38,941 nucleotides of DNA from Oscillospiraceae bacterium (lineage in GTDB: Bacteria > Bacillota > Clostridia > Oscillospirales > Oscillospiraceae): NCBI GenBank assembly GCA_902775355.1, contig CACYLY010000013.1, positions 1 through 38,941 of the forward strand. The letters are read 5' to 3'. This document shows, piece after piece, positions 1 through 38,941 of this stretch. Positions within the stretch are counted from its first letter, which is position 1. Each line of letters starts with the position of its first letter. The translations under genes were made by a program, and so were the position numbers. The notes below the pieces were generated by a model. That model was given only the letters and a program-made list of their open reading frames with translations. It made no database searches and was not told the DNA's origin.

Positions 1-33
1 TTTTGCGAGAGCGTTTTTTCGTCCAGACAATAT

Positions 34-74
34 AGAAAACACCGGGAATACTTTGTGTATTTCCGGTGTTTTCT
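34..74. terminator. Long hairpin, probable terminator upstream of the peptide cluster
   Basis: A 17-bp stem (34-50 pairs with 58-74, one G-U wobble) encloses a 7-nt loop. No T-run follows on the plus strand, although the 3' arm itself contains GTTTTCT and the flanks are AT-rich. It probably ends a gene lying left of the window or insulates the promoter at 150-178. The direction of termination is uncertain. Confidence 0.55.
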
Positions 75-149
75 GTGCCGTATGGGCGGAAAAGGGCCTT
101 GAAAAACCTATCGACTCCCTTAGCTGCACGCCCTAAACGCCGGTCGCTC

Positions 150-178
150 TTGACAAGACCCGGAATACAGCATATAAT
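150..178 (+). promoter_or_regulatory. Consensus sigma-A promoter of the peptide cluster
   Basis: TTGACA (150-155) and TATAAT (173-178) are separated by exactly 17 bp, a perfect match to the housekeeping consensus. The leader of about 70 nt contains a hairpin with arms 203-210 and 216-223 and a 5-nt loop, before the ribosome binding site of the 46-aa peptide gene. Confidence 0.85.
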
Positions 179-254
179 AACTCTGTTGAAAGCAAGTTTT
201 ATCGGACAGGCTTACCCTGTCCGGATCTATGATTTGTTGGAGGAGGGCATTTTC

Positions 255-395
255 ATGGAAAAGTATGAAAAGCCTCGGCTGGAAGTGGACTATTTCCTGA
301 CGGACGTGATCACGGAGAGCGGGCCTCCTGTCGCCTGCGGAGCGGAGGACGATGAGCTTCCCATCATCCCACTCAACGACGAGGGAGACTTCTGA
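255..395 (+). CDS. Putative RiPP precursor peptide, 46 aa
   Basis: This short gene starts at ATG 255 behind a strong GGAGGAGGG ribosome binding site and encodes 46 residues. The N-terminal half begins MEKYEKPRLEV and reaches a VITESG segment, a pattern like short leader peptides in Clostridia. The C-terminal half is acidic and Pro-rich with a single Cys (residue 29) and ends GDF. It has a consensus promoter and is followed by a radical SAM enzyme and a PqqD-like protein, the usual partners of a ribosomally made, post-translationally modified peptide. I infer that the N-terminal part is the leader and the part after ESG is the core. The modification is unknown. One Cys could allow a single thioether or another radical-dependent crosslink. 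No transporter or leader peptidase gene is adjacent. Confidence 0.7.
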   Translation: MEKYEKPRLEVDYFLTDVITESGPPVACGAEDDELPIIPLNDEGDF

Positions 396-428
396 TCCGG
401 CTTTTTGGCTGAGTTCTGCAATCCAGTT

Positions 429-462
429 AAGGCGCGAGCGGGGCACACCTGCATCGCGCCTT
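429..462 (+). promoter_or_regulatory. Intercistronic hairpin between precursor and maturase
   Basis: Arms 429-437 and 454-462 form a perfect 9-bp GC-rich stem in the 119-bp gap between the peptide gene and the radical SAM gene. Such hairpins commonly act as partial terminators or 3' stabilisers that keep precursor mRNA in excess of enzyme mRNA. That role is inferred here. Confidence 0.5.
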
Positions 463-514
463 TGGCATTTCTGCGCCGTTTTGCCCGGAGGGGAACGGCG
501 GAAAGGAGCGGCCC

Positions 515-1879
515 GTGATCCAGGAAATCTTTGCCCCGGACCCGGCAGCGGCGGGGATCCTGCGGAAGCAGAGCGGCACGGAGAACGCCGCGCTTCGCCC
601 GTCGATCTTCCTGCTTGCCTTTGAGCATCGGGGCGGCCGTTATCTCTTCCAGAGCCTGACCAAACAGTGCCTGCGGGTGGACCCGGCGCTGTATCGGGCG
701 GTCCGGGAGCCGGAGCCGGCCCTCTCGCCGGAGGATCGGCGCTTCCTCGCGGAACACTGGTTCCTGGTCCCGGCGGAGAAGGACGAGACGGCGCTGTTCG
801 AGGGGCTGCAGCGGCTGCTGCGCCTGCGCACGGCCCGGAGTCGGCCCTCGAGCTTCACCATCCTGCCCACCACTGCCTGCAACGCCCGCTGCTTCTACTG
901 CGTGGAGCAGGGGATGTCCGTCGCTTCCATGAGCCGGGAGACCGTGGAGGAGACCGTCGCCCACATCCTGCGCGGCCGGGATCCCGCGCACAAGGTCCAT
1001 CTGCGCTGGTTCGGCGGGGAGCCCCTGGCGGCGCCGCAGGTCATAGATCGGATCAGCGAGGCCATGGCGGGAGCGGGAGTGGATTTTGACGCCGCCATGA
1101 TCACCAACGGCATCCTGATCGACGAAAAGATCCTGGAGAAGATGTGCGGCCCCTGGCGCATCCGTCGGCTCCAGATCACGCTGGACGGCCCGGAGGAGGA
1201 GTATAACCGCCGCAAGAACTACCGCTTCGCCTATCCCTCCGCCTGGCGGGAGCTGCTGGACGTGCTCCGCCGCCTGTCGGAGGCCCCCATTGCCGTGGTG
1301 CTGCGCTGCAACGTGGATCGGGATAATGTGGACGGGCTGGGGCGGATGCTGGAGGAGCTTGCCGGCGCGCTGCCGAAGAAGGAGCGCTTTTACTTCTATT
1401 TCACCCCGCTCTACGCCCAGAAGGAGAGCCGGGAGCACGCGGAGCTGTTCCGCCGCTGCCTGGAGGCGAAGGTCCTGGCCAGAGACCTGGGCTTTCCCTA
1501 CGCCCCCACCGCGCCGCTGCACCGCTTTCGCCACACGGTGTGTATGGCTGAAAACCCCTTCGGCAGCCAGGTCATCAGCCCGGAGGGGCTGCTGTTCAAC
1601 TGCGACATGATGCCTGCCGGGTCCAGCTATGGCAGCGTCCGGGAGGGGATCGTCAAGCCCGAGCTGCTGCGGCGCTTCACCCGGCCGGAGCCGGTGGCGG
1701 AGCGCTGCCGGGACTGCCCCGGACTCACCAGCTGTACCAGCTTCACCGGCTGTCCCATAAAGCCGCTTCAGTGCCGCCGGGTCCGGGAGCTGGAGCTGCT
1801 CTGCGATCTGCGCTGCGAGCTGGACAAGGGAAAACAACCGGGCGAGGCCCGGGAAGAAGCGCCGGAGCTTCCATGCTGA
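515..1879 (+). CDS. Radical SAM/SPASM-type peptide maturase
   Basis: The 454-aa protein has a radical SAM core with the CX3CX2C cluster at C122, C126 and C129 (CNARCFYC), which binds the [4Fe-4S] cluster that cleaves S-adenosylmethionine. A GGEP motif follows (WFGGEPL), as expected for SAM contact. The C-terminal region carries many Cys residues (VCMAENPF, FNCD, CRDCPG, SCTSFTGC, LQC), the layout of a SPASM-like domain with auxiliary Fe-S clusters seen in peptide-modifying enzymes. About 110 residues precede the core and may include a leader-binding region. The GTG start at 515 is chosen because AAAGGAG lies just upstream. The gene sits between the precursor-like peptide and the PqqD-like gene, so the substrate is most likely that peptide. 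The exact chemistry cannot be read from sequence. Confidence 0.85.
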   Translation: MIQEIFAPDPAAAGILRKQSGTENAALRPSIFLLAFEHRGGRYLFQSLTKQCLRVDPALYRAVREPEPALSPEDRRFLAEHWFLVPAEKDETALFEGLQRLLRLRTARSRPSSFTILPTTACNARCFYCVEQGMSVASMSRETVEETVAHILRGRDPAHKVHLRWFGGEPLAAPQVIDRISEAMAGAGVDFDAAMITNGILIDEKILEKMCGPWRIRRLQITLDGPEEEYNRRKNYRFAYPSAWRELLDVLRRLSEAPIAVVLRCNVDRDNVDGLGRMLEELAGALPKKERFYFYFTPLYAQKESREHAELFRRCLEAKVLARDLGFPYAPTAPLHRFRHTVCMAENPFGSQVISPEGLLFNCDMMPAGSSYGSVREGIVKPELLRRFTRPEPVAERCRDCPGLTSCTSFTGCPIKPLQCRRVRELELLCDLRCELDKGKQPGEAREEAPELPC

Positions 1880-1892
1880 GAGGAGAGAGATC

Positions 1893-2153
1893 GTGCGTCT
1901 GAAAGAGATTTTTGCCCACCAAAGGATCGACGGCACCCTGTTTCTGGTGGCCGTAGGCGGGGAGGGCTTCGGCGGCCTGGTCCGCTGCAACGCCAGCGCC
2001 GCCGCCATCGTGGAGCTGCTGGGCGAAGAGCGCAGCGAGGAGCAGCTTGTGGACGCCATGTGCGCCCGCTACGACGCTCCAAGGGAGCAGATCGCCGCCG
2101 ACGTGGAGGAGATCCTGCAGACCCTGCGGAAAATCGGCGCTCTGCAGGAATAG
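1893..2153 (+). CDS. PqqD-like RiPP recognition protein
   Basis: This 86-aa protein shows the PqqD-family pattern: a short beta-strand N-terminus (TLFLVAVGG), a conserved turn region around LVRCNASAAAIVELL, and C-terminal helices ending QTLRKIGAL. PqqD proteins are winged-helix RiPP recognition elements that hold the leader peptide and present it to the radical SAM enzyme. It begins at GTG 1893 with AGGAGAGA immediately upstream, 13 nt after the maturase stop, so the two are surely co-transcribed. It probably works as a discrete peptide chaperone for the maturase at 515-1879. A strong terminator follows, so the cluster seems to end here with three genes. Confidence 0.8.
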   Translation: MRLKEIFAHQRIDGTLFLVAVGGEGFGGLVRCNASAAAIVELLGEERSEEQLVDAMCARYDAPREQIAADVEEILQTLRKIGALQE

Positions 2154-2169
2154 CACTTTGAAGAAAAAG

Positions 2170-2215
2170 CGCCGCGGCGGAGAGGAAAGAATTCCCCTCC
2201 GCCGCGGCGATTTTT
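2170..2215. terminator. Bidirectional rho-independent terminator
   Basis: A perfect 13-bp GC-rich stem (2170-2182 with 2197-2209) is followed by ATTTTT on the plus strand and by GCTTTTTCTTC on the minus strand. It ends the peptide cluster from the left and the feo operon from the right. Confidence 0.9.
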
Positions 2216-2372
2216 ACTTTTTCTTCGATTTGCAGTTCATCGAGCAGCCGGCGCAGTTGCCGGCGCAGCTGCCGCCGCAGGAGCAGCTTCCCCGGGAGCG
2301 GATCAGCCGCACAAGGGCCAAAAGCGCGGCCAGGGCGATCAGCGCCAAAAGAAAATAATCCAATAAGCCCAT
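2214..2372 (-). CDS. FeoB-associated Cys-rich membrane protein, 52 aa
   Basis: A minus-strand gene of 52 residues starts at ATG (CAT at 2370-2372 on the plus strand) behind GAGAGGAG. Residues 3-23 form one hydrophobic helix, followed by basic residues and a Cys-rich tail (seven Cys within about 20 residues, spaced as CSC, CAGNC and CAGC), then a Lys-rich end. This matches the small FeoB-associated Cys-rich proteins often encoded just after feoB in Firmicutes. Their role is not firmly established. Delivery or handling of ferrous iron at the transporter is the usual suggestion. It begins 12 nt after the feoB stop, so it is co-transcribed with it. The stop overlaps the last bases of the shared terminator. 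Confidence 0.85.
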   Translation of the reverse strand: MGLLDYFLLALIALAALLALVRLIRSRGSCSCGGSCAGNCAGCSMNCKSKKK

Positions 2373-2384
2373 GGAGATCTCCTC

Positions 2385-4736
2385 TCAGCCCAGCCCGACG
2401 CCCAGGCCGATCAGCCGCAGCAGCAGGGCCGCCAGCCAGGCCACGCCGCACTGCCAGAGGACCACGCCGACGGACCAGCCCCGGCCCAGCTCCCGCTTGA
2501 TGGAGGCGATGGCCGCCACGCAGGGGGTGTAGAGCAGGCTGAACACCAGCAGGCAGCCGGCCTGGAGGCTCCCGATGGCGGCGGATACGCCGCCGGCTTC
2601 GCCGAAGAGGATCTCCAGAGTGGACACCACGCTCTCCTTGGCCAGAAAGCCGCAGATCAGGGAGGTGGCGATGCGCCAGTCTCCCAGGCCCAGGGGAGCC
2701 AGCAGGGGAGCGAGCCAGCCGGAAACCAGGGCCAGGATGCTGTCATGGGAGTTCTCCACCAGGTCGAAGTGGGGATCAAAGCTCTTGAGGAACCAGACCA
2801 CGATGGTGGCGATCAGGATCACGGAAAAGGCCCGCTGCAGAAAGTCCTTGGCCTTCTCCCACAGCAGCTGCAGCACGTTCCGGACGCTGGGGAGCCGGTA
2901 GTTGGGCAGCTCCATCACGAAGGGCACCGCCTCGCCCCGGAACAGGGTCCGCTTGAAGAGCAGGGCAACCAGGATCGCCGTCAGGATCCCCAGCAGATAG
3001 AGCCCCGTCATCACCAGCCAGCCCTCCTTCGGGAAAAAGGCGCTGACAAAGAAGGCGTAGATGGGCAGCTTGGCCGAGCAGCTCATAAAGGGCGTCAGCA
3101 GGATGGTCATCTTCCGGTCCCGCTCGCTGGGCAGGGTCCGGGTGGACATCACCGCCGGCACCGTGCAGCCGAAGCCGATGAGCATGGGCACGATGCTGCG
3201 CCCGGAAAGGCCGATCCTCCGCAGGAGCTTATCCATAAAGAAGGCCACCCGGGCGATATAGCCGCTGTCCTCCAGAAGGGACAGGAAGAGGAACATGGTC
3301 ACGATGATGGGCAGAAAGCTCAGCACGCTGCCCACGCCCTCGAAAATGCCGTCGATGATCAGGCTGTGGACGGCGGGGTTCACGTGCCCGGCGGCGAGGG
3401 CCCCGTCGGCCAGCGCCGTGAGCCATTCGATACCCGCGGCCAGCAGGTCCTGGAGCCAGGCGCCGATGACGCCGAAGGTCAGATAGAAGACCAGGGCCAT
3501 GATGCCGATGAAGAGGGGCAGGGCGGTGAATTTCCCGGTCAGCACCCGGTCCAGCTTCTGGCTGCGCAGGTGCTCCCTGCTCTCCCGGGGCTTGTGTACG
3601 CAGGCGGCGCAGACCTTGCCGATGAAGTCGAAGCGCATGTCCGCCATGGCGGCGCTGGGGTCCAGGCCCCGCTCCTTCTCCAGCTGCAGTTTGATGTGCT
3701 CCAGCATCTCCTGCTCGTTCTTGTCCAGCTCCAGCTGCTTCAGGATCAGCGCGTCCCCCTCAATGAGCTTGCTTGCGGCGAAACGGACCGGCAGCCCCAC
3801 CCGGCGGGCGTGGTCCTCGATCAGGTGGATCACCGCGTGCAGGCAGCGGTGCACCGCGCCGCCGTGGTCCTCCGCGCCGCAGAAGTCCTGCCGCAGGGGC
3901 GCCTCCTGGTAGCGGGCGATGTGGACCGCGTGGCGCACCAGCTCGTCCACGCCCTGGTTCTTGGCCGCCGAGATGGGCACCACCGGCACGCCCAGCATGG
4001 CCTCCATGGTGTTCACGTCCACCGAGCCGCCGTTGCCGCGCATCTCGTCCATCATGTTCAGGGCGATGACCATGGGCAGCCCCATCTCCAGCAGCTGCAT
4101 GCTCAGGTAAAGGTTCCGCTCGATGTTGGTGGCGTCCACGATGTTGATGATGGCCCTGGGCTTTTCCTTCAGCACGAAATCCCGGGACACCAGCTCCTCG
4201 CTGGAATAAGGGGACATGGAGTAGATGCCCGGCAGATCCGTGATGCGGGTGTTGGGGCAGCCCCGAATGGCGCCGTCCTTCCGGTCCACAGTGACGCCGG
4301 GGAAATTGCCTACGTGCTGGTTGGAGCCGGTGAGCTGGTTGAAGAGGGTGGTTTTGCCGGAGTTCTGGTTGCCCACCAGGGCGAAGGTCAAAAGCTCACT
4401 CTCCGGCAGGGGATCGCCCGTGCCCTTGGGATGGAACTTGCCCTCCTCGCCCAGGCCGGGGTGAAAGCTCTGCTTTCTGGCTTTGTCCGGCGCGGCGGGG
4501 GCGGCGGGGGCCTCGATCCGCTCCGCCTCGATCTTCTCCGCGTCGGCCAGGCGCAGGGTCAGCTCGTAGCCGTGGATGCGCAGCTCCATGGGGTCGCCCA
4601 TGGGGGCCAGCTTCACCACGGTCAGCTCCGCCCCGGGGATCACGCCCATGTCCAGAAAATGCTGGCGCAGGGCCCCTTCACCGCCGACGGAGAGCACCCG
4701 GGCGCTCTGGCCGGGCTTGCAGTCTCGTAAGGTCAT
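2385..4736 (-). CDS. feoB: Ferrous iron transporter, FeoA-FeoB fusion
   Basis: This 783-aa protein joins an N-terminal FeoA SH3-like domain (about residues 1-75, with the typical LRQHFLDMGVIPG segment) to FeoB. The FeoB G domain has the P-loop GNQNSGKT (122-129), the switch region VGNFPGVTVDRK, the G3 motif DLPGIYS and the G4-like NMMD. The C-terminal half carries many hydrophobic helices with two Gate-type regions, for example the segment GFGCTVPAVMSTRTL, as in FeoB permeases. It imports Fe2+ across the cytoplasmic membrane, with GTP hydrolysis gating transport. FeoA fused to FeoB is a known variant and removes the need for a separate feoA. The promoter region at 4764-4817 contains a palindrome typical of metal-dependent repression. 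The Cys-rich partner gene follows directly. Confidence 0.95.
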   Translation of the reverse strand: MTLRDCKPGQSARVLSVGGEGALRQHFLDMGVIPGAELTVVKLAPMGDPMELRIHGYELTLRLADAEKIEAERIEAPAAPAAPDKARKQSFHPGLGEEGKFHPKGTGDPLPESELLTFALVGNQNSGKTTLFNQLTGSNQHVGNFPGVTVDRKDGAIRGCPNTRITDLPGIYSMSPYSSEELVSRDFVLKEKPRAIINIVDATNIERNLYLSMQLLEMGLPMVIALNMMDEMRGNGGSVDVNTMEAMLGVPVVPISAAKNQGVDELVRHAVHIARYQEAPLRQDFCGAEDHGGAVHRCLHAVIHLIEDHARRVGLPVRFAASKLIEGDALILKQLELDKNEQEMLEHIKLQLEKERGLDPSAAMADMRFDFIGKVCAACVHKPRESREHLRSQKLDRVLTGKFTALPLFIGIMALVFYLTFGVIGAWLQDLLAAGIEWLTALADGALAAGHVNPAVHSLIIDGIFEGVGSVLSFLPIIVTMFLFLSLLEDSGYIARVAFFMDKLLRRIGLSGRSIVPMLIGFGCTVPAVMSTRTLPSERDRKMTILLTPFMSCSAKLPIYAFFVSAFFPKEGWLVMTGLYLLGILTAILVALLFKRTLFRGEAVPFVMELPNYRLPSVRNVLQLLWEKAKDFLQRAFSVILIATIVVWFLKSFDPHFDLVENSHDSILALVSGWLAPLLAPLGLGDWRIATSLICGFLAKESVVSTLEILFGEAGGVSAAIGSLQAGCLLVFSLLYTPCVAAIASIKRELGRGWSVGVVLWQCGVAWLAALLLRLIGLGVGLG

Positions 4737-4763
4737 GATGACCGCCTCGATTCAAAGAGTTGG

Positions 4764-4783
4764 TAGTTAGCTCAAGCTAACTA
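4764..4783. promoter_or_regulatory. Palindromic operator, probable DtxR-family site
   Basis: TAGTTAGCTCAAGCTAACTA is a perfect 9-bp inverted repeat around a 2-bp centre. It lies directly downstream of the feo -10 box, where a bound repressor would block initiation. The TTAG/CTAA half-site resembles operators of iron- or manganese-dependent DtxR/IdeR/MntR-family repressors. The regulator gene is not in the window. Confidence 0.7.
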
Positions 4784-4788
4784 CTTGG

Positions 4789-4817
4789 AGTTTACCACAT
4801 CTAACTGCGCTTTGCAA
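4789..4817 (-). promoter_or_regulatory. Promoter of the feo operon
   Basis: On the minus strand TTGCAA (plus positions 4812-4817) and TAAACT (4789-4794) are 17 bp apart, and the -10 is preceded by TGG as an extended -10. It points into feoAB and its start site would fall within the palindrome at 4764-4783. Confidence 0.65.
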
Positions 4818-4882
4818 GAGGCATCGGCTGTATTGTGGGAAAAACCGGGGACAAAAACAGTCTGGCGGAGCGGGGGAGCCTG

Positions 4883-4891
4883 TGGTATAAT
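4883..4891 (+). promoter_or_regulatory. Extended -10 promoter of tex
   Basis: TGGTATAAT gives a perfect TATAAT (4886-4891) with an upstream TGn. The -35 region is poor, so this looks like an extended -10 promoter. It lies 32 bp before the tex ATG. Confidence 0.65.
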
Positions 4892-4922
4892 GCCCGGGAA
4901 AACAAAACGCAAAGGAGAAGCC

Positions 4923-7085
<2,163 letters not shown>

Positions 7086-7541
7086 ACAATTCGGAATTCG
7101 GAGTGCGGAATTCGGAATCAGTATATTCTGACGAACAGGATATGAATGACAGGGGCGCGGCGGTTTCGCCGCGTCCTCCTTCCCGCAGGGGCGACCTTTG
7201 GTCGCCCGCAAAGCCTTCCCCCTGCGGGAGAAAGGCAAAACCGCGTCCGTAGCGCCGGGCATTGCCCGGCGTCGCTCAGTCCCGCGAGAGGTTCGCCGAC
7301 CAATGGTCGGCGCTACGGAGAATCTGCGCCGTCGTCCCGTCTCGCGCTGTAGGGGCCCGGCCACGGGCTCCTCGGCGGCCCGCCGTTATCCGTCCGCGTG
7401 CGTGATCCGCGGCGCGATGCGGCGGGCGCTTCGTGAAGCGCCCCTACGGCGAGGCGGAGGCGTCGGCGGGGGATGGCGGGCGGCCGCAAAGGCCGCCCCT
7501 ACAGGGGCGGCGAGATCCACAGAGGAGGGCGGTTTTCGGCG
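7086..7541. repeat. Intergenic array of short GC-rich hairpin repeats
   Basis: This stretch has no supportable gene. It opens with tandem copies of the word GGAATTCGGA (7088-7118). At least seven separate hairpins follow: 7156-7173, 7189-7207, 7253-7271, 7294-7312, 7352-7371, 7424-7443 and 7478-7498. Several are followed by CTACGG, CCCCTACGG or CCCCTACAG. The stems share outer GGGC/GCCC-type bases but differ in their centre (for example ACCTTTGGT, ACCAATGGT, TTCGTGAA), always keeping self-complementarity. The same element recurs at 16952, 17146, 38689 and 38803. Open frames inside it lack ribosome binding sites and are not called. Confidence 0.8.
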
Positions 7542-7570
7542 TTGCCAAGCGTGACCGGTCGTGGTATAAT
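7542..7570 (+). promoter_or_regulatory. Promoter of the ispG-polC run
   Basis: TTGCCA (7542-7547) and TATAAT (7565-7570) are 17 bp apart, and TGG just before the -10 makes it an extended -10 as well. It lies at the right end of the hairpin array and 65 bp before ispG. Confidence 0.8.
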
Positions 7571-7635
7571 TATTTATTAGATCGCTTCACACAGAGCTTT
7601 GGCAAAGAGAATCACGAAGGAAAGCAGGTGCTTTG

Positions 7636-8688
7636 ATGCATAGAAGAGAAGAGACCCGGGCCATTTCCGTGGGCGGGCTGCGGATCGGCGGGGGCGCTCC
7701 CGTCACCGTCCAGTCCATGTGCAACACCAAGACCTGGGACGTGGAGGCCACCGTCGCCCAGATCAAGGAGCTGCGGGCAGCGGGCTGCCAGATCGTGCGC
7801 CTGGCCGTGCCGGATACGCGGGCGGCCCTGGCCATCGACAAGATCAAGGAACAGGTGGACCTGCCCCAGGTGGCGGACATCCACTTTGATTATCGCCTGG
7901 CCCTGATGGCGGCGGAGCGGGGCATCGACAAGATCCGCATCAACCCCGGCAACATCGGCGGGGCGGAGAACGTGCGACAGGTGGCCCAGGCCTGCAAGGA
8001 GCGGCACATCCCCATCCGCATCGGCGTCAACGCCGGGAGCCTGGAGAAGCCCCTGCTGGAGAAATACGGCCACCCCTGCCCGGAGGCCATGGTGGAGAGC
8101 GCAAAGGGCCATGTGGAGCTGCTGACCCGCTTCGGCTTCGAGGACATCTGCCTGTCGCTGAAATCCTCCACCGTGCCCCTGACCATCGCGGCCTACCGGA
8201 TGGCGGCGGAGGTCTTCCCTTACCCCCTGCACCTGGGCGTCACCGAGACGGGCACCGAGTGGAACGGAACCATCCAGTCCGCCGTGGGCATCGGCACCCT
8301 GCTCTCCGAGGGCATCGGGGACACCATCCGCGTCTCCCTCACCGCGGACCCGGTGAAGGAGGTCAGCGCCGGCATTGCCATTCTGAAGGCGGCGGGCCTG
8401 CGGAAGGGCGGCGTCAAATTCGTCTCCTGCCCCACCTGCGGCCGGACGGAGATCGACCTGATCGGCCTGGCCAACCGGGTGGAGCCCCTGGTGCGGGATC
8501 TGGACCGGGACATCACCGTGGCGGTGATGGGCTGCGTGGTCAACGGCCCCGGCGAAGCCCGGGAGGCGGACTTCGGCATCGCCGGCGGCAAGGACAAGGG
8601 CCTGCTGTTCAAAAAGGGCCAGGTCGTCGGCACCTACGACTACGACCAGCTGCTGGACCGGTTGATGGAAATGATAGAGAACGAATGA
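7636..8688 (+). CDS. ispG: 4-hydroxy-3-methylbut-2-enyl diphosphate synthase
   Basis: IspG (GcpE) reduces methylerythritol cyclodiphosphate to hydroxymethylbutenyl diphosphate, the penultimate step of the MEP isoprenoid pathway. The 350-aa protein shows the N-terminal barrel with GAPVTVQSMCNT and the KIRINPGNIGG segment. The C-terminal cluster domain has C265 and C268 (SCPTCGR), C300 (MGCVVNGPGE) and E307, the residues that hold the [4Fe-4S] cluster. ATG 7636 is chosen over an adjacent TTG at 7633. GCAGGTG and an upstream GAAGGA serve as ribosome binding sequence. It is followed by polC, a common clostridial order. No terminator is seen between them, only a repeat element. Confidence 0.96.
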   Translation: MHRREETRAISVGGLRIGGGAPVTVQSMCNTKTWDVEATVAQIKELRAAGCQIVRLAVPDTRAALAIDKIKEQVDLPQVADIHFDYRLALMAAERGIDKIRINPGNIGGAENVRQVAQACKERHIPIRIGVNAGSLEKPLLEKYGHPCPEAMVESAKGHVELLTRFGFEDICLSLKSSTVPLTIAAYRMAAEVFPYPLHLGVTETGTEWNGTIQSAVGIGTLLSEGIGDTIRVSLTADPVKEVSAGIAILKAAGLRKGGVKFVSCPTCGRTEIDLIGLANRVEPLVRDLDRDITVAVMGCVVNGPGEAREADFGIAGGKDKGLLFKKGQVVGTYDYDQLLDRLMEMIENE

Positions 8689-8691
8689 AGA

Positions 8692-8945
8692 AATGCAGAA
8701 ATGAAGAAATGAAGAAATGATTCCCCCTTCCGTCTCGTTCGCTTCGCTCACTCGACAGCTCCCCCACAGGGGGAGCCAAGAACGAGGACTTGCTTTTCTC
8801 GTCAGGGGAGCCAGGAGCGAGGGCTTGCTCCCCCCACAGGGGGAAGTGGCCGGAGGCCGATAAGGGGATAGAATCCGTCGGCGGAGCCGACACCACAATT
8901 TCATTATTTCTTCATCAACAAAGCGTCTTCATTTCTTCATTTTTT
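8692..8945. repeat. MITE-like intergenic repeat element between ispG and polC
   Basis: The left edge has overlapping copies of ATGAAGAAATGA (8701-8712 and 8709-8720). The right edge has the exact inverse TCATTTCTTCAT (8929-8940) and a related copy near 8900. Between them lie two CCCCCACAGGGGG-type hairpins, with a perfect stem around 8759-8776, and repeated GAGCGAGGGCTTGCT-like words. The layout resembles a small non-coding miniature element with terminal inverted repeats. No transposase or open frame with a ribosome site is present. Confidence 0.55.
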
Positions 8946-8964
8946 CAACCAACGGGAGAAAACT

Positions 8965-11900
8965 ATGTCTGACCATACTGCATTTTTAACCATATTTCCC
9001 GGCTGCGCGGACCTGATCAGTCTGGCGGGCGGGCTGGATCGAGCATACGTCACCGACGTGCAGATCGACCCGCAGCGGCGGAGCATGACCGTTTCCGCCC
9101 GCTTTGCCTGCATGCCCTCCCTGGTGGAGATCACCGGCATTTCGGATTGCCTGCGGCAGGATTACAGCCTGGACACGGTCGTCGTCCTGCCGGACTATCC
9201 CCGCCCCGTGAAGAGCGACGGTCCCAGCTCCGGCGCCGGTTCCGCTCCGGGGAAGAACGCGCCCAAGGGCGAGGTCCTCATGGGCCGGGCCTTCAAGCAC
9301 AAGAGCGTCCCCATGCGCGGCCTGGATCTGGATTCCGGCCACGTCACCGTGGAGGGCGACGTGGTGGCCGTCTCGAACCGCATCACCAAAAACGGCGGCG
9401 CGGTGCTGAGCTTCGATCTGACCGACCGCACCAATACCCTGCGCGTTTCCCGCTTTTTCAACCACGACGGCGATTTCAGCATCCTCAAGAAGATCTCCGC
9501 CGGCGATCATCTGATCGTGCAGGGCGACGTGGGCTACAACAAGTTTGACGACGATATGGTGCTTACCCCCCGCAATATCATCAGGCAGAAGAAGACGATC
9601 CGACCCGACAACGCCCCGGAGAAGCGGGTTGAGCTGCATATGCACACCCGGTTCTCCGCTCTGGACGCGCTGACGGACCCGGCGGCCATCGTCAAGCGGG
9701 CGGCCTACTGGGGCATGCCCGCCATCGCCGTCACGGACCACGGCGTGGCCCAGGCCTTCCCGGACATGTGGAAGGCCGGAAAAAAGAACGGCGTCAAGAT
9801 CATCTACGGCATGGAGGCCTACTATTACAACGACATGGACGGCAACTCCGCCGTGGTGGGCAAGTCCCGCCTGCCGCTGGACACGGAGTTCGTAGCCTTC
9901 GATATCGAGACCACCGGCCTCAACGCCAGGGACGATCGGATGACGGAGATCGGCGCGGTGATCTTCTCCGGCGGGGAGATCCGCGGGACCTTCAACACCT
10001 TTGTGAATCCCGGCATCCCCATCCCCGCCAACGTCTCCGAGCTCACCGGCATCCGGGACGAAGACGTGGCGGACGCCCCCGGGGAGAAGGAGGCCCTGGA
10101 GGCCTTCCTGCGCTTTGCGGGGGACCGGCCCCTCGTGGCCCACAACGCCCACTTCGACGTGGGCTTCATGACCGCCGCCTCCATCCGCCAGGGGCTCCGC
10201 TTTTCCCCGGTGTTTCTGGACACCCTGGCCCTGAGCCAGGCCCTGCTGCCGGACCTGAAGCGCTTCAAGCTGGATATCGTTTCCAACCACCTGAACCTTC
10301 CCCAGTTCAACCACCACCGGGCCTCGGACGACGCCCTGGTGGCGGCCCGGATCATGGACAAGTTCCTGCCCATGCTGCGCCAGCAGGGGGCCAGGACCGT
10401 GGACGACATCGAGACGGTGTATCACTCCCTGCGCCGCACCGACGTGGCCAAGACCTACCACATGGTGCTGCTGGTGAAGAACCGGAAGGGCCTGAAAAAC
10501 CTCTACGAGATGATCAGCCAGTCCTATCTCAAGCATTTCCACCGCACCCCCAACATCCCCAAGAGCCTGCTGCAGCAGCACCGGGAGGGGATCCTGGTGG
10601 GCTCCGCCTGCGGCATGGGCGAGCTCTACGGCGCGGTGATGCGGGGCGAGCCGGAGCAGGAGCTCGAAAAGATCGCCGAGCTCTATGACTATCTGGAGAT
10701 CCAGCCCATCTGCAACAACGCCTTCCTGGTGGAGAACGGCCGGGTCAAGGACACGCATGTGCTGGAGGACTACAACCGGACCATCCTGGACCTGGGCCGC
10801 AAGACGGGCAAGCCCGTCATCGCCGCCAGCGACGTGCATTTTCTGGACCCGGAGGACGAGCAGTACCGCAAGATCCTCCAGGCCTCCAAGAAATTCTCCG
10901 ACGCGGACCGGGACTGCCCCATCTTTTTCCGCAACACCGAGGAGATGCTGGCGGAATTCGCCTACCTGGGGGAGGAGACCGCCAAAGAGGTGGTCGTCAC
11001 CAATACCCGGGCCATCGCCGACCAGGTGGAGGAGATCGAGCTGCTGCCCAAGGAACTCTTCCCGCCCAAGATCGAGAACTCCGCCCGGGACCTGCGGGAC
11101 CTGGTCTACGGCAAAATGCACCGGATCTACGGAGAAAACCCGCCGGAGATCGTGCAGAAGCGGGTGGACACCGAGCTCAACACCATCCTGGACCACAATT
11201 ACGACGTGATCTACATGTCCGCCCAGAAGCTGGTGCAGAACTCCCTGGAAAACGGCTACCTGGTGGGCAGCCGGGGCAGCGTGGGCTCCTCCATCGTGGC
11301 CTTCATGTCCGGCATCACGGAGGTGAACTCCCTGCCGCCCCACTACGTCTGCCCCAAGTGCCAGCACTCGGAGTTCATCACCGACGGCAGCTACGGCTGC
11401 GGCGCGGATATGCCGGAAAAGGACTGCCCGGAATGCGGCACGCGCATGAACCGGGACGGCTTCGACATCCCCTTTGAGACCTTCCTGGGCTTCCCCGGCA
11501 ACGAGAAAACCCCGGATATCGACCTGAACTTCTCCGGCGAGTACCAGGCCAAGGCCCACAAATACACCGAGGTGCTCTTTGGTCCGGACCACGTGTTCCG
11601 GGCAGGCACCATCGGCACCCTGGCGGAAAAGACCGCCTACGGCTACGTGAAAAAGTACCTGGAGGAGCGGAAGATCCAGGCCACCAAGGCCGAAGAGAAC
11701 CGCCTGGCCCAGGGCCTGGTGGGCATCAAGCGCACCACCGGCCAGCACCCCGGCGGCCTGGTGGTCATCCCCCAGGACATGGACGTGACGGACTTTTGCC
11801 CCGTCCAGCATCCGGCGGACGACCCCAACAGCGATATCATCACCACCCATTTTGAATACCACTGCATGGAGGCCAACCTCCTGAAGCTGGACGAGCTGGG

Positions 11901-12990
11901 CCACGACGACCCCACCATGATCCGCATGATGGAGGACATGACCGGCGTGGACGCCAAGAAGATCTCCCTGTCCGACCCGGAGACCATGTCCATCTACACC
12001 AGCCCCACGGCCCTGGGCCTGCCGGACGACGATCCCATCATCGGCAAGACCGGCTCCATCGGCGTGCCGGAGTTCGGCACCCCCTTCACCCGCCAGATGC
12101 TGGTAGACACCCAGCCCAAGCAGTTTGACACCCTGGTGCGCCTGTCCGGCTTCTCCCACGGCACCGACGTGTGGGCCGGCAACATCCACGACCTGATCGT
12201 CAACGGCGTGGCCTCCGTCAACGAGACCGTGGGCTGCCGGGACGATATCATGCTCTATCTGATCCAGAAGGGGATGGAGCCCTCCCTGGCCTTCAAGTTC
12301 ATGGAGGCCGTGCGCAAGGGCAATCTCCACAAGGGCAAGCCCTGGCCCACGGGCATTGAGGAGCGGATGAAGGAGCTGGGCGTGCCGGACTGGTGGGTGG
12401 AGTCCTGCCGGAAGATCCAGTACCTCTTCCCCAAGGCCCACGCGGTGGCCTACGTGATGATGGCCTTCCGCATCGCCTGGTTCAAGGTCCACGAGCCCCT
12501 GGCCTACTACAGCGCCTATTTCTACCGCCGCAGCCAGAAGGGCGGCTTTGACGCCGGCCTGATGTGCACCGGCACCGACGCCGTGCGCCGGAAGATCAAC
12601 GAGATGAAACGCAAAAACGACATGACGCCCAACGAAGAGGATCTGCTGGTGACCCTGGAGGCGGTGTATGAGTTCAACATGAGGGGCTTCCGCTTCGCGC
12701 CCATCGACCTCTACGCCTCCGACGCCAGAAAGTTCCTGCCGGTGGGGGACAAGCAGCTGCGACCGCCCTTCGTGTCCATCGCGGGCCTGGGCGAGGCGGC
12801 GGCGGACGACCTCTATCGGGTGGGAAGCGCGGGACAGCGGTTCATCTCCATGGAGGAGTTGTCCGCGGCCTGCCCCAAGGTCAGCCAGACTCACCTGGAG
12901 ACGCTGAAGGCCATGGGCGCCCTGGGGGACATGCCGGAAACCAGCCAGATCAGCCTCTTCCCGGATTCGACAGAGGGAGGTATCCTATGA
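8965..12990 (+). CDS. polC: DNA polymerase III alpha subunit, PolC type
   Basis: This is the Gram-positive replicative polymerase with built-in proofreading. The 1341 residues run as follows: N-terminal region, OB fold (about 110-205), PHP domain opened by HMHTRFSALD (H225, H227), an inserted DEDD 3'-5' exonuclease (FDIETTG, D313 and E315), then the polymerase palm. The palm has the catalytic pair in PDIDLNF (D851, D853), with fingers and a duplex-binding region after it. It also has the zinc-type cluster CPKCQHSEF...CPECG before the palm. It is somewhat shorter than the roughly 1430 residues usual in Bacillus or Clostridium, mostly at the N-terminus. The ATG at 8965 has GGGAGAA upstream. The stop overlaps the next gene by 4 bp (ATGA), so the two are translationally coupled. 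Confidence 0.97.
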   Translation: MSDHTAFLTIFPGCADLISLAGGLDRAYVTDVQIDPQRRSMTVSARFACMPSLVEITGISDCLRQDYSLDTVVVLPDYPRPVKSDGPSSGAGSAPGKNAPKGEVLMGRAFKHKSVPMRGLDLDSGHVTVEGDVVAVSNRITKNGGAVLSFDLTDRTNTLRVSRFFNHDGDFSILKKISAGDHLIVQGDVGYNKFDDDMVLTPRNIIRQKKTIRPDNAPEKRVELHMHTRFSALDALTDPAAIVKRAAYWGMPAIAVTDHGVAQAFPDMWKAGKKNGVKIIYGMEAYYYNDMDGNSAVVGKSRLPLDTEFVAFDIETTGLNARDDRMTEIGAVIFSGGEIRGTFNTFVNPGIPIPANVSELTGIRDEDVADAPGEKEALEAFLRFAGDRPLVAHNAHFDVGFMTAASIRQGLRFSPVFLDTLALSQALLPDLKRFKLDIVSNHLNLPQFNHHRASDDALVAARIMDKFLPMLRQQGARTVDDIETVYHSLRRTDVAKTYHMVLLVKNRKGLKNLYEMISQSYLKHFHRTPNIPKSLLQQHREGILVGSACGMGELYGAVMRGEPEQELEKIAELYDYLEIQPICNNAFLVENGRVKDTHVLEDYNRTILDLGRKTGKPVIAASDVHFLDPEDEQYRKILQASKKFSDADRDCPIFFRNTEEMLAEFAYLGEETAKEVVVTNTRAIADQVEEIELLPKELFPPKIENSARDLRDLVYGKMHRIYGENPPEIVQKRVDTELNTILDHNYDVIYMSAQKLVQNSLENGYLVGSRGSVGSSIVAFMSGITEVNSLPPHYVCPKCQHSEFITDGSYGCGADMPEKDCPECGTRMNRDGFDIPFETFLGFPGNEKTPDIDLNFSGEYQAKAHKYTEVLFGPDHVFRAGTIGTLAEKTAYGYVKKYLEERKIQATKAEENRLAQGLVGIKRTTGQHPGGLVVIPQDMDVTDFCPVQHPADDPNSDIITTHFEYHCMEANLLKLDELGHDDPTMIRMMEDMTGVDAKKISLSDPETMSIYTSPTALGLPDDDPIIGKTGSIGVPEFGTPFTRQMLVDTQPKQFDTLVRLSGFSHGTDVWAGNIHDLIVNGVASVNETVGCRDDIMLYLIQKGMEPSLAFKFMEAVRKGNLHKGKPWPTGIEERMKELGVPDWWVESCRKIQYLFPKAHAVAYVMMAFRIAWFKVHEPLAYYSAYFYRRSQKGGFDAGLMCTGTDAVRRKINEMKRKNDMTPNEEDLLVTLEAVYEFNMRGFRFAPIDLYASDARKFLPVGDKQLRPPFVSIAGLGEAAADDLYRVGSAGQRFISMEELSAACPKVSQTHLETLKAMGALGDMPETSQISLFPDSTEGGIL

Positions 12991-14597
12991 AAATCACCTT
13001 TCTGGGCGCGGCCCACGAGGTCACCGGCAGCATGACCCTGCTGGAGGCCGGAGACAAGAAGGGCCTGGTGGACTGCGGCATGGAGCAGGGGAAGGACCTG
13101 TTCCATAACCAGGAGCTGCAGATCCCGGCGAAGGACCTGGACTTCGTGCTGCTGACCCACGCCCATGTGGACCACTCCGGCATGCTGCCGCTGCTCTATA
13201 AGCAGGGCTTTCGCGGCCCCATCTACGCCAGCGCCGCCACCTGCTCCCTCTGCGACATCATGCTGCGCGACTGCGCCAACATCCAGATGACCGAGGCGGA
13301 GTACAAAAACCGCAAGGGCCAGCGAAGCGGCGCCGCGCCCGTGGAGCCGCTCTACGACCTGGACGACGCCCTGGGCGCCATCGGCTGCCTGCGGCCCTGC
13401 GATTACGGCAAGGTGCTGCAGGTGAACGACAGCGTCTCTCTTCGCCTGACGGACGTGGGGCACCTGCTGGGCTCCGCCGCCATCGAGGTCTGGCTCACCG
13501 AGCGGGGCCGGACCCGGAAGATCACCTTCTCCGGCGATCTGGGCAACCTGGATCAGCCCATCCTGCGGGATCCCCAGTTTGTGGAGGACACGGAGTATCT
13601 GGTGATCGAATCCACCTACGGCGACCGGCTGCACAGCGAGGAGCGGGTGGACTACGTGAAGGAGCTGGCCGCCCGGATCCAGACCACCCTGGACCGGGGA
13701 GGGAACATGATCATCCCCTCCTTCGCCGTAGGCCGCACCCAGGAGATGCTCTACTTCATCCGGGAGATCAAGGAACGGGGCCTGGTGACGGGCCACGGGG
13801 ATTTCCCGGTCTATGTGGACAGCCCCCTGGCCATCGAGGCCACCTCCGTCTTCCTCCAGTGCGACACCCAGTTCCTGGACGAGGACATGCAGAAGCTGAT
13901 CCGCTCCGGCGTGAACCCCATCGTCTTTCCCGGCCTGGAGCTGACGGTCAGCGACCTGGAGTCCAAGGCCATCAACGACGACAAGACCCCCAAGGTGATC
14001 CTCTCCGCCTCCGGCATGTGCGACGCGGGCCGGGTGCGGCACCATCTCAAGCACAATCTCTGGCGGCCGGAGTCCACGGTGCTCTTCGTGGGCTATCAGG
14101 CCGTGGGCACCCTGGGCCGCATCCTGGTGGACGGGGCGGACAGCGTGAAGCTCTTCGGCGAGGAGGTGCGGGTCCGCGCGCAGATCGACACCCTGCCGGG
14201 GGTCAGCGGCCACGCGGACAAGAACGGGCTCCTGCGCTGGCTGGGCGGCTTCCGGGAGAAGCCCAGGCTCATCTTCGTCAACCACGGCGACCCGGAGACG
14301 GCGGACGCCTTTACCCGCTGCCTCAACGAGGAGCTGGGCTATTCCGCCTTCGCGCCTTACAGCGGCACGGAGTTTGACCCGCTCTCCGGCCAGTTCCTGC
14401 GCGTCACCGAGGGCGTGCCGGTGGAAAAGAGGGGCCCCTTGGGCCGGAAGCTCAGTCCCGCCTTTACCCGGCTCATCGCCGCGGCGGAGCGGCTGCTGGC
14501 CGCCTGCCGGAAGCTGGAGGGCCACGCCAACAAGGAGCTGGCCGGCCACGCCGACCGGATCGAAAAGCTGGCGGCCCGGGTGGAACGGGATATATAA
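12987..14597 (+). CDS. Beta-CASP metallo-beta-lactamase fold RNA hydrolase
   Basis: The 536-aa protein has the metallo-beta-lactamase signature HAHVDHSG (H58, H60, D62, H63) for two metal ions, a later FSGDLG segment and the STYGDR motif, then a beta-CASP insert (SFAVGRTQEML, SASGMCDAGRVRHHL). A C-terminal RNA-processing-type end carries GVSGHAD and FVNHGD. Proteins of this build are mRNA 3'-end or RNA processing nucleases related to CPSF73/Ysh1. The bacterial group is usually called MBL-fold RNA metallo-hydrolase. The start codon overlaps the polC stop (ATGA). A strong terminator follows. The RNA target is unknown. Confidence 0.9.
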   Translation: MKITFLGAAHEVTGSMTLLEAGDKKGLVDCGMEQGKDLFHNQELQIPAKDLDFVLLTHAHVDHSGMLPLLYKQGFRGPIYASAATCSLCDIMLRDCANIQMTEAEYKNRKGQRSGAAPVEPLYDLDDALGAIGCLRPCDYGKVLQVNDSVSLRLTDVGHLLGSAAIEVWLTERGRTRKITFSGDLGNLDQPILRDPQFVEDTEYLVIESTYGDRLHSEERVDYVKELAARIQTTLDRGGNMIIPSFAVGRTQEMLYFIREIKERGLVTGHGDFPVYVDSPLAIEATSVFLQCDTQFLDEDMQKLIRSGVNPIVFPGLELTVSDLESKAINDDKTPKVILSASGMCDAGRVRHHLKHNLWRPESTVLFVGYQAVGTLGRILVDGADSVKLFGEEVRVRAQIDTLPGVSGHADKNGLLRWLGGFREKPRLIFVNHGDPETADAFTRCLNEELGYSAFAPYSGTEFDPLSGQFLRVTEGVPVEKRGPLGRKLSPAFTRLIAAAERLLAACRKLEGHANKELAGHADRIEKLAARVERDI

Positions 14598-14631
14598 TGC
14601 GAAAAAGATACAAAATAGTAACAAAACAGTG

Positions 14632-14668
14632 AAAAAAGACCGCATTTTTCCAAAATGCGGTCTTTTTT
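14632..14668 (+). terminator. Rho-independent terminator after the polC operon
   Basis: A perfect 17-bp stem (14632-14648 with 14652-14668) has a 3-nt loop and ends in TCTTTTTT. The A-rich 5' arm makes it usable in both directions. Confidence 0.92.
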
Positions 14669-14692
14669 CATGCTTTTCCATAATGTTCGCGG

Positions 14693-14721
14693 TTGACATA
14701 ATATTATCATCGTGCTAAGAT
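14693..14721 (+). promoter_or_regulatory. Promoter of the pseudokinase-lectin gene
   Basis: TTGACA (14693-14698) and TAAGAT (14716-14721) are 17 bp apart. The GTG start is 33 nt downstream behind GAGGGGTGA. Confidence 0.8.
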
Positions 14722-14753
14722 AAAGTGACAAATTGTCCGAGGGGTGAACGGAA

Positions 14754-16376
14754 GTGAGCAAGCTGGAATTTCATCCGGAGCAGGCGATCGGCGAAGGGCT
14801 TCTGCGCATGGATAAGCAGGAGCTGCTGCAGTTCGTCTCCCGGCTCTGCCTGCATTTGAAGGCGGAGATCGGCTCCAGAGCCTATCACGGCGGCCTCTTT
14901 CCTGAAAATATATGCACGGACGGCGAGGGCCACTTTGCCGTCGGCCCGGCCAGGATGGAAAAATGGAGCGGCCAGGAGCTGGAATTTGTGGCTCCGGAGC
15001 TGTACTGGCACGGCATTTCCAGCCCGGCGTCGGACGTGTATTCGCTGGCGCTGCTCGTTTACTACGGCCTGAACGAGGGGAAGCTCCCCTTTGAAACGGC
15101 CACGGCCAGCGGCCAGCTGGCGCGGATGAGCGGAAAGGCGCTCCCGGCGCCCAAAAACGCCGGCAAACGGCTGGCGGAGGTGCTGGAAAAGGCCACGGCC
15201 TTCCAGGCGGCGGACCGCTATCAGAGCCCGGAAGAGCTGCAGATCATGCTGGAAAGCTGCATGGACAACAAGTATCTGGGCGGCGCCTCCGGCGCGGAGG
15301 CGGTGTTCCGGAAGGAGGACGTCCAGCTCAGCGAGATCGAGCGGATGATGGTGGACATCATCGAGCGGGAACAGGAGCCGGAGGAGCGGGAGGAGAGCCC
15401 GGCGCTCCCCGAGGGCCTGAGCCCGGAGGAGATGGCGGGGTTGGAGAGGCCCCACACCGAGCCGCAGGAAAAAGAAGATATCAGCGCCGCTGTGGAGGAG
15501 TTCTTCGGCAGCCTCAGCGGACTGGGGGAGGACATGCCCCCGGTGGACGATACGGAAGAGGAGGAGATCCGGGTCTACGAGCCCTCCAAGGAGAAAAAGG
15601 ACAGACCGCCCATCCCCATCCTGACGGAGGAGAAGCATCCGGAGCTGGCGCCGGTGGTGCTGCAGAAGCAGGCGCCCAGGCTCCGCAGAGAGGAGAAGCC
15701 GGAGGAGCCCCCCGCGGTGGATGAGCAGGAGGTCAGCGAGCGGCGCAATCTGCGCCCGCTGGCCCTGGTCCTGATCGTGTGCCTGTCCCTGATCGCCGGC
15801 GCCCTGGCCCTGAACCTCTACTGGAACCGGGATCCGCGGCCCGCGCAGAGCAATCCGGCCCCCGACCCCACCCGGTCCGCCGGCGGCGAGACCATGCAGC
15901 CCAGCGTCCAGCCCCTCGCCCAGGACACGCCGGAGCCCACCCTGGTGAGCATCCCCACCCTGGCGCCCCAGCAGGAAAAATACGAGGTGATCCCCTCGGA
16001 CATGAGCTGGACCGAGGCCCAGGCCGCCTGCTACCAGCGGGGAGGTCACCTGGCGGTGATCTCCAGCCAGGAGGAGCTGTACGAGATCGCGGCCCTGGCC
16101 GAGGCCCAGGGGCTGACCCGGATCTGGGTCGGCTGCCACCGGGTGAACGGGAACCTGCTCTGGGAGACGGAAGAACTGATCGGCTACTACAACTGGGGCA
16201 AGGACGAGCCCAGCTTCTATTACAACAATATGGCGGAGGACTTTATCATGATCTACCGGCAGGGAGATCAGTGGCTCTATAACGACAGCGTGGAGGACCC
16301 CGCCGGCCTGTTTCCCGATTTCTACAGCGGCATCCTGGGCTATGCCTGCGAGCTGGACCGGGGCGCCGCCGGCTGA
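14754..16376 (+). CDS. Kinase-like (pseudokinase), single-TM, C-type-lectin-like protein
   Basis: The 540-aa protein has three parts. Residues about 15-170 resemble the C-lobe of a Ser/Thr protein kinase: YHGGLFPEN (44-52) stands where HRDLKPEN is expected, VGP (63-65) where DFG is expected, then APELY (80-84) and SDVYSLALLVYYG. The ATP-binding N-lobe with glycine loop and Lys is missing and the catalytic Asp is gone, so it is probably inactive as a kinase. Residues about 175-330 are acidic and Pro-rich. One hydrophobic helix spans about 336-355, then a Pro/Thr-rich linker, then a C-type-lectin-like domain (about 411-535: MSWTEAQAAC, GGHLAVISS, WVGCH, NWGKDEP, YACE). The lectin end should be outside and the kinase-like end inside. 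A sensory or wall-binding role is inferred. It is monocistronic. Confidence 0.75.
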   Translation: MSKLEFHPEQAIGEGLLRMDKQELLQFVSRLCLHLKAEIGSRAYHGGLFPENICTDGEGHFAVGPARMEKWSGQELEFVAPELYWHGISSPASDVYSLALLVYYGLNEGKLPFETATASGQLARMSGKALPAPKNAGKRLAEVLEKATAFQAADRYQSPEELQIMLESCMDNKYLGGASGAEAVFRKEDVQLSEIERMMVDIIEREQEPEEREESPALPEGLSPEEMAGLERPHTEPQEKEDISAAVEEFFGSLSGLGEDMPPVDDTEEEEIRVYEPSKEKKDRPPIPILTEEKHPELAPVVLQKQAPRLRREEKPEEPPAVDEQEVSERRNLRPLALVLIVCLSLIAGALALNLYWNRDPRPAQSNPAPDPTRSAGGETMQPSVQPLAQDTPEPTLVSIPTLAPQQEKYEVIPSDMSWTEAQAACYQRGGHLAVISSQEELYEIAALAEAQGLTRIWVGCHRVNGNLLWETEELIGYYNWGKDEPSFYYNNMAEDFIMIYRQGDQWLYNDSVEDPAGLFPDFYSGILGYACELDRGAAG

Positions 16377-16396
16377 GAAGTCTCAAAAAAACAAAA

Positions 16397-16488
16397 GAAA
16401 AGCGCGCGGCAAAATGCGAAACCCGTCATTCCGGACCGGCGACCCACGTCCCCGGCGCGGGAATTGCGCATTTTGCCGCGCGCTTTTC
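16397..16488 (+). terminator. Large inverted repeat, probable terminator before csoR
   Basis: Arms 16397-16418 and 16467-16488 form a perfect 22-bp stem with a 48-nt GC-rich loop that can itself pair. The 3' arm ends GCTTTTC, then the csoR promoter begins five bases later. It most likely ends the upstream gene. The loop is longer than in a normal intrinsic terminator. Confidence 0.6.
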
Positions 16489-16492
16489 ACCC

Positions 16493-16521
16493 TTGACATA
16501 TACCCCTATGGGGTATATAAT
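16493..16521 (+). promoter_or_regulatory. Promoter of the copper operon
   Basis: TTGACA (16493-16498) and TATAAT (16516-16521) are 17 bp apart. This strong promoter is expected to be repressed by CsoR through the palindrome in its spacer. Confidence 0.88.
16498..16518. promoter_or_regulatory. CsoR operator inside the promoter spacer
   Basis: ATATACCCC (16498-16506) and GGGGTATAT (16510-16518) are a perfect inverted repeat with a TAT centre. TACCCC-GGGGTA is the known pattern for CsoR-type copper operators. It fills the space between -35 and -10, so apo-CsoR would block RNA polymerase and copper-bound CsoR would release it. Confidence 0.88.
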
Positions 16522-16543
16522 GACGACGAAAGGATGTGATCCC

Positions 16544-16873
16544 ATGGAGAAGACCTGCTGCTGCGCCCCGGCCGCGGAGGAAAAGACCGGGGAGCCCCGG
16601 CTGCGTCAGCGCACGCCGGAGGAGTACAAGAAGCTCTGCAACCGCCTGAGCCGCATCGAGGGGCAGATCCGGGGCATCCGCCGGATGCTGGACGAGAGCG
16701 CCTACTGTCCGGATATCCTGACCCAGGCCGCCGCGGCCAACGCCGCCCTGAACGCCTTCAGCCGGGAGCTCTTGAGCCAGCACATCCGCTCCTGCGTGGT
16801 AAACGACCTGCAAGAGGGGAAGGATGAGACGGTGGACGAGCTGCTGGACACACTGCAGAAGCTGATGCGGTGA
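16544..16873 (+). CDS. csoR: Copper-sensing repressor CsoR
   Basis: The 109-aa protein belongs to the CsoR/RcnR/FrmR family of all-helical repressors (LCNRLSRIEGQIRGIRRMLDE). It has the copper ligand set C55, H80 and C84, with the same 25- and 4-residue spacings as the Cys-His-Cys triad of Mycobacterium tuberculosis CsoR. That argues for Cu(I) rather than nickel or formaldehyde sensing. The N-terminus has an extra CCC run (residues 5-7) that might add metal affinity. ATG 16544 is chosen because AAAGGA lies 9 nt before it. A TTG further upstream would place the -10 box inside the gene. It controls itself and presumably the copA gene 477 bp downstream. Confidence 0.92.
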   Translation: MEKTCCCAPAAEEKTGEPRLRQRTPEEYKKLCNRLSRIEGQIRGIRRMLDESAYCPDILTQAAAANAALNAFSRELLSQHIRSCVVNDLQEGKDETVDELLDTLQKLMR

Positions 16874-16880
16874 GGGCCGC

Positions 16881-17300
16881 GTCCGTCATTCGCCGAGCGG
16901 GGGACGAGGACGCCGGATGCCAACTTCCCCGTGCGTGGGGAAGGCAAAGTCGGGCGCTTCGTGAAGCGCCCCTACGGCGGAGGACGGAGCGTCGGCGGGG
17001 GACGAGGGACCCCTTCCGTCATCCGGCTTGCGTGAGACGCCGGACGACACCTCCCCCGGCGGGGGAGGCGAGACTTCCGTCATCCGGCTCGCGTGAGACG
17101 AGGACGCCGGATGCTAACTTCCCCGTGGGTGGGGAAGGCAAAGTCGGGCGCTTCGTGAAGCGCCCCTACGGCGGAGGGCGGGGCGTCGGCGGGGGACGAG
17201 GAACCCCTTCCGTCATCCGGCTTGCGTGAGACGGCGGATGACACCTCCCCCGGCGGGGGAGGCGAGACTTCCGTCATCCGGCTTGCGTGAGACGCCGGAT
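16881..17300. repeat. 194-bp tandem duplication in the csoR-copA gap
   Basis: The unit beginning GACGAGGACGCCGGATGC at 16903 recurs at 17097, and AAAGTCGGGCGCTTC recurs with the same 194-bp offset. About two full units plus a partial third (near 17265-17305) fit. Each unit contains the hairpin GGGCGCTTCGTGAAGCGCCC (16952-16971 and 17146-17165) followed by CCTACGGCGG, identical to the copy at 7424, and a CTCCCCCGGCGGGGGAG hairpin. The two copies differ by few bases, so the duplication is recent or maintained. No gene is supported here, and no promoter for copA is obvious. Confidence 0.85.
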
Positions 17301-17350
17301 GACACGCCCAAGACCCCCGGAAGGGGAGGCTTTAGCAGAAAGGATCGGAA

Positions 17351-19879
17351 ATGAAGCAATACAACGTCACGGGCATGAGCTGCGCCGCCTGCTCGGCCCG
17401 GGTGGAAAAGGCGGTGAACGCGGTGCCCGGGGTCACGGCTTGTTCCGTGAGCCTGCTGACCAACTCCATGGGCGTGGAGGGCACGGCGGAGGCGAAGGCC
17501 ATCGTCGCCGCGGTGGAGGCCGCGGGCTACGGCGCCAGCCCCAAGGGAGAGGCGAAGACCCCGACGCCGGAGGAGGACGCCCTGATCGACCGGGAGACCC
17601 CGGCGCTGAAAAAGCGGCTCTTCTCGTCCCTGGGCTTTCTGGCGCTGCTGATGTATCTCTCCATGGGGCACTCCATGGCGGGCTTCCCGGTGCCGGGCTT
17701 TCTGGAAAACCCGGTTTCCATGGCCCTGACCCAGATGCTGATCGCCCTGATCGTCATGGCCCTGAACAAAAAGTTCTTCACCAGCGGCACGAAGAGCCTG
17801 CTCCACCGGGCGCCGAACATGGACGCTCTGGTGGCCCTGGGCTCCGCCGCCGCCTTCGGCTACAGCCTGGCGGAGCTCTACCTGATGATCGCCGCCCAGG
17901 GGGCCGGGGACGGGGAGACGGTGCACCGCTTCGCCCACAACCTGTATTTTGAGACCGCGGCCATGATCCCCTGCCTCATCACCGTGGGCAAGCTCCTGGA
18001 GGCCATCAGCAAGGGCCGCACCACCGACGCCTTGAAGAGCCTGATGAAGCTGGCTCCCAAGACGGCGGTGCTGTGGCGGGACGGGAAAGAGGAAGAGGTG
18101 GACATCGCCGCCGTGCAGGTGGGGGATGTGTTTGCGGTCCGCCCCGGAGAGGCGATCCCCGTGGACGGCGAGGTGCTGGAGGGGGAGAGCGCCGTGAACG
18201 AGGCGGCCCTCACCGGCGAGTCCATCCCCGTGGATAAGGCGCCGGGGGACCGGCTCTCCGCCGGCACCATCAACCAGTCCGGCTATCTGAAGGCCCGGGC
18301 CTCCCGGGTAGGGGAGGACACCACCCTGAGCCAGATCATCCGCATGGTGTCTGACGCGGCGGCCACCAAGGCCCCCATCGCCCGCATCGCGGACCGGGTC
18401 TCGGCGGTGTTCGTGCCCGCCGTGATCGGCGTCGCCCTGTTCACCCTGGCGATCTGGCTGCTTGCGGGCAAGAGCTTCGCCTTTTCCATCGCCCGGGCCA
18501 TCGCCGTGCTGGTGATCTCCTGCCCCTGCGCCCTGGGCCTGGCCACGCCGGTGGCCATCATGGTGGGCAACGGGGTCGGTGCGAAAAACGGCATCCTCTT
18601 CAAGACCGCCGTCGCCCAGGAGGAGGCCGGGAAGATGGACATCGTCGCCCTGGACAAGACCGGCACCGTCACCGAGGGCGAGCCCCGGGTCACGGATCTG
18701 CTGCCGGCGGAGGGCGTGGACGAGAGGGAGCTGCTGACGCTGGCCGCCTCCCTGGAGCAGTATTCCGAGCACCCCCTGGCCAAGGCCGTGATGGCCCGGG
18801 CCGGAGAGCGGGGGACGGAGCTGCGGCCTCTGGAGGGCTTCCGGGCCCTGCCGGGCAACGGCCTCACCGCGCAGCTGGAGGGGAAGACCCTGCTGGGCGG
18901 CTCCGGGAAATTCCTGGCCGGCCGCTGCCCTGTCCCGAAGACGCTCCGGGAACAGGCGGACAGGCTGGCGGAGGCGGGGAAAACGCCCCTGTTCTTCGCT
19001 CTGGACGGAAAGCTCCTGGGCATCCTGGCCGTGGCGGACACCATCAAGGCCGATTCGGCTGCCGCGGTCGAAGAGTTACAGAACATGGGAATAACAGTAG
19101 TTATGTTAACCGGAGACAATACTCGGACCGCCAAAGCCATCGGAAAACAGGCGGGGGTGGACCGGGTGATCGCCGGCGTCCTGCCCGAGGGGAAGGAGGC
19201 GGTGATCCGGCAGCTCCGGGACTGCGGCAAGGTCCTCATGGTGGGCGACGGCATCAACGACGCCCCGGCCCTGACCCGGGCGGACCTGGGCATGGCCATC
19301 GGCGCGGGGGCGGACGTGGCCATCGACGCCGCGGACGTGGTGCTGATGCACTCCCGGCTTTCGGACGTGTCCGCCGCCGTGCGCCTCAGCCGGGCGACCC
19401 TGCGGAACATCCGGGAAAACCTGTTCTGGGCCTTTTTCTACAACGCGCTCTGCATCCCCCTGGCCGCGGGCTTCTATCAGGCCCTGTTCGGCTGGAGCTG
19501 GGAGATGAACCCCATGATCGGCGCGGCGGCCATGGCGCTTTCCAGCGTCACGGTCTGCTCCAACGCCCTGCGCCTGAACCTGTTCAAGCTCCGGGATCCC
19601 CGGCACGACCGGCCCCGGAATAAGCATAGCATTCAAATCCCCGAAAAAATCTTTGAAGAAAAGGAGAAGTCAAGCATGGAAAGGACCCTGAAGATCGAGG
19701 GCATGATGTGCAAGCACTGCGAGGCCCGGGTGAAGAAGACCCTGGAGGCTCTGGAGGGCGTGGAGAGCGCCCTGGTCAGCCACGAGACCGGCACCGCCGT
19801 GGTCACCGGCACCGCGGACTATGAGACCATGAAGGCCGCCGTGGAGGCCCAGGACTACAAGGTGCTGGGCATCGAGTAA
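17351..19879 (+). CDS. copA: Copper-exporting P-type ATPase with N- and C-terminal metal-binding domains
   Basis: The 842-aa protein exports Cu(I) using ATP. It has an N-terminal heavy-metal-associated domain (CAAC, C11 and C14), transmembrane helices, the transport site CPC (391-393 in SCPCALGLATP), the phosphorylated Asp in DKTGT (D435), the P1B-specific SEHPLA, and the hinge GDGINDAPAL. After the last helices and a charged linker, a second complete metal-binding domain begins at Met776 with MCKHC (C787, C790). A C-terminal copper-binding domain is unusual, as CopZ is normally a separate gene. The ATG at 17351 has AAAGGA upstream. It should be co-regulated with csoR, although 477 bp of repeats lie between them. 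Confidence 0.95.
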   Translation: MKQYNVTGMSCAACSARVEKAVNAVPGVTACSVSLLTNSMGVEGTAEAKAIVAAVEAAGYGASPKGEAKTPTPEEDALIDRETPALKKRLFSSLGFLALLMYLSMGHSMAGFPVPGFLENPVSMALTQMLIALIVMALNKKFFTSGTKSLLHRAPNMDALVALGSAAAFGYSLAELYLMIAAQGAGDGETVHRFAHNLYFETAAMIPCLITVGKLLEAISKGRTTDALKSLMKLAPKTAVLWRDGKEEEVDIAAVQVGDVFAVRPGEAIPVDGEVLEGESAVNEAALTGESIPVDKAPGDRLSAGTINQSGYLKARASRVGEDTTLSQIIRMVSDAAATKAPIARIADRVSAVFVPAVIGVALFTLAIWLLAGKSFAFSIARAIAVLVISCPCALGLATPVAIMVGNGVGAKNGILFKTAVAQEEAGKMDIVALDKTGTVTEGEPRVTDLLPAEGVDERELLTLAASLEQYSEHPLAKAVMARAGERGTELRPLEGFRALPGNGLTAQLEGKTLLGGSGKFLAGRCPVPKTLREQADRLAEAGKTPLFFALDGKLLGILAVADTIKADSAAAVEELQNMGITVVMLTGDNTRTAKAIGKQAGVDRVIAGVLPEGKEAVIRQLRDCGKVLMVGDGINDAPALTRADLGMAIGAGADVAIDAADVVLMHSRLSDVSAAVRLSRATLRNIRENLFWAFFYNALCIPLAAGFYQALFGWSWEMNPMIGAAAMALSSVTVCSNALRLNLFKLRDPRHDRPRNKHSIQIPEKIFEEKEKSSMERTLKIEGMMCKHCEARVKKTLEALEGVESALVSHETGTAVVTGTADYETMKAAVEAQDYKVLGIE
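19676..19879 (+). CDS. Possible internally initiated CopZ-like copper chaperone, 67 aa
   Basis: Inside the 3' end of copA, in the same frame, ATG 19676 is preceded by AAGGAG (19661-19666) at a 9-nt spacing, as good as any ribosome binding site in the window. Starting there yields a 67-aa protein that is a complete CopZ-type fold (MCKHC metal loop, then the usual second-half pattern). The same mRNA may therefore give both a fused domain and a free chaperone. Alternatively this is the scar of a copA-copZ fusion with the old signals retained. The sequence shows the signals but cannot show use. Confidence 0.5.
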   Translation: MERTLKIEGMMCKHCEARVKKTLEALEGVESALVSHETGTAVVTGTADYETMKAAVEAQDYKVLGIE

Positions 19880-19887
19880 TGACCAGC

Positions 19888-19912
19888 AGGGGAGGGGCAT
19901 GCACCCTCCCCT
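19888..19912 (+). terminator. Weak hairpin after copA
   Basis: AGGGGAGGG (19888-19896) and CCCTCCCCT (19904-19912) pair around a 7-nt loop 8 nt after the copA stop. There is no T-run, so it may be a pause or 3'-protection hairpin rather than a strong terminator. Confidence 0.4.
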
Positions 19913-19945
19913 CAATGTGTAGACAAGCGCCAAAAAGACCGTTAT

Positions 19946-20275
19946 TGCCACGCCGGTGTACGCACTGGCGTGGCAGTCCGTTCTCTCCCCCAATGCCGAT
20001 AATGCAAAGCTTTCGCGCTGCGGAACGCCACAGCAGGGTCACCGGTCACGACCTCGCGACGACAGAAAGCCCGCTTTGTCAACAGCCTGATCCGTTTTAG
20101 CGGCGGCCCAGGCGTACATGCGGTCGGCAGAACTTTTAATTGCCTGTAAAAGCCACCCGCTGTGCGGACGGTCTGGATTGAAATCCGGGTTTTCCGCATG
20201 TCGGAACAAGGGACCTCCGCTTCGGGGCTGACTGACAGAGATTGTGGTGCAGAGGCGGGAAAGCTTCCCGAATAT
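19946..20275. other. Unassigned intergenic stretch with strong hairpins
   Basis: No gene is supported between copA and the next operon. The region holds a 13-bp stem with a TACG loop (19946-19958 with 19963-19975, one G-U pair) and a CGGGAA/TTCCCG hairpin near 20258-20272. A minus-strand open frame across the region has no ribosome binding site. A structured RNA, on either strand, is possible but matches no family I can name from sequence (not tmRNA, not SRP RNA, not RNase P RNA by their conserved motifs). Confidence 0.3.
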
Positions 20276-20286
20276 ACAATTCCTTG

Positions 20287-20315
20287 TTGACTGCTCAAAA
20301 AGAATACAGTATACT
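20287..20315 (+). promoter_or_regulatory. Promoter of the 12-gene locus
   Basis: TTGACT (20287-20292) and TATACT (20310-20315) are 17 bp apart in an AT-rich patch. Repeated TTGTATAAT words follow at 20321-20338 and could be additional -10 elements. The leader of about 160 nt is long. Confidence 0.75.
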
Positions 20316-20384
20316 TCACTTTGTATAATTTGTATAATAATGTCCTATTCTCATCTTGGCCGGCTTCGCCTTTCGTCGCGTCTC

Positions 20385-20408
20385 TCGGGAAAAGATCGTT
20401 TTTCCCGA
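20385..20408 (+). promoter_or_regulatory. Hairpin in the long leader of the 12-gene locus
   Basis: TCGGGAAAA (20385-20393) and TTTTCCCGA (20400-20408) pair perfectly around a 6-nt loop in the 5' leader, 75 nt before the first start codon. It could be an attenuator or an mRNA stabiliser. The T-run is inside the stem, so it is not a classical terminator. Confidence 0.4.
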
Positions 20409-20483
20409 AATCTGCGGAACTTAGTCGATTCATACGCGTCTGAAATCGTGTCTGATAAAATTTCTGAATAGGAGGAACGAACC

Positions 20484-21761
20484 ATGCCACTTTTTTCTTC
20501 CGGCAATGACGGAAACAGAAGCTTTTCGTCCGTCATCAAATTCGAGGGCAGTCCTGACGATCTGGTTTTCAAAGCGAGGGAAGAGGATTTCAACACTACC
20601 ACCCGCCTGATCGTTGAAGAAACACATAATGCCCTGCTGGTGGTTAACGGCGCAGCCGCAGACCTCTTCGGACCCGGCGATCACACCCTTTCCGTACCCA
20701 ACATCCCCATCCTGCGCAAGTTCATCAGCATCCCCACCAGCGGCGTCAGTCCTTTCACCTGTAAGGTCTTCTATATCAATATGGTCCACCAGATGGATAT
20801 GCTCTGGGGCACCCAGGGAGCCATCACGCTGGAGGACCCGCTTTATGATATCTTCCTGCACGTGATGCTCCGCGGCAGCATTGCCCTGAGCGTGGCCGAT
20901 CCCCGAAGGATGCTGATCAAGCTGGTGGGCTTCCGGGACCGCTGCCAGGCCAAGGACCTGTTGGAAAAATTCCGCGGCATCATCTCCATGCACGTGAAAA
21001 GCTGCATCTCCCAGATCATGATCAATGGCAAGCTCAGCTATTTTATCATGAACGCCAACCTGATGGAGGTCAGCGAGGTCGTTAAGGAGCGGCTGGACGC
21101 GATCTTTGACGATTACGGCATGAAGGTGGAGTTTTTCAACATTGAGAGCATCGAGGTGCCCGAAAAGGATTACGCTGAGGTTTCCGCTGCCAAGAACCGC
21201 CGCACCGGTCGTATTATCGAGGGCTACACCTGGCAGGAAGAGCGCCAGATGATCATTGCCGAAAAGTTCGCCTCCAACGAGGGCACTGTGGGCGCCATGG
21301 GAGGCATGGTTGGCGGCGCCATGGGAGGTCTCATGATGGGCGGCACCATCAGTGAGATCGCCCGCAACGCAATGAGCCAGGATCGGCTGCCCACGCAGAA
21401 ACCGCCGAAGGACGCCAGCGGCAGCAATCCTCCCATGGGCAGCAACGCCGCCGGTACGGGCGGCAACAGCTCCGTGCGGGATATCCTGAACGGCAAAAAA
21501 ACCGAAACTCCGGCTGCGTCCGGCTTCAGCGGCCCGGCTCCCTTTGACCTGGGACCCGCGGAAGCGCCTGCCGCTCCGGTGACTCCGAATGCGCCGGCGG
21601 AGGGCAGCAAATTCTGCCCGGACTGCGGCGTTCCCGTGACTCCCAAGGCGAAGTTTTGCCCGGAGTGCGGACACCGCTTTGCCCGCACCTGCCCCAACTG
21701 CGGCCGGCCCATTGAGGGCGATCCGAAGTTCTGCTTCGAGTGCGGCACCAAACTGCGCTGA
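20484..21761 (+). CDS. SPFH-domain protein with C-terminal zinc ribbons
   Basis: The 425-aa protein starts at ATG 20484 behind AGGAGG. Residues about 20-260 look like the SPFH (stomatin/prohibitin/flotillin) domain protein group that includes Bacillus YdjI, often annotated as virion core-like protein. A Gly/Met-rich stretch follows (about 270-295, MGGMVGGAMGGLMMGG), then a Pro/Gly linker, then four CxxC pairs (C378/C381, C392/C395, C403/C406, C417/C420) forming two zinc ribbons. In Bacillus, YdjI is encoded with a PspA homologue and membrane proteins and is tied to membrane stress. Here it is the first gene of the unknown locus, suggesting that it recruits the other products to membrane patches. 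That role is inference. Confidence 0.75.
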   Translation: MPLFSSGNDGNRSFSSVIKFEGSPDDLVFKAREEDFNTTTRLIVEETHNALLVVNGAAADLFGPGDHTLSVPNIPILRKFISIPTSGVSPFTCKVFYINMVHQMDMLWGTQGAITLEDPLYDIFLHVMLRGSIALSVADPRRMLIKLVGFRDRCQAKDLLEKFRGIISMHVKSCISQIMINGKLSYFIMNANLMEVSEVVKERLDAIFDDYGMKVEFFNIESIEVPEKDYAEVSAAKNRRTGRIIEGYTWQEERQMIIAEKFASNEGTVGAMGGMVGGAMGGLMMGGTISEIARNAMSQDRLPTQKPPKDASGSNPPMGSNAAGTGGNSSVRDILNGKKTETPAASGFSGPAPFDLGPAEAPAAPVTPNAPAEGSKFCPDCGVPVTPKAKFCPECGHRFARTCPNCGRPIEGDPKFCFECGTKLR

Positions 21762-21813
21762 ACCCCGGCCGATCATTTGAGCATTCTAAGAGAATGGAAA
21801 GGAATGGATAGAA

Positions 21814-22506
21814 ATGAATAAACGGAAAGCAGCGGGCCTGTCCCTGGCCGTCGTCGGCATTATCTTCGTGATATACAATCTGTTTGTGTTCCTGCTCATC
21901 AAGCCCCAGACCAGTGCGTTCTGGATCAGTTATGTCTTTATGCTGATCGCTTTCGGCTCCCAGCTCTTTTCCCTCTCCCAGGCCGGTAAGAGCCTGGATG
22001 TGGAGACGGTGTTTTTTGGCATCCCCCTGGTCTCTTTTTCGGTGTTCTACTTCTTCGCGGAGCTGTTTGCCAGTACCGTGTTCATGCTGTTCCAGAATCA
22101 CGTGGGCGTCATCGCGCCGGTGCTGGTCCAGATCCTGCTCCTGGCTGTTTTCGCGATCTTTGCGATCCTTTCCATTGCCGGGCGGGACGCCACCAAAGCT
22201 GTCAACGATGACTACAAGTCCAAGAGGAACGGCATCAAGTCCCTGAGCGTGGATGTGGAGCTGCTGGCCAAAGACATCAGCGACCCGACGCTGAAGAAGG
22301 CTCTCTCCCGGCTGGCGGAGAATATCCGCTTCTCCGACCCCATGACCAACGACGTGGTCGCGGACGTGGACAACCGGATCCGCCAGGGAATCGACGATCT
22401 GCGCGAAGCCTGCGAGGAAGGCCGGACGGAAGAGGCTGCCGCGCTCTGCGCCAGAGTGGACCGTATGCTTGTGGAGCGCAATCGGAAGCTCTTTGTCACA
22501 AAATAA
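21814..22506 (+). CDS. Four-helix membrane protein of unknown function
   Basis: The 230-aa protein has four hydrophobic helices in the first half (about 7-29, 36-56, 66-90 and 98-121). A soluble, charged, mainly helical C-terminal half of about 105 residues follows, with many Asp and Arg residues. The start at ATG 21814 follows AAAGGA, 52 nt after the SPFH gene. I do not recognise the family. The topology suggests a membrane anchor with a cytoplasmic domain. Its place directly after the SPFH protein, and before a zinc-ribbon protein, suggests it ties the complex to the membrane. Confidence 0.7.
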   Translation: MNKRKAAGLSLAVVGIIFVIYNLFVFLLIKPQTSAFWISYVFMLIAFGSQLFSLSQAGKSLDVETVFFGIPLVSFSVFYFFAELFASTVFMLFQNHVGVIAPVLVQILLLAVFAIFAILSIAGRDATKAVNDDYKSKRNGIKSLSVDVELLAKDISDPTLKKALSRLAENIRFSDPMTNDVVADVDNRIRQGIDDLREACEEGRTEEAAALCARVDRMLVERNRKLFVTK

Positions 22507-22532
22507 AGACGTAAAAGCGGAAAGGAAGCATC

Positions 22533-24524
22533 ATGGCAGTATCCTATTCATCCAGAAAATGCGATTCCTGCGGCGGGAGTATGGATTATAACCGCTCGGA
22601 GAAAGTCTGGGTCTGCAGATATTGCGGTCAGAAGGTCGTCAGAGAAGAGAAGTACGACGGACTGTTCACCATCAAAAACGTGGCGCGGCAGGTGATCCTG
22701 AACGTGGCCTACCGGCGGATGGACGGAGCGAGAAGCGACCTGGCCGAGTGCGAAAAGATCGACTCCTCCTATGTGGGAACCATCATTGCCCGCATCTGCT
22801 ATAATTTTGCCGCCCTCATCACCCCTCAGGGCTGCCGGGAGACGGAGCGCAAGGCTACCTTACAGCGCCTGAAGTCCGATTATGAACGGCTCGCCTCCCG
22901 GGACGACGGGATCGCGGAGGACGAGGAGACCTTCTATGAATTCATCGGAGAGTCGGACGACAGCGATGACGCCAACGCCGTGCTGCTGATGACCTTCGAT
23001 ACCCTGGGAGACAAGAAGAGGGGCGAGCTGGCCCTCCAGTCCCTGGACGCGGGAAAAATCTATTCCCGGGAGATCAACAAGGATCTTCTGCCCTGGTGCC
23101 TGAAAAACGACAAGATGGACCTGGCCAAACAGGTAGTGGCCAACAGGGGGAATATTGAGCCCCATACCGCCATGCTCACGGTGCTGAGCAAGGCGACGGA
23201 CGGAGACAACAAGCGGGAGATGATCCGCCTGCTGCTGGAGCAGAAGGCGCTGACCCAGGAGGACCGCACCACGGTGAAGAATTACCTGTGCGGAGATGAC
23301 AGCTGCCAGACCAAGGCGACGCTGATCTCCGCGGGCTTTTCCCTGGGCTTCCTGCCGCCGATCAACACCGTGATCGAGAGAGTCCTGGCGCCGGCCGACC
23401 CGGATTCCCTGCGGCTGGCCCTTCAGGGCGTGTGCAGCCCCAGCATCCACGACTCCGATCTCTATGAGCTGATGGGCTACGCCCTGAACGAGGACGTGGA
23501 GAAATCCAAGATCATTCTTGATGCGATCAGCGCATCCGGGCGCTATGTGGCCCTCAACTCCAAGATGATCACCCAGGTCTTCCGCAGCCCCAGGCGCAGT
23601 TCGGAGGAGCGGATGCAGCTCTGGCAGTCCATGAAGGATTTCAAGGCCGATCCCAGAGCCCTCAGCGTCGCCTTCGCGGATGTGCTGTGTACCTGCTCGG
23701 ACAGTCCCGAGGTTCGGGAGGGGCTGCTGCGGGAGCTGCTGCACTCTGTTCCCGCCGTATCCGCCTCCACGCTGGAAAAATACCTGCTGGAATGCACCTA
23801 CGACGGGGAGAATAAAGCTGCGATCGTCAAAATGCTGCTGGAGCTTCCGGATGCCCGCCCCGGCCAGTATGGGGACCTGCTGGGCAAGTATCTGGCCAGA
23901 TCGCCCGACTCGCCCCAAGCCCGCGCCGCTGTGGTGGATGTGATGATCGGCGCGGGGATGCCTATTTCAGGCAGCGCCGTCACCGACCTGATCTGCTCCG
24001 ACAGCATGCCCACGGACAAAAAGATGGAAATGCTGCGCAGGTTGGAAGACAACGGCAGCCGCCCCCGGTCGGACGCCTTGAGCGTCTATCTGGAGCGCTG
24101 CGGCGGCAACTGTGACTACACCCTTATCAATTATCTGTACCGCGTCAGCACCGGCATCAGCCCCGAAGCCATTCGAAATTTCGTGCTGGGCGGCTCCAGC
24201 GCCTCCACCGGAAAGGTGGCCGCAGCCCAGCGCCTGGCGGACAAGCTGTCCCTGCCCTTCGGCAGCAGTTCCTGCACCGTCACCTTCTGCGGCGAGCACA
24301 TCCGCTGCAGCTTGCTGCAGGCCTATTGCATCCTGGCCCCGGATCCCTATGACGTGGGCACTCAGATGGTTCGGGCCATGAGCAGCGTTTCCCGCATGGG
24401 ACAGAACATCGAAGTAAACGGGAGCAGCGTCCGGTTCAAAAAGTATTTGAAGGACAGAAGAGGACAGCTGTCCCCCGTCGCGGATCGACTGTGCGACGAG
24501 CAGAAGCTCTTCTCCCTCTTCTGA
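22533..24524 (+). CDS. Zinc-ribbon protein with long helical-repeat body
   Basis: The 663-aa protein opens with one zinc ribbon (C10, C13, C28, C31; CDSCGG and CRYCGQ). The rest, about 60-640, is predicted mostly helical with repeated Leu-rich helix pairs, such as segments around RGNIEPHTAMLTVLSKA and LRELLHSVPAVSASTLEK, like an alpha-solenoid or HEAT-type scaffold. No catalytic motif is visible and no transmembrane helix is seen. It begins 26 nt after the previous stop behind AAAGGA. A scaffold or adaptor is the natural guess from this shape. I do not recognise the family. Confidence 0.7.
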   Translation: MAVSYSSRKCDSCGGSMDYNRSEKVWVCRYCGQKVVREEKYDGLFTIKNVARQVILNVAYRRMDGARSDLAECEKIDSSYVGTIIARICYNFAALITPQGCRETERKATLQRLKSDYERLASRDDGIAEDEETFYEFIGESDDSDDANAVLLMTFDTLGDKKRGELALQSLDAGKIYSREINKDLLPWCLKNDKMDLAKQVVANRGNIEPHTAMLTVLSKATDGDNKREMIRLLLEQKALTQEDRTTVKNYLCGDDSCQTKATLISAGFSLGFLPPINTVIERVLAPADPDSLRLALQGVCSPSIHDSDLYELMGYALNEDVEKSKIILDAISASGRYVALNSKMITQVFRSPRRSSEERMQLWQSMKDFKADPRALSVAFADVLCTCSDSPEVREGLLRELLHSVPAVSASTLEKYLLECTYDGENKAAIVKMLLELPDARPGQYGDLLGKYLARSPDSPQARAAVVDVMIGAGMPISGSAVTDLICSDSMPTDKKMEMLRRLEDNGSRPRSDALSVYLERCGGNCDYTLINYLYRVSTGISPEAIRNFVLGGSSASTGKVAAAQRLADKLSLPFGSSSCTVTFCGEHIRCSLLQAYCILAPDPYDVGTQMVRAMSSVSRMGQNIEVNGSSVRFKKYLKDRRGQLSPVADRLCDEQKLFSLF

Positions 24525-24710
24525 GGAGGAGCTCCGAAGTTCCCGCATTCCCCGCGGCGACGTCTGCCCCGGTTCGACGCGAAGAGGCAGATCCCCCGTC
24601 GGCTCCGCGCCCTTTGCCGGAGCCGGCGGCAGCCGTCTGCTCTCGCCGGCTTTCCGCGCCGGCGGAACGGAATGGAAAACCCATGACAAATTCTATGGAG
24701 GTGAGCCGAA
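24525..24710 (+). other. 186-bp gap in the operon with a hairpin
   Basis: This is the widest gap between genes of the locus. It is GC-rich and has an 8-bp hairpin (24600-24607 with 24618-24625). No gene with a ribosome binding site is seen and no promoter is evident. It may modulate expression of the downstream ATPase part. Confidence 0.4.
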
Positions 24711-27416
24711 ATGGCGCAATGTATCAGACTGCGGGACGGTCGTGTGGCCGGTCTGGCTGTTTGCGAAGTGACGGCGATCCCACAGTATGAACTGCTGAAT
24801 AAAGAGGTGGATCGGGCCTGCCATATCGACCAGGTGCTTTTTGCCCAGATCGTTTCCGGCTTCTACCGTCGGTCCACCGCCAACGGCTCTGCCATGGAGA
24901 TCCTGTGGCAGAGCTTTGCCGTGCAGGATCAGACCTACGCGGCGGAGGTCAGGCAGTATATCCTGCTGCGTCATCTCGGGTCCAGTGAGGAAGCGGTGAA
25001 CAGCGCCCTGGAGGATCAGATCCAGGAGCTGTGCGCGGAGCTGCGGGGCAAGGACTTCTCCATCCAGGTCCTGGAGGGGGAGGAGATGAACGGCTTTTCC
25101 TCCCGGCTGGAGCGCTGCGACACCAGTGCCGTATACGCCGTGGCCAAGCGGGAGCGCTACGCCATGCAGATGCTCTCCAACCAGATCCTGTACTATAATG
25201 ATGTTCTGGCGCCCTCCTGCGACCGGAACATCGCCGAGCTTACCAACGCGCTGACCCGCAATCCCAACTGCTGCGTTTCCCTGCAGCTGATCCCGACCGA
25301 GTATACCCAGGAGGAGATCTTCGGCATCGAGCAGGGAAGGACCTTCATCAACTACTACATGAGCAATATGCGTTTTCGCCAGGGCATCCAGACGGACACC
25401 AACACCCGGGCGATCGCCAATTCATTTGAATACCTGATCGCTTCGGAAAAGGAGCCTTTGTTCTATTTCCTGTTCCTGGTCTATGGCGGGGCGGGCAGCG
25501 CCCTTGGCCTTGCCAACAAGCTGATCGAAGCCGCCCAGGAGGAGGGCCAGATCAGCGGCAGCGCCCTGGAACTGCAGGACCTCTCCGGCCTTGGCATGTC
25601 TCCCGGAAAGAACCTGGCTCTCTCGCCCTGGCTCAACAGCAATATCCTGGTTTTTCAGCAGAGAAGCTGGGACTTCTGGGGTCTGGACTATGCTCCGAAG
25701 CATTTTATTCGCCTGCGCTATCTGGCCACGGGCAGAGAACTCAGCGGTGCCTTCAAGCTGCCCGTTGACGACGGACATACCATCGGCCTGGAGAGCAACA
25801 AAATCTCCACCCAACGGGAAAAGCTGAACCGCAACATCATCAGCGAGGGGAACTTCAAACTGGGCCGGATCATGAACGCAAGCCGCAACGCCTCGGGAGA
25901 GGAGGCCCACGCCGGCGTGCCGCTGAACGACTTTACCAAGCACGGCCTGGTGGTAGGAATGCCCGGCTCCGGCAAGACGAACTTTTCACTGGGACTGCTT
26001 CTGGAGTTCTGGAAGGGCTTCGGGATCCCCTTTCTCGCCATTGAGCCGACCAAGAGCGAGTATCGCTCTCTGCTGGACGCCATCGACGAGCTGCAGGTCT
26101 TTACCCCCGGCAAAAACAACGTCTCCCCCTTCATCATCAACCCCTTTATCCCCCCTCGGGGCGTCACGGTGGAGACCTTTACCCCCAGCTTGATGAGTGC
26201 GTTCAAGGCGGCCTTTTCCATGCCGGACCCCTTGCCGGATATCTTTCTGGCCGCGGTGAACGAGTGCTACAACCTGTACGGCTGGCGGCTCACCAGCACG
26301 GTGGAAGACCCGAATGTGAAGGTTTTCGGCCTGTACGAGTTCATCCGCGTTTTTCGCCGGAAGATCCAGAACATGGACTACAAGGGCGACGTGAAGTCCA
26401 ACATGGAGAGCGCCGGCGTGGTTCGGCTGGTTACCCTGATCGAGCAAAACCCGAACATTTACGATACCATCCACTCCATCCCGCTGGAGGATCTGCTGCG
26501 CAGACCTACGGTGATCGAGCTCAACGCCATCAACAACAAGGAACAGAAGTCCCTGATCATGGCGCTGCTGCTGATCCAGATCTGCGTATATACCAAGAAC
26601 AACGTGGCGGGGGACGGCAAGCTGAAAAACATCCTTCTGATCGACGAGGCCCACGTTCTGCTGGCCGGTCAGAGCAGCTCGGGAGGCGAGGGCAGCGCAG
26701 ATTCCCACGGCAGCACCGTGGAGGCGCTGAGCGACATGATCGCCGAGATCCGCTCCTACGGTACGGGTATCGTCATCGCCGACCAGTCGCCCACCGCGGT
26801 GGGCCGCAACATCGTCGCCAACACCAACGTGAAGATCGTCTTCAAGCTGGTGGAGAAAGAAAACCGGGACGCCATCAGTACGGCGACCAATATGGACGAG
26901 GCGGACTACGAACGCATGGGACGTCTCGGCCTGGGCGAGGCCATGCTCCACTATGGCAGGGTCTACGCGCCACTGCATATCAAAACATACAACATCCAGG
27001 AAAAGGCGAAGATCCGCCCGGTGATTTCGGACGAGGAGGTCGCCCGACGCTGCCACTACTGGGACGCTCACAGCGAGTTGCTGATCCCCCATCGGGAATG
27101 CAGCCGCAACTGCGCCTGCCATGACGGCTGCGATCTGGAGCTGCGCTCCAACGCGGATTTCATTGCCGCCCGCATCATCAATGAGAAGCTGTACGACCTG
27201 GCGGACAAAAGGGCTTTTGTCCAGTTCCTTGTCGTGCTGGACCCGATTATCAAACGGGAGATCCAGAATCTGCCAGGCGCGGAATACTCTCTCCGCCTGG
27301 CCAACTGCGTGAAAATCAAATTCCTCCGCAAGGCGATGCTGGTGAAGACCTTCGGTATTACCAACGCGGAGTACGATCAGATATTGAATCATCCCCGGTT
27401 TATCAAATCGAAATAA
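24711..27416 (+). CDS. HerA/FtsK-like P-loop ATPase with Cys cluster
   Basis: The 901-aa protein has an N-terminal region of about 400 residues without a known motif. An ATPase domain follows: Walker A GMPGSGKTN (416-424) and then FLAIEPTKSEYR, a signature of HerA/DUF87-type ATPases, Walker B ILLIDEAH (641-648) and a later GTGIVIADQSP segment typical of the HerA/FtsK/VirB4 group. These proteins are ring ATPases that move DNA or protein. Near the C-terminus is a CX3CXCX3C cluster (C797, C801, C803, C807) that could bind zinc or an iron-sulfur centre. There is no transmembrane helix. The ATG at 24711 has GGAGGTGA upstream. It is the likely motor of the locus. Whether it moves DNA, protein or neither is open. 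Confidence 0.82.
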   Translation: MAQCIRLRDGRVAGLAVCEVTAIPQYELLNKEVDRACHIDQVLFAQIVSGFYRRSTANGSAMEILWQSFAVQDQTYAAEVRQYILLRHLGSSEEAVNSALEDQIQELCAELRGKDFSIQVLEGEEMNGFSSRLERCDTSAVYAVAKRERYAMQMLSNQILYYNDVLAPSCDRNIAELTNALTRNPNCCVSLQLIPTEYTQEEIFGIEQGRTFINYYMSNMRFRQGIQTDTNTRAIANSFEYLIASEKEPLFYFLFLVYGGAGSALGLANKLIEAAQEEGQISGSALELQDLSGLGMSPGKNLALSPWLNSNILVFQQRSWDFWGLDYAPKHFIRLRYLATGRELSGAFKLPVDDGHTIGLESNKISTQREKLNRNIISEGNFKLGRIMNASRNASGEEAHAGVPLNDFTKHGLVVGMPGSGKTNFSLGLLLEFWKGFGIPFLAIEPTKSEYRSLLDAIDELQVFTPGKNNVSPFIINPFIPPRGVTVETFTPSLMSAFKAAFSMPDPLPDIFLAAVNECYNLYGWRLTSTVEDPNVKVFGLYEFIRVFRRKIQNMDYKGDVKSNMESAGVVRLVTLIEQNPNIYDTIHSIPLEDLLRRPTVIELNAINNKEQKSLIMALLLIQICVYTKNNVAGDGKLKNILLIDEAHVLLAGQSSSGGEGSADSHGSTVEALSDMIAEIRSYGTGIVIADQSPTAVGRNIVANTNVKIVFKLVEKENRDAISTATNMDEADYERMGRLGLGEAMLHYGRVYAPLHIKTYNIQEKAKIRPVISDEEVARRCHYWDAHSELLIPHRECSRNCACHDGCDLELRSNADFIAARIINEKLYDLADKRAFVQFLVVLDPIIKREIQNLPGAEYSLRLANCVKIKFLRKAMLVKTFGITNAEYDQILNHPRFIKSK

Positions 27417-27434
27417 GAGACGGAGCTGACGGAT

Positions 27435-30233
27435 ATGGATGAAAGCTACGATTCCGGAACAGAATCCCTGGATTCCGGCGCACTGGACAGCTTTGACCTG
27501 GGCGGATCGGACCTGTCGGCGGGGGACGACCTGGGAGACGTGGATTCCTGGATGAGCGACGTTCCGGAGGAGATCCCGGAAGAGATCCCGGAGGAGATCC
27601 CGGAAGAGATCCCGGAGGAGATCCCGGAGGAGATCCCGGAGGAGATCCCGGAGGAGGTCCCGGAGGAGATCCCGGAGGAGGTCCCGGAGGAGATCCCGGA
27701 AGAGGTCCCGGAGGAGATTCCGGAAGAGGTCCCGGAGGAGATCCCGGAAGAGATCCCGGAGGAGATCCCGGAAGAGGTCCCGGAAGAGATCCCGGAGGAG
27801 ATCCCGGAGGAGATTCCGGAAGAGATCACGGAGGAGGTCCCGGAGGAGGTCCCGGAGGAGGTCCCGGAGGAGGTCTCGGAGGAGGTCTCGGAGGAGGTCC
27901 CGGAGGAGGTCCCGGAGGAGATCCCGGAAGAGATCCCGGAAGAGGTCCCGGAGGAGGTCTCGGAGGAGGTCCCGGAGGAGGTCCCGGAGGAGATCCCGGA
28001 AGAGATCCCGGAGGAAGTCCCGGAGGAGATCCCGGAAGAGGTCCCGGAGGAGGTCCCGGAGGAGATCCCGGAAGAGATCCCGGAGGAGGTCCCGGAGGAG
28101 ATCCCGGAAGAGGTCCCGGAGGAGATCCCGGAAGAGGTCCCGGAAGAGGTCCCGGAGGAGATCCCGGAGGAGGTCCCGGAGGAGATCCCGGAAGAGGTCC
28201 CGGAGGAGATCCCGGAAGAGGTCCCGGAGGAAGTCCCGGAGCCTGTGCAGGATACGGAAAGAACGCCGCTCCAGCAGATGAGCGACTATATGAACGCGCA
28301 CAACTACGGGAAGGACGACTATGCCGAGTACAGCCAGGACCCGGAGTGGCAGCGCCTGAACAACGCGCTGCTCCAGGAAGAGGATATCCCGCCCACCGCC
28401 TTTCAGCAGATGGGCGAGTACATGAATGAACACAATTACGGAAGGGACGATTACGCCGAATACAGCCAGGACCCGGAGTGGCAGCGTTTGAATGACGCCA
28501 TGCTGGAGGACCCGGACATGCCGGTGCCGGTCACGCCCTATGAGGACCGGATCGACGCGGTGCTCCCGGACGCGGAAGGGGAGACTGCAGAGTTTCAGGA
28601 GACCCAGGAGCTGAACCCGCCCAATGACACCGACGGGGAAACGGAGGGCGTTTCCGACTGGATGGACCAGGCCGCCGCGGACAGCAGCCCCGAAATGGAA
28701 GCGGAGACGGCCGAGCTGCCGGAGAAGCCGGAAGGAGATCTGGACCAGCTGATGAATGAGGTCCCTGAGGACCCCGGGATCGAAGGCCTGATGGACGAGG
28801 TCCCGGCTGACCCCGCCGCCGAGCAGGAGCTCCGGGAAATCCCCGAGACGGAGGAAACGGCGGAACTGCCCGAGGGCTTCTATTCCCAGGGCAATAACGA
28901 CCTGGGCTTCGAGGGCACCTGCGGACCCACCTCCATCGCCAACGGCGTGAACCGGATCCTGGGGACGAATCAGTTCAGCGAGAACGACGTGCTGAACGAG
29001 GCCGTTAACGAAGGCCTGTGCAGCGTGGACCCGGATTTCCCGCAGGACAGCGGCGGTACCACCACCGAAGAGTTCGTCGACCTGTACGAACATATGAACG
29101 AGATGTCCGGCGGACAGCTGCAGATCGACAAATACGATTTTGACGACGTGCTCAACATGGAGCAGGTGGCGGACAAACTGGACGAGGGCTGCGTGGTCCA
29201 CATGGCGGTGGATGCGGACACCCTCTGGGGCCAGAGCAGCGCCGGTATGTTGGGTACGCCGCAGATCGACAAGTCCACCGACCACTGGATCACGGTGACC
29301 AACACCTGCCGGGATGCGGACGGCACCATCACCGGCTTCGACGTGATCGACTCCGGAGGCGGCGTGGATCACGTGGACGCCGATACCTTCCAGACCATGT
29401 GCTACGGCAGTGAGAACCTTCATCTGGACGATCCCACCTGCATCGTGGTCGGAAAGAAGGACGGGGTCGATCTCCCCGGGGCTGAAACGGCGGAGCCGCT
29501 TGGACCCGAGACCGCGGAGATGCCGCAGCCGGAGACGCTGGAGACGCTGGAAACCCCGGAGATGCCGCCTTCTCCCGAGGTCTCCGAGACGATGGAGACC
29601 CTGCAGGAGCAGTCCTCCTTCTTCCGGGAAATGAGCCCCGAGCAGCTGCGGGCCGCCGGCGAGGGCTTGAACTCCTTTAACGACCACGAACGGGAGGTCT
29701 ACCTGGAGGCCATGAAGGCGGAGCCGGAGCTGACCCGGGATGTGAAGGAGATCTGCGAACAGACGGGCAGCGTGGCCACCGGGCTGGAAAACCGGCTCAA
29801 AAGCCCGGATTCTCTGCTGGACAAGGTCTATCATCGCGACGTGTCCACGGAGATCGACGATATCAAGGACATCAACCGCTATACGCAGGTCTTTGAGCCC
29901 GAGGAAATGGCCGACGGCGTGAACAACAGCCTGGCCCTGTTTGAAGAGAAGGGCTATCACGTGGACGAGATCAAGGATAAATGGTCTGATGATTCAGACC
30001 CGTATAAAGGGATCAACGTGAAACTGACCTCCCCGGACGGAAGGCCCCTGGAGGTGCAGTATCATACGCAGGAGAGCTATGAGGTCAAAAACGGGGAGAT
30101 GCACGATCTGTACTGCCAGTGGCGTGATCTGCCCCCGGACAGCCCCCAGGCGCTGCAGTTGAGTGAGGAGATGCGGAAGCTCAGCGACCCGTTGAAAAAA
30201 CCGCCCGGATTGGAAGGAGTGCGTAAACAATGA
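27435..30233 (+). CDS. PEE-repeat protein with C39-like peptidase and RelA/SpoT-like domain
   Basis: The 932-aa protein has: an acidic start (1-43); 56 PEE[I/V]-type tetrapeptides (44-267); two 44-residue-period repeats with NYGxDDYAEYSQDPEWQRLN (about 278-361); an acidic linker; and a papain/C39-like peptidase domain (about 485-685) with C496 in GTCGPTSIANG, H617 in DHWITVTN and D636 or D639 in FDVIDSGGG. The C-terminal domain (about 735-932) reads like a RelA/SpoT-type nucleotidyltransferase: RLKSPDSLLDKV (787-798), DIKDINRY (809-816), PYKGINVKL and LEVQYHT with E873. Such a peptidase next to a C-terminal enzyme domain is typical of polymorphic toxins. RelA/SpoT-like toxins make (p)ppGpp or (p)ppApp, but activity here is unproven. 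No signal peptide, LXG or WXG domain is seen. The stop overlaps the next start. Confidence 0.75.
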   Translation: MDESYDSGTESLDSGALDSFDLGGSDLSAGDDLGDVDSWMSDVPEEIPEEIPEEIPEEIPEEIPEEIPEEIPEEVPEEIPEEVPEEIPEEVPEEIPEEVPEEIPEEIPEEIPEEVPEEIPEEIPEEIPEEITEEVPEEVPEEVPEEVSEEVSEEVPEEVPEEIPEEIPEEVPEEVSEEVPEEVPEEIPEEIPEEVPEEIPEEVPEEVPEEIPEEIPEEVPEEIPEEVPEEIPEEVPEEVPEEIPEEVPEEIPEEVPEEIPEEVPEEVPEPVQDTERTPLQQMSDYMNAHNYGKDDYAEYSQDPEWQRLNNALLQEEDIPPTAFQQMGEYMNEHNYGRDDYAEYSQDPEWQRLNDAMLEDPDMPVPVTPYEDRIDAVLPDAEGETAEFQETQELNPPNDTDGETEGVSDWMDQAAADSSPEMEAETAELPEKPEGDLDQLMNEVPEDPGIEGLMDEVPADPAAEQELREIPETEETAELPEGFYSQGNNDLGFEGTCGPTSIANGVNRILGTNQFSENDVLNEAVNEGLCSVDPDFPQDSGGTTTEEFVDLYEHMNEMSGGQLQIDKYDFDDVLNMEQVADKLDEGCVVHMAVDADTLWGQSSAGMLGTPQIDKSTDHWITVTNTCRDADGTITGFDVIDSGGGVDHVDADTFQTMCYGSENLHLDDPTCIVVGKKDGVDLPGAETAEPLGPETAEMPQPETLETLETPEMPPSPEVSETMETLQEQSSFFREMSPEQLRAAGEGLNSFNDHEREVYLEAMKAEPELTRDVKEICEQTGSVATGLENRLKSPDSLLDKVYHRDVSTEIDDIKDINRYTQVFEPEEMADGVNNSLALFEEKGYHVDEIKDKWSDDSDPYKGINVKLTSPDGRPLEVQYHTQESYEVKNGEMHDLYCQWRDLPPDSPQALQLSEEMRKLSDPLKKPPGLEGVRKQ
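27564..28235 (+). repeat. 12-bp coding tandem repeat, 56 copies
   Basis: The 672-bp tract is built of 12-bp units of the form CCGGARGAGRTY, encoding Pro-Glu-Glu-Ile or Pro-Glu-Glu-Val with four exceptions that start with Thr or Ser. Small alternations of GAG/GAA and ATC/GTC form higher-order blocks, a sign of slippage and unequal exchange. All copies keep the frame, so length changes alter spacer length without breaking the gene. Confidence 0.97.
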
Positions 30234-31270
30234 GCTTGTATATGCTGACCGACCGCCTTCACAGCGGGGAGGTGATCCAGACAAAGGACCGGAATCAGTA
30301 CCGCTTCGAGTTTGGGCCGGATCGCTGGATCCGCACCACGCTGATGTTGGCCTACTGGAACGACGAAAGCCCCCTTTACGATTGTTATGAGGAGATAGAC
30401 CGGGACAAGGCCCTGGAGCTGCTGCGCACCAGAAAGATGCAGCTGCTCCGACAGCTGGAGAGAGCCCGGGAACTGGCCGCGCAGGCCGCGGGAGGAGACG
30501 AGGTCCGCCTCCGGCGCCTGGCGGAGAGCACGCCGGTGCTGCAGGAGAAGATCGTCCTGCTGCTCCACGGCAGCGGCGCGGATCCGGGGGAAGACTTTCT
30601 TCCGCCGATCCGGCGGGCGCTGGAGCTGCTGCGGGAAGGGGAGAAGGGAGACTACAGCCGGCTGGAGCGCGATACCTTGGCCCGGGCGGTCTGCCTCCTG
30701 GAGCTGCAGGAGCGGCGGGAGGAGCTGTCTGCTCCCGAACTGGCCGCCCTGCGGCGGCTTCTGGGCGAGAGCCCCGAGCCGGCGGCGACGGGGGGATTCC
30801 GCAGCTCCATGGACATTTACCGGGACGTATGCGCCGCCTGCACCCAGGGGCGCAAGCAGCCCGTAAATGTTTCCAATCCGGTCTTTCACAAGGAGGACGG
30901 GATCTGGATGCTGGCCTTCTTTGTCATCAGCTACACCCGCGCCGATCTGCAGGAGGCCTCGTTCTCCAGGCCGAACCGGTGGATCCTGGCGGATCTGGAG
31001 AACGGGACGATCCGGGCGCGGCTCCTGTCGCAGGAGAGGGATTTTTCCTCTCTGGAAAGAACAGCCAGACTGTCGGCGGCTTACCCGAACCGGCCGGAAA
31101 ACAGCCGGCAGCTTTTGGAAGAGGCTTATCGCAGCCTGGACGAAGTGCGGCGCGATACCCTTCGGACGGGCGAGCCGGACAGCGCTGCCTACGAGGCCTA
31201 TCTCCGCAAGATGCTGGAGACGGTGCCCCCGAATCTGCGGCAGTGCTACCGCGAGCTGAGCAGCCTGTGA
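30230..31270 (+). CDS. Unknown protein coupled to the toxin-like gene
   Basis: The 346-aa protein starts at ATG 30230 inside the previous stop (ATGA overlap), with AAGGAG before it, so it is translationally coupled to the peptidase/RelA-like protein. It opens with a beta-type segment (MLTDRLHSGEVIQTKDRNQYRFEF), then a helical, Arg/Glu/Leu-rich middle (about 60-180), then a mixed C-terminal half. No catalytic motif, signal peptide or membrane helix is seen. I do not recognise the family. Its position directly after the toxin-like gene makes an immunity or binding partner role possible, but a structural role in the complex fits as well. Confidence 0.65.
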   Translation: MSLYMLTDRLHSGEVIQTKDRNQYRFEFGPDRWIRTTLMLAYWNDESPLYDCYEEIDRDKALELLRTRKMQLLRQLERARELAAQAAGGDEVRLRRLAESTPVLQEKIVLLLHGSGADPGEDFLPPIRRALELLREGEKGDYSRLERDTLARAVCLLELQERREELSAPELAALRRLLGESPEPAATGGFRSSMDIYRDVCAACTQGRKQPVNVSNPVFHKEDGIWMLAFFVISYTRADLQEASFSRPNRWILADLENGTIRARLLSQERDFSSLERTARLSAAYPNRPENSRQLLEEAYRSLDEVRRDTLRTGEPDSAAYEAYLRKMLETVPPNLRQCYRELSSL

Positions 31271-31280
31271 GGCGCAGCCA

Positions 31281-31347
31281 ATACCGCTCCCCATCGAGAA
31301 TCCCGGCCCGGCGGATGAGACAGGCTGCGTGTGGAAAGGAGCGGTAT
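31281..31347 (+). promoter_or_regulatory. Inverted repeat in the gap before the first paralogue
   Basis: ATACCGCTCC (31281-31290) and GGAGCGGTAT (31338-31347) are perfect complements separated by 47 nt, in the 105-bp gap after the unknown 346-aa gene. It could form a long-range hairpin hiding an upstream AAGGAG, or act in mRNA processing. Confidence 0.45.
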
Positions 31348-31375
31348 CATACCAAGATGGAAAGGAAGTGCAGCA

Positions 31376-33097
31376 ATGGCGGATAATGATTACTATGAAG
31401 AGCAACAACTGATCAACCGGATCAACAGTCTGCGCATGGAAAACGCGGCTTTGCAGGCGGAGCTGGAGAGTGCCCTGAGCGATCTGGCGATCATCGCAGA
31501 CAATCTGGACGGCATGTCCCAGACGGTTTTGCGGGATTTGACCGCGCTGCGGGACCATACCGGCACTGTGGATGAAAACACGGCCGTGGTAGAGCGGGCA
31601 CTGAAAGAACTGTCCACCCAATACGCTACTTTCAAAAACCTCTCCTCGGCTACCAAAAATGTTACCCAGGCCACAGAGGAATACAACACCCGCTTCGCCT
31701 ATTTCCACAAACTGCGGAGAATCGCCCTGGGCTATGTGATCGGCCTGGACAACGCCATCATTTCCAACGAGACCCTCCGCAAGGAGGTGGAAAAAGTCTA
31801 CCTCCAGAACACGGATTACTGGCTGGCCTACGCCATCTCCGCCGTGATGCTCTGGGCTAACGACGAGAAGGACGCCTCCCTGCGGGCCCTCAAACGGAGC
31901 ATCTCCATGGATCCCTGCAAGACGGACGTGTTCTTCCTGCTTATCAATCTGCGTTTTGAACGCTTCGGTCCGGCGAAAAACTGGTATCTGGACTATCTGG
32001 AAAAGGTTGACCTGAGCGCCCTGGGCACGGAGTATCAGTACCTGCTGCAGGCCTACCTGTCAGGCTTGTTCGGCTATGATCCGGAGTTTGAGCGCCTGGT
32101 AAAAGACGACTTCCGCAAATCCGTTGAACGCATCGACGCCATGACCGTGGATTTCCGGGACAAGTTCACCGAACGTGCCAGGCGCTATGCCGAGACCTAT
32201 CTCCACCGCACGGAGCAGGAATTCCCCTCCCTCAAGGAGTGCAGCCCGGACTACGAGAAGCTGATCACCCTGCTCTCCAAGGCCGAGTGCAACGGGCTGT
32301 TTGCCCGGCAGTACGCGGAGCTGGCCCGAAAGGAGGAGGAGATCAGCGAGGATCCCGCCCAGCGCGTGGAGAATGTTCTGTACGACCTGACCAATTCCTA
32401 CGACGACGAGGAATGGAAGGTCATCAAGCGCCAGAAGGAGAACGAGGCCATCATCGAAGCCCAGGGGGACTTGGTGGCGGCCAAAGAAAAGTACAAACTC
32501 CAGTATGAGAACATGGACAAGAAGCGCCCGCTGGATCAACTGATGATGGACTGGGCCTTCTCCGAAGACCCGACGATCACGAATCTGATCATCAAGCGCT
32601 TCACCATCTCCCTGATGCACGAGCCCATTTCCCGCGGATTTCAACAGTTCGCGGAAAAGGTCCGGCTGGCGGAGCCGCGGGAGATCCCGATCGAGATCGA
32701 CGGCTTCCGGGTCACCTGCAGTCAGGACAACCCGAACGAGTGCGGAATGCAGCTGGCCCAGTGCTACTCCAAGAACCGCCTGAAATATGCGTTTCAGGAT
32801 AAATACATCAAGATTTTCAGCATCGTCTGTCTGGCAAGCATCCTGCTTTTGATTATCACCGCCTTTGCATTCAGCCCCATTGCGTTGAGCATTGGCGTGA
32901 TGGGCTTCATCGTCGGGGGCTTCGTCCTCTGGCGCAGGTATGTGGAGCTCGGCAAGATCCTGGATGAGAAGAGAAGATTGGGCCTGCTGAAGCTCTCGCA
33001 CTGCCTGGATGAGTTTGAGACCTGGAAGCAGCTGTTCCAAGCCGCCAACGAAAGCGCCGGAGAAATCGCCGAGGCTTTCAGCCTGTTTAATGCATAA
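31376..33097 (+). CDS. Paralogue 1: coiled-coil, helical core, two-TM protein
   Basis: The 573-aa protein starts at ATG 31376 after AAAGGAAG. An upstream in-frame ATG is not preferred. Residues about 8-65 are heptad-like, likely a coiled coil. The core (about 110-220) has the block YWLAYAISAVMLWANDE and FFLLINLRFERFGPAKNWY, shared with the proteins at 33111 and 36961 and TPR-like in pattern. Two hydrophobic helices (about 478-522) lie near the C-terminus, followed by about 50 helical residues. It probably anchors in the membrane by this hairpin, with both ends in the cytoplasm. I do not recognise the family. Confidence 0.72.
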   Translation: MADNDYYEEQQLINRINSLRMENAALQAELESALSDLAIIADNLDGMSQTVLRDLTALRDHTGTVDENTAVVERALKELSTQYATFKNLSSATKNVTQATEEYNTRFAYFHKLRRIALGYVIGLDNAIISNETLRKEVEKVYLQNTDYWLAYAISAVMLWANDEKDASLRALKRSISMDPCKTDVFFLLINLRFERFGPAKNWYLDYLEKVDLSALGTEYQYLLQAYLSGLFGYDPEFERLVKDDFRKSVERIDAMTVDFRDKFTERARRYAETYLHRTEQEFPSLKECSPDYEKLITLLSKAECNGLFARQYAELARKEEEISEDPAQRVENVLYDLTNSYDDEEWKVIKRQKENEAIIEAQGDLVAAKEKYKLQYENMDKKRPLDQLMMDWAFSEDPTITNLIIKRFTISLMHEPISRGFQQFAEKVRLAEPREIPIEIDGFRVTCSQDNPNECGMQLAQCYSKNRLKYAFQDKYIKIFSIVCLASILLLIITAFAFSPIALSIGVMGFIVGGFVLWRRYVELGKILDEKRRLGLLKLSHCLDEFETWKQLFQAANESAGEIAEAFSLFNA

Positions 33098-33110
33098 GGG
33101 GGGATAAATC

Positions 33111-34709
33111 ATGTCTGGAGCGAATAACGCATTGTACCGTCTGAACGAGTCGATCAATTCCTTTCAGCAGAGACTGAACGCGCCGGTCGACAAAGTTTAT
33201 CAGTCCAGCGTCAACATCAATGAGACCACGACCCGCATCCTGGGCAAGATCGAGGATTTCCAGCAGAACCTGGTCCAGGGGGAGCAGACTCAACTGGCAC
33301 ATGAAAACATCATCCGCATCGACCAGCTCCTGAAGGAGCGCTTCGGCGATTATGAGGCCATCCGAAAGACGGTGATGGGCATTGTCCGGGACTTTGACGT
33401 GAACCTGGTCCGCAACAGCACCATTACCGATCTGAGCGAAGAACTCTGGATCAGCAGTTCCAGATACTGGCTGTCTTACGCGCTGATCGCCATTACCGCC
33501 TGGGTGAATGACTACCCGGAGGTGGCGCGCAACGCGCTGTCCGAATCCGGCCGCCGGGACGCCATTAAGACCACGCTGTTCTTCTGCCTGACCAATCTGC
33601 GCTTTGAGCGCATGGATGCGGCGAAAAAATGGTTCTGCGAATACATCAAGATCCTGGATCCCAAGATGCTGCAGCAGGAGACCGCGGTGCTGCTGCAGGC
33701 TTTCCTGAACGGCATCTTCGGCAAGGACAAGGAGCTGGAGCACGAGGTCCTCGACCTGATCGAAGAGTGGATGCGGATCCTTAACGAGGACGCGGAAGCC
33801 TGCCAGGCCCTGGTGGAGTCCTATGTGGTCTACATCAAGAACATGAGGAGCCCCGTGAAGTTCAGCTACTCCTCCATTTTGCAGTACTGCCGGAACAAGG
33901 ACCAGGTCGCACGCAGCTATGAGGAAGTGGCCAAGTACGACCAGCTGTTGGAGTTCGTCCGATCCCTGGATGTGGAACTTGAGGAGCAGAACGACGAAAA
34001 CTACCGCGCAAGAGTGGACGCGGTGCTGATGAACCTTATCACCCGCTATGACGAGGAAGAGCTGTCGCTGAAGGACCAGCAGGCGTATTACCAGTACATC
34101 GTTGAAAATCAGGGTGTGATCCAGAAGGCCGAGGCCCAGTATCAGCAGCGTCAGGAGCTGCAGAACTCTTCTTTCAACATCGGCAAGCAAATGATGCGCT
34201 GGGCCCTGTTCGACGCCGATGGGACGGATATCCAGGTCCGCAAATTCGGTTTCCAGAACACCAAAGACTTTTTCACCGAGGGTGTGAACCGCTGGGACAT
34301 CCAGCTGCAGCAGGATCGTCCGCTGAACTTCGAGCTGGCGATCGACGACTGGACCGGCGTCAGCAACGGGACCGACTTCCAGGAGCAGCGGGAGAGCATG
34401 CACCGCTTCTTCGACAGCAACAAGTTCCATTATATGTACATCAATACCTGGAACATCGCCCTGGTTCTGGCCGTCATTCTTTCCGTAGGCCTGGCTTTCC
34501 TGACCCCCTACGCCCTGGTGGTGACGGCGCTGGCCGCAGGCTTCCTGGCGTTCCGCGTTTTGAAAGCCATGAAGGAATATCCCCAGCGCGTGGAGAGAGC
34601 CAAGGCCGCTCTCGACGCCGTGCTTGCGGAAATAGCCGAATACAGACTGTTCTTCGACGACAAGCGTCAGCTCAAGGATGAGCTGATCAGCGCCGCCTCA
34701 TTCCTGTAA
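33111..34709 (+). CDS. Paralogue 2: helical core, two-TM protein
   Basis: The 532-aa protein begins 13 nt after paralogue 1, behind GGGGGGA. The shared block is YWLSYALIAITAWVNDY (core start about residue 120) and LTNLRFERMDAAKKWF. The N-terminal helix region is shorter than in paralogue 1. Two hydrophobic helices (about 447-486, NIALVLAVILSVGLAFL and the next segment) precede a helical tail. The shared build, order and spacing with its neighbours point to gene duplication within the locus, with the three proteins likely assembling together. No catalytic motif is visible. Confidence 0.72.
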   Translation: MSGANNALYRLNESINSFQQRLNAPVDKVYQSSVNINETTTRILGKIEDFQQNLVQGEQTQLAHENIIRIDQLLKERFGDYEAIRKTVMGIVRDFDVNLVRNSTITDLSEELWISSSRYWLSYALIAITAWVNDYPEVARNALSESGRRDAIKTTLFFCLTNLRFERMDAAKKWFCEYIKILDPKMLQQETAVLLQAFLNGIFGKDKELEHEVLDLIEEWMRILNEDAEACQALVESYVVYIKNMRSPVKFSYSSILQYCRNKDQVARSYEEVAKYDQLLEFVRSLDVELEEQNDENYRARVDAVLMNLITRYDEEELSLKDQQAYYQYIVENQGVIQKAEAQYQQRQELQNSSFNIGKQMMRWALFDADGTDIQVRKFGFQNTKDFFTEGVNRWDIQLQQDRPLNFELAIDDWTGVSNGTDFQEQRESMHRFFDSNKFHYMYINTWNIALVLAVILSVGLAFLTPYALVVTALAAGFLAFRVLKAMKEYPQRVERAKAALDAVLAEIAEYRLFFDDKRQLKDELISAASFL

Positions 34710-34752
34710 GAAGCCTTTGGATCAGAGATTATAAAAACTGGAGGGTATAAAG

Positions 34753-34932
34753 ATGAACGAGCAGAATTTTTCCATGGACACCGATTTCGAAGCTCTGATG
34801 GAGCAGCGCATGCAGGAGACTTTTATGGACCCGTCCCACACCGGGGAGAGCGCCAGTGACGAGCGCCTGCGGGAAATGAACAAGAAGCTCCCGCAGTGGA
34901 GCCTTGAGCCCCCCTACAGCTTTCTGAAATGA
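34753..34932 (+). CDS. Small acidic protein, 59 aa
   Basis: A short gene starts at ATG 34753 behind GGAGGG (about 34739-34745) and ends at TGA 34930-34932, overlapping the next start codon by 4 bp. The protein begins MNEQNFSMDTDFEALMEQRM and ends with a Pro/aromatic motif LPQWSLEPPYSFLK. It has no membrane helix, signal or Cys. Its good ribosome binding site and tight coupling at the downstream side support it as a real gene. It may be a small adaptor, binding partner or tail peptide for one of the larger proteins. Function unknown. Confidence 0.7.
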   Translation: MNEQNFSMDTDFEALMEQRMQETFMDPSHTGESASDERLREMNKKLPQWSLEPPYSFLK

Positions 34933-35453
34933 CCAAGACGGCGGAAAAGCCGCAGCTGACAGCTCCGCCAGCCAGCTATCAGGAATGGCTGGAGTGTTTT
35001 GAACTCCTGCGCCAGCGCCCCCAGAACGGAGAATTGCTGCGCCTGATGGCCCGGGGAAGCGTTCCCGCGCTGGACGCGCGGCTGCTGGACAGCTTCCTCA
35101 AGCGTCTGGACGACGCGGTACGCGACACGGTCCAGTATCGGATCCAGGAGATGCTGTCCCATCTGGACGAGGCCTTGGCCGAGGCGGATCTGGACGGAGC
35201 GGAGCTCCTGGCCATCCGCTTCTGGAATCGCGCCGGAGACTGCTTCTTTTTTGAACGGCTGGAGGGCCTGCCGCTTCGACAGCGGCTTGAACTCCGGGAG
35301 GGCTATGACAGGCAGTTGACGCGCTTCTGGAGCGATCTGGCCGACACGGTCCTTCGGGACGCGGCAGAATTCGGCAGCAGCGAGCTGGAGGAGCTCGCCC
35401 TCCGGTTCCGAAGCCTGCAAAAAAAATGGGAACACAGGCAGGTGCCCCTATGA
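34929..35453 (+). CDS. Unknown helical protein, 174 aa
   Basis: The ATG at 34929 overlaps the stop of the 59-aa gene, and its own TGA (35451-35453) overlaps the ATG of the AAA+ gene, so three genes are translationally coupled. The protein is strongly helical and rich in Leu, Glu and Arg, with WLECFELLRQRPQNGELL near the start and a C-terminal charged helix. There is no membrane helix or known motif. Its coupling to the Ycf46-like ATPase makes an adaptor or substrate role plausible. Confidence 0.68.
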   Translation: MTKTAEKPQLTAPPASYQEWLECFELLRQRPQNGELLRLMARGSVPALDARLLDSFLKRLDDAVRDTVQYRIQEMLSHLDEALAEADLDGAELLAIRFWNRAGDCFFFERLEGLPLRQRLELREGYDRQLTRFWSDLADTVLRDAAEFGSSELEELALRFRSLQKKWEHRQVPL

Positions 35454-36964
35454 GCAATTACGAACATACCCGTGAGGAAGTAAAAAACTACATCATCGCC
35501 CGGGTGCCGCTCGTGGTGATCGATACCTCGGAGCGAGCGAGGGCGGAAAAGCTGCTGCGCAGCATCGCTGCGGAGCTGTCCATCGACATCTCGTACTATA
35601 CCGACGCCAAGCAGGTAAGAAGCCTGAGCAAGCCCGGCGTATCGGTGAATGTGGACCGGGACCCGCTGCCCTATGTGGCAGGGGAGTTCAGCCACAAGCG
35701 CAGGGCGACCTTTGCCCTGGGGGACTGCCGGAAAACCGGGGAGGACTCTTACTATACCCGGGAACTGCTGAACACGGTCTATCTTGCCAAGGAATCGCTG
35801 GGGACCCTGATCCTCATCACGCCGGACAGCATCTGGCCCCGCCTGGCCCGCTTCGGGATGCTGGTACGGCTGGATCTGCCGGATCTGCAGGAGCGCAAGC
35901 AGCAGATCGCCGCCTTCGTGAAGGATCACAAGTCCCGCTTCCGCATCGAGTGGACCGAGCCGGACATAGAGTACGCCGCGGCGGTGCTCAGCGGCTTCAG
36001 TGAGGTGCAGGTCAACAACATCCTCTCCTCCACCCTTGTGGAGCATGAGGGCCTGCAGCGCAGGGATCTCAGCAACCTGGCCAACCAGAAGAGCCGGCTG
36101 TACGCCGCCGTGCCCAGCATCCATCCCGTGCAGGTCAGCGAGGATCTGACCGTGTCCGGCCTTCGCCGGCTGAAGGAGTGGCTGGAGGACAAGAGGAAGA
36201 TCTTCTTTGCGCCCGAGGAAACTCTGCGCGCCAGGGATCTGGAGCCGCCGCGGGCGATCCTGCTCCTGGGCGTGCCCGGCTGCGGCAAGTCCCTCTCCGC
36301 TAAAATGGTGGCCTCCGTTTGGCGGCTGCCCCTCTTCCGCTTCGACCTGGGCACGGTCTATGACAAGTATGTGGGCGAGAGCGAAAAGAAGATGAACGAC
36401 GCGCTGCAGTTTCTCGATAACGTCTCCCCCTGCGTCGTCTGGGTCGATGAGATCGAAAAGGCCCTGTCCGTCTCCGACGGGGGCAACGACGTGGGCCGGC
36501 GCGTGCTGGGGCAGTTCCTGTTCTGGATGCAGGAATCCCGCAGCCGTGTGTTCCTGGTTGCCACCGCCAACGATATCGCGTCCCTCCCGCCGGAACTCTT
36601 CCGCAAGGGCCGCTTTTCAGAGCTGTTCTTCGTGGATCTGCCGAACCGGAGCGAACGCCGGGAAGTACTCTGCCAGTACTGCGGGAAGGCCCTGCACTGG
36701 ATACCGGAGCCCCGGGAGCTGGACGAACTGGCCGGCATTTGCGAGGGCTTCAGCTACGCCGATATCGAATATGCCGTCAAGGGCCTGGCGGAGCGGCTCC
36801 TCCTGGACCCCGATACCCGGGTGGACGCCGATACGCTGGCAGAATGCTTCGATAAGCAGATCCCCTATTCCAAAACCAACGCCGAGACCTTGCGAGCGCT
36901 TCGCGCCTGGGGCGCAGACCGCGCGATCCATGCGTCCGGCTCACAGGAGGTGCATTCAACGTGA
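35450..36964 (+). CDS. Ycf46-like AAA+ ATPase
   Basis: The 504-aa protein (ATG 35450, coupled to the previous stop; an in-frame ATG at 35426 would overlap the previous gene more) has an N-terminal degenerate AAA-like region (about 1-250) and a full AAA+ domain. Motifs are Walker A GVPGCGKS (274-281), the KYVGESEKKMNDAL segment, Walker B with D333-E334 in VWVDEIEKAL, sensor 1 ATANDI, and the arginine-finger region FRKGRF. This arrangement matches the Ycf46 group of AAA+ proteins of cyanobacteria and plastids, whose role is poorly defined. AAA+ proteins of this class usually remodel or unfold partner proteins. Its stop overlaps the GTG start of paralogue 3. Confidence 0.85.
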   Translation: MSNYEHTREEVKNYIIARVPLVVIDTSERARAEKLLRSIAAELSIDISYYTDAKQVRSLSKPGVSVNVDRDPLPYVAGEFSHKRRATFALGDCRKTGEDSYYTRELLNTVYLAKESLGTLILITPDSIWPRLARFGMLVRLDLPDLQERKQQIAAFVKDHKSRFRIEWTEPDIEYAAAVLSGFSEVQVNNILSSTLVEHEGLQRRDLSNLANQKSRLYAAVPSIHPVQVSEDLTVSGLRRLKEWLEDKRKIFFAPEETLRARDLEPPRAILLLGVPGCGKSLSAKMVASVWRLPLFRFDLGTVYDKYVGESEKKMNDALQFLDNVSPCVVWVDEIEKALSVSDGGNDVGRRVLGQFLFWMQESRSRVFLVATANDIASLPPELFRKGRFSELFFVDLPNRSERREVLCQYCGKALHWIPEPRELDELAGICEGFSYADIEYAVKGLAERLLLDPDTRVDADTLAECFDKQIPYSKTNAETLRALRAWGADRAIHASGSQEVHST

Positions 36965-38661
36965 GTATTGCCTCTCTCCAGGCGGAAGTCAGCCGGCTGG
37001 AATCTATTAACCGCGAGCTGCGTTCGGAACTCTACGAGATCGAGTCTGGAGCCAACCGGGGCTACAATGCGCTGGAGGAATCCAACAGCAAGGCCAGACA
37101 GCGTCTGGACACCAGCTCGCAGATCCTGTTGAACAGCCAGAACGCCGGTCTGGCCGCGATCGAGAAAATGGCGGAGATCGACCGGCTCTATACCCGCTTC
37201 AAGCAGATGGAGCTGGCCAACAAACGCATTCGCGACTGCAACAACAAGAGGTTTTACGATTTTGCCAACTACCGCAGGATCCGCAAGATCGTACAGGGCT
37301 TGATGGATAACCTGGACGTGAACATGGTCAGTGACGCAGTCATATACCGTTCCATCGAGGCCCAGCATCTCAAAACCCCGAACTACTGGCTCACCTGCGC
37401 GCTCATCGCCATCATGGGCTGGAAGAACGACGATAAGGAACTGGCGGAGCGCGCCCTCCAGATCGCGATCAAGCTGGATAAGAAGGACACGGCGGTCTTT
37501 TTCCTGCTGTTCAACCTGCGCATGGGGCGCGACGACGCGGCCCTGAAGTGGTTTTACAGCTATCAGGAATGCCCGCTGAAGGGCTCGGACGAGCGCACCT
37601 TCCTGCTGTTCTTTGCGCTGATGAGCAAGACCATCAACAGCAGCGAGAAGATGAGCGATGAGTCCCGCCGGGAGATGCACGACTTCATCGACAAGGTGGT
37701 GGCCCTCAGCCTAAACCGGGAAGGCTATTCCGAAGAGGAAATGGTCCAGTGCGTGCTGCGCTACATCGACCAGATGGACAGCCGGGAGCACGCTTCCTAC
37801 CCGCTGCTGGAAAAGCACTGCGGCGCCTTTCCCCAGCTGCAGACGGCCCTGTGCAAGGCCAAGGGCAATGTCAGCTTCCTGGAGTTCCTGAAGGAAGTGC
37901 TCCATTTCGAGCAGGTCGAGCGCAACAGCTTCGTGAAGAATTATATCCTGGAGCTGGTGGAGCGGCCAAACGACGAGGAAAAGCAGGTAAGCGAGGACAT
38001 CCGCTACAATGAGCTGATCATCCACTACGAAGGCGATGTGGAGGCGGCCAAAGCCCAGATGGAGGCTAAGCACCAGCACGACGAGGCGGAGCTGAACCTG
38101 ATCCTGGAGATGATCAACTGGATCTACCGGGGCAACAAGGAAGAAGTGGACGCCCAGGGAAGGCTTACCATGTTCTCCTACACCAAGGATCTGCAGCTCA
38201 AAGCCTACGAGCGGCACCTCAACGCCTACCGCAGCGCCATCGGCAAACCCAAGCCGATCCAGATCGGCGATTACGCCACACAGGCGAATTTAAGCGATCC
38301 GGCGGGCGAGGAGAGGAAGATCCGCGGCTTCTATGAGCAGCGCCGGGATCAGCAGCTTGCGGAGATCAAGAATCTGAGCGCCTATATCGCTTTCGCCGTC
38401 GCCCTGGCCGCCGCCGTCGCGGCGCCCTTCCTGCACCTGGCGATGCTGATCATCACGGTGATCGCGGCAGGCGCGGGCGGTTATATCCTGCTGTCCAACA
38501 AGTCCAAGCGCAGCAGGATCAGCGATGCCTGCGAGAACAGTATCCAGGCGTGTACGGAGGTTTTGAACAAATTGATTGCCGAATTCAGGCGATATCTGGA
38601 AGAGATCCAGCATTACGACAGCTATGACGAACAGATCCGGGAAGAATTTGACCAGCTCTGA
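36961..38661 (+). CDS. Paralogue 3: coiled-coil, helical core, two-TM protein
   Basis: The 566-aa protein starts at GTG 36961 behind AGGAGG, overlapping the AAA+ stop (GTGA). It has an N-terminal coiled coil (about 3-75), the shared block YWLTCALIAIMGWKNDD and FFLLFNLRMGRDDAALKWF (about 135-200), and two hydrophobic helices near the C-terminus (about 474-513, AYIAFAVALAAAVAAPFL and the next), followed by a helical tail. It is the third protein with this build and the last gene of the locus. A strong terminator follows. Confidence 0.72.
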   Translation: MSIASLQAEVSRLESINRELRSELYEIESGANRGYNALEESNSKARQRLDTSSQILLNSQNAGLAAIEKMAEIDRLYTRFKQMELANKRIRDCNNKRFYDFANYRRIRKIVQGLMDNLDVNMVSDAVIYRSIEAQHLKTPNYWLTCALIAIMGWKNDDKELAERALQIAIKLDKKDTAVFFLLFNLRMGRDDAALKWFYSYQECPLKGSDERTFLLFFALMSKTINSSEKMSDESRREMHDFIDKVVALSLNREGYSEEEMVQCVLRYIDQMDSREHASYPLLEKHCGAFPQLQTALCKAKGNVSFLEFLKEVLHFEQVERNSFVKNYILELVERPNDEEKQVSEDIRYNELIIHYEGDVEAAKAQMEAKHQHDEAELNLILEMINWIYRGNKEEVDAQGRLTMFSYTKDLQLKAYERHLNAYRSAIGKPKPIQIGDYATQANLSDPAGEERKIRGFYEQRRDQQLAEIKNLSAYIAFAVALAAAVAAPFLHLAMLIITVIAAGAGGYILLSNKSKRSRISDACENSIQACTEVLNKLIAEFRRYLEEIQHYDSYDEQIREEFDQL

Positions 38662-38688
38662 TACGGAGAAGACAGAGAAAAGACCGTA

Positions 38689-38821
38689 GGGGCGGCTGTC
38701 ATGCTGCCCCGCGCGGGAAAGGGAAAAGGCAAAAGAATAGTGAGGCGAACTTGCAACGATGTGCGATTCGCCTCACTTTTTTCACGATACGCTTGACCTG
38801 CCGGGCGGTTGCCAGCCGCCC
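38689..38821. repeat. Hairpin repeats after the locus
   Basis: Two elements of the same short hairpin family as at 7156-7498 lie here: 38689-38710 (GGGGCGGC with GCTGCCCC) and 38803-38821 (GGGCGGTT with GCCGCCC). They flank the terminator at 38739. Further right (about 38867-38912) there are tandem ACGAACT/ACAAACT words. The region to the window end has no gene. Confidence 0.65.
38739..38783 (+). terminator. Rho-independent terminator of the 12-gene locus
   Basis: A perfect 11-bp stem (38739-38749 with 38767-38777) is followed by TTTTT. It lies 78 nt after the last gene and marks the end of the transcription unit that begins at 20287. Confidence 0.9.
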
Positions 38822-38941
38822 CTGCGATGAAAACCGACAGGCTTGGCCGTATGGAGACAGCCTCGTTCTACGAACTGCGATCTACGAACTACGAACTACA
38901 AACTACAAACCAAGCACCGCGCGCCCGTTCAGCACCGCCTC

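Follow-up and report, generated by a model that had tools for sequence, protein, structure and literature searches.

In the excerpts of Zhang 2012 (PMC3482391) drawn on here, exported polymorphic toxins are marked by an unchanging N-terminal region, C-terminal toxins that recombine, and cognate immunity genes, and the T7SS ATPase is placed in the FtsK/HerA class. According to the portion of PMC12691689 used, synthetases of the kind encoded in the present locus are exported via several pathways. The GAP1-N2/DO-GTPase conflict systems (PMC7159879) and the YdjFGHI/PspA envelope-stress complex (PMC8581546), both also cited from excerpts, share further parts with it. No description of the system reported here was found in the literature searched. 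In Bacillota, the T7SS has a pump ATPase of the FtsK-HerA superfamily that lies beside polymorphic toxins. Our locus is probably a polymorphic-toxin system with a HerA/SPFH deployment apparatus of its own; it appears to be rare, and related forms are present in several phyla.

The window (the whole stretch of DNA that was analysed, 38,941 nt) contains 12 contiguous ORFs on one strand, g1 to g12, spanning 20484-38661 (Table 1). This agrees with a sequence-only reading made beforehand, as do the several 4-bp stop-start overlaps it had reported, of which four were located (g5/g6, g9/g10, g10/g11 if g11 starts at 35450, and g11/g12), and the terminator at the end of the locus, whose hairpin and T run lie within a segment folding at -28.7 kcal/mol (z -4.65), with 0 of 200 shuffles equally good. 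The "strong" promoter fared less well: a site with 10 of 12 consensus matches is present, but it is weak evidence alone because the whole scan returned 7 sites against 4.7 expected. We infer that g1 to g12 form one transcript.

Table 1. Positions of genes, domains and expression signals in the window.
Feature	Position	Strand	Basis
Sigma-70-like promoter site, TTGACT-17-TATACT	20287..20315	+	consensus match only
g1, SPFH domain and C-terminal double zinc ribbon, core gene	20484..21761	+	Pfam, hydropathy, SPFH HMM
g2, 4-TM-type membrane protein, core gene	21814..22506	+	hydropathy, HMM
g3, zinc ribbon and helical protein, accessory module	22533..24524	+	recurrence in relatives
g4, HerA-family ATPase	24711..27416	+	Pfam, profile searches, alignment
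g5, putative effector, 932 aa, two toxin-like domains	27435..30233	+	profile and homology searches
g5 acidic Ser/Asp/Glu-rich leader, residues 1-44	27435..27566	+	composition; similar leaders in relatives
g5 PEE(I/V) repeat, 12-bp unit x 56.5	27564..28241	+	repeat analysis
g5 YM..HNYG..DYAEYSQDPEW motif, two copies	28281..28526	+	motif search
g5 C39-like papain-fold domain, residues 452-680 (C496, H617, D639)	28788..29474	+	homology
g5 RelA/SpoT-type synthetase domain, residues 727-930	29613..30224	+	profile searches, alignment
g6, two-part immunity-like protein, 346 aa	30230..31270	+	homology to partner genes elsewhere
g7, 2-TM helical paralogue (longer GTG start at 31331 possible)	31376..33097	+	paralogy, hydropathy
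g8, 2-TM helical paralogue	33111..34709	+	paralogy, hydropathy
g9, 59-aa protein, C-terminal end LPQWSLEPPYSFLK	34753..34932	+	ORF, recurrence
g10, small protein, accessory module	34929..35453	+	recurrence
g11, AAA+ ATPase	35450..36964	+	Pfam, PDB profile matches
g12, 2-TM helical paralogue	36961..38661	+	paralogy, hydropathy
Intrinsic terminator, hairpin 38739-38777 then T run	38739..38783	+	folding vs shuffles

Pfam alone recognises no domain in g5. Profile comparison matched its C-terminal part to SaSAS (8vx3, E 1.7e-18) and Tas1 (6ox6, E 5.9e-8), and the residues R787, K789, D812 and E873, with R, K, D and E invariant in three aligned sequences, are presumably catalytic; these profiles mark a SYNTH domain, for which an alarmone- or tRNA-pyrophosphorylating activity is predicted. 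The C39-like domain retains the residues given in Table 1, and its homologue in one relative (L112) matches PF13529. The multidomain protein with peptidase and RelA/SpoT-like parts proposed from the sequence alone is thereby recovered. Exported alarmone synthetases, or toxSAS (SaEAS/8VX3, Tas1/Apk1; excerpts of PMC12691689 and PMC11782079), share the synthetase domain and its conserved residues, and a further likeness is the RelA-side partner in L057, which bears an HD hydrolase domain (HD_4 passes the cut-off at 7.6e-7). In g5, by contrast, the synthetase is preceded by an acidic repeat and a C39 domain, and the deployment genes are different.

With the polymorphic toxins described in the excerpts of PMC3482391, the locus shares a constant N-terminus, a swappable C-terminal toxin and a downstream immunity gene; a peptidase domain within the toxin and a RelA/SpoT toxin domain are common to both. 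The window differs in its acidic repeat leader, its own HerA ATPase and its SPFH/4-TM genes, and g5 matches no known trafficking-mode domain. Searches of g5 against Pfam and NCBIfam gave no trafficking or export domain of any known secretion pathway, no hydrophobic segment was found under the hydropathy rule, and no export signal was seen. Its duplicated motif is confined to effectors among 141 loci and was found neither in plasmids nor in 149 other genomes of the family; viral contigs searched with the synthetase domain gave no match.

The sequence-only reading had left g6 among the unrecognised proteins, and matches to toxin partners now identify it as a likely two-part immunity protein. Residues 1-89 match partners of RelA-type toxins and residues 203-345 match partners of C39-type effectors, so g6 appears to fuse two parts, and each part has its counterpart next to the corresponding toxin type in other loci. 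In a hand-picked set of 22 entries (21 with a partner, two from one locus, and L057 and L058 from outside the core cassette), all 22 immunity homologies connect loci with homologous toxins; four toxin groups are represented, and 15 of the 22 links fall inside a single one. A further 15 toxin links, weaker (6e-19 to 2e-3), have no immunity link: one is a self-overlap, four involve an entry without a partner and ten are real exceptions. By eye, a separate small non-acidic ORF follows the effector in only 12 to 14 of the 34 loci where SPFH lies downstream of HerA, and G560 holds a g6-like gene without a toxin.

One immunity family was found in 8 of 34 genomes, exactly those with the matching HExxH effector, and no orphan immunity gene was found for this single family. 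Orphan immunity genes are common in kin competition. Their absence from the family searched, together with the lack of a visible export signal in g5, counts towards an intracellular conflict or abortive-infection system, in which g6 holds the toxin at the membrane complex until it is freed in its own cell upon phage entry or envelope damage. We regard this as unlikely, though a serious competitor. It would have the SPFH/4-TM/2-TM assembly act as sensor and the HerA or Cdc48-like AAA+ protein separate toxin from immunity protein. Swapped C-terminal toxins on a constant N-terminus with cognate immunity argue against it, being the marks of exported polymorphic toxins (PMC3482391, excerpts).

Swapping is evident across relatives, which were analysed as the best 80 of at least 579 confirmed loci. 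Eight of 20 effectors scanned end in a Pfam toxin or peptidase family at cut-off, of five kinds (papain-fold toxin 1, TNT, WHH nuclease, C39 and metallopeptidase), so that homologues of the 932-aa protein do vary at the C-terminus, as had been suspected; the other 12 gave no Pfam family at cut-off. L078, L088, L092, L093, L104, L105, L108 and others have acidic proteins with no recognisable toxin end. That many relatives lack a recognisable toxin or partner gene weighs against the polymorphic-toxin reading.

The constancy of the leader is one of composition. The first ORF after HerA is acidic (score of at least 12) in 50 of 59 loci, compared with 45 of 625 other ORFs in the same loci, and a score of at least 20 is reached by 39 of 59 against 12 of 625. 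Test ORFs were of any length, and control ORFs, taken from either strand, had a minimum of 100 aa; four of 63 loci (L064, L067, L100, L120) have no downstream ORF by the rule and were excluded. Since length was the criterion for calling ORFs, some starts are in error, and the controls surely include some that are not genes. Nine of the 12 control ORFs scoring at least 20 lie, by eye, directly downstream of HerA and are therefore probably members of the system. Nine of the 59 loci failed the test; by eye, five of them (L066, L077, L080, L090 and L098) carry an acidic ORF a short way beyond. Of 14 distant HerA loci that have an ORF downstream, 4 reach 12 and none reaches 20.

Gene linkage is also apparent. 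Among the best 80 of at least 579 loci, 31 have a full-length HerA with at least 4 kb on either side; the SPFH HMM matched in all 31 and the 4TM HMM in 27, with models that favour near relatives, having been built first from window proteins and then again from these loci. Of 16 HerA loci at greater distance, 3 gave an SPFH match and none a 4TM match. A core cassette recurs: HerA (g4), an effector with an acidic leader (g5), the SPFH protein (g1), the 4-TM protein (g2) and often also an immunity-like gene (g6). HerA as a marker for the full 12-gene set was ruled out, since g3-like genes occur in only 7 and 2-TM genes in only 3 of the same 31 loci.

That the 12 genes make one system, as proposed from the sequence alone, holds in so far as the set recurs in other genomes: every position in L059, where g5-g6 are replaced by a different effector and a small ORF; g1-g8 in L062, as far as its contig end; and all but g10 and g11 in L064. 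But the locus is modular, because the HerA-effector-SPFH-4TM cassette stands without the remaining genes in most relatives examined, and G143 has g1-g3 and g7-g12 with g4-g6 missing. The genes g3 and g7-g12 form an accessory module that can be separated from the cassette. G143, together with G560, in which g4 is cut down to its N-terminal domain and fused to a repeat, also shows that g4-g6 are not a constant part of the operon. These two loci would suit a general envelope-stress or membrane-remodelling operon that had merely received a toxin-immunity cassette by insertion, as would SPFH genes without annotated HerA (L143, L144) and AAA, g10 and 2-TM genes without HerA in the stretches examined (L047, L049). 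Yet HerA, acidic effector, SPFH and 4TM are linked across phyla without the other genes, and we consider insertion improbable. Same-strand runs are common in bacteria, but this gene order is repeated in other genera, and a chance neighbourhood of unrelated genes can practically be dismissed.

With g4 alone, genome contigs gave no confirmed relative; a six-sequence alignment succeeded. A 30-row HerA profile at 1e-100 found none in 397 other genomes of the phylum sample (at most two candidates scored per genome), and g4 as a single-protein query at 1e-20 found relatives in 3 of 149 other genomes of the family, one of them nearly full length. Plasmids gave 40 records at 1e-20 with g4, one above 80% coverage; this lies on a Priestia plasmid whose incomplete annotation table lists no SPFH gene within 15 kb either side of HerA. 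The phage search with g4 returned two records covering the ATPase part only, and g1 matched two plasmid records, neither with annotated HerA in the stretch examined.

The apparatus genes largely bear out their first assignments. For g1, Pfam gives Band_7_1 (2.4e-31) and DZR (2.1e-11), as expected of an SPFH/zinc-ribbon protein, with no TM-like segment under the hydropathy rule and nothing in the PDB matching below E 0.014. Three of the four segments claimed for g2 satisfy that rule, and the fourth is seen by eye only. In g4, HerA_C scores exactly at the Pfam cut-off, DUF87 and FtsK_SpoIIIE fall below it, and HerA chains in the PDB match the ATPase part only; a 350-aa N-terminal domain of no recognised fold and a C-terminal Cys cluster complete the protein. 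The P-loop, EAH and R681 are invariant across 30 aligned HerA-family proteins, counting g4 itself. The AAA+ call for g11 is upheld (AAA 1.4e-27; best PDB matches of the NVL and Cdc48/VCP class), as is the paralogy of g7, g8 and g12: g7 and g12 are 22 and 25% identical to g8, and each of the three has two C-terminal TM-like segments. Against the PDB, this family profile matched one 54-aa chain (E 0.022). No Pfam family was above cut-off in g3.

Likeness to described systems is partial throughout. PADLOC, run on 10 of the 12 proteins, matched g4 to HerA and mad8 models (best mad8, 7e-17) and g11 to AAA models (best IetA, 5.5e-28). Among the same 10 proteins there was no IetS match and no convincing HerA antiphage partner (nuclease, Sir2 or other; SIR2 reached E 0.017 on g7), and these matches without a system partner count against the intracellular reading. 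The T7SS likewise has an FtsK-HerA superfamily ATPase adjoining a polymorphic toxin, and Pfam found no WXG/LXG substrate or EssC-type ATPase in g1-g8, g10 and g11. The same ten proteins have no Pfam match to GAP1, DO-GTPase or a PspA partner.

Other neighbourhoods do speak for action within the cell. In L022, GAP1-N2 and DO-GTPase2 genes are coupled to a HerA relative and the same toxin/g6 pair, and most GAP1-N2/DO-GTPase-type systems are read as intracellular in the excerpts of PMC7159879, where HerA and SPFH appear in the reference list only. Distant HerA relatives also adjoin dynamin-like genes (Pfam; L016, L019), and in L052 and L050 the neighbours of SPFH genes include TIR and adenosine-deaminase proteins. 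The SPFH protein YdjI of B. subtilis, with two integral proteins, is required for membrane localisation of PspA (PMC8581546, excerpts), a pairing of SPFH with integral membrane partners resembling that in the window, which differs in having HerA and a toxin.

Under the polymorphic-toxin reading that we favour, g5 would be the toxin, built of an acidic leader, a long PEE(I/V) linker, the C39-like peptidase and then the synthetase, which would act in a target by pyrophosphorylating nucleotides (or tRNA); g6 would neutralise both domains in the producer. The g4 protein may assemble into a ring that grips the acidic leader and threads the toxin, at a membrane site made by g1 and g2, with g3, g7-g10, g12 and the Cdc48-like g11 as an accessory assembly or remodelling module. 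The products would constitute a membrane assembly with a role in competition or defence. Whether the toxin goes to other cells we judge an even call. More tentatively, at somewhat below even chances, the family may be a new multi-phylum delivery machine, in which a HerA ring on an SPFH/4-TM scaffold uses the acidic leader to send swappable toxins to other cells; the window would then carry an expanded version, in which toxin and antidote are both double and a Cdc48-like remodelling module is added.

HerA-class motors are best known from antiphage complexes and the handling of DNA, and the roles of bacterial SPFH proteins are poorly understood. If our reading is true, such motors would, together with SPFH proteins, also drive a toxin-handling apparatus, and polymorphic toxins of gut Bacillota, Bacteroidota and other phyla would have an added trafficking mode.

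The operon, twelve genes on one strand (g1 to g12), lies on contig 13 of a 2.86-Mb genome assembled in 92 contigs. Four 4-bp overlaps join its genes, with the g11 start taken as an internal ATG at 35450; the remaining intergenic gaps are 13 to 186 bp, with g7 starting at 31376. The DNA after g12 has a hairpin and T run (z -4.65). Pfam, run on g1-g8, g10, and g11, backed an SPFH domain and a double zinc ribbon in g1 and an AAA domain in g11; g4 scored exactly at the HerA_C cut-off, and g2, g3, g5-g8, and g10 matched no family above cut-off. The window has a G+C content of 62%. By 2-kb steps, the operon stretch has 56 to 62.5% versus 63 to 67% in the upstream flank, a drop that acquired DNA might show.

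Relatives were found by an alignment-based scan of species genomes and are the best 80 of at least 579 loci. One Oscillospiraceae locus, L059, runs g1-g2-g3-g4-effector-small ORF-g7-g8-g9-g10-g11-g12, and its effector differs from g5 (papain fold toxin 1, 2.8e-10). L062 has g1-g8 as far as its contig end, and L064 has g1-g9 and g12, with no match for g10 or g11. Among the 61 loci L059-L119, SPFH was present in all 31 HerA loci with at least 4 kb on each side and the four-TM gene (4TM) in 27 of them. By our own ORF rule, a plus-strand ORF directly follows HerA in 59 of 63 loci (L059-L121), with an acidity score of at least 12 in 50/59 and at least 20 in 39/59; other ORFs of these loci reached these scores in 45/625 and 12/625, and nine of those 12 also come after HerA (by eye). 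More distant HerA loci had 4TM in 0/16 and SPFH in 3/16, and their downstream ORFs (n = 14) reached 12 in four cases and 20 in none. Three rather distant HerA relatives (L016, L019, and L024) have dynamin-like GTPase genes upstream (Pfam for the first two, by eye for L024) and, by eye, nuclease-like toxin and immunity-like genes downstream; they may represent a parallel system that uses different membrane partners. On a Priestia megaterium plasmid (L140), a HerA relative covering 86% of g4 precedes a 1135-aa acidic repeat protein, and the annotation, which is incomplete, lists no SPFH gene nearby.

In a quick tree of 60 HerA proteins (midpoint-rooted, long branches), the window falls with nine Bacillota rows in a group of 10, apart from the other 50, which comprise Bacillota, Bacteroidota, Actinomycetota, Verrucomicrobiota, and Planctomycetota as well as three further phyla with one row each. 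The P-loop and EAH residues were intact in 30 aligned HerA proteins. Named strains also carry relatives (Ruminococcus albus AR67, Faecalicatena contorta ET55, Modestobacter lapidis DSM 100206, and Fretibacterium fastidiosum), which argues against a binning artefact.

Features of the operon, its flank, and related loci (L-numbers)
Feature	Source	Coordinates	Basis
FeoA/FeoB-like gene, minus strand	window	2385-4736	by eye only
Protein with kinase-like N-terminal part, TM segment, C-type-lectin-like end	window	14754-16376	by eye only
CsoR-like repressor gene and copper-type P-ATPase with heavy-metal domains, directly upstream of operon	window	16500-19879	by eye only
Promoter-like site upstream of g1	window	20287-20315	
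g1-g12	window	20484-38661	
C-terminal LPxWxxxPP, in g9	window	34753-34932	by eye
C-terminal LPxWxxxPP	L049	2838-3134	by eye
C-terminal LPxWxxxPP	L052	17375-18244	by eye
The same motif as FPxW	L050	13289-13465	by eye
847-aa protein adjoining SPFH, zinc-ribbon, and 2-TM genes	L050	13474-16017	Pfam A_deaminase 4.8e-15
Zinc-ribbon protein with TPR and TIR-like domains	L052	6398-8218	Pfam TIR_2 1e-8
Zinc-ribbon protein with TPR and TIR-like domains	L068	8906-10777	by eye
Zinc-ribbon/TM/C-type-lectin-like protein close to SPFH/4TM/2TM genes	L052	18276-18983	by eye only
895-aa protein: HerA-protein N-terminal domain without ATPase, fused to long PIEPEL repeat	L055	5548-8235	
Papain fold toxin 1	effectors of L059, L076, L084		Pfam
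TNT	effectors of L082, L107		Pfam
WHH and colicin-DNase	effector of L075		Pfam
C39	effector of L112		Pfam
DUF6782 and SprT-like metallopeptidases	effector of L070		Pfam

The effector g5 opens with an acidic leader rich in Ser, Asp, and Glu, and contains a PEE(I/V) repeat (12-bp unit, 56.5 copies), two copies of the motif YM..HNYG..DYAEYSQDPEW, a C39-like domain whose Cys, His, and Asp are at the expected places, and a C-terminal RelA/SpoT-type synthetase domain. The synthetase matched the NCBIfam XopAD model at 4.2e-25 and 87 bits (the cut-off of 2000 is set for 2133 positions), and a three-sequence profile matched the solved structure SaSAS 8vx3 at 1.7e-18 and Tas1 at 5.9e-8. PMC12691689 deposits 8VX3 as an exported alarmone synthetase and lists SYNTH domains with several export signals, and PMC3482391 described the RelA/SpoT toxin domain and XopAD relatives earlier; this domain type is therefore already known. 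We infer that the C39 domain would be a toxin rather than a processing peptidase, because L062 and L064 have a partner gene. Both of their effectors stop after C39, and their partners match g6 residues 203-345 (L062, 1.7e-13) and 210-344 (L064, 6.3e-23). The partners of stand-alone synthetase toxins in L057 (1.8e-13) and L058 (6.1e-11) match the other end of g6, at residues 1-89 and 5-68, respectively. Since its ends match partners of two separate toxin types, g6 reads as two putative immunity proteins fused, opposite two fused toxins in g5. Beyond its g6-like part, the L057 partner has an HD hydrolase domain (Pfam HD_4, above cut-off at 7.6e-7) whose motifs resemble those of RelA/SpoT, which would fit neutralization of an alarmone-type product; PMC11782079 describes a small alarmone hydrolase antitoxin next to FaRel.

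Toxin ends vary among relatives: eight of 20 effectors scanned had a Pfam match at or above cut-off, and 12 had no Pfam family at cut-off. For pairing, 22 entries were picked by hand, 21 with a partner gene. All 22 immunity-immunity links connect entries whose toxin ends are also linked, and they are spread over four toxin groups (15 HExxH, three C39 including the window, one other C39 pair, and three synthetase). Another 15 toxin links, weaker ones, have no immunity counterpart: one arises where two pieces of the window overlap, four involve L115 (no partner), and 10 are exceptions. The HExxH-group immunity family occurred in eight of 34 genomes searched, the same eight that hold an HExxH effector locus, and its sole extra copy lies within a second SPFH-4TM-HerA locus of a Treponema genome. 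Many relatives, some of them Bacteroidota, encode an acidic protein without a recognizable toxin end or partner gene, either a toxin of unfamiliar kind or an acidic protein with another job.

The operon is rare. The HerA profile at 1e-100 found 0 of 397 other genomes of the phylum sample, and the 2-TM family occurred in 3/199 other family genomes and, by profile, in 5/340 other genomes of the class sample. Three parts recombine (HerA-effector-immunity, SPFH-4TM, and g3 with g7-g12), as related genomes hold partial sets. For example, G143 has g1-g3 and g7-g12 and lacks g4-g6, and G875 (L047) and G835 (L049) have AAA, g10, and 2-TM genes without a HerA match within the stretches examined. At the g4 position, G560 has a gene that joins a match to g4 1-353 only with a PIEPEL repeat. 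The next gene is g6-like, and its presence without a toxin counts against strict toxin-immunity pairing. Apart from g9, the carriers of the LPxWxxxPP motif are, by eye, small proteins or zinc-ribbon proteins encoded next to related 2-TM genes. The TPR/TIR-like proteins of L052 and L068 adjoin SPFH or HerA genes, and the 847-aa protein of L050 recalls adenosine-deaminase defence effectors.

Linkage, acidic leader, swapping, pairing, and intact P-loop and EAH residues are evident at the sequence level. In the working we propose, a HerA ring would sit at an SPFH/4-TM membrane patch, grip the effector leader, and thread the toxin; g6 would shield the producer cell, and the Cdc48-like g11 and 2-TM proteins would build or reset the complex. 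The toxin might be exported, given the toxin types, their swapping, and cognate immunity. It might also act inside its own cell: no export signal of any kind was seen, distant HerA relatives sit in a GAP1/DO-GTPase and dynamin-like context, YdjI has a role in envelope stress according to PMC8581546, and no orphan genes were found for the one immunity family searched (HExxH group). In the open-licence PMC literature, no title or abstract among the matches listed unites HerA, SPFH, and polymorphic toxins, and PMC7159879 names HerA and SPFH only in its reference list. Judged within that literature, our reading is that the system deploys polymorphic toxins, a known kind, through an apparently undescribed apparatus.
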